Shown piece by piece: positions 1 to 64,000 of a DNA stretch of 64,000 nucleotides. Each line of letters opens with the position of its first letter. The first letter of the stretch is position 1. Both the position numbers and the translations under genes were made by a program. Origin of the DNA: Blastomussa wellsi (lineage: Eukaryota > Cnidaria > Anthozoa > Scleractinia > Plerogyridae). The stretch spans positions 10,910,981 to 10,974,980 of the forward strand of contig OX393573.1 in the NCBI GenBank assembly GCA_947652115.1, given 5' to 3'. The notes beneath the pieces were generated by a model. The model searched no databases. It was not told where the DNA came from and was given only the letters and a program-made list of their open reading frames with translations.

Positions 1-237
1 CTTTTCAAGACACAACTGGTGTATAATGATGATTTCTCTATAAATTGTCATTATACTCTATATTTATATATCTATAATAAATGTGCCTTAATGGGATCGC
101 TAGCTCAAACTTGATCGCGACTCGTAAACGTATTACGTAAAGTTAAAGTGTATATGACATGAAAAATATTTTCCGCTTATTTGAAAGGCCTTTCGAAATA
201 CAGAAGAATGGCGTTTTTCTTTTTGAAATATATTTTT
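1..237. other. no gene seen
   Basis: AT-rich sequence with no convincing exon, RNA gene or repeat boundary on either strand. Confidence 0.5.
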
Positions 238-826
238 TCGTTGTAGAGATATTTATGCAAATTAGATCATTGATGAAGGCACAAGGCTTGAACTACGAAA
301 TGGTAAAATACTGAATAAACAATATCTCCAAAACTATTGATGCAGTGTTCTTGAAACTTGGCACCACAAATGTACATCCCAAAACAGACACAATGCCTAT
401 CTTGTATTGTTGCCATAACAACGCATTCAATAACGGTCTCTCTCTGTCAAAAAACCAAATATCTCCATTTGCAACCTCTAAAGTGAGACAAAGGGTCCTA
501 CTTGGAACAGGCATAGTTCCCATATTGTCTTAATTCCCATCAATGGATCATGATTGGCTGCGGTAGATGGCTCTTAGTGTAAGCAAAAACTGAGAATTTT
601 AGTTTTTATTAAGGCAGTACCGGCGAGGGTACCAGGGTGTCATTTTGTCTGTTTTGGGATACACATTAGTGGTACCAAGTTTCAAGAACACTGCATCAAT
701 AGTTTTAGAGATATTGTTTATTCAGTATTTTACCATTTTTTAGTTCAAACCAAATGACATCATCGCTGATCTAATTTGCATGATAGAAAAATGTCAGTAT
801 CTCTAAAACGAAGAATGATGTTTCAA
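238..826. repeat. foldback (inverted-repeat) element
   Basis: The block at about 285-395 is the inverted complement of about 643-755. For example GATGCAGTGTTCTTGAAAC near 339 pairs with its complement near 679. The pairing continues outward, more weakly, to about 238 and 826. The arms enclose roughly 250 bp without a credible ORF. This is the layout of a non-autonomous foldback or MITE-type element. No target duplication was identified. The short ORFs on both strands here simply mirror the two arms. Confidence 0.75.
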
Positions 827-2444
827 ATGATGTTTTAACTTTTTTTCTTCAAACTGATTCACGGAATCATTCCAGCTCCAGCGCACATCTCACTGCTGTT
901 GGTCACAAACACAGAGACAATGCAAAGAGCTTCTTTTATTATTATCTGTTGCAAGAGCATCCAATTTATTCGAAGTGTTGTGGACAAAAAATTCATTTGA
1001 TAAATCGAAATTGAATAAAGGGTACAATAAGAATTTTCTAAAAATGCCACGGCTTTAACTTCTGGTGAAGATTATGGCAACTAGGCTTTCATTCGACTGA
1101 AAATGACTTCAAAAGCGCTGCACTTTACCGCAATATGTTATGACCAAAAACACCTCTTTTAAACAATAGGCAAAGACGGTGTAATGTTTAAAAACACTGT
1201 CGCCATGGCAAAGGAAAATAAGAGAAATTGCCTTAACAGAAGAACTTAGATTCGGAGGAAGCCTGCGATCAGGCGAATTTTTTTGAAAAGAAGGAAAAAA
1301 GTACGCCTGATATATTTATTCAACCGGTTGCCATTCGCTGTCAAACCACAGTCTGTATGTAGTTTGCATTAATTTTGTGACTCGAATTTCCACCAGGCGC
1401 GAAAAATTTGCAGAATAATTCGTTGGATACGCAACGGCTGCATTAAAACTTCGCCTCGTTAAAACAAACATTTGTTTGGAAGAAGAAGATTGAACTGGTG
1501 TTCGAGAATTGGAGTGGGCTTACAAGCCGGACAATTAACGTGTTCTCAGCCATATCGTCGCTTTCATTTGGTAAACATTTTACCTAACACCTTTGTAATT
1601 ATTTGAAAAATCCGTTGGGCTAAACGCCAAAACAGCTCCACGTAAAAAGGCGTTTAAAAAGCGAGAATTGTACTGTAAATTCGAATATACGCAAGGGTTT
1701 CGGCGAAATCGTCCTATTCCTCTCGACCGGAAGCGTTACTTACACAAGACGGCCAATGAGAACACGTCAATTCCATAAGCATTGTTTTACGACCAATCAG
1801 ATAAAAAGCCAAAATCTGTCTTTTTTACATGAGATCCGACAAGCAAATGTATCATATCATCCTTCCCCGAGATGAGGGAGGGCATTTTGGCGGATTCCGC
1901 ACCGCGGGCATCATGGGAAGATCGTGGGATTTAGAGCGGGGCTGGGGGAGACATCCCAACAAACGTATGGCTTCAAAGAGTTGGAGGGGGGGGCATCCGA
2001 CATAAATGTTCTCTAAAGTGTAAAAAACTCAAGTATAACTACTAATCGGTTGAACATACAGTCAACTACCACTTGCAGCCACGTGTCCCATCGCATTAAA
2101 ATACGTTGTGTACTTGCAATATTACTGCTATTATTTTTCAAATTCCTCTTTCTAGTCGGCGAGTTTCAAAACTGGAATGTATACGTAGTTTTGAACATTC
2201 AATTCAGATTTAAAATAAAATATACTGGTCACACTTGACTTGACTGTAATATAGTGACAAGGGGCAAAATGCTGCTTTCTGAGGTGGAATGTTTCTGTAA
2301 CTTGGGTTGAACGAAAGAAGAATGCCATATTATAACCGGAAGTTAAAATGTTACTCACAAATAATCCATCTTAAAACCCTCTCTTTTATATTTTCAACTC
2401 TTTGTACGATTTTCACCTTATTCTTTCCTTAACTTTCGATTTAG
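827..2444. other. intergenic or intronic, no gene seen
   Basis: No ORF with protein-like character, no tRNA and no clear repeat. It lies directly 5' of the interrupted host exon, so it may be intron or 5' flank of that gene. A hydrophobic signal-peptide-like stretch near 2100-2160 has no ATG in frame. A pyrimidine-rich tract at about 2385-2444 leads into the exon proposed next. Confidence 0.4.
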
Positions 2445-2561
2445 TTTTATTTGTATCGTTGATACAAACACAGGTACGCCAAACGTTATAGACGCACGCG
2501 GTCAAAGTATCAGCCAAGGAGTTCACAATGGTGTCGCCTTTGCCAACTTTAAGGCCCACGA
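2445..2561 (+). CDS. PAN/EGF-type host gene, 5' half of exon split by the Polinton
   Basis: This frame reads ...GVAFANFKAH and stops at the element border inside a histidine-glutamate codon pair. On the far side of the 15.7 kb insertion (from 18227) the same frame continues EFSYLNITSL... without loss of a base once one copy of the 6-bp duplication is removed. A splice acceptor is proposed at 2443-2444 (TTTCGATTTAG after a pyrimidine-rich tract). The upstream exons, including the signal peptide, were not found. The domain is a cysteine-containing PAN/Apple-like fold that ends in an EGF module, so a secreted or surface protein is likely. The allele is disrupted in this assembly. Continuity is seen directly; the domain name rests on cysteine spacing. 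Confidence 0.7.
2556..2561. repeat. target site duplication, left (CCACGA)
   Basis: CCACGA directly precedes the left terminus and recurs at 18221-18226 directly after the right terminus. Six base pairs is the duplication length known for Polinton integrases. The first base of the element is ambiguous by one position because the duplication ends in A. Confidence 0.9.
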
Positions 2562-2827
2562 CACACATAACACTGGGTGGTTCTGGCGCATGGATTTTTT
2601 TGGGTTTGAGTGGGGGATGACGTTTTGGTTTACGCATCCCGGCTCACCAGCTCGCCGGCTCGCCGGGATGCGTAAACCAAAACGTCATCCCCCACTCAAA
2701 CCCAAAAAAATCCATGCGCCCAGAACCACCCAGTGTTATGTGTGTGTGGAATAAACATGGCAAAAACCACTGCGCATAAGAGGAGGCTGCACGCCTTCAA
2801 ATGGAAAACGGGGGCACAGCGCGGCCA
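2562..2827 (+). repeat. left terminal inverted repeat, with terminal palindrome
   Basis: Inverted copy of 17954-18220, essentially identical over about 266 bp. The outer part (2562-2746) is itself a palindrome: arm 2562-2643, an 18-nt GC-rich loop 2644-2661, and arm 2662 to about 2746. The two arms differ by one base (TGGCGC outside, TGGGCGC inside). A single strand could fold into a hairpin. Beyond 2827 the similarity to the right end weakens but continues up to the first start codon (2916), where both ends share TATATAGAACATGG. Confidence 0.93.
2747..2759 (+). promoter_or_regulatory. AATAAAC motif abutting start codon
   Basis: GGAATAAACATGG places AATAAAC directly before the ATG at 2757. 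The same motif occurs, as CAATAAACAAAACATG, before the genes starting at 5326 (-) and 11250 (+). The copy in the right TIR precedes the ATG at 18024 (-). It is proposed as an element-specific promoter or transcription start signal. Confidence 0.45.
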
Positions 2828-2912
2828 AAAATCAATGGGGCAACTGGAGAGGAAACTCAAATTTCACATTTTGGCTCAGGAATTATTTGAAGACATGCGC
2901 GCACATATATAG
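2757..2912 (+). CDS. small basic protein starting inside the left TIR
   Basis: A 51-residue ORF beginning MAKTTAHKRRLHAFKW. The first 23 or so residues are rich in Lys, Arg and His and lie inside the TIR. They are therefore identical to the start of the ORF at 18024-17839 on the other end of the element. The C-terminal half diverges from that ORF after the TIR identity ends. The stop codon overlaps the TATATAG box of the next gene, whose ATG is only 4 nt downstream. The AATAAAC motif before the ATG matches other genes of the element, which favours it being expressed. No family was recognised; a nucleic-acid-binding role is possible from charge alone. Confidence 0.4.
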   Translation: MAKTTAHKRRLHAFKWKTGAQRGQKSMGQLERKLKFHILAQELFEDMRAHI

Positions 2913-2915
2913 AAC

Positions 2916-3173
2916 ATGGTCAAAAACCTCCCACCCGAAATTCGTGAGATGATATTGAAAGAATTAATTAAAATCAAGATCCAAGAGAAATGGGATCTGG
3001 GTTTTTTTGAAGTTCATTGTGAAATGAGAATGCACCCATTTTGTGAAAAAAATCAACGCATCACAAAAGTTACGTCATGCGGGAAAGTTTGTAGTTTCAG
3101 GAAAATTGATTTGTGCAACCTGTGTTTAAAAAACGGAAAGAGGCATATTATCGGCCGCCCTGTCTTTCACTGA
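2916..3173 (+). CDS. small F-box-like, cysteine-rich protein
   Basis: 85 residues. The N-terminus (LPPEIREMILKELI, residues 5-18) resembles the first helix of F-box domains. The rest carries six cysteines (35, 43, 55, 59, 67, 70), including CxxxC and CxxC pairs that could bind zinc. The start is set by the TATATAGAACATGG context, which is the same 14 nt found at the polymerase start on the other end. The function is unknown; a host ubiquitin-ligase adaptor is a guess from a short motif. The 200 nt after the stop contain no convincing gene. Confidence 0.55.
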   Translation: MVKNLPPEIREMILKELIKIKIQEKWDLGFFEVHCEMRMHPFCEKNQRITKVTSCGKVCSFRKIDLCNLCLKNGKRHIIGRPVFH

Positions 3174-3373
3174 AATTTCACAATGTTTTTTCGTCCGCTT
3201 CACGCATCGCCTCAACAACTTGTTGAGCTATCTGTCTGACATCATTCAGCCAAACTGGAGAAGAAAGTTCCGCAAAAATAACGAAAAGCATTTGAAATAT
3301 CGTGATCATTTTGAGTTATGCAGTCAACCTTTAATTATACTTAAAGATATTTTTTTTGTTTTTCCCTCAAACT

Positions 3374-4048
3374 TCAGTTCAAATTTGCAGTGCTTGGCGC
3401 CGCGAGTTTTCTCATAAGCTGTTCTTGAAGCTCTTTTTTTATCTTTTCAACATCAGGCAGTTTACTTAAAGATGGTTTTTTTGTGAGCTTTGCTCGTACC
3501 TTTTCTTTTAACTCATTGTACCGTTCCAATTCAGAAAGAATAATCTGAAACTCAGAATCACTAATGCGATTATCAATTAAAGCCTTGGAAACCAGCTTGT
3601 CAACACTCGCACGTTTTGCAAGGCCAAGAGTAACAATCTCCTGATGTTTTGACATTTTTTTGTCAAGTTTTTTTCCAAAAAGAATCAAAATGGAGGAAGA
3701 AACAGAGAAAAAGCCACCCACAACACCTAAGGGTATAGCAACGGGTATCCCAATACCTGTTAGAGCAGACGCAAGTCCAGCACTAGAAAAAACAGCGCTG
3801 AGTCCGCCAAGACCGCCGGAAATCCAGTTAACAGCCGTTTTAGTGCGTTTAAATTTTTTTCGAACAAGCCTATAGTGGTCAACCTCTTGAGTCAACTTTG
3901 CAGCGATTTCGTTCACCTTTCCAAGGCGAAAGTCTTGGGGCATTTGTTGAGTCATTTGCAAAGACTCATGGCCTTCTATAACAGGGTATATCCTGCTTTG
4001 TTCAACATAAGCCGGAGCGCTCGGTAATACGTTTGATTCGCAAGACAT
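3374..4048 (-). CDS. conserved Polinton protein with glycine-rich hydrophobic core
   Basis: About 224 residues from the ATG at 4048; an upstream in-frame ATG at 4078 would add 10. After a polar N-terminus there is a basic helix (RLVRKKFKRTK). A long Gly/Ala/Ile-rich hydrophobic stretch of about 45 residues follows (GGLGGLSAVFSSAGLAS...), then a charged C-terminal helical region (ISDSEFQIILSELERY). I recognise this architecture from Polinton-like elements of cnidarians, where its function is unsettled. A membrane-active virion protein is plausible from the amphipathic core. The start overlaps the end of the truncated minor capsid paralogue in another frame (46 nt from 4048). Last gene of the left - strand block. 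Confidence 0.65.
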   Translation of the reverse strand: MSCESNVLPSAPAYVEQSRIYPVIEGHESLQMTQQMPQDFRLGKVNEIAAKLTQEVDHYRLVRKKFKRTKTAVNWISGGLGGLSAVFSSAGLASALTGIGIPVAIPLGVVGGFFSVSSSILILFGKKLDKKMSKHQEIVTLGLAKRASVDKLVSKALIDNRISDSEFQIILSELERYNELKEKVRAKLTKKPSLSKLPDVEKIKKELQEQLMRKLAAPSTANLN

Positions 4049-4592
4049 TTGAATCAAAATTGTAAGAGATTTTTTCATACGGTTTGCCTCTCACATCGAA
4101 TCGAGCCAAAATACTTGATCTTTTTCCATCGAGAAAATTCTTTTCTTTGTCAACAAGGTCGCAGTGAATAAAATAAGTAGACAGGCAGTGTTTTTTGTTG
4201 AATGTGAACCCTGATAAAGTTTCTCCAATATCAAACAGTTTGTCAAATTCCTCGCTGAAATTTATACCAACTCGCCTAAATTTAGAATTTTGAAGAATCA
4301 GCACGCCCGCGGGCGTGTCGGCATCTGTAAAATTTATGTAGTCGTATATTTGTAAGGCTTTCTTTAAAGCTTCAACAAAAGTCTCAATGGTGTAAAAACC
4401 GGGATGTAAATTAGTCACAAATTCTCTATAATTTTGCTCTTTATCTATTAACGTGACCGTTCCACCCTTAAAATTAAACCACGAGTTGTAAAGCGAACAG
4501 CTTAAAAGCCTGATATACTTTGGCTTCGTAATTGGATAGTCGAAATTAACAGTGTAGTCGTTTGAAGGAGCTTTGAACGTGAGCACAACCAT
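4002..4592 (-). CDS. probable minor capsid (penton-like) protein, C-terminally truncated paralogue
   Basis: 196 residues, paralogous to its upstream neighbour at 4664-5326. Both start MVV.T..APSNDYTV.FD, and both share KPKYIRLL.CSL.NSWFN and STYFIHCDL. The copy stops after the segment equivalent to FDVRGKP and lacks the last 35 or so residues of the neighbour, including the VNSLTISV...PLTFVLEI strand pair. Its final codons overlap the start of the next - strand gene. The promoter-like TTTATATAAAAATGG lies directly at the ATG. Minor capsid (single jelly-roll penton) is an inference from the all-beta character and the presence of the family in Polintons. Confidence 0.55.
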   Translation of the reverse strand: MVVLTFKAPSNDYTVNFDYPITKPKYIRLLSCSLYNSWFNFKGGTVTLIDKEQNYREFVTNLHPGFYTIETFVEALKKALQIYDYINFTDADTPAGVLILQNSKFRRVGINFSEEFDKLFDIGETLSGFTFNKKHCLSTYFIHCDLVDKEKNFLDGKRSSILARFDVRGKPYEKISYNFDSNVLRIKRITERSGLC

Positions 4593-4606
4593 TTTTATAT
4601 AAAAGA
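4593..4606 (-). promoter_or_regulatory. TATA-like box at start codon
   Basis: On the - strand CTTTTATATAAAAATGG places a TATATAA box 3 nt before the ATG at 4592. This is the same spacing class as other genes in the element. Confidence 0.45.
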
Positions 4607-4663
4607 AAATATATTCAATTAAATATTTTAAACAAAAATTTGTCTGTCGAAGTTATTTCAAAT

Positions 4664-5326
4664 TCAAGAGGTAATCTCCAAAACGAAAGTGAGTGGCATC
4701 CCATTGAAATCGAAAGGTTCACCATTCTCATCTTTGACTGAAATAGTCAAACTGTTTACCTCTCGTCTTTTCGAAGTGGCACGAACATGCTGTGGCTCTG
4801 ACTGATAAAAAACTTTATCCCAAGGTTCACCTTTTATATCAAAGTTGGCAAGAATGGTGGATGGTTTTCCATTCAACTGATTTTCTTGATGGTCAATCAA
4901 GTCACAATGGATGAAGTACGTTGAAGGGGAGTTCAGTTTTTTTGAAAACAATAACGGAAAGAATGGTGGTAAATTTCCGACACCAAGAAGAGAGCTCAAA
5001 TTTTCATCAATTTCAAGGTTTTCCAATTTTGTGTTGTAGACAAACATTTGACCATAGGGTGTGTTGATTTCTGCTTTTAAGGTGTCACTGTCCGGCAAAA
5101 GACCATTTTCAATTTTACTTGCCAAAGATTTCAAGGTGTAATGGCCCGGTAAAAAGATGATGGTTTTGTTCTTTGTTTTCGATTTAAGTCTGCCCACTTT
5201 TTTCAGGTTAAACCACGAATTTGGAAGCGAGCAGTTCAAAAGCCTGATATACTTTGGCTTTGGAATTGGACGGTCGAAATAAACAGTGTAGTCGTTTGAA
5301 GGTGCGATGATTGTGTGCACAACCAT
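4664..5326 (-). CDS. probable minor capsid (penton-like) protein
   Basis: 220 residues, predicted mostly beta. The C-terminus (VNSLTISVKDENGEPFDFNG...PLTFVLEI) is a beta-strand pattern I associate with a conserved capsid-associated protein of Polinton and adintovirus elements, best explained as the single jelly-roll vertex protein. Full length compared with the shorter paralogue immediately downstream (4002-4592), which points to tandem duplication. It is divergent from the + strand gene at 5370, and the 43-nt gap must hold both promoters. The 16-mer CAATAAACAAAACATG at its start is identical to the one at the + strand gene at 11250. Confidence 0.6.
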   Translation of the reverse strand: MVVHTIIAPSNDYTVYFDRPIPKPKYIRLLNCSLPNSWFNLKKVGRLKSKTKNKTIIFLPGHYTLKSLASKIENGLLPDSDTLKAEINTPYGQMFVYNTKLENLEIDENLSSLLGVGNLPPFFPLLFSKKLNSPSTYFIHCDLIDHQENQLNGKPSTILANFDIKGEPWDKVFYQSEPQHVRATSKRREVNSLTISVKDENGEPFDFNGMPLTFVLEITS

Positions 5327-5339
5327 GTTTTGTTTATTG
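5327..5339 (-). promoter_or_regulatory. AATAAAC start-proximal motif
   Basis: The - strand reads CAATAAACAAAACATG into the ATG at 5326. The identical 16 nt occur at 11237-11252 (+) before another gene of this element, and a shorter version (GGAATAAACATGG) occurs in both TIRs. Confidence 0.5.
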
Positions 5340-5369
5340 AAGAAAAAATATTTTGTTTAAATAATCGCA

Positions 5370-6872
5370 ATGCAAGGAGAGTACAGTGATGATTTTGCAA
5401 AATATCTTAGCAGAGTGAGAAATAAATCAAGACATGGCACTTCAGAAAGCAAATCTCCCAGCCAAGATGTGAAGAAAGCACCGGTCAGCAAACCACACAC
5501 CCAAGAAGTGGAAAAAACACCTGTTGTGAAGAAAAAACCTGTTGTGGAATACATTGACGGTTTTCCAAAATGGCTTACGCAAATCAGTGAAAAAGAAGAC
5601 TTGCCAATTCCAGCGGTGCCATTCCACGAAGCGGCCCCCAGTTTGAAGAAAATATTCAACAATGACGTGAACATATATGTGACACCGGATTGGTTCTTTA
5701 CCACGCGGTTCCGAGAGGTATTTCAAAAAACAAAGCTGCCTCTGGACCAATCGCCTGGAGAGGATGGCGCTGACGAGGTGAGGCATTGGCTGGCAACGCC
5801 TGACATGAAATATTGGCCACAGCAACTGAATTTTGCCACCTGGTGCGCGACCACGGGCTGCGGAATTTCACGGGATATTTTTGATGAAGAGCACACATCT
5901 TTGGAACTGCCACCGCAAGTCAGGGCATTTTTTGTTTTCCACGTGTACTTCACGGTCAGACGGATTTTGTATCAGCTCGGAGGCCCCCAAAACATTTTCG
6001 CGTTGCCGGGTGATCCAGCATTTACCCCGAGAAACAATCCTTATGATGTTGCTTCGTACGGAAGGATTTGCCATGAATTTGGGATCGAGGTTACGAATGA
6101 CTTCCGCTTCACGCCCGGCAGCGGGACGTTTCATAATTGGGCAGGCGGGCCGCATTACAAACGCCACCCAACAAGCGTCGCATATAACCAATACGACTGG
6201 TTTTGCGCGAACCATGCCGAAGGGCTGACACCAGCCGGCTTGAGCCGAATAAACCAGTCGATCGAGGCTTTCGTGTACTGCGTTCTCGGCGCCCAAGTGG
6301 ATCAAAGAAGCAGCATCCAGGGCACTGGAGGCCGAGCGCGTGAGGTCCAAAGCCAGTTTCTTCACCTGTTTGAAGGCGCAGTGATACAGCCAGATTTGTC
6401 AGCGTCTGTTCAAAGATACCAACTTGCCATTGACGAGGCGAAAGTCAGGCTGAACCTTGCTTTGTGCCCGGGCGCATGGCTGATGCCAGGCTACATGGTG
6501 ATCAACACAGAAAGCGTTATGGGCTACAACAACTTCCTCAAACAAGCTGTGGCGGGGATGAAACTTGGAATAAACAACCAGATCAACAAGGACAAAAAAA
6601 CAGTGACCCATCAACCCATGGATGGAGAGAAATCAAAATACAACCCACCAAGCAGCCACCCTTCGAACCCAATTCACAAAGCGGCCAAAGCTGAAAGCAA
6701 AAAAGATCTGGAGCCTTCTGCCAAAACACCTGCAACAGGGGTGCGGGGTTCACCCCGCGCACAAACGGTTGAAACAGCCAGCACGGACAGTGAGGCTCAT
6801 GACACGAACAAAACGGCTCTAATAGTTGGCGTGGTCGCACTTGCGGGTTTGGTGTTTTTGGCGTCCCGCTAA
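5370..6872 (+). CDS. large conserved Polinton protein with C-terminal membrane anchor
   Basis: 500 residues. The N-terminal 70 or so are Lys/Ser/Pro-rich and probably disordered. A long globular middle contains NNPYDVASY, DFRFTPGSG, GLTPAGLSRINQSIEAF and VINTESVMGYNN. A low-complexity polar linker follows (residues ~395-475). A single hydrophobic segment ends the protein (TALIVGVVALAGLVFLASR). I recognise the middle region from other Polinton-like elements, but no biochemical function is known to me. A tail-anchored virion or entry-associated protein is possible. The last 4 nt overlap the stop end of the convergent gene 6869-8116. Confidence 0.65.
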   Translation: MQGEYSDDFAKYLSRVRNKSRHGTSESKSPSQDVKKAPVSKPHTQEVEKTPVVKKKPVVEYIDGFPKWLTQISEKEDLPIPAVPFHEAAPSLKKIFNNDVNIYVTPDWFFTTRFREVFQKTKLPLDQSPGEDGADEVRHWLATPDMKYWPQQLNFATWCATTGCGISRDIFDEEHTSLELPPQVRAFFVFHVYFTVRRILYQLGGPQNIFALPGDPAFTPRNNPYDVASYGRICHEFGIEVTNDFRFTPGSGTFHNWAGGPHYKRHPTSVAYNQYDWFCANHAEGLTPAGLSRINQSIEAFVYCVLGAQVDQRSSIQGTGGRAREVQSQFLHLFEGAVIQPDLSASVQRYQLAIDEAKVRLNLALCPGAWLMPGYMVINTESVMGYNNFLKQAVAGMKLGINNQINKDKKTVTHQPMDGEKSKYNPPSSHPSNPIHKAAKAESKKDLEPSAKTPATGVRGSPRAQTVETASTDSEAHDTNKTALIVGVVALAGLVFLASR

Positions 6873-8116
6873 CTCTGTTTTTTGGTCAAGCGCTCAATCA
6901 AAAAGGCGACAACAGCCAAAATCACAAGCCAGGCGTGCTCAGCCAGAAACCCGAGGACCTTACCAGCAGTTGTGAAAAGAAAAGAAACAATCGAGCCAAG
7001 GAGACCTGGAAGGACGGACAATATTTTTTTACCGAGGTCTTTTAGCCCGTTTCCCAAAGCTTTGCCGAATGCTTTGACAGCATTGACAACAGGTTTCGTT
7101 AAAAGCTTTACGATTTCCATGATGAGAATACCGGCGGCAATTGAGATCGCTGTCACCGTGAAACCGTATTTTTTGAAGACATTTTTGATTTTTTCTCTGA
7201 CTCTTTCACGGAAAGAAAGCCTTTCAAGGTCTCTTTCTCTTTCAGCCTCGATTTGATTTTCTTCATTCACGAGCCGCTCAACGTTTTCACGGGCGTGCTC
7301 TCTTTCATCAGACGGGGCATTTTCATCATTAACGATTTCTTTTTGCTTTTCTTTTTCTTGTTGTATTTCTTTTTCTTTTTCTGTCCTTTGTTCTTCATTT
7401 TTTTCAAATTCTTGAAGGGGGATCGATTCAAAATCAATCGACTCGTAATCATTGTTTTCCAACCGTTCAAGTTCTCGCTGGAGATCAGTCCGTTCTGCAA
7501 TTTGTCTTTTTGCTCTTTCTCGGGCTTTTTCTCTTTCTGTTGGGCTTTGCTTTTCATCGTCTGCAAATTTTTTATTTTCATAAATGTCTTGTGACAGTGT
7601 TCCAATTTTTTCATCGATTGTTTCTCTTCGACTTTTCCCAAGTTCACGAGTTATTTCTTTTGGAAGTGCAGGATTTATCCGGAATTTATTCGTTTTTGTG
7701 TCTCTTGTTGTTAAAAAATATGTTGTTGTTTTCACACCTTTTTTGGTGGCTCTAAATAAACCGACTTTCACCCTATTGTTTTCCATTCGGACATTAAGAT
7801 CTTCCAACTTTGCAAATGGAAACTCTTTTTTAAGAAAATCATTAGCAACCATGATTGTTGTCAAATCGTTTTTTGGAGGATCAGGCTTAGGATCAGGCAG
7901 ATCTTCTTCGATATAAGAGGTTTCTGCAGTGGAAGAACTCCTTGACCTTTCCCTCAGACGTTTCAGGCGATCTCTCATTTCTTGTTCTTCAGGAAAACCG
8001 GAATCCCCGTCGCCATGATCAAGATGTTCATATTTCTCATCATCTTTCTCAGCATCTTTCTCATGATCATCATCATGTTCCAAAAGAGGGTCTTTTTCTT
8101 CTTCCATCATTGCCAT
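6869..8116 (-). CDS. conserved Polinton protein: acidic/coiled-coil with C-terminal membrane segments
   Basis: 415 residues. A highly acidic N-terminus (DDDHEKDAEKDDEKYEHLD) is followed by an arginine/serine patch, a small folded region (residues ~85-150), and a long Glu/Lys/Arg coiled coil (~165-300). The C-terminus is strongly hydrophobic (~315-410), with two or three likely membrane passes (ISIAAGILIMEIVKLL; FLAEHAWLVILAVVAFLI) separated by a Gly/Lys segment. I recognise this layout from cnidarian Polintons; the role is unknown. It is the only - strand gene in the centre of the element. It converges on 5370-6872 with a 4-nt overlap, and its promoter region faces that of the capsid gene. 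Confidence 0.65.
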   Translation of the reverse strand: MAMMEEEKDPLLEHDDDHEKDAEKDDEKYEHLDHGDGDSGFPEEQEMRDRLKRLRERSRSSSTAETSYIEEDLPDPKPDPPKNDLTTIMVANDFLKKEFPFAKLEDLNVRMENNRVKVGLFRATKKGVKTTTYFLTTRDTKTNKFRINPALPKEITRELGKSRRETIDEKIGTLSQDIYENKKFADDEKQSPTEREKARERAKRQIAERTDLQRELERLENNDYESIDFESIPLQEFEKNEEQRTEKEKEIQQEKEKQKEIVNDENAPSDEREHARENVERLVNEENQIEAERERDLERLSFRERVREKIKNVFKKYGFTVTAISIAAGILIMEIVKLLTKPVVNAVKAFGKALGNGLKDLGKKILSVLPGLLGSIVSFLFTTAGKVLGFLAEHAWLVILAVVAFLIERLTKKQS

Positions 8117-8175
8117 TGCGAAATATAAATTCTATTTATTTTCAATTTAAATAAAAATGTGCAGCTTTCAATACC

Positions 8176-9465
8176 ATGTATGTGCAAACAGAAGTTGACG
8201 GAAGAAGAGTGGAACGTGCGGTGCAAACAAACCTTCATCCAGAGCACAGCCAAAAAACTGGCCTCGCGATGAAAGCCGAGCGCGTGGTCAATCGCATCAC
8301 TTTTGATCGCAGCGAAGCCAACCCCGGGGAGACCTTATATGTTTACGTGCCCAAGCTGGATCAGAACGAGGTTCTCGTGCCAGGCACGCTCGCACTGGTC
8401 TTCAAAATCGACTTGGCGGGAGGGGACGCTGACAACTTCCTCGTTCAAAACGTCACCCGCGCCCTGGTCGATAAACTGCATGTGAAGTTCGGCGCGGAAA
8501 CACTGCAGGACACGGATGGATATGACATCTACAAGATCTGGGAGGACCTTTTTCTCTCGCAGGAGGAGCGGGACGACATGCTGCTCGAGGGCATCCAGTC
8601 TGAAGACCTCTGCAAGATCCGCTCAGACTCGGGAGACAAGAAAACCTCGGGTGTTGCCAAAGAAAACGCGCTGGAAAAGGTTTACGGGAAAAAATACCGG
8701 ATCCGCCTGGACCACTCAATACTGACCGACCACGGCGTCTTTTACCCCCAAGCGCTCCTCCACGACCTCCTGTTTCAGCTGAAGCTCGCGCCGGCCTCGC
8801 AGGTTGTCAAAGGCTCTGACCCCGATAAACTGAAATACAAGCTGACAAACATCCAGCTCGAGTTTGAAACAATCAGAAGCAAGACCTTGGCGGACGAGGC
8901 TCGCAGCGTTTACACCGCGGGAAAGGGGTTCAAATACGACCATGTGGTGCGGCCCGAGGTGGTCAGCTTCAAAAAAGAAGTGGCCTCAAGCGTGACCATC
9001 AAATTTAACGCCCAAAAAAGGTCCCTGAAAGGCCTTCTTCTCCTTTTCGTTGAGCCTTACACTGCAGGAACCCGTGATTCAGAAAAGTACATTAACCCGT
9101 CCCTGAAGAAAGTCGTTGTCACGGTGAACGGCTCGACCAACAAGCTCTTCAACAACGGCCTCGGAATCACGGATACTTGGGCCGAAGTTGACCGCTTTTT
9201 CGGAAAGAAAGCCCAAAAAACAAAGCACATGAATCCGGTAAAGTTTTTCACCGAAGACAGGTTCGGGCTTCTGATTGATTTGCGCACATCGGGGGATCCA
9301 ACGCTGCATGGAAGCGGCACGCGGCTTGTGAACACAACACATGGAGTCCAGCTTGAAATCGAGCGGGACCTCATTGGCGCAGGCGATGTGAAATGCCACA
9401 TCTTTGCAATTTCGGACGCGCAAATAGACATTAAAAATCAGCAATTAGTTTCAGTGTTGCACTGA
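8176..9465 (+). CDS. probable major capsid protein (double jelly-roll hexon)
   Basis: 429 residues. Conserved features of the Polinton major capsid family are visible: GETLYVYVPKLDQ early, NFLVQNVTRALVDKL, DGYDIYKIWEDLFLSQEERD, LDHSILTDHGVFYPQAL and a C-terminal LEIERDLIGAGDVKCHIFAISD. Length and all-beta character fit a double jelly-roll protein on the short side of the family. It is encoded 7 nt upstream of the packaging ATPase, the usual pairing in this virus lineage. The gene is markedly richer in G/C-ending codons than the - strand genes on its left. The start ATG follows TTTCAATACC. The assignment relies on family resemblance and position; a fold prediction would settle it. Confidence 0.72.
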   Translation: MYVQTEVDGRRVERAVQTNLHPEHSQKTGLAMKAERVVNRITFDRSEANPGETLYVYVPKLDQNEVLVPGTLALVFKIDLAGGDADNFLVQNVTRALVDKLHVKFGAETLQDTDGYDIYKIWEDLFLSQEERDDMLLEGIQSEDLCKIRSDSGDKKTSGVAKENALEKVYGKKYRIRLDHSILTDHGVFYPQALLHDLLFQLKLAPASQVVKGSDPDKLKYKLTNIQLEFETIRSKTLADEARSVYTAGKGFKYDHVVRPEVVSFKKEVASSVTIKFNAQKRSLKGLLLLFVEPYTAGTRDSEKYINPSLKKVVVTVNGSTNKLFNNGLGITDTWAEVDRFFGKKAQKTKHMNPVKFFTEDRFGLLIDLRTSGDPTLHGSGTRLVNTTHGVQLEIERDLIGAGDVKCHIFAISDAQIDIKNQQLVSVLH

Positions 9466-9475
9466 TCATATAATG
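9466..9475 (+). promoter_or_regulatory. TATA-like box in the 7-nt MCP-ATPase gap
   Basis: TCATATAATGG occupies the 7-nt gap between the capsid stop codon and the ATPase ATG. Even this tight junction keeps the TATA-at-ATG arrangement. Confidence 0.4.
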
Positions 9476-10075
9476 GATCCAAACAACATCCCGTTCAACG
9501 CTCTCATCGTCGGGCCGACGAATTCGGGCAAATCAAAGTTTGTGGTGGAACAGCTCCGCGGTCCTTTCCACGGCAAGTTCGACTTCATCACGCTCATCTG
9601 CCCGACATTCGCGCACAACAGGACTTTTCATCGCTTCGCTTTGGCGGACCCGCGTTTCAAAGTTATCATTTGTGAACAGCATTTTGTTGAAGCCTGGCTG
9701 AAAGTGGTTTGCCTTGAATTGGAGGGCACCAATGCGCTCATTATCCTCGATGACTGCGCGGCCTCGAAAGATGTGAAAAAGCGCACGGGCCAGCTGGTCA
9801 ATCTCGCGTTCAGCGCCCGCCACACAGGATTCAGCGTGTGGGTGCTCGCCCAAAAGCTGACCAGCATCACAGCCTCTTTCCGCGAAAACGTTGCGGCGCT
9901 TGTGCTTTTTTACACACCCTCGTGGAAGACAACGAAAGCGGTTTTTGAAGATTACGCCGGCGAACTTTCTCAAGATGAGTACAAAGACCTCATTTCGAGG
10001 TTGAAAAAAAATAAGTTCTCCTGCCTTGTGTTCGCACTTCGGCACCCGTTCGGAATAAAATTCAAGCTCAATTAA
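9473..10075 (+). CDS. A32/FtsK-HerA-type packaging ATPase
   Basis: 200 residues. Walker A is GPTNSGKS at residues 14-21. Walker B is ALIILDD at 88-94. The downstream segment ARHTGFSVWVLAQK carries the polar residue expected in the sensor strand. This is the short, minimal form of the genome-packaging ATPase found in Polintons, virophages and nucleocytoplasmic DNA viruses; it pumps DNA into preformed capsids. The motifs are intact, so the protein is probably functional. It follows the capsid gene with 7 nt between them. Confidence 0.9.
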   Translation: MDPNNIPFNALIVGPTNSGKSKFVVEQLRGPFHGKFDFITLICPTFAHNRTFHRFALADPRFKVIICEQHFVEAWLKVVCLELEGTNALIILDDCAASKDVKKRTGQLVNLAFSARHTGFSVWVLAQKLTSITASFRENVAALVLFYTPSWKTTKAVFEDYAGELSQDEYKDLISRLKKNKFSCLVFALRHPFGIKFKLN

Positions 10076-10097
10076 AAATTCACAACTTATACACAAA

Positions 10098-10670
10098 ATG
10101 GCGAACCCATCAACACTCGAAATTGATGAACAAGTCTTGACCAACATTGCGGGCTTGCTTGAAGCTGAGGCAACGAGCGCACCGGCCAGCAATTTCCCCG
10201 CAGTTGTTTCAACGCAGCCCGATATCCCAGCGCTGCGAGAGCAGCTGGCCGTGCTGGTGTCGACAGGAAAATCAAAAGAAGCCATCGGGACGCAGCTTTC
10301 ACACGACGATGTGAAGCGCCTCTCTGACAAAGATGTTGAGAAATACATCAAACGCTACCATGCGTACGTGGGCTCCAAGACAACGGACAGTTTGCTCGAC
10401 GGCTTCCTTTTTGTTTTGACCAAAGCGGTCGGAATGGTCGTCAAAATCAAAGACATCGAGGCTTATCAAAAAGAAATCAAAAACGACTGGATCATCAACA
10501 ATCAGCTCTCCAACATGGCCGGCAGCACAGCTTTGACTTGCGGCCGTGGTCTCGCTGTGGCCAACGCGGCGATGATCACTGCAAAACACATTGATTTTGA
10601 TTCTTTCAAGCACGAAGCGCAAACGACTGAAATTGCTGAGCTTTCCTCACCAACTGCTGAACATTCCTGA
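10098..10670 (+). CDS. unknown conserved helical protein
   Basis: 190 residues and mostly helical. A central segment (VEKYIKRYHAYVGSKTTDSLLDGFLFVLTKAV) is followed by DIEAYQKEIKNDWIINNQLS and an Ala/Gly-rich stretch (CGRGLAVANAAMIT). No signal peptide. It lies between the ATPase and the small membrane-protein cluster on the same strand, so it is most likely a virion or morphogenesis protein. The start is supported by CTTATACACAAAATGG. I have seen similar proteins in Polinton-like elements but know no function. Confidence 0.6.
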   Translation: MANPSTLEIDEQVLTNIAGLLEAEATSAPASNFPAVVSTQPDIPALREQLAVLVSTGKSKEAIGTQLSHDDVKRLSDKDVEKYIKRYHAYVGSKTTDSLLDGFLFVLTKAVGMVVKIKDIEAYQKEIKNDWIINNQLSNMAGSTALTCGRGLAVANAAMITAKHIDFDSFKHEAQTTEIAELSSPTAEHS

Positions 10671-10723
10671 CCAACTGCTGAATAATTCCTCACAAATTAA
10701 ACAAAAATTTCTTTCAATATACC

Positions 10724-11227
10724 ATGGCTGAAGAACAACCGACCGTTGCACCACAAGCAAACCTTGCACCACAGGAAAGCCAAGTGACTTCACAAACGCC
10801 GCCAACAAAGCCCGCCAAAAATCCCAATCGAGTGGCTGCGGGCAAAGCGACTGCTGATAAAACTCGGCAGGCCCGCGAAGCACAGAAAAAAGCCCTTGAT
10901 GAAGCAAATGGCAAACTTGCATCAATTGAGAATGCGCAAGCTCAACACCCCGTGGAGGCGACGCCGGAGCCCACCGTGCGGCAAGCCCCACACCCCGCAA
11001 AAACCGGTCTCAGCACAAACGAATGGCTCACACTCGCCGGAATTGGCGTCGCGCTCTTCACGACTTATGTCAAGCGTGAAGACATCCAGCGCTTTTTCAC
11101 ACGGGAACCTGCAGGGGGGCAAGCCCCACACCCCGTGGAGGCGACGCCAGCACCTGCAGTGGAGCAAGCCCCACACCCCAGGGTGGCGACGCAGCCATCA
11201 AGAAATGCCTTTCGACCGATGGATTAA
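10724..11227 (+). CDS. proline/alanine-rich protein with one membrane segment and a duplicated repeat
   Basis: 167 residues. The N-terminus is Gln/Pro-rich, then a basic segment (NPNRVAAGKATADKTRQAREAQKKAL) of the kind seen in many Polinton small proteins. One hydrophobic segment lies at ~101-115 (WLTLAGIGVALFTTY). A repeated peptide (PHPVEATP...QAPHP) flanks it on both sides, and the repeat is also visible in the DNA as GCCCCACACCCCGTGGAGGCG. That indicates recent internal duplication. Function unknown. The start is supported by CAATATACCATGG. Confidence 0.6.
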   Translation: MAEEQPTVAPQANLAPQESQVTSQTPPTKPAKNPNRVAAGKATADKTRQAREAQKKALDEANGKLASIENAQAQHPVEATPEPTVRQAPHPAKTGLSTNEWLTLAGIGVALFTTYVKREDIQRFFTREPAGGQAPHPVEATPAPAVEQAPHPRVATQPSRNAFRPMD

Positions 11228-11249
11228 ATATTTACACAATAAACAAAAC

Positions 11250-11477
11250 ATGAAAATTGACGGTGCCCAAGCTGTTGCATCAGGCGTTGGTATTTTTGCA
11301 ATCACCTTTGTGTGGTTCAAACTTGCCTTCGCCTTTGCTGATACAATCATGCTTCTCTGGGATGCACCATTCATTGAAGAAGATGAAGATGAAGATGAGG
11401 AATTTCCTGTGTTGCCAATTTACCCTGACGAGAAACCGCCAAGCTATGCAGATTCACTGGCTGATGAAGATGATTAA
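11250..11477 (+). CDS. 75-aa membrane protein with acidic tail and PPSY motif
   Basis: Starts at the ATG after CAATAAACAAAAC. An N-terminal hydrophobic segment (GVGIFAITFVWFKLAFAFA, ~12-30) is followed by an acidic run (EEDEDEDEE) and a C-terminal EKPPSYADSL with PPSY at residues 63-66. PPxY is the binding site for WW domains of Nedd4-type ubiquitin ligases. It is used as a late domain by budding viruses, and a PPSY occurs in adenovirus protein VI. That link is an inference here. The gene lies in the run of small + strand genes downstream of the ATPase. Confidence 0.6.
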   Translation: MKIDGAQAVASGVGIFAITFVWFKLAFAFADTIMLLWDAPFIEEDEDEDEEFPVLPIYPDEKPPSYADSLADEDD

Positions 11478-11506
11478 TTTCTTTTGAACGTTTATTTTTT
11501 TTTCTT

Positions 11507-11517
11507 TTATACCAAAC
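11507..11517 (+). promoter_or_regulatory. T-rich tract and TATA-like box at start codon
   Basis: A run of T residues from about 11489, then CTTTTATACCAAACATG, leads into the ATG at 11518. Confidence 0.4.
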
Positions 11518-11739
11518 ATGCCTGAAAACAATCTTGTAAAAAACGCCATGGAGGCCGCGACTCTCGTTGGCCTCTCTGCTGGCATTGGGTGGGCTGTCAA
11601 AAAAGTGTTCAAGAGAAGTTTTACAGATGACCCTTCAGATTCTATCGAAAACTTCGCAATGTTCACTGGTGTGATGACGGGCAGCATCTGGCTCAAGAAG
11701 TACCTGGAAGACCAGAAAATCCTCCCGACCAACGTTTGA
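11518..11739 (+). CDS. conserved 73-aa two-helix membrane protein
   Basis: Residues ~10-27 (AMEAATLVGLSAGIGWAV) and ~44-60 (FAMFTGVMTGSIWLKKY) are hydrophobic, joined by a basic then polar loop. It ends EDQKILP. I recognise this short family from many metazoan Polinton-like elements, where it sits in the same small-gene cluster. The conservation argues for a real virion or membrane component despite the size. Function unknown. Confidence 0.65.
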   Translation: MPENNLVKNAMEAATLVGLSAGIGWAVKKVFKRSFTDDPSDSIENFAMFTGVMTGSIWLKKYLEDQKILPTNV

Positions 11740-11781
11740 ACACCCAAAAATCATTTGAAAAAATGGCGGCAATTTATAATC

Positions 11782-12201
11782 ATGGCAAGTATCGCAATTA
11801 TGGTTGGCGGTGCTTTGGTGAACGCAGTGGCTTTCATCGGCGGCAGTTATCTGGCGAAGGCTTTGGATGGTGATGGCCAGGCCTCGCGTGAAGAAATAGA
11901 GCGCCACGACCGAGCTATGGAGGAGTATCAAGCTGCGTACAACAAATTCGTGCGCGACCGCACCAAACGTCTCGACTGGATTGAAACAAACGAGCGCATG
12001 AAAGCTGACGCCAAGCAGGATTTCACAAACACTGACTACGCTTTAAAACTTTACAACCAGGCGCATCCTGAAGAGGCTCCTCTAAAAGAGCCCAAATTTT
12101 CGGATTTTTATCAACCAAGCCAGCGGCAAAAAAATGGTGAACTCATGTTCGTCGGGGCCGGGGCTCTCGCTTTGGGCTACGCTGCTTTCCGGTTCTTTTA
12201 A
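11782..12201 (+). CDS. conserved small membrane protein with coiled coil
   Basis: 139 residues from the ATG at 11782, chosen because TTTATAATCATGG precedes it; the frame is open a little further upstream but without an ATG. It has an N-terminal hydrophobic segment (MASIAIMVGGALVNAVAF), a charged helical middle (REEIERHDRAMEEYQAAY..RDRTKRLDWI), the motif FSDFYQPSQRQKNGELMFVG, and a C-terminal hydrophobic segment. I recognise the SDFY..S..QKNGEL signature from other Polinton-like elements; function unknown. Its stop codon is immediately followed by the promoter block of the next gene. Confidence 0.68.
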   Translation: MASIAIMVGGALVNAVAFIGGSYLAKALDGDGQASREEIERHDRAMEEYQAAYNKFVRDRTKRLDWIETNERMKADAKQDFTNTDYALKLYNQAHPEEAPLKEPKFSDFYQPSQRQKNGELMFVGAGALALGYAAFRFF

Positions 12202-12222
12202 ACTTTTTTTTACCTCTTTTAT
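12199..12222 (+). promoter_or_regulatory. promoter block, copy 1
   Basis: TAAAC, a T run, ACCTC, then TTTTATATGG. The same order of elements recurs at 12371-12397 before the integrase, with only a few differences. In both cases the TATA overlaps the start codon region. Confidence 0.5.
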
Positions 12223-12366
12223 ATGGATTTCTACTGTGTGTATGAGAAGAAGATCACCCCCAACGTTCGTGGGAGTGAAAGACTCGGAAAAACAAAAAAT
12301 GGGCAAACCTTTCTGAAAGTCAAATGCGCCTCTTGCGGGAAAACCAAAACAAGATTCATCTGCTAA
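12223..12366 (+). CDS. 47-aa zinc-ribbon-like protein, first Cys pair incomplete
   Basis: Starts MDFYCVYEKKITP and ends VKCASCGKTKTRFIC. It resembles the tiny zinc-ribbon protein (FYC..C...T...CxxCG..K.RF) common in Polintons and large DNA viruses. The second knuckle (CASC) is intact. In the first, Tyr-Glu replaces the usual second Cys region, so four-ligand zinc binding is doubtful unless the C-terminal Cys substitutes. It sits between the small membrane protein and the integrase, each with the same promoter block. Confidence 0.6.
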   Translation: MDFYCVYEKKITPNVRGSERLGKTKNGQTFLKVKCASCGKTKTRFIC

Positions 12367-12370
12367 CATT

Positions 12371-12394
12371 TAAACTTTTTTTCACCTCGTTTAT
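12371..12394 (+). promoter_or_regulatory. promoter block, copy 2 (integrase)
   Basis: TAAAC, a T run, CACCTC, then GTTTATATGG. Near-duplicate of 12199-12222 and the best evidence for a conserved start-proximal promoter in this element. Confidence 0.5.
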
Positions 12395-13393
12395 ATGGAC
12401 ACCAAACTCGCGAAGATATACTACAGCCCTGGCGGTTATTGGAAAGGCATTGCCGCCATCAAAAAACTGGCCGCGGCTGCAAACGTCCCGGAAGACACCG
12501 CAAAAAAGTGGTTGATCCAGCAAGCCCTCTGGCAGATATTCCTTCCGGCGCCGAAGCATATACCTCGACCGAAATTCGACGTGTCCTTACCCAACAAGGT
12601 CCACCAGGCGGACCTTCTTTTTTTGCCTCACGATAAACTGCCTCGCGGTCGCAAAGTCTGGAAATACGCGCTGAACGTTGTCGACGTGGCCAGCCGTTTC
12701 AAAGAGTCCGAACCCTTGACCTCGAAAAATTCTGATGAGGTTGCCCAGGCTTTTCAGAAAATTTACAAGCGCGGCCCTTTGAAATGGCCTGAAATGTTGC
12801 AAGTTGACCCTGGGCGCGAATTCATGGGCGCCGTGACGAAAGTCATGGAAAATCACAAAACTTTCATCCGGCGCGGGCGCGTCAACATTCACCGCGATCA
12901 GGCCATTGTTGAACGTTACAACCGCACCCTTGCCGAACGCCTGTTCGGTCACCAGTATGCCGTGGAAATGCGGCTGCCTGAGGGCCAGCGGTCCAGGGCA
13001 TGGGTGAAAAGACTTCCTGAAGTTGTTTCAGCTTTGAACAACGAGGTGACCAGCCTCATCGGAAAGAAACCCGCTGTTGCAATCAAAGAGAAATCTGTTT
13101 TTTCGAAACCTTCGACTGCTTATCACAGACCTGTTGGGAAGGATGAAAAAATCCTGCCATATCTTGTTCAGGTTCGCCATCTTTACGAACCTGGTGAGCT
13201 TGAAGGGGGGAAAAAAAGAGCCACGGATCCGATTTGGTCTTTGAAAGTTTTCACCATTGAAAAGGTTTTACAAAAACCGGATCAGCCCGTTCTGTACTAT
13301 TTGCATGATGGACCCAAGCGCGGTTTTGTGCGTGAAGAGCTGCAGATTGTGCCTAAAAACACCGTTCTCCCGCCGGCCAGCGTGGACAGTTGA
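12395..13393 (+). CDS. Polinton retroviral-type integrase (DDE)
   Basis: 332 residues. An N-terminal helical region (KKLAAAANVPEDTAKKWLIQQALWQIFLP) precedes the rve core. Catalytic acids are visible as D73 (QADLLFLP), D138 (VDPGREFMG) and E173 (QAIVERYNR), with 34 residues between the last two. The C-terminal part (VRHLYEPGELEGGKKRATDPIWSLKVF) matches the SH3-like tail of this family; no chromodomain is seen. It would insert the linear element DNA and produce the 6-bp duplication seen at the borders. All catalytic residues are present and the frame is open, so it is probably active or recently active. Confidence 0.93.
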   Translation: MDTKLAKIYYSPGGYWKGIAAIKKLAAAANVPEDTAKKWLIQQALWQIFLPAPKHIPRPKFDVSLPNKVHQADLLFLPHDKLPRGRKVWKYALNVVDVASRFKESEPLTSKNSDEVAQAFQKIYKRGPLKWPEMLQVDPGREFMGAVTKVMENHKTFIRRGRVNIHRDQAIVERYNRTLAERLFGHQYAVEMRLPEGQRSRAWVKRLPEVVSALNNEVTSLIGKKPAVAIKEKSVFSKPSTAYHRPVGKDEKILPYLVQVRHLYEPGELEGGKKRATDPIWSLKVFTIEKVLQKPDQPVLYYLHDGPKRGFVREELQIVPKNTVLPPASVDS

Positions 13394-13416
13394 ATAAACA
13401 AATGAAATTTTGAAAA

Positions 13417-13641
13417 ATGGGCCGTGGACGCAACGGTGTTCTCATTCAAGCTTCAACCATTGGGAAAAGAAGGACAAGAAGTGACGTTAACCAAAAATAT
13501 TCTGATGTTTTTGGCAGAAACAACACCGTTAAAAATCCAGAAGAAATTTTTCTTGACCCTGGAGTTTTGAATTATTTGCGCAGTTTGCGCCCGAGCGAGA
13601 TTGTTAAAACTGTTCTTCCAGCCACTCCCCGAGCGCTGTGA
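13417..13641 (+). CDS. small basic protein of unknown function
   Basis: 74 residues, beginning MGRGRNGVLIQASTIGKRRTRSD. It is basic at the N-terminus and polar afterwards. It starts 23 nt after the integrase stop. Its 3' end overlaps the 3' end of the convergent polymerase gene (from 13604). No family recognised. The start context (GAAAAATGGG) lacks an obvious TATA box, so this is less certain than its neighbours. Confidence 0.4.
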   Translation: MGRGRNGVLIQASTIGKRRTRSDVNQKYSDVFGRNNTVKNPEEIFLDPGVLNYLRSLRPSEIVKTVLPATPRAL

Positions 13642-13930
13642 CAGCTTCTGTGTCCAGCAACAGCGCTTCCAAATCCTCTTCTGTTAGTGGGGCATCTTTG
13701 AAACCGTATGCTTTTGTGTGGATCCCGTCATCTGCAATCCAGCGTTTTGAGTCAAACGCACACAGTGAAATCTTGTTCACGTGCATTCCGTAAATTTCAT
13801 GCCCCTCGCTCCGCAGAATGTTCATTCCATGCTTCAGCTGTTTCTTCTCGCCAAAAATCATTTCACGGTACTGCTCGTGGGAAATGTTTTTCTTGACGAC
13901 ACACTTTTTGACCCCCTTCGCCTTTTTGAT
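13604..13930 (-). CDS. polymerase C-terminal segment, displaced frame
   Basis: Residues such as NISHEQYREMIFGEKKQL, RSEGHEIYGMHVNKISL and FDSKRWIADDGIHTKAYG are typical of the extreme C-terminus of Polinton family B polymerases. They lie in a different frame from the main 1,330-codon ORF. The shift falls at a run of ten T (ten A in the gene) at 13930-13939. A one-base length change of this run accounts for it. Either the gene is broken here, the run is miscalled in the assembly, or the full product needs slippage. The main ORF instead ends 20-odd codons later in an unrelated tail. Confidence 0.8.
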   Translation of the reverse strand: MKKAKGVKKCVVKKNISHEQYREMIFGEKKQLKHGMNILRSEGHEIYGMHVNKISLCAFDSKRWIADDGIHTKAYGFKDAPLTEEDLEALLLDTEAVTALGEWLEEQF

Positions 13931-16900
13931 TTTTTTTTTCGTCCCCTCGGAGGATGGAATACATTTTTGACCTGAGACAGATGGCTTCCGCGATGGGTGT
14001 CCCCGCGCATTCATCTTTCATTTTGCCCAAGACTTTTTTGTTCTCGTCTGAGTTAAGTGGATGGTCTTGCGGGTAATCACTCAGGTCATACATTTCTTTC
14101 GTTGTCGCGATGTCTTTGTAAACGTCTTCTGTTTCGATCTCAAGCAGAAGACTGTCCGTGTCCGTGTAAACAAGTTCACATTTTGATCCGTACCGCTTTT
14201 TCAGGTGGTTGTAGAAAAAGTCGTACATGAGGATCTTGCTGTTGTCCAAGATCGTCATGCCCGTGTACACCGGTTTGTTCAGCACCAGCTTCCCTTTGTG
14301 CATGTGGATCCCCGCCATGTTGTTTGTGAATTGGGCGAACCTTGAGAACAACGGACTGGCAACAAATTTTCTGACTTTTTCTTTTTCTTCACTTTTCACG
14401 ATTTTGATGTCCGTGCGCTTCCGCAGGTTCTCCATCGTTTTCCCGAAAACCGAGTTGTTCATCAGTTTGTAAAAGTCTTTTTCAAAAGCGCTTTTTGATC
14501 TTTTGCGGAAATTGGTGTTCATCATGATGTACGGTTTCATCCACGGTGATTGCTCGAACTCCAGAACTTTGTGGACCTTTTTCAGCCTCATCCCCTGTTG
14601 CAGATAAAACTGCAAGTTCCTGTAGTGCACGACGTAGTTGTTTTTGTCTTCCAGTGTCAGCAGCAGTTTCTTTTCTTTTGGTGTTTTGATTTCCAGTTCG
14701 TCCATCAGACGGTGCTGGTAGTCTGACATGTCCTCTTTTTTTACCGCCTTTTTTTCCGGCGCCAGCGGATAACTGTTGTGCTCTTCATGCAACTCCTCCG
14801 GATATTCGAGGTCAACCTCAAGAATCCAGCCGGTTTTGGCGTCTTCTTTTTTCTTCAAAATTTCTTCTTCCGTGGGCAGCACGCTTCTCCATTTGAATCC
14901 TCTCACGGGCATTGGCTGGCACATGGCCCAGCCGTAAAGGTTGTTCGCGTCGAGATACATAATAAATTTTTTCGGTTTGGTCTCATCGTAGCCCTCCACT
15001 TCTGGGTTGTTGGCTCTGACATACCTTTTGCTGACATTTGAGATCCCGCCGCGCAGCCCCCTTTCCACAAAAAGATGCTTGTCAATGTCCGTCAATAGCT
15101 CCAGCTCAATGCCAGACATTTTCAGAAGCGCGTCCCAACTCAGCCCTGGCGATGTGAAATAATTCGCCGGGTCCAGCCCGTACTGCTCTTGACACAGATC
15201 CCTGAAATTTTCAAAAACATCCGCCAGCAGTGCCACGTCTGTTTTCACATACAAGTCATGATAATCTCCCAGGTTTTTGCAGTCAAAGGCTTCCCACACT
15301 TTCTGCGCGTGCGCATATTCAGCGTCTGAAATGGCTTCGTCGTTCAGTTTGCTGTAAAACAGCTTTTTGTGCGGCAGTTTTGTCTCTTCGAACCTCTCCC
15401 ATGAGTCCATGTACTCATATGGATAGATTCCTTTTTGAAACAACAACTCAACCTGGGGGCTGTCCACTGTTGTTTTGGTGATTTTCAACTTTTCTTGGGG
15501 TGTTGCTTTCACAAGCGCGTTAAGGCTTCCTTGCATGAAATTCAGACTGTCTATGAACTGCAGATTCCCCATGGAAAATGTGATGTACTTTTCCATGTTG
15601 TTGGCCACACATTTCACATCCTTTTCCTGCTGCGCCATCGCCTGCATCAGGTGGTGCGCGTCGTAACCTCTCAGGTTGTGAAATACAACTGGGATTTTGA
15701 AAAATTTGGGCTTCAGTTTCAGTTTTAAATTGCAATCGTTGTGTGCGGCCCCCCGGAACTTGCCTGTCACATGGCAATGGTCTTTCACCGCGTCTCTGTA
15801 TATTGGTTGGATCAACGGTTTTTTGCAGAATTGGCACTTTTCTTGTTTGTCGGCTGCTTCTTTTTGCTTTTTGTCCAACCTTTTCATGCAAAGGCACGCA
15901 ACCCTTTTTTGCACAAACCAGAAACATTTTTTGTGCACCTGTCCCAAATATTTTTCTTTTTTCCATGCAGGCAGTGAGTCAAGGAAATTTTCTTTCGTTA
16001 GACTTTTGCCACAAATGTGACAATCTTTTGCGTTGTTGAAATTTTCCCAATCTTCCGGTTCCATTCTTATTGGTTCTTTCTCTTCCACACTTTCTCTCAG
16101 ATTTTGTTCTTCTTGCACAATGTCGCTCAGAAAATTTGCCACTGCATTTTGCCCTCTGAAAACTTTTGAATTCATTATTTCTCCATCACTTCTCACACAT
16201 ATCCAGGCGTATCCACACGCTTCGTGGATTTCAGTTTTTTCTGTGTAACTTTGTTCTTGATTTTCACACTCGCGGTATTCAATCTTTTTTACAAGCGCCT
16301 CAAAATCTGCATAAATCACGAAAGGCGCCTTCATCTGTTTTTGGAAATTTTGATACTTCAGGATGTTTTTTCCTTTTTCCGGCATTTCGATCACTGTTGG
16401 CCTGCCATTCAAACCTTCACATTGTTTTTGATGCTCCTCCAACTTTTCCGCTGTTCTGAAATGTGTAATACACATATTGCAAAAGTGTTTTTTTCCACAA
16501 TGTTTTGTCTGATCATAAACCAATGAGCTCATTCGTTTGACCCAGCAGTAATGATTGTTCTCCCCATCCACAATAATAATCAGGTTGATCCTTGGCACTT
16601 CATGACTTTTCTCGCTGAACCATAAACCTCCCATGAAACAGTCTTTTTCTTTGTCCCAACCATATAAATTGATTGCCAGTTTTGGATTTTGTGCCTCAAG
16701 CTTTTTTATCTGTTTAATCGGTGTGGGGAAATCGATTCCCTTCCAATTGATTTTGTCATCATTGACAGGGTATTTGCTCGGCCTTTGCGCGTCCTTTCCC
16801 GCTGGGAAAAGTGCTGATCTCAACGCCCACTTCAGACATTCATTGTCCACGTTTTTCACGTTAACAATTGCTTTCTTTGCTGCAAGTTTTGGTGGAAGTG

Positions 16901-17855
16901 GCAACCATGTTCCTCCTTTCAGTGGTTCATATTTTGCAACATGCACATACACTTGTTTTATTTTTTCAAACACCATTTCTGAATTTTGAACTGAGACTTC
17001 CGTTTTGCTTTTTGATTCTTCAATAAATTCATCGAATTTTTCCGTGATCTCTTCTTCGTCAAATTTTTGGAAAATATACAGTTTACTTTTATAATACTGT
17101 TTGATTTCTCTCTTTTCATCTTTTGTTGAAAACTTTGTATCAAAAGAAAATAAGACTTTCACCATCCCCATCTCTTTCATCTCCTTTTTGAGCAGTTCAA
17201 TGAACTTTTCACGGTACTCTTTTGCAAAAACTAAAATATCCTTTGCAGCGGGGTTATAAAAACCTTTTGAATGGGGGTTCCAACGATCCTTGTTTTTTAA
17301 GTTAAGTTCTGATACCTGCATTGACCACACGTGAAGCCATCCTCGGAAATTTGTTTCTGCCAAAACAAATCTGTCGTGAATTTCTTTTCTCAGAAATCGA
17401 TTTTTCAGTCCTTGCAGTAAAATTTTCACATTTTGCAATGAAAGTCCAGGAAAATCATCTGATAAATTTCTTGCAATCTTTTCATATTCAACAGGGTCAT
17501 AATGGGTTTGGAAAAGTTTGACCCACTCTTCAACTTCTTTAAATTTTTCTCTTTTGCTTGTACCATTTTCAAATTGATTGACAAGATTTTTGATAAATCT
17601 TTCCAATCTTTCTTGCGTCAACCGGCCTGCTGCTCTCTCTCTTTCAACAACAGCTAATGCTCTTTCAATGACTGCATTATCTTCTTCTTCTTCCCTTCTT
17701 ACAAATTCATCAAAATTTTGAAAAAATTCAAAACGTTCTTCCTCAGGTAAAGGTTCTTCAATCACCCTTTGCCTGCGCAAATTTTCATTTTCAACTTGAA
17801 GCCTTCTGATTGCCTCTTCAAGAATAAGGTCATCATCATCACGTGCTGCTGCCAT
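13863..17855 (-). CDS. protein-primed family B DNA polymerase (pPolB), frameshifted near 3' end
   Basis: 1,330 codons to the stop of this frame. The N-terminal ~330 residues are charged and helical. A C2H2-like knuckle (CGKKHFCNMCITHFR) follows. Exonuclease motifs are IYADFE (D517), FHNLRGYDAH and KTDVALLADVF, with a second Cys/His cluster between the first two (DHCHVTGKFRGAAHNDC). Polymerase motifs are YLDANNLYGWAM (D969), KLMNNSVFGKTMENL and YTDTDS (1230-1235). All catalytic acids are intact. It replicates the linear element using a protein primer. The start is set by TATATAGAACATGG, shared with the left end. Base composition shifts from AT-rich (5' third) to GC-rich (3' half). The last conserved segment is in another frame (13604-13930). 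Confidence 0.95.
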   Translation of the reverse strand: MAAARDDDDLILEEAIRRLQVENENLRRQRVIEEPLPEEERFEFFQNFDEFVRREEEEDNAVIERALAVVERERAAGRLTQERLERFIKNLVNQFENGTSKREKFKEVEEWVKLFQTHYDPVEYEKIARNLSDDFPGLSLQNVKILLQGLKNRFLRKEIHDRFVLAETNFRGWLHVWSMQVSELNLKNKDRWNPHSKGFYNPAAKDILVFAKEYREKFIELLKKEMKEMGMVKVLFSFDTKFSTKDEKREIKQYYKSKLYIFQKFDEEEITEKFDEFIEESKSKTEVSVQNSEMVFEKIKQVYVHVAKYEPLKGGTWLPLPPKLAAKKAIVNVKNVDNECLKWALRSALFPAGKDAQRPSKYPVNDDKINWKGIDFPTPIKQIKKLEAQNPKLAINLYGWDKEKDCFMGGLWFSEKSHEVPRINLIIIVDGENNHYCWVKRMSSLVYDQTKHCGKKHFCNMCITHFRTAEKLEEHQKQCEGLNGRPTVIEMPEKGKNILKYQNFQKQMKAPFVIYADFEALVKKIEYRECENQEQSYTEKTEIHEACGYAWICVRSDGEIMNSKVFRGQNAVANFLSDIVQEEQNLRESVEEKEPIRMEPEDWENFNNAKDCHICGKSLTKENFLDSLPAWKKEKYLGQVHKKCFWFVQKRVACLCMKRLDKKQKEAADKQEKCQFCKKPLIQPIYRDAVKDHCHVTGKFRGAAHNDCNLKLKLKPKFFKIPVVFHNLRGYDAHHLMQAMAQQEKDVKCVANNMEKYITFSMGNLQFIDSLNFMQGSLNALVKATPQEKLKITKTTVDSPQVELLFQKGIYPYEYMDSWERFEETKLPHKKLFYSKLNDEAISDAEYAHAQKVWEAFDCKNLGDYHDLYVKTDVALLADVFENFRDLCQEQYGLDPANYFTSPGLSWDALLKMSGIELELLTDIDKHLFVERGLRGGISNVSKRYVRANNPEVEGYDETKPKKFIMYLDANNLYGWAMCQPMPVRGFKWRSVLPTEEEILKKKEDAKTGWILEVDLEYPEELHEEHNSYPLAPEKKAVKKEDMSDYQHRLMDELEIKTPKEKKLLLTLEDKNNYVVHYRNLQFYLQQGMRLKKVHKVLEFEQSPWMKPYIMMNTNFRKRSKSAFEKDFYKLMNNSVFGKTMENLRKRTDIKIVKSEEKEKVRKFVASPLFSRFAQFTNNMAGIHMHKGKLVLNKPVYTGMTILDNSKILMYDFFYNHLKKRYGSKCELVYTDTDSLLLEIETEDVYKDIATTKEMYDLSDYPQDHPLNSDENKKVLGKMKDECAGTPIAEAICLRSKMYSILRGDEKKNQKGEGGQKVCRQEKHFPRAVP

Positions 17856-18024
17856 GTTCTATATAAATGAGCGCACATTTCTTCAAATGAAAAATAATTC
17901 CTGGCGCAAAATGTGAAATTTGTGTTTCCTTGAAAGTTGCCAACAAGATTTTGTGGCCGCGCTGTGCCCCCGTTTTCCATTTGAAGGCGTGCAGCCTCCT
18001 CTTATGCGCAGTGGTTTTTGCCAT
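17839..18024 (-). CDS. small basic protein starting inside the right TIR
   Basis: 61 residues from the ATG at 18024. The first 23 or so residues (MAKTTAHKRRLHAFKWKT...) are identical to the ORF at 2757-2912 because both lie in the TIR. The rest differs, and the 3' end overlaps the polymerase start by 17 nt in another frame. The AATAAAC motif precedes the ATG. Both copies remaining open is suggestive, but the ORF is short and may be incidental. Confidence 0.35.
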   Translation of the reverse strand: MAKTTAHKRRLHAFKWKTGAQRGHKILLATFKETQISHFAPGIIFHLKKCALIYIEHGSST

Positions 18025-18220
18025 GTTTATTCCACACACACATAACACTGGGTGGTTCTGGGCGCATGGATTTTTTTGGGTTTGAGTGGGGGATGACGTT
18101 TTGGTTTACGCATCCCGGCGAGCCGGCGAGCTGGTGAGCCGGGATGCGTAAACCAAAACGTCATCCCCCACTCAAACCCAAAAAAATCCATGCGCCAGAA
18201 CCACCCAGTGTTATGTGTGT
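17954..18220 (-). repeat. right terminal inverted repeat, with terminal palindrome
   Basis: Inverted copy of 2562-2827. The outer ~185 bp (18034-18220) form the same near-perfect palindrome with an 18-nt GC-rich loop, and with the same single-base arm difference as on the left. Confidence 0.93.
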
Positions 18221-18226
18221 CCACGA
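18221..18226. repeat. target site duplication, right (CCACGA)
   Basis: Direct repeat of 2556-2561, adjoining the right terminus. Confidence 0.9.
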
Positions 18227-18446
18227 GTTCTCATACCTGAACATCACAAGTCTTAGTGCAGACTATGTTCTGGACAGTGACGAATGTGGGTACGCGTGTG
18301 TCGAAAGACCGTCGTGTTTCTCATTCAATATGGCTGTATTCCCTGAAAAAAACGGAACGATCTTATGTGAGCTGCTCTCATCTGACAAATACAACAACTC
18401 GGACAAGTTCGTTAAGAGCCAGTTTTATCATCACTCCAGCATTGAA
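18227..18446 (+). CDS. PAN/EGF-type host gene, 3' half of split exon
   Basis: Continues the frame interrupted at 2561: EFSYLNITSL, then DECGYACVERPSCFSFN and LCELLSSDKYNNS, ending HHSSIE. The cysteine arrangement C-x3-C-x5-C ... C fits PAN/Apple-like domains, which bind proteins or glycans. A donor GTATTA follows at 18447 in phase 0, which matches the phase-0 start of the EGF exon. Counting from the codon split by the duplication, the exon is a whole number of codons. No ORF start is needed here because it is an internal exon. Confidence 0.72.
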
Positions 18447-18786
18447 GTATTAAAGTAGAGTTCATTTGGATGTTTCTGTAAAAGCACGCACTCACAAATC
18501 TTATGGTTTTCGCTACAACATTTTCGACGGTTTTCCATAGCTATTTTGACAATGTTATGACGAAATTCATGATCAATAACAGGACAGACGCATTAAAAAC
18601 TGACGTCCGTTTGTGATTGGTGACGGTTTTTTACATGTTTTTAATTGGTAGACAAACCATAAACCGATGATTATGTGGCTCAGACAGAGAGGTACTAATG
18701 CTTTCTTAAATCTGTCTACCTTTAATGTTTTTTCATGTTTTTTAATTTTCTTCCACGATCTGACAGAAATGCGATTTCTCTTGTAG

Positions 18787-18924
18787 TCTCCATGCATGAG
18801 AGAGCCATGCCTCAACAATGGAACTTGTGTAGCGCTTTATGAGAAGAACAGTCATGTGTGCATTTGTATTCAAGGATACAGTGGTTATAACTGCGAAACT
18901 AATTATTCAGATAACGTAGATTAA
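18787..18924 (+). CDS. EGF-like terminal exon of the PAN/EGF host gene
   Basis: A good acceptor (TTTCTCTTGTAG, ending 18786) opens a phase-0 exon reading SPCMREPCLNNGTC...HVCICIQGYSGYNCE. This is six cysteines in canonical EGF spacing. A short tail and a TAA at 18922-18924 follow, overlapping an ATTAAA poly(A) signal (18924-18929). No transmembrane segment follows, so the product is probably secreted. The exon is intact, but the gene is interrupted upstream by the Polinton. Confidence 0.75.
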   Translation, partial: SPCMREPCLNNGTCVALYEKNSHVCICIQGYSGYNCETNYSDNVD

Positions 18925-18972
18925 TTAAAGACACATTTGTTCCAAAATGTTCGTTGCGTCACTGCTATGTTT

Positions 18973-19275
18973 CTGTTTGTTACTAGTGCGTTACTGTAGT
19001 GTTTCAGTTCTGTCAATGGTGCGTTACCGCTGTGTTTCAGTTCTGTTACTAGTGCGTTACTGCTGTGTTTCAGTGCTGTTACTGGTGCGTTACTGCCGTG
19101 TTTCAGTTCCGTTACTAGTGCGTTAATGTGGTGTTTCAGTTCTTTTACCAGTGCGTTACCATTGTGTTTCAGTACTGCGTTACTGCTGTGTTTCAGTTCT
19201 GTTACTAGTGCGTTACTGCTGTGTTTCAGTTCTGTTTCTAGTGCCTTGCTGCTGTGATTCGGTTCTGTTGCTCAC
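18973..19275. repeat. 33-bp minisatellite
   Basis: About nine diverged units of roughly 33 bp built on TTACTAGTGCGTTACTGC followed by TGTGTTTCAGTTCTG. Units differ by point changes and small deletions. Non-coding. Confidence 0.85.
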
Positions 19276-19521
19276 TACTTACAATAGCCCTAGGCACGCG
19301 AGATAGCCGCGACTGCCAGGGCAAGAGGTGTGTCAAATGTAGAATTTTTATTGTAAATAGCAGAAAATAGTTTTCTTTTGTTCCTTGATGTCGCGTACGA
19401 TCACACCAAACGTTGCTACATAAATAGAGGATATTACATGCCCGCGCGCAGATACGAATTTTATCTTCGAGTGTTCAACTCGATATCTCACGAGTGAGGG
19501 CAGCGAACGAATGAGATATCA

Positions 19522-19553
<32 letters not shown>

Positions 19554-20974
19554 CAAGCGGGCATGTAATATTCTGTTTATTGTATAAACATACTAATAAC
19601 GACGTTTTTGACGATTTTCCGAAGATTACCGAAGATTTCCGAAGATAACCATAGTTTTCCGAGGAGGGACCGATGATGTTTCGATCATACAGCAACACAT
19701 CTGAGCACTTTTTAAGAGATTATGTAGCTATAGCAATGGCAATCTTAAGACTTGTGGAAACAACATGTTATTTTCACGTGTGAAGATATGTTTACGCGCG
19801 AAAGCTCAACTGGTATTTCACTGGTGTTTATATAATAAAACAATATTCATTCTAGGACCAATTTTGAGCTTTGTTCGTTTTCTGACTTAATATTCCTGTA
19901 TATTATATTTTGTTATTCATTTTAATGACTGCATCACCAGAACCGTTCATTGCAAATAGTTTTGCGCCATCGTTTAATTATCACACGCCACCAGGGGAGG
20001 GGGGCGGACGAGACGTAACCGTAAACGCACTGAACTCCGTTGAACTGGTCACGTGGTGAATGTTTAACGCGAAGGTCGCAATGCATGCAGGCGTAACACG
20101 CTCTTCCCGCGTGCCGGGAAAATTACGTGTGACGCGAGATTAAGCTTTAAAACATGGAGGCTGATAACCACGTGATTGCGCGGCGATTACGCGACAAATA
20201 GGCGTTCGCAGAACCGATCAAAATCGAGAATTTTGTTGTAGATACGATAACAGTCAAAATCTCTGAGCACTCTTGGGATCCCCGCTAACCTTAGGGCTAC
20301 GAACATTAGGTCAACATGAGCATTTAATATTTACATCCGAAACTTGGATATCAAATTAAATGCTTCTTTAAAACCTTTAATTTAACCGGACAAACGACGT
20401 ACTTCACACAATACCTTTAATGCTCGAGTGTTCCCAAGGACTAGATTGCAGATTACCAGGCGGCCTTTAAATATCTACCCGATCCCCCTATAGTGAGGAT
20501 TTTTGTCATGTAGTTTTCAACAAGGTCCGTCCAAGGGGAAAAGGTGCACTGAGGTTATCCCTATGTTAAGCATCAACCCGTGAAACGAGGCCAGACCACA
20601 ACACTGGGAATCTCGTTCCCTACTCTTTGCGAGAAGTGTGTGGGTTCTTTAACGTCCCCTGCTTACCGTAACACTGAAGATGCAGAAGACGGGACCTACG
20701 GTTTTTCGTCCTTATCCTAGAAGACTAGAACGTCTAACCATTAATATAATTTGCAGATGTCTTTACAAAAGAAGCAACAACTCCACATTGCTGCCACATG
20801 AGCCTGAACCACGTATATACCTCGTTCTTCAAAAGGCTGGTACAAAAGTCGGACCGGATCATACCGGATCACTGATTTGAATAAGAATAGCAGCTATTCA
20901 AGAATGAGGCAAACAACAATACCAGCTATTATTGAGTTGATCCGGTCTGATCCGGTCCGGATTACAAAAGGATA
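19276..20974. other. intergenic repeat-derived DNA with a foldback element
   Basis: No gene seen. A foldback element occupies 19431-19573: ATATTACATGCCCGC is inversely repeated at the far end, with long arms around a short loop. The block at about 20260-20680 has the look of an old dispersed repeat (tract ending GGGTTCTTTAACGTCCC) without an ORF of note. Confidence 0.5.
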
Positions 20975-20983
20975 TCCCAGGTG

Positions 20984-21141
20984 CTGACTCGTCCCCAGTC
21001 GTCTCCTGTGAGAAAATAGCTAGACGCGATGAATGATGGGAACTCGGAGGAAAGGCGGGAGACTGACCCTTTTCTGCCTCCTTCCCATCATTCCCCGCGC
21101 TTGTTATTTTTTCTGATAAGAGACGATTGGGGACGAGTCAG
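20984..21141. mobile_element. 158-bp MITE with 9-bp target duplication
   Basis: Terminal inverted repeats CTGACTCGTCCCCAGTCG at the left and the near complement ending GGGGACGAGTCAG at the right. The direct repeat TCCCAGGTG lies at 20975-20983 and 21142-21150. A 9-bp duplication is typical of Mutator-like transposases. Non-coding. Confidence 0.85.
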
Positions 21142-21196
21142 TCCCAGGTGTATTTCTAATCAGGCGCCCTAGAATAAGTCGGAATTTTAGGGTTTA

Positions 21197-21336
21197 CCTC
21201 GGTGTAAAAACCTGTGACTTTTTTCTTTGTTTTTGATCCATTGTTTTTCTGTCCTGTAATGTTTCGAGGTTCTTTGTTGTCTTGTTCGTTCTTTGTTTTG
21301 CGTCACTCGTGAGTTTCACAGGTTTTTACACCGAGG
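21197..21336. mobile_element. 140-bp MITE, family with copies at 38 kb and 43 kb
   Basis: Perfect terminal inverted repeats beginning CCTCGGTGTAAAAACCTG, with a T-rich centre. An inverted copy lies at 38197-38333 and a partial, diverged copy at about 42955-43075. Similarity between copies continues a few bases past these ends, so the true borders may be slightly wider. Confidence 0.8.
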
Positions 21337-22039
21337 ATGAGTGGAATTTTACAGTATACGAGGCGTGGACTGACTCGTATTCGAGTGAATTCGGGCCCTA
21401 ATATTTGGCTTTTTGCGCCGTGTTAACTAAAGCACTTTCTCGTTCTATGGAGAGTCGCCGAGATACGCACAAGCAACAACACAAACATGTATATTCCTCG
21501 TTGTTCTGACCTAAACTATGGGACTATCTTCCCTGAATAACTTAGACTTCATTATTCATCGAATAACGCAGAACTGCAGGACCGCGGGAGCATTCGTTTT
21601 ACTTAGCTTGGCTTCAATATTCATAATCATCGACTACGGGACTGTTAGTTTTGTTTGGCGACTTCGGGACCGCGCGCGGGTTATTCTGCAATCGTGGTGA
21701 AGCATTGGGCCGCGTAACGCAACAGATAAAGATCAAAGAAGAGAAATAACAATGTAAATACCAGCTAGGAAAAAAGAAACCTACGTAGAGACACTGCAAT
21801 GCTTTTTTCTCAGTTATTAATACCCTTTGTTTCTATATTATACCAGTTCCACTGTGTTCGTTACTTTGGATTTGAGTAGGGATTTTTAGGGGGTATTAAA
21901 AAGAATCGGTAGTGCCCTGGCTGCGTAGTTCTGCGAATAAAGTACAAACAAACGTGTTTTGCTGTTGTTTAATAGTTAACTACGGTGTCGCTTTAAACGG
22001 CATGGGATTTTTGGGAGTTAATTTTTGGTCCAGGGATTT

Positions 22040-22500
22040 TGCTGGAATCCCTATAGGAAATTTTTTTGGGTTTTGCTGGAAGCCCTATTGGGATTTTTTT
22101 GGGTTTTGCTGGAAGCCCTGTAGGGATTTTTTTGGGTTTTGCTGGAAGCCCTATAGGGATTTTTGGGGTTTTGCTGGAAGCCCTATAGGAATTTTTTTGG
22201 GTTTTGCTGGAAGCCCTATAGGGATTTTTTTGGGTTTTGCTGGAAGCCCTATAGGGATTTTTTGGGTTTTGCTGGAAGCCCTATAGTAATTTTTTGGGTT
22301 TTTGCTGGAAGCCCTATAGGGATTTTTTGGGTTTTGCTGGAAGCCCTATAGGGATTTTTTTGGGTTTTGCTGGAAGCCCTATAGGGATTTTTTTGGGTTT
22401 TGCTGGAAGCCCTATAGGGATTTTTTTGGGTTTTGCTGGAAGCCCTATAGGGATTTTTTGGGTTTTGCTGAAAGCCCTAGGGATTTTTTTGGGTCTTGAC
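22040..22500. repeat. 33-bp minisatellite, about 14 copies
   Basis: Units of 32-34 bp consisting of a T run, GGGTTTTGCTGGAAGCCC and TATAGGGAT. The unit length keeps several frames open and gives repetitive FCWKPYRDFFG-type peptides. The T-run length changes break each frame in turn, so it is a minisatellite and not a gene. The homogeneous middle suggests recent expansion. Confidence 0.92.
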
Positions 22501-23219
22501 TTTTGGCTCCATTCGATCATCCGCGTCACTTGAAATCCCGAGTACCCCCCATGGGAATAGAGTCAACTAAACACAAAGCCGGGGATTTTGATTGCTGTGT
22601 GCTAACAGTATTGTATTGTAATGTATTTTTGCTTTGCAAGGCTGTGTATTTAAAGGAATAAAAGCTTTTGAACTGTTTATATGTGTGTTTTCATTGACTA
22701 TTATGTTCACTCGAGCTTTTGTTTTATTTTGAATTGTAAATAACAGACCATATTAACGAATGCCGCCATGTTGGTTTTTCATATTGTAATGCAAATTAGC
22801 CACGTTGTCTGCCAGGGGCAAACATTGAAATGATGACGTTTCTCGGAAAATCGGACGGTCTAAATAGTGATGCATCTACGGTAAAGCCACATTTGAGAGC
22901 CAAGTTATGGAATAATGATTTCATAATAAGGTTAATTTAAAAGTCGTTTCTTTTTTATAAATGTGTCAAATATTTAAAGCACAAAGCAAACACCAAGGCA
23001 TCGCTATGAAAAAGCTATCAGACATGATAAGAAACCAGCTGAAATTTGTCGATTTAAGCTTGCTTGCCCCCTCACAAAACACGTGCCTAATTTACATTAC
23101 AATGCGAAAACAAACTATTCGCTTCAGTGTCTCTGTTCAGCCTCGCTTTTTTGAAGTTAGAGTAAGCAACAAAAATTGTGAGGAGATAGGTTTCTTTAAA
23201 GTAATATTGCAAAACTATG

Positions 23220-23480
23220 GGAGGCGCAGTGGCCTAATGGTTAGTGCGCTGGACTCTGGATCGGACGGTCCGGGTTCGAGTCCTGGCCGGGCCACTGCGT
23301 TGTGTTCTTGGGCAAGACACTTTACTCTCACAGTGCCTCTGGGGGTTAACCCTGCGATGGACTAGCATCCCATCCAGGGGGAGTAGAAATACTCTCTGTC
23401 GCTTCATGCTACAGAAACCGGGATAAGCTCCGGCCTGATGGGCCACTAGGCCCGACTGCAGACTTACCTTACCTTACCTT
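23220..23480 (+). mobile_element. tRNA-derived SINE, copy 1
   Basis: The head carries pol III promoter boxes: A box TGGCCTAATGG and B box GGTTCGAGTCC. A conserved body follows (CCCTGCGATGGACTAGCATC) and a tail of CTTAC units (ACCTTACCTTACCTT). Related copies lie at 32160-32460 (+) and about 44755-44990 (-). The 3' body does not fold as a tRNA, so it is a SINE and not a tRNA gene. Confidence 0.88.
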
Positions 23481-24529
23481 ATGGGATTCCAGCTAAAATA
23501 TGCTTATTTCTACTGACAGTACTGTAGTACTTTGTATGGAGGCCCATTGTTTAAAGTGATCCTCATTAGTATGCCTATCGCTATACCTAATCACTTATAA
23601 ATATTAATGATGTGCCTTGACTTAACTCGACCTACGTACCTCGACCAAAATAGGGATTAATTTTTAAAATAGTATACTACTAATATATATTATTGGTAAT
23701 AGCTTTTAAACAAAGAAATTTTGACAGCCGTTTTTAATTACACCAAGGTGCGTGCCGATATATTCTATATATTGTTTCGATCAGTTTGTTCAATTCACCC
23801 GCTCGATCATGTTTTCTCCGTTAATGTTATAAAAGCAGTTAATCGTATTAGATTAGGAGATAAATTGCGCGTTTGTACAGTAACTTGAATCACTTTATGT
23901 GGATACTTGGTTTCTGCCGGGTGGACAATAGGGACCTTTAGCAATGATGACGAGGACGTGGACGAAGACTTGTATGGTCGATTAATCCCTGGGACGAGAC
24001 AGTCGTCCACGGCAGGAAACAAAAAACACTTTAGCAGACCGGTAGCGTGGACGAGTTTCGTGCTGTGGAAGTCAACAGCGAAAATATCTTTTAAATAGTT
24101 TCGTGGGCTGCTAAAACTTCTCTCCACCGATAACGATATGTGAGAAGTACGCTTGTCAGAACAAAGCTAACTTTATCGTCGTTTGCATAAACCACAACTT
24201 AAACGAATAGTTTGTATTTTTAAAGCCGGGAAATCTTTCAAATTTAAAAATGAAGTCAAGATTAAAATGCAAAACTTACAATGTAATGCAGTTGACAGAA
24301 TGTGATTTATATCTTATAAGGTTACACACGCATCCCGGTGCAATTTTATCACAATCCGCCGGCATTCCTCCACACGCAGTGCGACCACAAATGCACAAAT
24401 CATAAGCTTACTTTTAATCTCTGCCTGAAGATCTGTTTTTTCCTCGCGGTCCTCAGTTCAAATATGTTATGGACGCTATTTTATTCACTGACGAGCCATT
24501 TCGAGTGAAGAAGCCTGCGTAAGGCCTGG
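23481..24529. other. intergenic, no gene seen
   Basis: AT-rich sequence without convincing exons. A segment at about 23920-24010 (GATGACGAGGACGTGGACG) has a related inverted stretch near 24835-24910 and may belong to an old dispersed repeat. Confidence 0.4.
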
Positions 24530-24760
24530 TTCACACTTGCGACATAAGGCCGACATAACGACGAGGTCACGCAAATGCAAAAAATACCTTACACTTATGT
24601 TTTGTGTCACCAGTGTCAACAACACAACATAACGACACAGCAGGAACATAATGACATAAAGCTACATGAACATAACGACATAAGGAAAAGATTGATCTTT
24701 TCTTTATGTCGTTATGTCCATGTCGTTATGTCGTTATGTCGCTAGTGCGAACCAGGCTTA
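24530..24760. mobile_element. MITE with GCCTGGTTC termini
   Basis: The left end TAAGGCCTGGTTCACACTTG and the right end CTAGTGCGAACCAGGCTTA are inverted complements with few mismatches. The interior is made of inverted CGACATAACGACATAA units. No ORF. Confidence 0.8.
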
Positions 24761-26879
24761 AAAATGCAAAAACTCCACGAAACATACCCCCGTTTCGACT
24801 CCCTCACTACATGGCGGCAAATGACGTCCTGAACGAGGTGTGGACGACGAGTCTATTTCCAACTTCCCGTAGTTCACGTTCACGTCCTCGTCATCATTAC
24901 TCTGAACGTGAACACGGTGTGAAGCGAAACATCTTCAATCCGGGAACTTGCCAGATTATTGCAAAAGGGAGCTGGCGTGTGCAGACACATAAGGGACCTT
25001 GCATCGCCATCCATCTTTGTACGTTATCCATATTTGTACATTTCTTTGTCGTCCTCTGCAAGACAATAATGTGAAATGACCAAATTCTGCGTGATTTGGA
25101 GAACATTAACCACAACAGCGAGTTTTTTAAAATCCAAGTAGAAACTAACGTCGATTTTGGTAATCACGCTAAACAAAGTTTGGTCGTTGCGAGATTCTTA
25201 CGTTAAATATAAATGCAATTTTTGTGGACGTTGTCATCATCGTCACCGTTCTGGACTCGTAACGTCCCTAATATCATCACACGAGATGACCCCGATCCCG
25301 AAGGGACCCACAATGTTCTTAGAGTGATCCCGAAATGATCCGTAAGTAATTTTTGGAGCGGAATGGTTCTCGATCCAAGACAGGCTTCTTCAGCATAATA
25401 GCGGAGCTCCGCGACCCGAAGGCCCCTACGCGGAGCCCCATACTCATAGAGGCACATGCATTGCTTTTTTCATGATCAGCATGTCTCGTGGCATGACTCG
25501 AGCGCGTATACGTACGTACGTACGGACGGACGTACGGACGAACGTACGACATACGACGTCGCTTAAACATGGCGGCCATACTCGAGCTCTCGGCAGAAAG
25601 GTCCAGAAATTGGTCAATCTTGGCATTTACATCTTTGATATTCATGTTATGTCAAATGAGAGCTGTTAGAACAAGGTATTCAGTTATCAATGCCTTATGA
25701 CCACAACAGTCCCGTACTCTTGAGTAGCTCTAAAAATTAAGTTGTCGGTTTTTACTCTTAGCTGGCCCAGTCTACAAGCGCGCAGAAATTATCTCAAATG
25801 CGTCTTAGTCCACTGAAAAGCCCTCTTTGGGGAGTGTCAATAAACTATTGTATTTCAGTCCATAAGTGTCTTCACGGAATATAGCACCTTCGTACTTACT
25901 TACAGAGTTTAGGCTCGCGCACCTTTTCCATAGCTATAACACCCCCAGAAGCCGCGATTTGCTGCGCGCCCATAGCTCCTTTTGCAAAAAAACTACTAAA
26001 TGCCAAGGAAAAAACGGTGCTCGGACCTACAACACCCTACCGAGAATCATAAGACAAGTACAGACCCTTAGTTGCCTTTGTAACTTTAGTCGTCAGGGCT
26101 TCATTTAAACTAGCTCTGCTAAATTGAATGCTCCTGGATAAATAAATAAAAAAATGATACTTTACACCAATATTTACCACAGGACACTGTCATGTGAGTC
26201 TCAGAAGGAGAGGATGTTTTGCTGAGTGTTGTGAACATCTAATGAAACCTTACTGTCAACACACAAAGCAGGGCATAGTCCAACGCGGCGAAGGCAAGCC
26301 ATGAAATGTGATGCCAATCAATTAAACGATGAACACTTTCTTTCTAGAACGATTAACTAGCAAAAACTACTTTAAAAACCCACAAGGTAAAGTCGTCTTT
26401 AGTCATTTTAGTTTAGCAAACACCAGTTGACTCCAATGTGACCATAGGTTCTCAGGTTCTCTGATGATGGAAGGCCAGGGGGTTATGCTGTATCAGATCA
26501 CGCAGACATCACGACACGGAGTTAAAAATTGGGAAAAAGAAAACGAAAATTAATAGACTTGAGGGGAGTGCTTGCAAGCGTGCACAGAATAGGGAAAGTC
26601 GGTCGTTTTCACGTGTGCAGTAGTCTCCCTCGCAGCTGTTTTTAGTCTCGTCACGCACACGCACACGCACGATCACGTGCTAATACATTGAGGCCACATT
26701 ACAATGAGGTTACATTGAGGTTACATTGAGGTCACGACAATACTCCACATGGCGTCTTCACGTGAATAGGACTAAAAACGTCAACACTCAGTTTGAACCC
26801 CTCAAACAAATACGTTCTTCGTGTAACGTTGATATATTTTTTGCGGAGATACATCGCTTTACTCGATATTTTGAGCATT
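24761..26879. other. intergenic repeats, LINE tail and microsatellites
   Basis: Contains a CGTA/CGGA microsatellite at about 25505-25555 and short repeats of ACATTGAGGTT at about 26690-26735. At about 25890-26150 the reading ...NGARTYNTLPRIIRQ followed by a stop and an AAATAAATAAA tail resembles the extreme 3' end of a LINE reverse transcriptase gene. No host gene is recognisable. The stretch before 26880 should contain the promoter of the sugar transporter gene. Confidence 0.5.
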
Positions 26880-29800
26880 ATGAAGGACGACATTTACTAT
26901 GATTACTGTATGGGCGATAAGCCGGAAAAGAAAAAGAACGAATGGTCCAACGAGCGCCTTTGGACCGTGCTGATCGCGTCTTTGGCGGCGGCGTTTGGCC
27001 CTTTCAGTTTTGGATATGGTATGGGTTACTCTTCAGCGGCGGTGACACAACTAGAAAACGTAAATGCCACGGATCTACATCTCGACGATGATGGAATAAC
27101 CTGGTTTGGGGTAAGTTTCATCTTTTGCGTGCAAGCGTGTTCGCGGAAATGTTCTCTTGTAAGAAATACAGACAATGTATATGGACTGCCGCTCTCCCAC
27201 TCTGTGTATATCTCCAATCAAAGCACCTTTACAGCAGTCGCAGCGTGACAAAATTAATCAGAATAAACTGCAAAGACTAATTTAAATGTGACTGTCGAGG
27301 AAGCACGCAACATCAGTCGAAAATAACTCCAGTAAGCTGAAAGGAAGTTTCCCTTCGTCGTACTTCGTGATCAAAGGGTTTGGCAAGTCCACAAATCAAT
27401 TTTAATATTCCATGTAATATATAGCAGGATTTTGTTCGTGGACAATTATTTTCAGTTAATACACGGTTTGCATCTAGTCGTTATTTGGGTCACAAGGACG
27501 CAAAGAATGTCAAAATGAAACCACGTGGATTATATATATATATAATATCCCCGACGTTTTATATTAAAAGTGGAACAGCTTCTTGTGTGGGCGCCCAGTG
27601 CGCTGACATGCCTGTTTGGCAAACATGAAGCTGTACAATCTATAATGTATTCCTGTTATCTTTCATCGTATGTTCCCGTTATTTCCTTCATGAGTTTTTC
27701 GTTCACCTCCGTCTCCCGGTGTGGTATGTCCCGTAAATTTCTGATATGGGTGTGCCCCGAACGATCCAAAACCCTGACCCTGTTTACGGATGACGACAAC
27801 GAAAATTGATACCCTTTTTAGTTCCAAACTCGAAAAATGATACCCCATTCAAGGGAGCAACAAAAAAGAATGGTATGCACGGGTATGCTTCTGTAACATC
27901 AATACTTCAACGAGTAGTTCAGGCGGTTTTTGTGGGGGGGGGGGAATGTTTCGAATTTGCAACCTTCACCCTACCCCTTCCCCGTCTCTTTTTCCCTCTC
28001 CCCAGTGTACGCAGGCTGAAAATGGCGGCCGGTCTTTCATGATCGCTGTTTTTGAAGCATCCCCCCACTCTCTCCTCCGCAGAGTCTCCGGGGAGGGGGA
28101 GAAGGGGAGAATTAAAAATCCGGGAGCGCGGGGCACGATGGGAAGGACGAAGCGAGCGGAGCCTCTCTCCCCGTTTTCGTCCTTCCCAGCATTCACCGCG
28201 AACTCTGAATTCCCTTCTCCCCAGCCTCCACACGCTTTCTTTTCACCTCTCCCTATTCCCCTTCCCGAAAATGAAAGAGGCCTCTGCGGAGGAGAGAGAT
28301 CCCCCCACAAAACCGCCTGCTTTGCAGGCTAGTAGTTCATCAATTGTAACAGGCCATCTCTTTTTTCGTTTAGCTGCGTATTGTAGTTCATATAATCAGG
28401 ATTTCAGTACCTTATCTAAGGATCTCACCGGTAACACAATGCCAAAAGGGGACCGAGAAACTCAGAACTCAGACGTTCTCCCGCAGCACATATACCTAGT
28501 ACCTTTATAGCCAATATATGGGAGTAAAAGTGTAAAACTAAATATAACAATAACTATATAATATATAACAAAGGTAGCATTCTTTTTTTCCCCTACTCAA
28601 GCCGCGATATTTTCTTACAAATCAAGGCCTCTGACCTATGATTATTTTGGTACTGGAATTAATGCACTTTTAAATTAAAAACATAACTTTCGCGACAGGT
28701 CACTTATTTCCAGGATTGAACGCAGGTATTGTTCAATTACGTCTTCATATTTGACCGGGCTATTTTCTATTTTTCTATTACTTCATATTTAACAGCATTG
28801 TGTGTGTTTTAGTGAACTTTTGTCGATGAGGACACTTTGTGATGCTTGCCATGAAGAACATGCATCTCATCGGTCCCGATTCAATTATTGCCACGTGGCT
28901 TCAATTGTGTGATTTTGTATAGCATTAGAAGACATCACAACGATCATCGCCTTTAAAAGTTATTAACGTGTTCGAATAATGAGGACAATGATAATAGAGA
29001 AAGGGATTCCATGATTCGGGGATCGAACGAGAGATTTCATCTAGCACAGCGAGCCCTGAATTATACCTGTTGTAAGGCAGTGTAAAACGATTGAATTGTT
29101 AGACTCCCTTTGTTAAATTCCAGCTAAATCAAATAATGTGAGCCCAGAGCCACTTGATCTTCGTACACAGGCCCTGCTCGGCTAATAGGGAAAAGCGGCT
29201 CTGGGGACGAGAATGGGTAGATGGTGGCCGTACTAGGAGCTACGTCGCGGAAACTCATCTTGAAAAAACTGGCAAGTTTTTTCAGGTTTGTCGTTTGTAA
29301 TCGATCTATATCGTTGTCATTCAAAACAATCCTTGTATAATTTCAGCATTTTATCATCCCGTTGGTGTTTTTCGGCATTAGAAAACTCTTACTTTTAGAT
29401 TTCCTTCAATTTGAAAGTAAATGGGAAAGTCACTTCAAATGCCGTGACACTGCTCCTGTAACGGCGACAGCAAAACGGTGACATAGTACCCGACAAATTC
29501 CAAGTGCATATACTGATGTGATTCTTGTGCGTCTCTCACCAGTCCCTTCTCAACATCGGCGCCATGGTGGGGGGTCCGCTTGGTGGATGGATGATCGATT
29601 TCTTCGGTCGTAAGATCGCTCTCATGCTCACTGCTCTGCCGTTCTCTGCTGGTTGGCTGATGATCGGCTTTGGCAGGGTGGAGGGTTTGCTTCACACCGG
29701 AAGGTTTCTTTCTGGTCTTGGAGTAGGGATGGCGTCCCTCATTGTGCCAGTAAGTATTAGTAAATGTGTTTTAATACCTTCTCTTCTCTGTTGGGGATAA

Positions 29801-31576
29801 TACGGGTGATAAGGAAGAAAACCGCTAAGTGATACGAGTGCAGGCGCAAGCGGTCATTGGTTTGCGCCTGCATTCACTTTCCCGCCAACTTTCATGAACA
29901 TGAACATATGCTTTAAGGAAGCCTCGCTCAATTCTGGCAAAATGCTGGACCGTAATAACTATCAAGCTAGTCAATTTTGCCTTTTCCCCCTATGGATTCA
30001 TTTTCCATGGACTTCGAAAGCAATAAGTCCGATACTTGAATGTGCTTGTGGGCATCCACCGAGAAGAAAACGTGCGATAGGGGAAGAGTTAGATATGTGC
30101 GTTAGGGTTGCTAGGAATGAAACGCGCGCGCTCCACTGTCTTTGCTAACCTGATCGTTAATGCTCTGCGGTCAACGCTAGACTGTTTCTTTTCGCGAGCT
30201 CGTATTTTTCTTTGATCGTTGAACGCGCGAAAAGAATTGCGGGAGATATATGGACACAAGATGGAAAATGGAAACGCGAGGGACTGGGGTGAAGACCTTT
30301 CTTCGTCTTTGTCCCTTGCAAATACGCTCATGCTCTGATTATGTTTAGCGTAAAGGGGCACCATTTTGAGGGACATACTTAAACTCTGAAATTTCTTCGT
30401 AGGTTTACATCTCCGAAACAGCTCCGAGTCGTCTTCGTGGCGCATTCGGCGCATTCAACCAAATTGGAATCGTTACTGGCATTCTGGTATCCTACATAAT
30501 CGGTCACGCCCTCAATTGGCGTTGGTCAGCCATCGCAGGTATTGGACCTCCCGCCTGCATGGTTATATTAATGACTTTTATGCCGGAGACCGCTCGTTGG
30601 TTGCTGGCTCGTGGCAAGGAAGAGCGCGCCAAGAAAGCGTTGCGGTGGCTTCGAGGACCGGATGTTAAGATTGAGAAGGAAATTGTTGAAATAAAGGATA
30701 GTCTCAGTGAGTATATAACTTATCGTGCCCTTGCATTGTTCCATCACTTCAATTTGAAAAGCACTGTTTTATACCTTCGTTACTGAGATTTGAGCTAACA
30801 TGATAACAAGCAATCATCCATCTTTGCTTCCATCAGATATTAAAGATAAGATGTCATTAAGGGAATTCGCGAAACCCAGTCTCCTACGGCCGTTCGCGAT
30901 CAGCATGACCATTCACTTCTTTCAACAGACAACAGGCATCAATGCCGTCATGTTTTACTGCGCAACGATCTTCCAAAAGGCCGGTTTCCAAGACAACAGT
31001 ACCATGGTGTCGATCCTGATCGGCGTGATCCAACTCTTCGCTGCTGTCGTGTCTGTTCTCATGATTGATCGCGGCGGGAGGCGATTCCTGTTGATCGTGG
31101 GAGGAATCGGAATGTCCCTCAGCTGTTTCAGTATGGGTGCCTACTTCTACATCACCATCAATGCAGCGCCGAAAAGCGGCGGCATTGCGGACCACGGTCT
31201 TGACCTCTCGTGGGTGGCTGTTACCAGTGTCGCTGTATACATCGTGGGGTTTGCTCTGGCCTGGGGTCCATGTACGTGGCTAATTATGAGCGAGATTTTC
31301 CCTGTCAAAGCCAGGGGTATAGCGAGTGGTATTGCGACGCTTTTCAATTGGTTTTGTTCCTTTGTAATTACGAAGACGTTTAGAATGCTCATCGAAGAAC
31401 TCACGGAAGCGGGCACGTTCTGGTTCTACGGTAGTCTAGCGTTTCTTGCTGTTGTATTCGTCTACTTTTATGTGCCAGAAACGAAAGGAAAATCGCTCGA
31501 AGAGATTCAAATTTTTTTCGAGGGTAAAGGAAAGAAAGATTTTAAACCGACGCGTGTGAGAGAAAGTTATGTGTAG
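26880..31576 (+). CDS. SLC2A-type facilitated sugar transporter, gene A (4 coding exons)
   Basis: Exons 26880-27110, 29543-29749, 30403-30706 and 30837-31576 (stop TAG) give 493 residues. All junctions are GT/AG, with phases 0, 0 and 1. Sugar-porter signatures are visible: FGPFSFGYGMGYSS in TM1, the DFFGRK loop, PETARWLL after TM6, QQTTGINAVMFY in TM7, DRGGRR, GPCTWLIMSEIFP and the C-terminal PETKGKSLEEI. It would move hexoses (possibly trehalose) down a gradient across the plasma or an endomembrane; substrate cannot be told. The short acidic N-terminus resembles the GLUT6/8 and Tret1 class. A poly(A) signal AATAAA lies at 31884. Tandem with gene B. Confidence 0.9.
27921..28330. mobile_element. 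foldback MITE in intron 1 of gene A, 8-bp target duplication
   Basis: AGGCGGTTTTTGTGGGGGG near the left end is complementary to CCCCCCACAAAACCGCCT near the right end. The direct repeat AGTAGTTC flanks the element (27913-27920 and 28331-28338), as expected of hAT-type transposition. The left end seems to lack about 12 bases present at the right end. GC-rich, with overlapping non-genic ORFs on both strands. Confidence 0.75.
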
Positions 31577-32159
31577 GAACCACCTCCCTTGCTCCCCTCT
31601 CACAAAAATGCGTAAGAACCCGCTCCAAGCAATGAAGCTAATCTTCTGATTTTGCCCTGGAATATTGTTATTACTAACGACTTGTAAATATTTTTATCAT
31701 GAGCATTAATTGCCGAAGCCAAAAATTGAGGTGGCTAAAGAAATGGAGGCCTTAACTGTTTCATTCTACAATTCTAGTGTAAAAAACGTCAATAAAACTG
31801 AACTTATGTATGACTTTTTGAGGGTCACTTATAATGTTTTCTTAGGTCGGATTACAGCCGTTCGCTATCCTTCGAGAAAGGACAATAAAATAAACAACAA
31901 CAGAAACAATGCTTCCCACCCCACCCCCCCCCCCCCACCCCCACATCAATAATGAACGGTCCCGCAGATTCCTGAGGGTTCTACTCCAGGGTTCTGCGTC
32001 ATAGATGGGCTGAGTTTGCAGTTGGTTGTTGTATTTGCGTCCGGGTTCCCCGGTTTACCTCCCTCCAGAAAAATCAACATTTCTAACTTCCAGTTAAATC
32101 GGGTATTCGAAGGCATTTCACTCCCCCCTGAACCAGCAGAATTACGAGTTCGCCAGGGC
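31577..32159. other. 3' flank of gene A with a poly-C tract
   Basis: Probable 3' UTR to about 31905, then a C-rich microsatellite at about 31921-31942. Nothing else identified. Confidence 0.5.
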
Positions 32160-32460
32160 TGGGAAGCACGGTGACCTAAAGGTCAGTGCGCTGGATTCCG
32201 GATCGGACGGTCCGAGTTCGACCCTCTGCCGGGGTACTGCGTTGTGTTTTTGAACAAGACACTTTACTGTCATTGTGGCTTTCGTCACACAGGTGAATAA
32301 ATGGGTACTGACGAATTTACTGCTGGGGGGTAACCCTGCGATGGACTAGCATCCAATCCAGAGGGAGTAGAGATACTCTTTGGCGCTTTATGCTATGGAA
32401 ACCGGGATAAACTCCAGCCTGATGGAGCCACTTGACTCATTTGCAGACTTTACCTTACCT
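32160..32460 (+). mobile_element. tRNA-derived SINE, copy 2
   Basis: Same family as 23220-23480: AAGCACGGTGACCTAAAGG head, GATCGGACGGTCCG, the CCCTGCGATGGACTAGCATC body and an ACCTTACCT tail. It carries an extra ~45-bp segment (GGTGAATAAATGGGTACTG) missing from copy 1 but present in the 44.8 kb copy. Confidence 0.88.
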
Positions 32461-32782
32461 GCATAGAGCTGAAACACTTCTGTTTTGATTCCGACAAATA
32501 TCATTGCCGTTAATTATCTATCCCTCAGATTGCTTGGTATTTTCTTTTATTTTCATCTGACCAACAGAGCAAGCCGAATTGACTTGTGGCGGTCCTGTAG
32601 CGAATACTTGATACGAAATCTGTTATGACAATCTCGTTCAAACTATTGAGAAAACTCTATAAGATGACGTCACGCTGAGCAGGTGTATAAAGTGACCATA
32701 TTTCATATTAGTAGAATTCTACTCGCATACTAATGAAAATACTGCAATCTGATTGGCTCAGAGGTCGTATACTACCATCCAT

Positions 32783-33097
32783 TATAGTTCACCACTAAAT
32801 TTTCTCCGATTCTGATTGGTCTAAATTGATCACGTGACGCGATAGTGTTCATCCGCGGAGGGTACTATCAGTGCATAGTGCCCGTCCGAGGAAAATACCC
32901 GGATGGATGGTGCCCGTCCGTGAAATTTTTTGTTAACAAGCAGTCTTTCGGTAAAACATAAAACGCTACTTGGTTTATCTGTATTTCGAGGGTTTCTTGC
33001 CTGATTTTCGTGTATTCGTACGTTTCGGCTTGCAGCACAAAACTCAAGATGCCAGTTTGTGAATGTGCGCGCGGAAGAAAATTTAGTGGTGAACAAT
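32783..33097. mobile_element. foldback MITE
   Basis: AGTTCACCACTAAATTTTCT at the left is inversely repeated as AGAAAATTTAGTGGTGAAC at the right end. No ORF of note inside. Confidence 0.7.
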
Positions 33098-33487
33098 AAA
33101 GACAATAGACACAGGCAGCAGAGGAGTTATGCTTGAAACATCAATAAAAGAAACGTCTTACCTCCGCGCGCGATCGTTCTTGTATTTATTCTCTTAGTAA
33201 AAACCTCATTTGCGAACCAAACATACGTATATTCATTTGCGATCGATCGTTTCGAACCGCCATCATTCTGAATAGTGTCGACCGCTGTGCATTCAGTTGG
33301 ACGAAGTCCAACGAATGATTTTCGGAAAGCGAAGCTTCGGAAAGAGGCACGAAGTGCCGAGAAGAAAAATGACACTTGTCTCTATTCATACTTCATTAAT
33401 ATTCATTAGCCCTCGTGCGTATTATAAGCATGAGTTAATTATTCATAGTTGTCAGTTTTGCCTAACTTTGGTTGGAATCGTGTCAAG

Positions 33488-33709
33488 ATGACCGAACCGG
33501 AGCGTCCGTCTAACGTGAACGACCCGTCGAGCGCTCAGCGAGTTTTGCAACCTCTTCAAGGTTCTGTTCAGCAAACCACTCCGCCGTCTTCGTCTTTATC
33601 TCAGGCTGGTGCCGGTACAACTTCGGGAACAACTGCGAGCGGTGAAAATGTGCTCCAAAGTTCTTCACTGGGAAACGCCGCGGGGACGAATGTGCCGGAT
33701 AATTCGTCG
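33488..33709 (+). CDS. gag-like protein, exon 1
   Basis: 74 codons from ATG: a Ser/Thr/Gln/Pro-rich, probably disordered N-terminus (MTEPERPSNVNDPSSAQ). It ends at a consensus donor (TCG|GTGAGC) in phase 0. It joins in frame to the exon at 34943. No homology is recognised; assigned to gag by position. Confidence 0.55.
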
Positions 33710-34129
33710 GTGAGCCTTGACGTATATGTCCGCTGCAATGTTTCCTTTTTAGTTTCGTACCTTATAGCTGGGGTTTGTCGGTATTTTTTCTTTTTTGGTT
33801 GCATCACGTTGCATTTTCTTGTTTATGCTTCTTTCCGGTTTCTCGGGAGCCGGTTTTAATTTTCGTGCTTCAAGCACATGATTGTTAATTTATTCCTTTG
33901 GACTCGCCGCGGTTCGGTTCCTCAAATGTTGGGGGATAGGTTGTTGTTCTATATTGTGTTTTTTCTGCTGTTGCTCTCGTTTATACTTATGAATTAGGGT
34001 TTGCAATATTTGGGAGCTGTTTCTTATTTTTTGTTCGGGACGGGAAAAATTAGCTATGCCATTGACACCTTTTTTCTTACTTGTCCCTTGGGAAGGGCGC
34101 GGGGCGTGTGGTCTCGGCCAGGGTTTGTT

Positions 34130-34620
34130 TCTGTTCTGAGCCACGAGGTGGCGTCAAAGGGAAATAATAATGGATAATTATTAAAAAAAAAATGGTTAGG
34201 AGCGATTGTGCAGCATGTCTGCTCTGAGCCACGAGGTGGCGTAATAAAGGGAAAAACGGTCGAGGACCGATTGAGCAGCGTGTTGGCTCTGAGCCACGAG
34301 GTGGCGTGGAAAAAAAAGAAAAAAAAGGAAGGAAAATGGTCGAGGACCGATTGAGCAGTGTGTCTGCTCTGAGCCACGAGGTGGCATGGAAAAAAAAAAG
34401 GAAGAAAAATGGTCGAGGACCATTTGAGCAGTGGGTATGCTCTGAGCCACGAGGTGGCGCGATAGAAAGTAATAAAAAAGCAAAAGAAAACGGTCGAGGA
34501 CCGATGAACAGGGCGTCTGTTCTGTGTTTTTTTTTTCCGGCGTGAAAAAAAAAAAACAACAACAACGTCGTCGGCCGATTGAGCAGAGTGTAAGCTCTGA
34601 TTCATGTGGTGGCGTGAATG
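34130..34620. repeat. tandem stem-loop repeat within the gag intron
   Basis: Seven or so units of roughly 70-85 bp, each containing CTGAGCCACGAGGTGGC (a short perfect stem) followed by an A-rich run and ACGGTCGAGGACCGATTGAG, itself a second stem. Purine-rich on the + strand. The long - strand ORFs here are a by-product of the repeat. Confidence 0.85.
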
Positions 34621-34942
34621 AAAAATAAGGGAAAAATAAAATAAAAAAGATGCCTTGTGTCGTGGGAATAGAAGGAGTTAGATCCATTTCAATCAGACCT
34701 CGTGAAGGAGAGGAGGTTATTTCGCTAGGTCACTTGGTGGCCGTGTGCTTTATTTTACGTGTTGTGAGAACTTATGCGAAGGTTCGTTGTAATTTTATGT
34801 TATGAATTTGGAATTGCATCAGAGTGTGAAATAATAAATTTAAAGGAATAGGATATGTGATTTCAAGGATACAGTCTCAGTGCAAAGTAGGGACTGGCTT
34901 AAGGATATCAAGGAGTTATATGGCGTTTTCTCCTTTTGTTAG

Positions 34943-35443
34943 GTCCCGATCACAACGGTCAGTTCACTCAAGAAGGAGTTGGATGAGTGGAAGAGGAAAA
35001 TCGATTCATCGGCAATCGAGTGCGCGCTGTCTACTCTCCAAATGGTGATCTCGCGCCCAGCCGCTCTTTTTGATCCTTATGCGGCGATCGCCGCCCTGGA
35101 TGAAGTGGTTAATGTCACCAAGGAAAGAAAGGATGAAAGAGCTTTACGATTTGAAATAGTGCTGAGGCAGTGTCGTCCTTTATTAGGCAACCCGTGCCTT
35201 CAACAGGTGTTAATAAAGTTGGTGGCGTCTAAGGATGAGGCCGAGGTGGCAAAGGTTATTTCCAAGGCAACTAAGCAGCACGCGGCAGTAAGTCAACCTT
35301 CGTTCACTGGACGGACGCGCAGGCCTCCAGCTCCATACCAACAGCGTGGCTCCAATTACAGCCCCAGGCCGCCTTCGGCGAGAAAGTGCTGGGTGTGTGG
35401 AAAGGCGGGTCATATTTCGCGCTCTTGCCCAGATAAACGTTAA
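34943..35443 (+). CDS. gag-like protein, exon 2, CCHC zinc knuckle
   Basis: The acceptor TTTTGTTAG opens a phase-0 exon of 166 residues. A helical capsid-like region (VSSLKKELDEWKRKIDSS... LFDPYAAIAALDEV) is followed by a basic linker and the knuckle CWVCGKAGHISRSC, then stop. The CCHC motif binds RNA in retroelement nucleocapsids. An AATAAA poly(A) signal follows at 35517-35522, so a gag-only transcript could end there. Total gag is 240 residues with exon 1. Confidence 0.75.
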   Translation, partial: VPITTVSSLKKELDEWKRKIDSSAIECALSTLQMVISRPAALFDPYAAIAALDEVVNVTKERKDERALRFEIVLRQCRPLLGNPCLQQVLIKLVASKDEAEVAKVISKATKQHAAVSQPSFTGRTRRPPAPYQQRGSNYSPRPPSARKCWVCGKAGHISRSCPDKR

Positions 35444-35756
35444 GATTGTGAAATCATTGGAAGTTTTCCTGTTCTGGAATGGAAATCTGGATTGTCTTGA
35501 TATTTGTATTGACAATAATAAAGTGTAAAGACACTATTAAATATGTGTTGTTTTATTTTTTTCTTTTGGCCTGTGGTCTCGAGGTTGGGAGAATGACCCC
35601 ACAAGCGTTTTGCCTTTAGGCATGCCCTTGAGCCCGATTACTCGGGCTACGGTGGTCATTTTCTCCGAACTCGGATTGGCAGTCTCCATTTAAGTACGTC
35701 TTTTTGATTCTCTTTTTTCTCTTTTTTTTTTTTTTTTTTTTGGTGTTTGGTTTTAG

Positions 35757-36647
35757 CCTAAGTCAAAACGTCTCAAGGGGGATACGATGACCTTTAAGCC
35801 GTTAGAGGCGGAGGAAAGAAGCAAGCATGGCAAAATCCGATGGTTATCCTGGGAGGGTAATCCGAGTTCGGAGAAAATGACTTCAGAAGACGCTTGTTTA
35901 ACCCATGTTCAAGGCATTGTTGCGGGGGAAACTCTCAACTTACGGGATCTGTCGTTTCGTGATCCGGACTCCTTTCGTTCGGGTCAACTTCGTACTCGAA
36001 TCGAACTCTGGGAAGAAATTTTGGCCGGGTACGAACCTGCGAAGGATGTCCTGGAATGGTTGGAGCATGGGGTGGATGTCAAGAAGTTCATGAAGCCCTT
36101 TAAGGGATCATTTATTGGCATAAAGTATGAGAGTGCGGAACCCCCTTCTATGATTTTCAAGAATCACTACTCCTGCAAACAGTTTTCGAAGTTTGTTACG
36201 GAAACAATTTTACAGCGTATTGAAACAGGGGCGATCCGTGTTTGGGGTAAAGTGGGTGAAGTGCCGCCGCCCCATCTCGTCCTTCCTATGACGATTGAAC
36301 CGCAAAAGCCAAGGTTATGCATTGATGCCCGGTTTTTAAATTTGTGGATGGCAGACACTCCCTTTTCACTGGAAACGCTGGTTGGGGTGCCTCGCTTCGT
36401 GTATCCCAACTCCTCCATGAGTAAGATTGATGACAAGTCTGGTTATGACCATATTTTGCTTTCTACCAGTTTGGTTTTCTTGTTTTTGTTAGAGATAACT
36501 TTAGTAAATATTTACTGGAATGTTTTCTTCAGCTTGAATGTGTTATTTCAGTTTTCACTAATTCGTTTATGGGTGTCCTGTCCAGTTAGCTCTGTAGAAA
36601 TGATTTTATATGTGTTCGCATCTTTTATAGTCGTGTTCACATATTAG
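35757..36647 (+). pseudogene. DIRS-like reverse transcriptase, truncated
   Basis: The frame is open from a strong acceptor (a long T run, then TTTTAG) at 35757. Reverse transcriptase character is clear in PPHLVLPMTIEPQKPRLCID, RFLNLWM, PFSLETL and SKIDDKSGYDHILL, which are the fingers and palm motif A of DIRS-type enzymes. After about 36470 similarity ends and the frame runs into hydrophobic, unrelated sequence. The FxDD box, RNase H and recombinase are absent. The copy cannot encode an active polymerase. Confidence 0.8.
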
Positions 36648-36650
36648 TGA

Positions 36651-37387
36651 GGGTTGGAAATTAGGGTGATTTTCGTTAAGGATGGGTAAGGTTGGGGATT
36701 TATTTTGGTTATGGGGATAAGCCAGCGAATTCCTCGGCGATAGTGAGGCGCAGTCTGGGGTGACTTTCCCATAACTAAATGCTAATGAGTATGCAGGAGG
36801 GATAATGAACTATTCTTACTGCTGTGGCGTCTTTGGCGCCCACAGTTCTATTCGCTCGTAGAAAACTCGGGCTCGTAGTCCAATTGTTAATCAGTGAACA
36901 CAAGTGTCTGTAGACATGATGTAACGATAAGGTGAGATTATCGAACAAACACGAACAGACTCGAATAAACACGATCAGACACAGCAAGACTGAGAGCTTC
37001 AAATGCAGCATCTCTTTTAAGAAAAATATCGTTCATGATTTTTGCTCAAGAGCTCAGAAATAGATCAATGTCATCAATAGTGCCGGTCAATTTCACTATT
37101 TCTAACGGTAATATCGTGGAAGAAAAAGCCAACTTGTTTTTTCGTGCCTAATCCAAACCCTGATTCAAACCTTTGTGGTCACATCTCGCATCTGAGACCC
37201 ATCTGACTGGTCGGGAAACAAAAGCGGGCTCAATCTACGCCCAGGAGCCCGCCCATGTGCTGAGTGACGTCACTGGCCAGCGGGCATTGTACACCACATA
37301 TTCGTAACCCCTCAGAAATGCTAGAGACAAGAAGGGTTTTTAAACCCTTAAATTAAATACAATTTGTGCCACTTCAAAGCAACTGAA
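36651..37387. other. upstream flank of gene B, no gene seen
   Basis: May include the remaining tail of the DIRS-like copy (to about 36870) and should contain the promoter of gene B. No motif is strong enough to name. Confidence 0.4.
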
Positions 37388-38846
37388 ATGGCCCGCACTG
37401 AGTTAGACAACGAATATAGTCGCTCGGGTTCGCTCCAAACTGATCCAATGTCCGGCAAAGACAGAATCGGCAGAACAGTTCTTGCCACGTTTATCGCAGC
37501 TCTTGGTCCGCTCTCATTTGGCTACTGTCTTGGATATTCCTCTTCTGCTTTGGAGGATTTAGAAAAGTCTAGTGCACGTTCCGCTGTTCGTTTAACTGTT
37601 GATCAGGGATCCTGGTTTTCGGTGAGTTTATTCTGTTTTTGCTGTGCATGCTTTCGTCTTCGTGTCTCGGCTTAATCGGCTTGTGTAAGTTATGTGAGTA
37701 CGGGCCCGCAAAATTAAGCTTATGTGCCGGGGTTGATTGAGTGATTGTGTACGTCAGATAGTTTCTTTATAACGGTATGTATCGATGACCGTGCTGTTTG
37801 CTTGATTAAAATTTTATTAAATGGCAAATCAAATCTTGCGTTCAATAAGCTCGCTGTCAAATCGAATTTTTTTTTCAGTTCTTAAATTAAGCCGATATTT
37901 CACCAGCTGTTTTCCATATTTTAGTCACGAGAATTCGGTAGTATATCTTCGAGACATTCTCTGAGTTGTATTCGGCTAACGTGTTTTACATCCTTGTTGC
38001 CACCCAATTCAATTCAGGTCATGTGATGATTCATTTGGGAGGTTACAATTGTGCAATTTGTCATACGCAACTGATTGCATGCAAGTATGTACGAACAAAA
38101 CAATTGTCACCTCCCAAATGAATCATCACATGATCTGAATTGGGTGGCAACAAGGAGGTTAACACTTTAGCCAAATAGGTCTATAATTTGGCTCATCCTC
38201 AGTGTAAAACTTGTGAAGCTCACCAGTGACGTAAAACAAAGAACAAACAAGACAACAAAGAACTCAAAACAATGTAGAACAGAAAAACAATAGCTCAAAA
38301 ACAAAGAAAAAAGTCACAGGTTTTTCACCGAGGTAAACCCCAACAATTCGTCCAGGAGACTGTCAACTGTTTATTACAAGGTGTCCAGTAACAAACTTGG
38401 TATGCACGCAGAACTCAGTGACATTTTTTATGGAGTGGAGTCCATTATTGAATTGGGGTCATTTCTTCTGAAATCCTGTTTTCCTGTAACCTTTACGCTC
38501 ATAGTAGAAATCGTTTTGCTTAGGTTCATCCACAGATTTCTTAAATGCACTTCTTTTCTATTCTATTTGGCGAGTTGATCATGATTGATGTGAGATGTAA
38601 TCAATTTATCCTAGCAATATAAGAAAGAGATCGCATGGTTTATTCAGTATTATTAAAAACTAGCTATGGTATATTGCATTTCCTGAGTTCTGATTGGTTT
38701 AGAGGCAATGGTATATGAGCTCATATACCATTGAGCAACAAATATGGTAGGTGTACATGCATTTTTCGCAATGTTTGTACAATATTTTTGGGGCATTTTT
38801 AATAAAACAATTATTCCACTCGCGCTAGTTGGATATGAGATGGTAG

Positions 38847-38879
<33 letters not shown>

Positions 38880-41800
38880 ATCTACCATCTCATATCCAAC
38901 GCGCGCTCGTGGAATAATTGTCAAGTATCAAGCAGTTGTAAGGCAAGTTGATCATACTAAACTGCAGGATGTAACATGTCAATAATCTCGACAGTCGATA
39001 AAAATCAATCATTGTTGATCAAATTTGATACTGATCAATTGACAAATATCATAAGTTACCGGTAATATAAATTGATCACATGATTTCTTGTGATTATCGA
39101 CTTGATTTTGATCGATTTCAATTGACAAGCATCTCTCATCTTCTTGACTCGCGGGAAGAAGGGACCCTAGGAACTAGGCTGGTTCGAGTTACCGGTATGT
39201 GACAAGGCACGATTTAGCTGAGCTAAATTTCTGAAGGCAATTTAAACATCTGATTCTGTAATGAATAACAGACCACTTGTTTGTTCAGTTTTTTATTCAA
39301 CCTGATTGCCATATGGATTTACTTTAGAGCTGTTTACACTTCAAAAATTTGTTGGCAGATTAAAAAATGTGTCTGCATTTTTTCAATTGATAAAATCGAT
39401 AATCAGTTGAAAATCTTGTGATTATCGACTTTTTTTGACAAATTAAACTTGTCGATCTTTGACAATTATCGACAAATGTTGAGTACTATCGACTCATCAA
39501 CTTTGTTTTCGATGATCGACTTTGATCAACATGTTATGTCCTTTAAACTGTCAGCTTTGTTGCATTGAAGATATCAACTACAGTGTACCTGGGCTATATG
39601 GGGACATGCCACTGAGATAAAAAATAACGAAAAAGACTATGAAATTAGCCTGCACAGACAAAACAAATATTTGGGGTGTTGGACAATAAATCTCTGACGT
39701 TTTGCTGTCTAGTATAACTGAGATTTTTTACTCATTGTTTATACTTTGACTTTCCCTAAGGGCTCGTCAAAATACGGCACATTTCATAACAATACTCAGC
39801 GATACTACGCAACAAAATGTCTAATTACAGATTTTTATATAACTGGATTTATGTAAACCGGGTCAAAGGAAATTGTGAGCGAAACTCCTGAGAAGCAGGT
39901 ATTTTCTCGCCAAAAGCGGTCCAAAGTTCTATTCTCCTTGGTGACTCACTTATCTGAAAGTTCAGTGCCAGTATTACTGTTATTATTACTCTGTCTTGAT
40001 TCAACAGAACTCGGCTAGATAAATTTGACATGACACTATAGTTCTGAAGGCATATTTTCGTAAGGACTGTGTCAGTGGGTACCTATGTCTTTTCAGAGCA
40101 AGAAGATTGTAGTTTGGGCATAATAACAAAATCACGAAGTCTACTAATTCAATTAAATTATTATTTACAACATAAAATGGCATCACAGACCTAAAAATTT
40201 CCAGTGCAAGAGTTGAACCGGCAAGCCATGCATGGTCTCAAATTATCTGAGGAATAGTGTGTAACATCAAGGATTCGCTTGATTTTTAGGTAGCTCCGGA
40301 TTAAAGCTGAGAAATGTACTTTGATTAGTGACCCGCACATGGTTCATGTCGGTCAGCGACCGGAAACTACGCCTCCCAACTGAACAAATCGTCGTTAAGA
40401 TCAGCGGAAAACCGATCTGGCACTTCTAACTAGCGGCAAAATCTGCATAAAAAAAGCATGAACATGCATCAATCGTCCTCACGTTAAATAGGGCTCTGTA
40501 CTTCCACGCTATTCCTCGGTTTTCCCACACAGCTAGCCATTTTCTAGGAAATTAAATGCAATCGCCCGTATGTAACGAAATTTTTTTGCGCGGGACACAA
40601 CACTGCGAAAATTAGGGTAGGGAGTCCTATTTGGTGTGGCGAAGGACTTTTTGCCATCTAAAGCAAGCACCTCACTATCCCGCCTCGCACAAGCTGTAAC
40701 GAGTTGTTGAAGTTCACCGTTAGAGCTTTGTTTAAGGAAAGATAATAGCCAACACTAAGCTTGCAAATCGTTGGACTTACACCTTCATTGGACTTGATGA
40801 TGTCCTCCAGCAAACTTTCTTTAGACGGCAGGATTGGTAAACCTACAGATCAGCTACTGCATGGTGTCAAAAATTGTTGGTGTAAAAATGGCCAAAAATA
40901 ACGGGTGGGGTGGGGGAGACGGGGGGTGCGGGTTGGGCTACAGTAAAAAGTACCAGACGTCGTAAATTTGAGATGGGAACATTATGAAGGGTAAAATTCC
41001 ATGCAAGGAATGGCCAATAGTCACCGACAGTTACTTCGCAAAACAAACAAAATAGATCGAAATCTCATACATTTCCTCTATTGCCTCAAGCCACTTTTTT
41101 GCTAAATCAAGACAGATTATTAATATTATTATTATCATTATTATTACTATTATTATTAATATTGCTATTATTATTATGGATTTTCTTTTCACTCCCTTCT
41201 TGACCCGATTTTTAAGCCTGATTAACATGCCTAACAAGTCTTCATCGTTACAATGTGAGAACGGGGTCATTAATTCTTTGACCTGGTTTTCATAAATCCA
41301 GTTATATATATTCCTAAAATGTAGATTCATAGTGATAAGAAAATCCTCAAAAGGCTCATAATTAATCGGAAACAGGACAAAGTCATGTCTTCCAATTGTG
41401 TCTGTAATCACATTCAAGATTATGTAAATCAGACTCCCGCTATGGGCTTGCCCAATTTTTTTTAAATGTGGCAAGGCTAACCTTGAGCTTCTCAGCAGGG
41501 GCATTCCGTGATGTGCTAAAAAAAAATGCAGTTGCTTGCTTGCTGGCCTTTGCAAAGGGTCATTTTGGATTGCTTGCAGATCTTTTTCCTTTCCCACTCC
41601 ACCCATTCATTGGTAAGGACCGGTATTGGGGTCCTGGTAAGTATTCCACTGACTGGGTCAATGTGATTTGTTGGCCTGGCTCCACCAACCTTTAAGGCAC
41701 CAGCTCCGAAGCTCATCTACAGGTGATGAATTTAATTACTCAATACATGTGATTACAGACTGAATTGGTCTCAACTCTGTCCTATTACTACTAGACAGTA

Positions 41801-44800
41801 AGTAATATATAGCTGACACTACAGCTGCCTTCGCTGTTTTGTTTTATTTTTTAGTACATCCTTTCACATGATGTTTTCAATCTTTTTGCTAATTGATTGA
41901 AAATCAGTTCCCTGTTTGGAATATTTTTGCAGCAATGATTTTGAGATGAAGAAAACATTTGCTGGTGGCTTGTGTTTTCTAAATAATTCTTGTGTTGTGC
42001 TCAGGATGATCTGTTGAAACCAAGTGGATTAATGATCAACATCTTGACATCATTTTACCTTGTTTTGCTGTTAGTAATGACTGATCTCAGTGATGATAAA
42101 CTTTGTTTAACCCATTGACTCCTGGAGATTTTTGAAAAAAGTGTTTTCTACTAGTAGACATTTTGAACATTTCCTAGTCAGTTATAGGCTAAATATGCTT
42201 CAAATTTCTCTAAAATGCATTTGCAAAGTAAAGACATGCCAGGCTTTTCACTAGTATCACATTTAACAACATTTTACCTTGTGCATGCACACAGAGATTT
42301 TGGTCGAGAAAGTGACCCACCTCTTTAGGCTTTTCAATTTCTTTATTTTTATTTTTCGCTTTTCCTTTATCCTTTCCTCATATCTTTTTTATGCTTCTGT
42401 TGGCTTTTTACTGGGCTTGCTTTCGGTCAAGAACTGCCACGAAAGCATCAATAAGACAGGAAATACTTAACATGGAGTAGCCAAGGGTAAGTGAGGGAAA
42501 TTTTCCCCCTAGTTTTTGGTGGAAATTTCTACGCATTTTCGTGCATATTTCAAGCTCCATTGGCCCAATCAGTAACATCTGGGTATCATTGGAAAGCTCT
42601 TTCCCTCCCAGTGCAGAACTGGGGTGAATGGGATTCCTATTTTGGTCAAAGCTGATGACGTCAGAAGCGGAACAAAGGTCAAGGTCGGCCACGGCCGGTT
42701 ATGGCCAGTTTAGGAGTCAATGGGTTAAGTAATAGCCGAGCATTTTAAAATGATAATGTTAGCCATATATTTGGGCTGGGAGTTCAACTTGCAAGTCATA
42801 GATTTTCTTACCCCTGTCAATGCAATTGCCAACCGCTAGTTTTAATTTATTATCTCAAGACTTCTTTTGAATTCTCCTTTCTTCTTGACTGGAGACTTTT
42901 TGTCGTCCTTTCAATTCGTCTCCCTTTGACCTGCTTGTGAACAAATAGTGATGTTTGTATAAACCTGTGACAGTTTTCTTTGTTAACTGAAGCTATTGTT
43001 TTCTTGTTCTATAATTGTTTTATTCTTTGTTGGTTTGGCTGTTCTTAATTTTATGTCATTGTTAAGGGTGATGCACCATATACCAATAATTATATGCACC
43101 ATTGAGTCGTTCTATAATTTAAAAAAAAATAAAAATTAATCAGTGGGTTATAAACAGTTTTACTGGACTTGATATTCATACTTTAAGTAAAATTAGGGAC
43201 AGCGATCTGTGTATGTAGTGAATGACTTGCTGTGCGCCTAATTGTAATAGAGATCTTCGAGATAAGGGCCACAACTTCACACTTCCTATAGTGAAAATTG
43301 AGTGGTTTTAATAGACTTCTGTAAATAGATCCATTTTACAGATTTAAGACGGAATCCATCAGGAAGTTGAGTAATATTTATTTAAGTTGGACAAAAATCG
43401 AGTACCAGAATAATTTAAATGATATTGTGTTATTTTTTACCCTTAATAAAAGGAAAAGATGTAAGTAATTATTTGTGATAACACCGACAACAATTTCTTA
43501 TCAGAGCCCGAGAAAATGAATTTTAAAGATAACAATCTGTAAGCAAAATTTAACGTGCAGCCATTTTGTAAAATCGTCTTTAAGGGATTCAGTGGAATTA
43601 TAGTGGAACTTCTAAATTTGTTTTTGATGTTTGATGTTGTTAGAAAAGATTTCTAACAACAGTATGGAATGCTTTACCATCTTTGGTTACCTTCTCTCCC
43701 AGTTTATCTTCTTTTAAAAAAAGTTTCTTCATTTTTTCAAAAATTAAAATATGCAGAAATAAAACAAATAACCTACTTGTTAATAATCCAAGGTATCATA
43801 TATCTGAATTTGTTATGTATCAACGAGGGGACCTCTTAGTATAAGCCCTGAGGTTTTTCTCTTATCTTTTGTTCTGTTTTTCTTTGTAATTAAGTGGTGT
43901 TAATATGTGGTGAATAAACATTGAATTGAATTGAATTGAAACTATGAAATTTTAATAAAAATAAAAATTATGTGAGATGTATATATTTTTTTGTAATCTT
44001 TAACTTCCATTTATCTGCAGTCCTTGGTTACAGTTGGTGCTATATTTGGAAGTCCATTTGGTGGGTGGGCAATCGACAGGTTGGGTCGAAAGGGCACCAT
44101 TATGTTGTGTGTCGTACCATTTGAGCTAGGATGGCTTCTAATTGTCTATGCGCAGAACCATACTATGCTCTACGCTGGACGTATCATTACAGGGCTGGCT
44201 TGTGGCATGATCTCGCTTGCTGTTCCGGTAAGTTTGAGTGTGCTGCAGTTGTTAAGATAGTTGCCATATTTAGTAATGATGTCTGTGTTGTGGTTGGGGG
44301 TAGGGGTGATGGCGAATTGCAAAATAGTACCCAACAATAACAATTATTGGCCAATTTATCATCAGAGGGTAATTGCTTAGCCTGCAAACAGGCTCTTCAG
44401 TACTAGGGAATTTTGGCAACACAAATCTTTAAGCAAAGTGTACCAGTCCCAGGACGTGTTTTGTCAAACACGTTGTTAAATGTCGTCCCAAAGTACCTTT
44501 CCTTTTGAAATCGGGTGAAGCACCACCATTTAGACAAACATTTGTTTCAAGTTTACTTTGTTTCAAGTTTACAAGATTTCATATTTTTGTAACTTGTGTC
44601 ATTTGAGGCTGAAATAATTATCTCAAATTTTTCAGCAAGGTGCAAGAAATTTAATATCCACAAGACTGACGTTTTCAACCCGCAGGCTTGTGTGAGACTT
44701 GCGTATGATGTGCGAGATTTGGCAGGTGTAAGCTCGATAGAATGAACCTCGCATCAAGCGGCACATACTGCCGGGACTTACCGTACCCCAGTGGTTTTCT

Positions 44801-47800
44801 TAGCATTAAGCAGCAAGGAATATTATTTTCTACTCCCCCCCTGGATGGGATAGAGCCAGTCCATCGCAGGGTTACCCCCCAGCATTATTTCCCTGTGCAC
44901 AATTTATACACCTGGATGGAGAGAGGTACTGATCCAATCTCCAGCGCACTTACCATTTGGCCACCACACCTGCCACATAAGCTCAATAGGGTGCTGCTTT
45001 TTTACTAGGTTTACATTGCCGAGATTGTAGCAGCGCGACTGCGTGGTATGCTTGGTTCTGTCAACCAACTGGCAGTAACGATTGGCATTTTACTGGCCTA
45101 TGTGATGGGCGTCCTGTGCAAGTGGAGATGGCTGGCTTTGATTGGTGCGATTCCTCCAGCATTGCTCCTCATTCTGATGTTTCCCATGCCAGAGACGCCT
45201 CGCTGGTTACTAGGAAAGAACAAAAGAACTGAAGCATTGAAAGCTCTGCTTTGGTTACGAGGTCCGGATGTCGACACCGAGGAAGAGTGCTTTACAATTG
45301 AGGCAACACTTGGTAAGCTAAATCCAGGAAGAGAGAGTGTGTTGCAGAGGGGTGTGGACATAATGTCATAATTGCTGGCAAGCCCTAGCAAGGCAGCAGT
45401 CTATTCTTGTCAATAGCAGAAAAAATCCAAAATTCTGTTGGATGTAAGATTGCAAGCCTGCGCTGTAGATTTTTTATCATCCGTGATAACTGAAATGACA
45501 GTCATGCGCACATGCCTTTCAAATCATCCGGGATCCCATGCCTGAGATCATGTTGCATGTGGTGATCTAACACACGCTGTCACAGAACTGCTGTTGACAT
45601 TGCAATTTTGCCATAGAACAAGTAGATGAGTATTTTCTAAATGTCTTCATTTGCTTACCCTGGGTGCCAGAGGCTTTTCATGTGCGGTTTCTGGTTTCGG
45701 TCTTTCCTCATACTGCGAGAGAACCTCTGGTACCCAGGTTATCCTTTGCCTGAATGTGAATTATTCATCAAGGTCATGAACAAGCAAGAAAAGATCATTA
45801 TGATATTAATTTGTGTTTGGGTGATTTCCTGAAACTGTAAATATCAAGTGCTTTTAATTTTGAAGTCTAAAGATATCTCCTGTGGGAATACTGTGTGCTT
45901 GCTCCAAGTTAGTGAAAAAAGCGGTAAAGGCGGAAGCTATTGCTCTTTCACTGCCATCATCTTCAGTCACCATTTCAGTGCTCGTAATTAGAAAAAATCC
46001 AGGTTGTCCTTAGGGCAAATGCCAGACGATCTCAGGCAACCAGCCCTTTATTTTTCCTAAAAACTGGTTGCCCGAACGTTCAAGTTTAGTTGTCTCAGAC
46101 AACCGGAACGCCAATTTGAGCACTGCCATTTCCAAAATTAGCAAAATTTTGACCAGTTTGCAATGACAACACGTTTAACCGTTGAGAGCTTTGAGTCAAT
46201 GTAGAATTGATGATCTTTTTTGAAATTCTGTCTTGCAAAGGCAGGCTATTTCTGTCTCAATTAACTTTAGGCACATTAACGTAATTTATAGAACTTAAGA
46301 TATCACTTAATTGTTTTAAAATTGTGCTGCGATACTGAGTGATAATCCAACCCCATGCCCGGCCGACATGAAAATATGCTCATGCTAAAATAGAAGAGAA
46401 ATACTCAGCACATGGAAATTTTCCTTATACAAATTGTGAGAAAAGGAGTGCCAACTCTAAACTGCAGTGTTCTGCCCAGATAAGTCATTGTGTTACACAC
46501 TCCTGGAGTGATTGCATGACACGTTTTTTACAGCTATCCATCCATTTGAAATGCAGGTCAAAATGTTTTCTTGTTTTTTATGTAACCGTTCACAGCTTGC
46601 CCTTTTTCCTCCAGCTCTAACGCCAGCACTTACTTTCACATTGAAACTCCTACTGGTAATTTTAAATTATGGAAGTTCGACTAAATTTGTTACTGAAATA
46701 ATATTAAGTCAACATTTGAGAAAAGAAGGGGAAACGTATTGAACTTGCTATTGTAGGGATTTCAAAACAAGGCGGCAGGTGCTGGAGTTCCATCGGCTAC
46801 TTGACTATTATGCCGCCGGCTACTCTGGTCATAGCAATCAGCTTGTGACCAAAAAGCTCACTTATAATAGCTGCCTACTCTACCAGTCTATGACACCTAC
46901 TCCAAAAGATTTTTAAATCCCTGTATTGATCAATACACGATTCAAAGGCAAGAGCTCACAACTGTGACCACTTTTAATTGTCTGGCTCCCCATGAGAATT
47001 AATATCCCTACTTTTCAATTCATACAGTCAGTCAAACCTCTCCAACAGACACCTCTGTAATACAGACTCCTCTCTAGTATTCACAGTTTCCTATGTCCCA
47101 AGAAAATTCTCAAGATTATGTTTTCTTTAATAAAAACCTCTATGATACCGACCGTCTCAAATACAGTCAACAGACACTAAATCTTGGTACCAGAGAGCAA
47201 GTACATAATAGGCCCTTTCCGAGTTCCCTTGAGCCTCTATTTCAAAGCGAGTCTAAGTGCGAAAGTTTTGCGATGGTAGTTAGTTTTTCTTTCCATATGA
47301 ATGAAAACTCATTTTCATTACAAAGACTTTGCGCCTAGACTCGCCTTGAAATAGAGGCTCGGAACTTGGAAATGGCCTATTGTAAACTTAACATCTTTAC
47401 TAGAGACACTCAGGTGATGATAATTTGTGCTTGTATGCACAATTTCCTGTTAATGGTTACACAAACGTTGGCACTTCATTCAGAGATAAAAATATCCGAA
47501 CTTGTGACGAGAGATGAAAAGGGAAGTGTTTGCAAGACTGAATTTCACAATTGAAAACAAAATACTGCGGCAATACCCAATTCAAAATAAACTTTTTTTA
47601 TCACTTGCAGTAACAGTTAGAAATCAAGGGCTTAATTCTGCCTGTTTTAGTTACTGAACACTTCAAACTGTCAGTGGAGTCTTCAAAATGATGTCATCAT
47701 AGTGACCTCTGTAAAATGGACACCTCCCCCCCCCCCCCACCTTCATTTTTCTGCTTTCTATATTAAATACGGACACTTCACTCTGTCACTTCAGTGTAGT

Positions 47801-48823
47801 ATCAGTAAGAGAGGTTTGCCTGTCAACAACATTTTCCCAACTTTCTTCTTCTAACAGAAGTATTTTGAATGTTCTTTTTCAGTGCACCAAAATGTCTTGC
47901 CTCTATTGTGGTATTATGAGAGGATTGAAACTGGAAAAAAGCAAAAACTGGCTTCTCTTGAAGCTTGTCATGGTAGTCAGAATGTTATCCCACAATACAT
48001 GTCTAAACTGCAGAGACTGTTAGAGCTTTGTTGTAGTTACTGTTAGTAGTAATAAATAGTATTTTCTTTGACAGATCAACATGAAAGGCTTCAGTTGCGT
48101 GATGTGTTATCTCCAGTAATAGCAAAGCCTCTGATAATCAGTGTGGGATTAATGGTTTTCCAACAATTTTGTGGAGTCAATGCAGTCCTCTTTAATGCCG
48201 CAGATATCTTCGCAACCGCAGGCTTCTCAGATGGAAAGCTTGTCTCCATTGCTGTGGGCTTGGTTCAGTTTTTGGGCACAGCTTTGGCATGCTTAGTCAT
48301 GGACAAAGCAGGACGACGAATTCTCCTGTGGACAACTGCATTGGGAATGTGCGTCTCTCTTTTGGCACTTGGCATTTATTTTGAGATATATATCCCTCCA
48401 AAAGATGGTGGCACAGCTAGCGACACTGTATCCCTGCTGAGTTCCATAAGTCATTCTGTACAAGCCAAAACAATTTCCTGGCTGTCAATCTTGTGTATTG
48501 TTGTGTTCAATCTCATGTTCGCCCTTGCATGGGGACCAGTTCCTTGGCTTGTCATGTCAGAAATATTCCCCCAGCGAGCTCGTGGCCCTGCAAGCAGCTT
48601 TGCAACCATGGCAAACTGGACACTGGCTTTTACTGTTACCAAAACCTATAACTCTATGGTGATTGCTCTCACCATCCAAGGCGTATATTGGTTTTATGCG
48701 GGATGGTGCTTAATAGGATTTATTTTTGTGTATTTCCTTGTGCCAGAGACAAAGGGGAAAACCCTTGAGGAAATAGAAGCCATGTTCGACAAGAGTAAGC
48801 GGGGCTATCAGCAAATTGAATGA
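37388..48823 (+). CDS. SLC2A-type facilitated sugar transporter, gene B (4 coding exons)
   Basis: Exons 37388-37621, 44021-44227, 45009-45312 and 48075-48823 (stop TGA) give 497 residues. Junctions are GT/AG with phases 0, 0 and 1. Exons 2 and 3 have exactly the lengths of those in gene A (207 and 304 nt), so this is a tandem duplicate. Visible signatures: LGPLSFGYCLGYSSSAL, DRLGRKG, PETPRWLL, QQFCGVNAVLFN, DKAGRR, GPVPWLVMSEIFP and PETKGKTLEEI. It has GVNAVLF where gene A has GINAVMF, and a longer loop between TM9 and TM10, so substrate preference may differ. Introns are much longer and filled with repeats. Confidence 0.9.
37990..38157. repeat. foldback element, intron 1 of gene B
   Basis: CCTTGTTGCCACCCAATTCA... 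at the left is inversely repeated at 38107-38156 over about 48 bp with few mismatches, around a 60-nt loop. Confidence 0.75.
38197..38333. mobile_element. MITE, inverted copy of the 21.2 kb family
   Basis: The reverse complement aligns along its length with 21197-21336, including the terminal CACAGGTTTTT...CACCGAGG. Confidence 0.8.
38808..38921. repeat. long near-perfect palindrome
   Basis: Arms of about 49 bp (AATTATTCCACTCGCGCT... GATGGTAGATAGCCAAC) around a CGGCGCTACGCGCC centre. It would form a cruciform or hairpin. Typical foldback repeat; non-coding. Confidence 0.8.
42111..42724. mobile_element. piggyBac-type MITE with TTAA duplication
   Basis: TTAA (42107-42110) followed by CCCATTGACTCCTGG. 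At the far end AGGAGTCAATGGG is followed by TTAA (42725-42728). TTAA targets and termini starting CCC are diagnostic of piggyBac-type transposition. The ~614 bp interior has no transposase. Confidence 0.82.
43600..43950 (+). mobile_element. LINE 3' end remnant
   Basis: The frame TTVWNALPSLVTFSPSFSSFKK, then a stop, resembles the last residues of a non-LTR reverse transcriptase ORF. It ends in a (TTGAA)n microsatellite tail near 43920-43940. 5'-truncated. Confidence 0.6.
44755..44990 (-). mobile_element. tRNA-derived SINE, copy 3 (diverged)
   Basis: On the - strand it shows GGGGGTAACCCTGCGATGGAC and the body shared with the copies at 23.2 and 32.2 kb, including the CAGGTGTATAAATTG segment equivalent to the extra segment of copy 2. 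Both ends are decayed. Confidence 0.75.
45652..45750. mobile_element. small foldback MITE
   Basis: CCCTGGGTGCCAGAGGCTTTT and the complement of CTCTGGTACCCAGGTTAT pair as termini of a ~95-bp element in intron 3 of gene B. Confidence 0.65.
47207..47381. mobile_element. foldback MITE, intron 3 of gene B
   Basis: The left end AATAGGCCCTTTCCGAGTTC and the right end CTCGGAACTTGGAAATGGCC are inverted complements over nearly 50 bp, enclosing about 80 bp. Confidence 0.78.
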
Positions 48824-48856
48824 AAATTCTTGAAGAAAGTGTTTCAGTCTTTAATG

Positions 48857-50160
48857 CAGTAAAATCTCGCATGTAAGAACCTAAAATAATTTAAGAACCT
48901 GTCAGGTTGGAATTTTCATTTTAAGCACCCTTCATGTGCATAAGAACCATTTCAGGCTTAAATTTGTAAGTAGGTTCTTCATTTCCAAAGTAATATAAGG
49001 TCAAGCTGTATTATTTACTTGTAAATTATACAATTCAGCACTCTGTATGTTAGGGTGCTTACTATGTACATGTAACTAGCATGAAAATGTGTGAAATTAA
49101 TATGAAAGGCAAACCCATTCAAGAACCAAGATAGCCTGATTTCAAGTTGAGCACCATTTATATTATTAAGAATCTGTTCAGGCTGACTTGGAAAAATGTA
49201 GGTTCTAATAGGCAGGGCTTTACTGTATTCCCTTAGAGTTTAGTAAGTTGTATCTCTGTTAATGGATGTACCTACCGGTACTTATGCAAGCAGACACTTT
49301 TGTCTTTGACTGACACAATTATATTTTTCATCTCTCAAGAGCAGACACAGTTCCTAAGAGAACGCCCTTTTGATCCTGTGGTTGGTTGTTTGTGGAAGGG
49401 TTGAAAAATGATGAACTTTGCAATGTAACTCTGGATAATAATTATTGCCTTTCATAGAAATTGGAAGCACATGACTTGTTACTTTTTCCCCAAAATGGAT
49501 GTAAGAAATGTGAACTCCAAAAGCCTAGTAATTAAAGCCTGGTTTTCACCAGCGACGGAATCAGAGTTGTAAGCATTATAATCTGGTGAAGATCAAATTG
49601 ACAGAGTCTTAAGCAGAGTTCCAATTCCGCTTATGTCTCAGTCGCTTTCGATCAAGTGAAAACTAGATTGTCGGAGTCGCAAGCAGAAAAGAAGTACTCG
49701 GAGTGCCTGAAACTAGTGATGTGATTGGTTTATTCTTCCGCTTCTGCTTGCGACGCCAACAATCCAGTTTTCACTAGATCATAAGCGAAGCGAAGTGGAA
49801 TCAAAAAGAAAACGGAAACGTTCTGATTCTCCCGACTCCCATTCCGTCGTGCTCATGACTCTGCTTAAAATTTTCATTTTAAGCCCCCTCCACATAAGAA
49901 CCTATTAAGGCTAAAATTTTAAGTTCGGTTCTTATCAGTGGGGTTGCTATAAAAGTGTACAGGTAGAAACTGCTGAATTAAGATCATCATCTATTTAGAA
50001 GTAACTTGACATAACATGAAATTCATATGAAAATATAAGAAGCTATTTTAAGAACCTTGGTAGCCTAAATTTGCTTTAAGTACCATTTATATAAGAACCT
50101 GTTTAGGCTAAATTGAAAAATTCAGGTTCTTATACGCGGGCTATTACTGAATTACATTAT
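48857..50160. repeat. TAAGAACCT-type dispersed repeats around a second MITE
   Basis: Repeated TAAGAACCT motifs with shared flanks at 48857-49228 and 49863-50160, apparently two members of one family. Between them, 49537-49862 starts AAGCCTGGTTTTCACCAGCG and contains an internal inverted repeat (GTGAAAACTAGATTGTCGG against its complement near 49770). No gene in this stretch. Confidence 0.5.
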
Positions 50161-50574
50161 ACTGCCGAAGTGATGCTGGTTCAGTATTGAACAGCATCAA
50201 GGAAAATGAATTATAAATATAATGACACTGTGGAATGGTTGCTTTTAATATATATTTAATACTATCTATATATATATATATATATTTCTCTTTTCCCCAT
50301 TTTACAATTAAGTGCTTTTTTTTTGGTGTTATACTTGACAGTTTTTGGTTCCACACAATCACAATTCGTGTATTGGCCAGGCAAGTTGTCACAACACTAG
50401 TTGCTGGAGTATCATCTCAGCAATAATTATTTGCTATAGCGTTGCTGTAACTGTAGCAAACACTGTCAACAGTTTATAGTTTAGTGCTTGCTGCAATGCA
50501 AAAAATAAATAAATCAAGACTTTGGTTGTCGTCATTACACCTTAAAAACATTGCTAGTGTAACAGCGTCTTCCG

Positions 50575-53500
50575 TCACTCTCGTTTTAAGTTCATGACTT
50601 GCTCCAGTTCTTTCTCCACTTGCCGTAAATACCGGTTGTTCATGAACAGCAGCTAAAAGGAAATAAAATAATACAAAATTATGATTTTGATAGTTATTTT
50701 CAAGGCACAATCAGTCCCCAGCCATTGAACCTGCAGAAAGAATCGCAAAGAAAAGTGGATTTGAAATGCTCGCCCTACGTGACATCACAAAATTAGTCAA
50801 GGGGATATGCATGAAACCTTAGTGTATGTCTGTTTAGTACTTTCATGTGGCACTGTAAAATAGTGCTGAGGGTCCAAAATAAGCTTTTGCAATCCTGCAT
50901 CCTGCCACCATTTTGGCCGTTATCTCCGCCATGCCACCTAAAAGAGAGTCTCCATCCCACCGCTTGTTCATAAAGCAAGCACGACTCCACAGACTTCCCT
51001 ATAAAGACCATTCAAGATAATCTGTAATTTTTAAGTTGTGTTTTGATCTGACATCCCGCTATTAATTTGAAAACATCCCGCATACCAAAAGGAACACATC
51101 CCATTCCCACCAAGACAATTTAATACCATATCCCGTACCCTGTATCCCTGCCTTATTTTAAGCCCCATCCTGCATCCCACCAAACCTATTTTGGACCTTC
51201 AGTACTGTCCAAGGATGAAAGCCTATTGTGTGGCCATTTGAATGTAAATGTCAGGGTCCAAAATTGGGGCTGGCCTGGGAGGCCATTTATTTTCACCATG
51301 GAGCTCTTTGCTGCAGCCTGGCATGGAGCCCTGAGAAAGGACAGAGCCCCATTTGGGACCCTAAAATGTGTGCTGTTTACTTTTGAATACCAGACAGTAT
51401 AATTTGTGTAAGGAAAGGATCATCTTCTTAAGGGGACGTTGGTCAATTACTGAAAAAAGGTCCTGCATAAGAAAAAGGGCCAAAAAAAAATATGCAAAGC
51501 GTGTTAGGCAACAAAAACAACAGGAAAAGGGAAAAAATATTGCACAGCCTAATGGTGACAAATATTATTATATAAATTGCTCAGAAAAATTGCCCAGCCC
51601 TCCCTGCCCAAAAAGAAGATTCTCCCAAAATATCAACAGATTTGTGTGCATCTTGGAAAAGGCATTAACGTACCTGTCCATTTGGTAAAAACTGATGGAT
51701 AATGGAAGCAACCTTGTCCGCCTTCAGAATAGCCTGCAGCAAAAGCCATTCAGCAATACATTCATTTCACACATGGGATTTCTTGGTTTGTATAAATGAC
51801 ATAAAAGTATCGAAAATTCCACCTCATAGAATTTCAAATTCATGTGTCTTGTTCACAATTATAATCTAGTCCAGTTCTGGCCCTCTCTCTGTCAAGGAAT
51901 ACTGCTGTCCAAAGAGTATAGTGTTATGGCAGAAGAGATCTAGAGGGCCAGAACTGGACTAATTATAATTGCAAATCCTGCTCCTTTTTCCTTTAAAATC
52001 TGGGATCCTAGTCTTCAAATAAGCCAAATCCTGGATTCCAGAAAGCCTATTGTCGACCCTTATCGTGTAAGGCACTATTTAAGCCTTCCAACTGATACCG
52101 GGAGAGCAGTTGTACTGTAGATACAAAGTGACTGACCCCGGGGGGTGGGGTGGGGGGGACTCGCATATGAAAGGGGTGGGGATGCTCGTTGGAAATTTTA
52201 AATTAAACCCCTAAAGGAGACCGATCTGGGGATGACCCAAGCTTTTTTTTTTTTACCTCTAAAGAGACCACGAAAACTTTGATTATATGAATATAATTTT
52301 TTATATTTCTTCGCGTGCAATCCTTAACAAGACCTTCACGGCTAAATATAATGGCGTTTTGCCCAAAACACCCTAAGTGAGACCAAAACCCGAAATTTAT
52401 ACCCCTTAGCGAGATGACAAGCATCTGCCATTTCATATGTGAGCCCCCCCTTCCCAGATGCCTGACATACCTCTGAGGGGTTAAGAATGATTTGGCAGTA
52501 CTCTTGGAGATGTCTAATGATAAGATCCAAAATGTTCTCAGCAATTACACGGTTTTCATCCTTTTCACACACAAGAGTAAATCCAGAACTTTCAAACAAA
52601 AGAAGTGAATAAGGCAATTAGTTGACTCAGTAAGATCATTGACAGTTATTCTGCATCTTTTCAAATAGATGCGACACCGAAGTTCCAAAACCAAAGATCT
52701 TTTCCTGATTAGACTACGAGCAAATGCGAAAATAGTGATAGCGTGTAAATGTTACAAGTCTTCTCCCACCCTTGCCTGCGATCATGTCCTTCCAGGGGAA
52801 GGAGGGCATGATTGGATGGCAGCCAATACAATAAAAATTACGTAAAAAAAGCTATCAAGAATACTTTTTCACCTTCTCTTTAAAAAAATACGCCTGAATC
52901 ACAGGTTACTCCCACCCTGGCTTCACCACTCGTGTATCCCACTCTTTCAATGTTTTTGCGCTCATCCCCAATGACTCTAGAAAAAGAGACTGCTTGCAGT
53001 CTATTCCCTAATTGCTTTGTGTTTGCATAACTGTCTTGAATTCTCCCCAACCCCCTCATGTTTAGATGAGGCTATGCTAACATGGAAAATGTCCTCTATT
53101 GCGTACAGAAGAAAATGAAATGGTCATAATTAGACTGCTTTTAAACTTTTCCTTACCGTGACTGCAATTTAATGATTTGTTGACATTGCTATGGTATGGT
53201 ATCCTGCTGTAATTAAGCGCAGTTTTTATTATTTTGGAAACATGTGTCAAGTGTCAAATCTGTCCAAGTAAGTAATTGTAACACCGTAAACTGTCACTTG
53301 TAAGCCCTAGGCCCCCCTCACTCCTCCTGGGGGACGGGAGGAGTACGAGAGGCAGGAGGAGAGAATACAGGAAGGTGCATTCACAAGCTGGCAGAAACCA
53401 GGAAAAATTGCTAAAATGTTATAACGATGCACAATATTTTGCCACAAAAATAGAAATAAAACAAAGTTCAACAGGAGCCAATGAGGAGGCATGAGCTGGG

Positions 53501-56500
53501 AGTAAAAGCTACATAAAGGGAGGGAGGAACACACCCCCTGCCCTCCCCCCACTTTATTTGGGCTAAATGTTCTTACTCTGATCTCAGCCAGAGATAAACT
53601 TCAACTTAAAATTCTAGCTCACTCAGGAAGTTATTTCATTACTTAGCCAGTCCTTTCCAAAGAACAACTCTTTCAACTTTGTATGGGTTTCCTGATGAAA
53701 GCCTGTCGCAATAAGCAAATTAAGAAAAACAAGTTTCAATTTAGGTTTTTATGAGTCAATGGGTCATAAGTCAACGAGTCAAAACAGGTCAAATAGCTAG
53801 TAAGCTACGCCTTCAAGTGACCTACTTTTACTATGGTAGGGCTTCTGATATTTTGCACGGACGTCATTGTTTCAATCCAAAACCATCCATCTTTTTTGCC
53901 GCGAATTAACAGAAGCCCTGCTATGGGCTAAACTTAATGCCAGAAATGGCCAAACTTGAGGCTCCTGGCATTAAAGAATGGGATTTTATGATGGTTTAGA
54001 TTTGTGAAAAAATGAGATTTCTATAGAAATTTAAGTTGTTGGAGAGCAAGACCTTGATATCCAGCAGCATTTTCCATAGAAATCCTTTAAATTTTCTGAG
54101 AGTTCAAACTGTCATATAAACTTATTCTTCAAGTTTATTCTTTGAACTTATTCTCAAACTTGGCAATTTTGTTATTTCAACATGCCCTTTCCATTTCTGG
54201 CATTCTTAAGTTATAGCCCATAATCTAAAACTATTTCAGTAAAAATTTGATCACATGACACAGATGCCAAAGGGCCTGTCATAAATTAAATCGAAGCAAA
54301 TCACAAAGAAACCAGAGTCTCGTGGCTTTGGACAGAAAACTTCAGTGTTATACCTGCTCAAGCCATTTGTCAGCCATAACTGACACACTTTTCTAAAAAA
54401 GATTGAGTAATGCAAGTACCACGCTAGTCTATTTCTGGCCCCTCTCTCTGTCACGCAACGCTAGTAACACTCTCGGGAGATTGGGTCCAGGGACAATTGT
54501 CTGTGCATGCTCGTTGGTTAGTCAAGTTTTTGACTTACCGCAACTGCCCATGTATTTTATCAAATCTCAAGAATATTTTGATATATTGTCTCCCAGATGT
54601 CTGGTTTGGGTACACTTAAATCTGTTTTCCGTAGACTCAAACGAAACCAGTTTGTGGCAATTCATGTATGTGACCAGCCATTAATTAAATGAAACTAAAT
54701 TCCTGATACTATAAATTCAAAGGAAGGATTATTTGAATCCCATTGTTTTTATTTCCAGAGCAATTAGTCTACAACTCATTTGCATGCTAAATCAAAGACT
54801 ATAATTTGTAGTGGATGGGCTACATTAATTTTATTATAAAATTAACTGAGATCCAATTTATGTTTGCGTGATCACACTTGCAGGAAAATACAACCATCAG
54901 AGGGTTATTTTTAGTGTACACTGACTGGAGAAATGCCATCTATAAATAGAGATGGATTTCGAAGAATTTTAAGACCCTGATTTATCAAATGCAATAGTAG
55001 TATCTTGGATGTACCGGTAGTTAAACAACATCTTCAAGCATTGGAAATTTAATATATATTACATGTATTTGAGTTTGGAGATAACCGAGATTTGTGAAGC
55101 TTTGGGCAAAAACGCAGCGATGATTGACATCCATCTAGACCTGAAGGTGGCACGTGGTTCATTGTGAGCATGCGCAGACAATTGTCTACCGGGAGCGTAG
55201 CTTCTCCCAAATTCTCATTTTAGAAGGACAAAGTAATTGTGATGCGGCTGTGTTAGGTGAAACACATTCTTGGCACCCAGAAATGTTCAGTCAGGGTGTC
55301 TTCGGCAATGTTTGGAGCATCTTTCAATTCGGCTGGTTGGATCACCATTTGAAAATCCTGATGAAAATCTCATGCCTTAGAGTTAGAACTAGTTGGCTGG
55401 TATAGCTACACCACAGTACACCTACCAAGATTATGTTTAATACACATGTTTACAACTCAGCAGTAAACGAGGGAGAAATGTACCTGAAAACACCTGTCTT
55501 CAGATTAGATAGAAGCCTGCAAAATAAATATTTGTTAATTAGTTAGTAGTTATCATGTAAGAGCTGTTTTTATTCAATAAAAGGAAACACAAATAATGAG
55601 TGTGAGTCTGGGATTGATTGAGCAAACAAAACATTAAATTTGGTTGCTTTAATTTCTAAATTCTAAGGGCCTGATTTCATGAGCTGGGCTGGCCTGGTTA
55701 GCCTGGCTGGTTTGGTTTGCCAAGATGACTTTCAGCCCGGTTTCAGCACGAATGATCTTGATCACCTTTTCCCAGCAAATTGGTTGTTAATTTAATTGCA
55801 CTCTTTCAGTTGGATGGGTTACTTTACCTCTACATCCTATTTAGTAGGAGGAACATTGAATTTTGGGGTCGGATATCCTACTCAGAAGAGAAATTTTATG
55901 CTGGCACGTTTAACCACGCTGGCCAGAATTTTCAGCCCAGTTAGCTGGGATCTATTAATTTCTAAGTCTATTTTTCAAATTGTGCCTTAACTTGTATACT
56001 TAGCCACTGATTAATTTCTGTGTAATCTCCCTGCTACAGAATCTGCTATCAGACAATATATCCCATCAGATTTGATATCTGACACCCAATTTACGGAAGA
56101 GAGCAATTCTTATTAACAATTAACAAAGTGTCATCTACAGGCCTAATTATAATGTAAAAATCAATGATCAACCTTCATTTCTCACCCACAATTACACAAT
56201 TACTACTACTTACAAGACATGTACAGTTACTCAACAGTAACATTATTTACTATAACAATAATACTAAATACAGTGCACAGCTACTGCACTTGAATTAATC
56301 ATTTAATTCGAGAAATGTTCAACACATTATCAAGGAAATAGCCAAACTTGTAACTTTGGTAAAATTGTGTAAATTAAAGTGAGTTTTATTTAAAAGACAT
56401 TTTCGCAAAATCACAAATTCAGGAGTCTCAAAATGTGAGATCTCTGAAATCGCAAAATAAACGTATCAAGAAAATGTTATGTAAATTATATAATTATATA

Positions 56501-59500
56501 TAACTAGAGGTAGATATCATCATAAACATCGAGACATGTAGTCCCTTGTTGGCTGTAACTATCTTTAGTGTTATATCCAACAAGTGCAACTGTTTTAATA
56601 AAAACGCACAAAAATGCATGGCAATATTTGAGCTCCCTGGGTGATCTTGCTGAAGTGTACCCTTACAAAATTAGCTCATATAGCATGATCGCTAAGCCAA
56701 TGAAAACTCTTGAATTGTACACATAAATCTGAAACATCCAAATGACGCTATTCAAACATCAATTCAATGTTCAATAGATCTTAAACTACATACTCATCTG
56801 TTGATGACAGCCCAGATAAATCCTCTGGACCATCATTTCCAGATGCCACATATCTGAAAGAGTACTCAGATTGAACACGTTGCGCCACTTGTAAAAATTG
56901 CTCTTTTCTTCTGGCTCGTTCATCTTCTGTTGCCTCTCCATCACACTAATCAAACAAATAACACATCAGTCAATTCTCTATTAAGCAGCAGGACTTTTAA
57001 GGAGTTGCTTATCCAATAAATTTCCCAAAAACCACTCTCCATATCAATTATTTTAATGCAGTTAAGGTGATTCCCTTGTAAAAGAACCCGTCATAGATTT
57101 CAGTTGAAACTTGGCACATGTTTGCAACAAGTCAAGAAAGTTATAAAAACGTAATAAAAAGAGGGGGTCACCGTACTCGTTTCCACGTGACAGTGCTGAC
57201 GAATATGGCTTTTTACGCTTCTCTGGCAACAGCTGCAGGCGCATAACCGAAAACGAGATAACTGAGCTCCATATTGTCCTTAAAGTTTGCAGCATCCTAC
57301 AATGTTTGACTTGGCTCTATTGTTTGATCCACCAATGTACCAAAACAATGTCTTGGAACACCTTTGTTTTTACTTTACGCTCCAAAATAGACTTATTTTT
57401 TATGTGTGCTATTGCACCCTGTATAGCTAAATCCATGAAATTTAGTTCAATTTCCAGAAAACTGGCCATAGATTTCTGGTAATTTTTTTCTTATCGAAAG
57501 AAAACACTATTATTATTATTATTATTAAAATCATGAAATAAAAAATGGGGGTCACCGTACTCGTCATTGCGATAGAGCTGCTGAATGTGCACACAACCTG
57601 CATTTTCCGATTTTTGAGCGAAGACTGGGGCGAGTTTTCAGACTGTCATATGGTTTTAAGGTCCTTCTTCGATGGACCCCCAGGATCTTACCAAGGCCTT
57701 TTCCCGAGCATTGGGCAATTCTTTACCCGGCAGCCATGCAAAACTGCACAAGTGCATGTGCTTTGTTGTCGGGTTTCTTGTCGGCAGGAAACTTGTTGTA
57801 GAGCTCTACCTCTTTGTGTCCCTCTACCGTCAGTTCTCCATCGTCCTCTGCCGGGTCATCTTCAGGTAGTTTTGTTGTACCTTTGTTCATTTCCATGTAC
57901 TGCATGTTAGGAAATTTTGTCCTTTACCTCGCCATCCCTGTTTGGCTCCCGTTTTGTCATGAGTGGAACGCTTGCCGCCCCAAGCCAGTCTTACTTGCCT
58001 ACATTCTTGATCAGTTCTGTTCATACGTCAACCGTTTCTATGGGATATCCTCTTTCTCTGAACAGGCCTTTTGTGGTTGGCCCAGGCTATCCTCTCCATC
58101 AAGGGTTGCATCTATTTACGCAGAGAAACTCTGGCATGAAATTTGTTTTTCACCCGGATAAAGGAAAAGGACTAATTAATGTATGTAATTTCCGGTCTCA
58201 TTAGTGGTTTTTTGTCTTTGCTTTGATCCTTCAGCAATACCATTAAGTCGGTGACCCAAAATATGCCACTGGCTTCACTTCAACCTTCAATGGTCTCCTC
58301 CCTGCCCTCCAGTGACCAGTGATCTCCTCCCTGAACTTGAGAGGTCATGTAGCGGGCCCCTACGCTATATCTCTGATCCCAAGCCTTGATGTCAGTTACT
58401 TTGCTCAAGGAGATCCCAAAGAAGTACCAACCAGGGAAGTGGCGGCTTACCTTGGATTTATCTAGCCCATTTGGCCATAGCATCAATGATGGTATCCCTT
58501 AGGAACCTATCTCTTTGCAGTACATGAAAGTAGACGATGCTATCACCAGGATCATGTCCTATGAACGTGGATCACTCATGGCGCCATTACCTGCTAGTGA
58601 TTTCTCTGTTTCCTCAGACGCGTCTGGAGCTCTGGGTTACAGTGCAATCTTTGACCACCAATGGTTCGTTGAGGAATGGTCGGCCTCTGAATAGCTATTC
58701 TGCCTCTCTAGAGCTATTCCCAGTGGTTAGTCTCAGCTTTGCTATGGGGCCAACAATGGGCCACCAAACAGGTAGAATCATAGGGCGTGATCCATTGGAC
58801 CAAAATTTCCAGAAATTCCGGTACAGAATAAAATGGAACAGTCATTTTTCAAAACGTCCGTTTTGGAAATTTTGAACAACCTCTCGAGGTTGTCCATTTT
58901 TCCAGAAAATTGGAAATTCCGGAAATTGCCTGTTCCATTTAACATTGACGCTCAGTTTCGTTTCTCAAACTGCCGGATAGAGCTCTCGTCAAGACCCTAA
59001 AGTCACAAAAGACGACGGCGAGAGGCTTTCACCCAACATGGCGTTTTCGGCCCAATGGATCGCGCCCATAGTTAATCTAGGGGACTGGTTATGAAGGCCA
59101 GCAAACTTCAAAGAGATAGGTCATTGCTTGTGTTTTTCATAGTCACATGACAATGGCCGCGCATACTTAAATTCAAGATGGCGTCGTTTGCAAAAAAATG
59201 TGGTCACTTGATGTGTTTTAGACGCTAAAAAATGTAGTTGTCATCTTAAATGGTTTTCCAAATTTTATCATTTCGAAAGTAAAATGTCCAGCGATAACTT
59301 TGTGGCGTATTCAGCTACAAGTGCATGCTAGATATCGAAGCAATTGCCGGGATTTGTTGTGTTTTGTTTATATTACATCTGTTTCATTTTATTTTACAAT
59401 AGCAATTATAGTCATATTAAACCATCTTTAAAGAAGAAAAGGCAAAAAAAGAAAAAAATTAACTCGAACTTGACTCGCGACTCAAACTTGACCCAGGCTC

Positions 59501-60310
59501 GAACTTGACTAGTGCTGCGAGAAAACTCACATTTTACGCACTCCACAGTACTTTACCGTGTTTCAATCCCTATTTTACAATTTATACCTGAGTCTGTGTT
59601 TTATACCCAGCCCGCAGTCCTAGTCCGTATTTTATACCTCAGTCCGTGTTTTATATCCAGTCCGTAGTCTGCACTCCGTATAAATTGTAAATACATTGCA
59701 CTACTTTCATACTATTTCTGTTGTCCCAATCTTATGTCATCTTTAATATTATTTCTGTTGACCGGGCTTGGAAAAATTAAAGAACGAATCAAGACGAGCA
59801 ATGAAATTCTGACACGATACAGTGGCGAGCGATGGATAAAATGGAAAACTAAAACTAAAAGCGCTTAAAAAAACCTCTGATTTAACCTGATAGATCACTT
59901 TGCAAGTTTACATAACTTTTCTCTGATATATTTCTACTTTCCACCTTTCTTTCAGGCAAATGGAATGGTCGGAGGAACACGATTCTGATTATCCGACTCG
60001 GTCATCCTCATAAATAATGCACCGTCCCTTACCCTTAGCACAGGGAGGAGTGAGAGCTTTGGCAACGTAACTGGGTTGAATTCGAAAGTCGTACTCCACT
60101 ACTCGTACTATAAAACTCGCACTCCAGGGAGCCCCAATGGCCCAACTGTGTATGAATATAAATCAGTTGAAGATACGCTCCAACAGCAAACTAAATATAG
60201 TCAGTTCACCTAATTAACTAACTTACCGAGGGTTCGTGGATAAAGCACGAGGAATATAATACTCGGCATGCTCCAGGGACAAGTGAATGTACTAAGAATG
60301 CAAATACCAT
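50575..60310 (-). CDS. AP5S1: AP-5 adaptor complex subunit sigma-1 (7 exons)
   Basis: Exons in transcript order: 60310-60227 (starts MVFAFLVHSL...CRVLYSSCF), 56945-56794, 55516-55484, 54392-54354, 52588-52471, 51733-51674 and 50652-50575 (stop TGA). All junctions are GT/AG and phases join perfectly, giving 187 residues, close to the ~200 of the vertebrate protein. The pattern RKEQFLQVAQRVQSE, GFTLVCEKDENRVIAENIL, ADKVASIIHQFLP and GQLLFMNNRYLRQVEKEL matches the AP5S1 family. It is the small subunit of AP-5, which acts with SPG11/SPG15 in retrieval from late endosomes. Exons 3 and 4 are microexons of 33 and 39 nt. Exon 1 is 3.3 kb from exon 2. Confidence 0.9.
51868..51966. repeat. foldback element in AP5S1 intron 5
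   Basis: TAGTCCAGTTCTGGCCCTCT and its exact complement near 51940-51962 flank about 55 nt. Part of the same motif recurs near 54425. Confidence 0.7.
57660..58700 (+). pseudogene. decayed retroelement in AP5S1 intron 1
   Basis: Fragments in several frames: a gag-like PFVVGPGYP at about 58068-58095, and an RNase H-like FSVSSDASGALGYSAIFDHQWF at about 58600-58665. Stops and frameshifts separate them. It looks like an old YR- or gypsy-type retroelement in sense orientation to the + strand, opposite to AP5S1. The - strand also has a 60-codon acidic ORF at 57723-57905 that I could not place. Confidence 0.5.
58783..59067. mobile_element. MITE with GGGCGYGATCCATTGG termini
   Basis: The left GGGCGTGATCCATTGGACC and the right GGCCCAATGGATCGCGCCC are inverted complements with two mismatches. 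An internal inverted repeat (TTTCCAGAAATTCCGG) lies inside. Confidence 0.8.
59570..59700. repeat. short tandem repeat, TTTTATACC-AGTCCG units
   Basis: Imperfect units of about 20-25 bp (GTGTTTTATACCCAGTCCG style). Non-coding, in intron 1 of AP5S1. Confidence 0.7.
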
Positions 60311-60889
60311 TTTGCGGCCGCCATTGTCGACAAACCCTTGCCTACTGTCTCGTCCCCAGGCGTCGATTCCTGGTCGTACGGGGTACGCTTTGCGTTGTGG
60401 GATTGCTTTTGCAGGGTTCGCTTAGCGTTGTGGGACTGATGCGGGGAAGTGCAACGTAACCATAAGCCCCCGCGCTCCCTGGTTTTCAGCTTGGCCACCT
60501 TAACCGAATGGCGCCTGGGGAAGAAGGTTTCGGCAGTGTGTCAACCCATTCTCGTCCCCATAGGCCTTTTCGTTTCTCTTAGCCAGCAGGGCCTTGGCAC
60601 GAAAAACGAAGGGCTGGAGACATACGATTTTATGTATTTTCCGCTGGTATTCGAAGTAATTAGTCGTACTTGTTTCGCTTTAACGCCTGCCACACCCTTT
60701 ATTGTGCCTGCTACGCTGTTATTGGTCGGTTTCTAGTACTTATACTCTGTACAGTTTTCTGCGCATCATTCACGTTTGCGGTTTCCTACTTCACAGTTTG
60801 TACATCTTTTCGCTAGTGTTTCCCACCCCCCCCCCCCCCCGCCCCCCCCCCCCTCTGCTTACCACGTTTTATTTATTACTTTTATTTAG
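60311..60889. other. AP5S1 promoter region and 5' part of a retroelement
   Basis: The first ~150 bp upstream of the AP5S1 start are GC-richer and probably hold its promoter. A poly-C tract lies at about 60826-60853. A splice acceptor (TTATTTAG, ending 60889) introduces the gag exon of the next element. Its upstream exon was not identified. Confidence 0.45.
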
Positions 60890-61077
60890 GCCGTAGAGAC
60901 GCTTCTTGCGACTTCTCACGTTGCTACAAGTGTGGAAAACTTGGACACTGGGCTAAGGACTGTAGATCCATGTTCTGGTCAGGAAGTTACCAGTCTCCCA
61001 ACTACAATACTTACCCTGGACTCTCCTACAACAAGCCAGCCGGAAGCCATTCAACTCAATACCAATCAAAGCAGTGA
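60890..61077 (+). CDS. gag C-terminal exon with CCHC knuckle
   Basis: After the acceptor, the frame reads RRDASCDFSRCYKCGKLGHWAKDC, then a Tyr/Pro/Asn/Ser-rich tail and a stop at 61075-61077. The knuckle CYKCGKLGHWAKDC is a perfect nucleocapsid CCHC. It begins with two bases of a split codon, so an upstream exon must exist. It overlaps the polymerase ORF by about 145 nt in another frame. Confidence 0.75.
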
Positions 61078-63037
61078 AGAAGACTTGGCACAGGTAGAAG
61101 AAATCGTACAGAAATGCGAACTTGAAAGCGGACAGTCTATAACTGTTAAGGGTAACTTGAAGAAAAATCTAGGGTTTTGGAGATCTATTGGTGCCCCAAA
61201 TTTCATTCTGACTATTATTGAAAAGGGTTACAAATTACCATTTGCTAGCCTTCCATTAGCTGTAAGGCTAAAGAATAATAAGTCTGCTCGACTTCATGCT
61301 AATTTCGTTGACCAAGCTGTTCTTGAGTTAGTTAATTCAGGTCGGGTTTGTAGGGTTGATGAGCAACCTTTTATTGTTAACCCCTTATCAGTATCTATTC
61401 AGCCATGTGGCAAAAAGAGGTTAATTCTCGATTTACGTCACGTTAACAGGTCTCTAATTAATCAGAGAATCAAATACGAGGATTGGAAAGTTGCTATGGC
61501 TTATTTTGCCAAGGATTCGTATATGTTTTCTTTTGATTTGAAAAGTGGCTATCACCATATTGAAATTTCACAGGACCACCAAACGTTTTTGGGGTTTTGC
61601 TGGCGTGCTCCAGATTCGAATAACGAAGTATTTTACGTTTTCACCGTTCTTCCGTTTGGTTTGTCTACAGCTCCCTATATATTCACAAAGCTTCTTAAAC
61701 CTTTAGAGAAACATTGGAGAATACAAGGGACTTGCATAGCTATTTTCTTAGACGATGGTTGGGCGATAGTTCAGGATAAAGAAGGTTGTCTTCTTAAGGC
61801 CCAAACCGTAAGGCGGGACTTGTATGGTGCGGGTTTCGTAGTGAATGAAGAGAAATCGATATGGGAACCTACTCAAGTTTTGGACTGGTTAGGTATAACC
61901 TGGAATTCTTTATTGGGTACTCTAAAAATTGTAGAGAGGAGAATTACAAAGATTACCAACACCATAGATCGAATTATTGAGGCCGATTTTAAACTTTCTG
62001 CTAGAGAGCTGGCTTCCTTCACGGGTCAAATTATCTCCACTGCACCTGTGGTTGGAAACATTGGTAGGATAATGACCAGACATTGTGTTATGTCTACCTT
62101 GTGTGTAGATAATTGGGATTCAGTATTCTGTCTTGATGATTATTGCAAAGAGGAATTATATTTTTGGAAAGATAATTTGATTAACCTCAACAGCAGATAT
62201 TGCTTTGTAAGTAAAGATCCTAGTTATTTTGTATACTCAGATGCTAGTGCCACTGGAGGTGGTGCATTTATTGACTTTAACAATGACTTTGTGTGTCACA
62301 AATTGTGGACGGAGAACGAAAGTTTGCGAAGCTCAACATGGAGAGAATTATCTGTTATTGAATTTTCATTGCAATCATTTGCCCCTGTACTTAAAGGATC
62401 GCACGTTAAGTGGTATACTGATAGCCAAGCCGCTTCTAAGGTTGTTGAAGTGGGCAGTATGAAACTTGATCTACACAGGATCGCACGGAGCATTTTCAGT
62501 ACTTGTATCCAGTCGGGGATTCATTTCGAGGTCCAGTGGATTCCACGTACTTTAAATCAGCAAGCTGATTTTATAAGTCGATTAATTGATACCGATGATT
62601 GGCAAATTACCAACGAATTTTTTCTATTTCTTGATGAGCGTTGGGGGCCCCATACTGTTGATTGTTTTGCCAATTATTATAATCACAAACTCCCCAAATT
62701 CTTTTCGAGATTCTGGAATCCCAATACTGCAGGTGTCGACTTCTTCTTTCAGCCTCTTGGCGGGGAGAACTGTCTCGTGGTTCCACCTGTGGGTATTGTT
62801 CCACGTGTTTTGCATTATATGAAGTGTCAGTATGCCGTTGGTACTCTTGTTGTACCCTTCTGGCCTTCGGCTCATTACTGGCCATTAATTATGCACAAAT
62901 ATGGTAATTCTGTTGCGGCCCACGTTATTCGTGCTGGGAAGGAAGTTCTTACTCACGGAAGAAATCATAATTCGCTGTTAGGGTCTCACCAATTCACAGG
63001 CTATATTATCGCCTTAAGAATTGAATTTACTGAGTAA
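60932..63037 (+). CDS. reverse transcriptase/RNase H of a YR retrotransposon
   Basis: An open frame of about 700 codons without a convincing ATG at its 5' end. Motifs: KRLILDLRHVN, FSFDLKSGYHHI, VLPFGLSTAPYIF, then the catalytic box FLDDGW with aspartates at about residues 274-275. RNase H motifs are YSDASATGGGAF (D437), a downstream glutamate (WRELSVIE) and KWYTDSQAA. The C-terminal WGPHTVDCFANYYN...GVDFFFQPLGGENCLVVPP is a domain characteristic of DIRS-type pol. The LDDG variant box is usual for this order. The frame overlaps gag, so expression needs frameshifting, splicing or re-initiation. Catalytic residues are intact. Confidence 0.9.
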   Translation: MENLDTGLRTVDPCSGQEVTSLPTTILTLDSPTTSQPEAIQLNTNQSSEEDLAQVEEIVQKCELESGQSITVKGNLKKNLGFWRSIGAPNFILTIIEKGYKLPFASLPLAVRLKNNKSARLHANFVDQAVLELVNSGRVCRVDEQPFIVNPLSVSIQPCGKKRLILDLRHVNRSLINQRIKYEDWKVAMAYFAKDSYMFSFDLKSGYHHIEISQDHQTFLGFCWRAPDSNNEVFYVFTVLPFGLSTAPYIFTKLLKPLEKHWRIQGTCIAIFLDDGWAIVQDKEGCLLKAQTVRRDLYGAGFVVNEEKSIWEPTQVLDWLGITWNSLLGTLKIVERRITKITNTIDRIIEADFKLSARELASFTGQIISTAPVVGNIGRIMTRHCVMSTLCVDNWDSVFCLDDYCKEELYFWKDNLINLNSRYCFVSKDPSYFVYSDASATGGGAFIDFNNDFVCHKLWTENESLRSSTWRELSVIEFSLQSFAPVLKGSHVKWYTDSQAASKVVEVGSMKLDLHRIARSIFSTCIQSGIHFEVQWIPRTLNQQADFISRLIDTDDWQITNEFFLFLDERWGPHTVDCFANYYNHKLPKFFSRFWNPNTAGVDFFFQPLGGENCLVVPPVGIVPRVLHYMKCQYAVGTLVVPFWPSAHYWPLIMHKYGNSVAAHVIRAGKEVLTHGRNHNSLLGSHQFTGYIIALRIEFTE

Positions 63038-63054
63038 CAAATTGGACTTGTTCA

Positions 63055-63215
63055 TCAAGTGTGTTGGCACTGGCCTGAGCAATGGTTTTCATCTCATGCG
63101 GCACTGGCCGAAACAATGATTTGCATCTTGTGGCACTGGCCTAACAATGATGTCTTGTTTTAGAGGGCACTGGCCCAGACTCTGGCCCAAACAATGATGC
63201 ATTGGGCACTTTGGT
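63055..63215. repeat. short GGCACTGGCC repeats between pol and recombinase
   Basis: Four or five imperfect units containing GGCACTGGCC(T/C) and AACAATGAT. They lie in what looks like an intron ending at the CTTTCAG acceptor at 63292. Confidence 0.7.
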
Positions 63216-63292
63216 ATCCCCATGTTATTCTCACTACAATTAGGGTGTACGTTTGTTCTTTTAGTTTGTATGTTATGTTCTTGATCTTTCAG

Positions 63293-64000
63293 ATAATTTC
63301 TTCAAGCAAGTTATGGAAAGGTTCCCCAGTTCTTTCATCATTGAATGCCAATCGGGTTTTAGACGTGATGTTGAAATCCAGAGCAGATGCTACAGCAAAA
63401 TCCTATATGCGAGTTATTAAGAAGTTTTTGGATTGGTGTAAAAGTAAGCAAATAAGCTTTGAGCTACCTTTTCCTTTAAGTGTCGTATCTCTTTATTTAT
63501 TCGAAGTCCAACAGTCTTGTAGTTCCAGTTCCTCTGTAATTTTGACCCACGCTGCCCTTAAATGGCTACATTCATTTGTTCCCAGTCTTGATTGTAACCC
63601 ATTGGATAGCGATTTTTGCAGAAATATTATCGAATCTGCCAAACGCCAGAGGTCACAACCGATAATGAAAAAGAAGCCCATTACCACAGAAATCATTAGG
63701 AACATATTGGACGTTCATAACAAGGAAGATTCTAATCTGAAGGATCTTCGTATTGCCGCCTTATGCTCATTAGCTTTCGCAGGTTTTCTTCGTTATGACG
63801 ATTTATGTAATATCGTTCCGAAGCATATTGAGTTTCACAATGATTATATAAGGATTTTCTTGCCTCGAAGCAAAACCGATATTTATAGGGAAGGGAATTA
63901 TGTCTATATTAGTGCTTCCAGATCTAAGTACTGTCCTGTCGTTGTCTTAAGAAGGTATTTAAACCTCTCTGGGATTGACAGCAATAGTAATCTTCCTTTA
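63293..64000 (+). CDS. tyrosine recombinase of the YR retrotransposon, 5' part
   Basis: Follows the acceptor TTGATCTTTCAG. The frame is open to the window end (236 codons). An N-terminal core-binding domain (SRADATAKSYMRVIKKFLDWCK) is followed by the start of the catalytic domain, with GFLRYDDLCNI holding the first catalytic Arg and LPRSKTD leading towards the second block. The His-x-x-Arg and Tyr lie beyond the window. There is no ATG near the start, so it is read as a downstream exon. The donor that joins it to pol could not be resolved in phase. Confidence 0.85.
   Translation, partial: MISSSKLWKGSPVLSSLNANRVLDVMLKSRADATAKSYMRVIKKFLDWCKSKQISFELPFPLSVVSLYLFEVQQSCSSSSSVILTHAALKWLHSFVPSLDCNPLDSDFCRNIIESAKRQRSQPIMKKKPITTEIIRNILDVHNKEDSNLKDLRIAALCSLAFAGFLRYDDLCNIVPKHIEFHNDYIRIFLPRSKTDIYREGNYVYISASRSKYCPVVVLRRYLNLSGIDSNSNLPL

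What the first reader, a model, noticed from the sequence alone, without database searches (positions are those of the whole stretch)
2556..18226. A full-length, apparently young Polinton sits inside a coding exon
Both termini, a perfect 6-bp duplication and near-identical ~266-bp inverted repeats are preserved, and almost every ORF is open. Deleting 2562-18220 plus one CCACGA lets the host frame run from FKAH into EFSYLN with no base gained or lost. Exonic integrations should be removed by selection unless the gene is redundant, heterozygous or the insertion is very recent. This is an unusual natural record of a fresh insertion by a virus-like element.
Basis: partly seen in the sequence, partly recalled or inferred. 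Interest (0 to 1): 0.9.

Follow-up and report, generated by a model that had tools for sequence, protein, structure and literature searches.

The report
Young Polinton splitting a coral exon
A nearly complete 15.7-kb virus-like transposon (a Polinton) splits a protein-coding exon of an animal, probably a coral; it likely landed there recently, and because the same genome holds more than a hundred close copies of its integrase gene it is a clean example of a known process rather than a unique event.

Summary
The element is 2561-18220 (15,660 bp); its terminal repeats mirror each other without mismatch for 267 bp. The duplication is 5 bp (CCACG), not 6: all 42 ends of 21 paired copies begin with A, and 19 of 21 pairs match over 5 bp. 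One gene is interrupted: the polymerase frame changes near its C-terminus.

The exon claim is well supported. Joined over one CCACG, the halves give an open 306-nt PAN-like exon, the length seen in four paralogues. Both halves adjoin at 8 of 9 other left-half places. No empty allele of this locus was found.

It is less unusual than claimed: 121 integrase copies were scored (of 1793 candidates), 97-100% identical, 120 of 121 without internal stop, and mavirus-like elements in exons are in print (PMC8547959).

More unusual are the ends: the outer 185 bp of each repeat is a near-perfect palindrome whose arms co-vary between copies and whose loop was never seen flipped. With 5-bp duplication and ACACAC ends, this is a variant of the published Polinton pattern.

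The parts
2561..18220 (.). Polinton-type element, 15,660 bp, outermost bases A...T
2556..2560 (.). target-site duplication CCACG, left copy
18221..18225 (.). target-site duplication CCACG, right copy
2561..2827 (+). left terminal inverted repeat (267 nt, mirror-identical to the right one)
17954..18220 (-). right terminal inverted repeat
2561..2745 (.). 185-bp palindrome (83-pair stem, 1-nt bulge, asymmetric loop) in left repeat
18036..18220 (.). 185-bp palindrome in right repeat
2474..2560 (+). host exon, left half (after CAG acceptor, by eye), including left target copy
18221..18446 (+). host exon, right half, up to GAA|GTATTA putative donor; PAN-like domain (PF00024 E=0.018, below cut-off)
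18787..18924 (+). next host exon, EGF-like domain (PF00008 E=7e-7), ending in a stop
13863..17855 (-). protein-primed DNA polymerase B ORF (1330 aa) with endonuclease VII-like stretch; frame lost near C-terminus
13604..14014 (-). C-terminal piece of the polymerase, in another frame (assigned by eye)
12395..13393 (+). integrase (rve E=3e-7, just below cut-off; 332 aa, open)
9473..10075 (+). A32-like packaging ATPase (PF04665, 35.6 bits, cut-off 22.8)
8176..9465 (+). predicted double-jelly-roll major capsid protein
   Evidence: low-confidence model
5370..6872 (+). widely shared 500-aa protein of unknown role, hydrophobic C-terminus
6869..8116 (-). 415-aa ORF, hydrophobic C-terminal segments, role unknown
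4664..5326 (-). 220-aa ORF, possible minor capsid/penton-type protein (by eye only)
4002..4592 (-). 196-aa tandem relative of the preceding ORF
3374..4078 (-). 234-aa ORF with hydrophobic segment, role unknown; lies in the variable left end
10098..10670 (+). 190-aa ORF, role unknown
10724..11227 (+). 167-aa ORF with repeats, role unknown
11755..12201 (+). 148-aa ORF, role unknown

Best explanation
This is a 15,660-bp Polinton-type element (2561-18220) that likely inserted recently, through its own predicted integrase, into a coding exon of a PAN-like/EGF gene and duplicated 5 bp (CCACG). Shown: the ends, the 5-bp duplication, the open 306-nt exon once the halves are placed side by side, uninterrupted paralogous exons, and more than a hundred near-identical integrase copies in the genome. 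Inferred: the element's polymerase copies the linear element; its integrase joins both 3' ends to target DNA with cuts 5 bp apart; host repair fills the gaps and makes the duplication. The host frame then reads from the left half into the TIR and meets a stop after 64 codons, so this gene copy would be disrupted. The insertion would be tolerated because paralogues exist, because it is heterozygous, or because that gene copy was already weakening (its splice donor differs from those of all four paralogues compared). The palindromic ends probably serve replication or integrase docking and are kept self-complementary by selection or by copying of one arm from the other.
For: TIR 267/267 mirror-perfect. 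5-bp TSD in 19 of 21 paired copies, 0 of 420 mismatched pairs. Gene set: integrase, A32 ATPase, polymerase, likely DJR capsid. Host exon 306 nt in window (flanks joined) and in 4 of 4 paralogues compared; NG86 dN/dS 0.26-0.29 against the three closest. Exon halves adjoin at 8 of 9 other left-half places. Young family: 121 scored integrases (window included), 97-100% aa identity, 120 of 121 without stop; integrase dN 0-0.0065 against dS 0-0.094 in 20 copies, which were picked as top protein matches, so dN is biased low. Closest copy among those compared: 1 mismatch + 1 gap in 2,196 and 2 mismatches in 1,771.
Against: No empty allele of this locus was found; paralogues are a proxy, and one of the 9 other left-half places lacks an adjoining right half. 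The polymerase frame is interrupted here, so this copy may not move on its own. The left end differs from the closest copy (92%, 55 gaps), so the whole element is not a simple recent duplicate of that copy. PAN_1 is below its Pfam cut-off. Lineage-polarised changes in exon A on the window branch are 11 nonsynonymous to 8 synonymous, which does not by itself show strong constraint.
Confidence: 0.9

Rival explanations
1. The insertion hit a gene copy that was already a pseudogene or dispensable paralogue, so the exon was not a functional coding exon when it was struck. (This adds to the main explanation rather than excluding it.)
For: Paralogues on the same contig. The splice donor in the window is GAA|GTATTA, while all four paralogues compared have GTAAGT. 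Window-branch changes in exon A are 11 N: 8 S.
Against: Exon frame fully open with no indel against four paralogues, pairwise dN/dS 0.26-0.29 with the closest three, downstream EGF exon open.
Confidence: 0.35
2. The junctions are an assembly artefact joining a repeat to unrelated host halves.
For: The family is highly repetitive, which can mislead assembly.
Against: A direct 5-bp duplication flanks it as in 19 of 21 copies; both halves map side by side onto the same paralogous exons.
Confidence: 0.03
3. The insertion is old and the identical TIRs are kept so by gene conversion.
For: 10 of 21 paired copies have no mismatch between their own TIRs, even copies whose TIR differs by about 10% from the window's.
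Against: Host exon halves remain open, the TSD is perfect, and the middle and right parts are 99.9% identical to the closest copy compared.
Confidence: 0.08

Closest known systems
Vertebrate Mavericks/Polintons (PMC8097293, passages read)
   Same: Integrase, polymerase, ATPase and capsid-type genes, long TIRs, 12.7-24.6 kb size range
   Different: They have 6-bp duplications and (AG)n or (AGT)n end motifs; here 5 bp and ACACACATAA ends with a 185-bp palindrome
Endogenous mavirus-like elements, EMALEs (PMC8547959, passages read)
   Same: Integrated virus-like elements with TIRs, no sequence-specific target found, 13 insertions in host exons, duplications mostly 3-5 bp
   Different: Virophages of a flagellate; dependence on giant viruses and different gene content are recalled
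Maverick repeats of stony corals (PMC12005156, passages read)
   Same: Mavericks make up 1.4-6.7% of three coral genomes
   Different: Only counted as repeats in the passages read; no ends, duplication length or exonic case seen there
Parvovirus-type terminal hairpins (recalled)
   Same: Self-complementary terminal palindrome with asymmetric loop
   Different: No flip/flop seen: loop in one orientation at each end where it was read; element with polymerase and integrase genes

Membership tests
Polinton/Maverick | protein-primed family B DNA polymerase | tested here: met
   120 listed relatives of the window ORF at 39-75% identity, several bearing PF03175 (e.g. P0212, 55% over the whole searched region). 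The window ORF itself gave no PF03175 match at E<=0.1. Exonuclease and palm motifs read by eye (recalled motifs).
Polinton/Maverick | retrovirus-like (rve) integrase | tested here: met
   rve E=3.1e-7, 31.0 bits, just under the 32.6 cut-off; IS481 model E=6e-14, 52 bits, far under its cut-off of 224
Polinton/Maverick | A32-type packaging ATPase | tested here: met
   PF04665, 35.6 bits against a cut-off of 22.8
Polinton/Maverick | double-jelly-roll major capsid protein | tested here: inconclusive
   Foldseek's top hits are largely major capsid proteins (best E 2e-11), but the model's mean pLDDT is only 54
Polinton/Maverick | adenain-type cysteine protease gene | tested here: inconclusive
   No protease match in Pfam among the 15 ORFs or ORF pieces of the element submitted; smaller ORFs were not searched
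Polinton/Maverick | long terminal inverted repeats | tested here: met
   267 bp mirror-perfect
Polinton/Maverick | 5-6 bp target-site duplication (range given in PMC8547959) | tested here: met
   5 bp in 19 of 21
Polinton/Maverick | exactly 6 bp duplication (as in PMC10045372 and, for vertebrates, PMC8097293) | tested here: not met
   5 bp in 19 of 21 (one of these, poly-T, also fits 6); one copy 6 bp, one none. Papers differ on whether 6 bp is required; I file it as a variant Polinton-type element by gene set and TIRs, not by this length.
Rolling-hairpin replicon (parvovirus-like) | flip/flop of terminal hairpins | tested here: not met
   Loop in one orientation at 34 of the 35 ends printed (the other lacks part of the loop) and at five more ends; four ends of the paired copies were not read for this

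The most novel reading that the evidence does not exclude
Coral Polintons of this family carry true hairpin telomeres: 185-bp palindromic ends whose arms are copied from each other during replication, so that the ends stay self-complementary without flipping, coupled to an integrase that cuts 5 bp apart. That would be a mode of end maintenance that I did not find described for Polintons.
Probability: 0.2. Interest if true: 0.65.

Novelty: new variant of a known kind. Interest (0 to 1): 0.42.

Why it matters
It gives a base-exact example of what a virus-like transposon does when it lands in a coding exon, inside a genome where the same family has multiplied so recently that nearly all scored integrase copies still have open frames. 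Such a genome lets the rate, target choice and fate of Polinton insertions be measured directly. The palindromic, co-varying ends and the 5-bp duplication give testable hypotheses on how these elements copy and insert their ends.

Tried and rejected
Six-bp duplication: rejected after comparing 21 paired copies. Parvovirus-like flip/flop of the hairpin ends: looked for and not seen. Relatives in IMG/VR: the capsid search and TIR-motif search found none. PDB sequence search with polymerase and integrase: no match. PHROGs gave only weak hits. Exonic insertion as a family habit: of 21 paired copies, only the window copy has a clear host exon. One other flank looks fibrinogen-like (E=0.001, below cut-off). 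By eye, two copies sit in other Polinton-like genes, and two sit in long open frames that look retroelement-like but gave only weak, unrelated Pfam matches. This is too few for a rate. A fold of the 500-aa protein could not be run. Dating in years was left out because I have no mutation rate from a call.

Literature: searches for palindromic or 5-bp-duplication Polintons, and 20, 32, 65, 73 and 80 for exonic or coral cases. I read listings, and passages of PMC8547959, PMC8097293, PMC2836005, PMC10045372, PMC12005156 and PMC12314368; of PMC11071308 the abstract and outline only. No listed title described palindromic Polinton ends, but the library is incomplete and most papers were seen only as listings.
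Full report
WHAT WAS CHECKED. The window lies at G000:C22:10910981-10974980 in a 367.8-Mb, 124-contig genome. The element's outermost bases are A2561 and T18220; counted from there the inverted repeats agree for 267 positions. The host side reads ...AAGGC-CCACG|ACACACATAA on the left and TTATGTGTGT|CCACG-AGTTC on the right.

FIVE BASES, NOT SIX. The sixth base can belong either to the duplication or to the element. Other copies decide. The TIR search scored 40 of 129 candidates. These belong to 23 copies, of which 21 could be paired, using the loci and the stretches. Two copies stayed unpaired because no second end was found in the stretch fetched. All 42 paired ends begin ACACACATAA. The flanks match over 5 bp in 19 of 21 pairs. 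One of these, in poly-T, also fits 6. Of the other two, one copy matches over 6 and one has no match. Among 420 mismatched pairings, none matches over 5. The published figures are 6 bp as the characteristic Polinton length (PMC10045372), 6 bp in intact vertebrate Mavericks (PMC8097293), and 5-6 bp for mavirus and Mavericks (PMC8547959); for all three I read passages.

THE HOST EXON. With one CCACG kept, the flanks give a frame open from the acceptor through FKAH-EFSYLN to a putative donor. In BLAST against seven paralogous loci each alignment runs across the junction; in the four whose junction I saw printed (L002-L005) there is no gap there. The 306-nt coding part has the same length in the window and in four paralogues, and the next exon (EGF-like) is also conserved. 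Pairwise dN/dS against the three closest paralogues is 0.26-0.29. Left-half and right-half searches of the whole genome put the two halves 1-15 bases apart at 8 of the 9 other left-half places, all on the same contig; the ninth has no adjoining right-half match. Six further right-half matches lie on C12. Only the window itself matched at 100%, so no empty allele or second haplotype of this locus was found in the assembly at the sensitivity used. One caution: the splice donor in the window differs from the GTAAGT of all four paralogues, and polarised changes on the window branch in exon A are 11 nonsynonymous to 8 synonymous, so this gene copy may already have been losing function.

HOW YOUNG. 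The two TIRs differ at 0 of 265 positions, but 10 of 21 copies show no mismatch (one of those with one gap), so this alone is weak. Against 20 other copies, the integrase-to-polymerase stretch is 91.2-99.95% identical; the closest, on C8, has 1 mismatch and 1 gap in 2,196 bases, and its right end has 2 mismatches in 1,771. Its left end is only 92% identical with 55 gaps, so copies look mosaic. Integrase dN is 0-0.0065 and dS 0-0.094 against the window. These 20 were the top protein matches, so dN is biased low, and I take the contrast only as a hint that protein sequence was held while copies spread. 121 of 1793 first-look integrase candidates were scored (window included); all show 97-100% identity, and 120 of 121 have no internal stop. 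Only the best candidates are scored, so the true spread is wider. In vertebrates, 134 intact elements were found in 17 species (PMC8097293, passage).

WHAT IS BROKEN. The polymerase ORF loses its frame near the C-terminus, and its last part lies in another frame. Of 20 other copies read over that stretch, 17 have a palm motif and a C-terminal motif in one frame without a stop between them, 1 (L062) has a stop between them, and 2 (L071, L075) have them in different frames. The test rests on short motifs, so single rows could be wrong. The closest copy is open. Whether the window's change is a real mutation or a consensus error cannot be told here.

THE ENDS. The outer 185 bp of each TIR folds as a stem of 83 pairs with one bulge and an asymmetric loop. 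In 23 copies (22 distinct rows), 98.0% of pair cells are standard and 9 pairs have changes on both sides against 3.3 +/- 1.0 in shuffles (0 of 500 reach it); slid controls reach at most 2. The shuffle control does not remove relatedness, and 62 of 83 pairs never vary. The arms are not perfect in every copy: up to 7 mismatches were counted in one. The loop has the same orientation at 34 of the 35 ends printed (the other, L049, lacks part of it) and at five more ends; four ends were not read for this. Constant orientation argues against parvovirus-style flip/flop. I infer a role in replication start, terminal-protein or integrase docking, with arms kept complementary by selection or templated copying; nothing here tests which.

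WHAT IT IS. By gene set (integrase, A32 ATPase, polymerase related to PF03175 carriers, and a capsid that Foldseek places with viral major capsid proteins on a low-confidence model) this is a Polinton-type element. Against that, the polymerase ORF itself did not match PF03175 and the integrase is just under the rve cut-off, and no protease gene was found among the ORFs searched. It departs from the published pattern in duplication length, end motif and palindrome. The exonic landing is real but has precedent (EMALEs, 13 in exons; PMC8547959, passages), and Mavericks are abundant in corals (PMC12005156, 1.4-6.7% of three genomes, passages).

VERDICT. A well-resolved, apparently young exonic insertion of a variant Polinton in a genome full of close integrase copies. 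It is valuable as a clean example and for its ends, and moderate in surprise.

Noticed in passing
2561-2745 and 18036-18220: Outer 185 bp of each TIR is a near-perfect palindrome, seen in all 23 copies aligned, with co-varying arms and a loop of fixed orientation where read.
   Followed up: yes
window 2561-4332 and 16450-18220 against copies in L010-L038: Copies look mosaic: the polymerase-side end is 98.5-99.9% alike in the 14 copies measured, while the other end ranges from about 85 to 99%; suggests recombination or swapping of left-end genes.
   Followed up: partly
13604-14014 and 13863-17855 (-): Polymerase frame change near the C-terminus; one other of 20 copies (L071) shows the same frame relation and no gap against the window, while the closest copy is open.
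   Followed up: partly
G000:C5:2991873-3022900: Two TIRs 31 kb apart with two integrase matches between them and a 5-bp duplication (CGATC) outside: a composite or nested pair of elements.
   Followed up: no
copies C2_9.8 and C2_9.36 (flanks in L029/L038 and L037/L035): By eye, elements inserted inside genes of other Polintons.
   Followed up: no
18144-18458 (+): The right TIR supplies an ATG in frame with the right half of the host exon, giving a 104-aa TIR-host fusion ORF.
   Followed up: no
4002-4592 and 4664-5326 (-): Two tandem related ORFs with an 85% identical 123-nt repeat at one end; the first is shorter and overlaps its neighbour.
   Followed up: no
18941-19305: Array of 33-bp repeats just downstream of the EGF exon.
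   Followed up: no
60932-64000 (+): Long ORFs that by eye resemble a DIRS-type retroelement (reverse transcriptase, then tyrosine recombinase-like).
   Followed up: no
26793-27248, 30800-31576, 48068-48823 (+): ORFs that by eye resemble exons of sugar-transporter genes.
   Followed up: no
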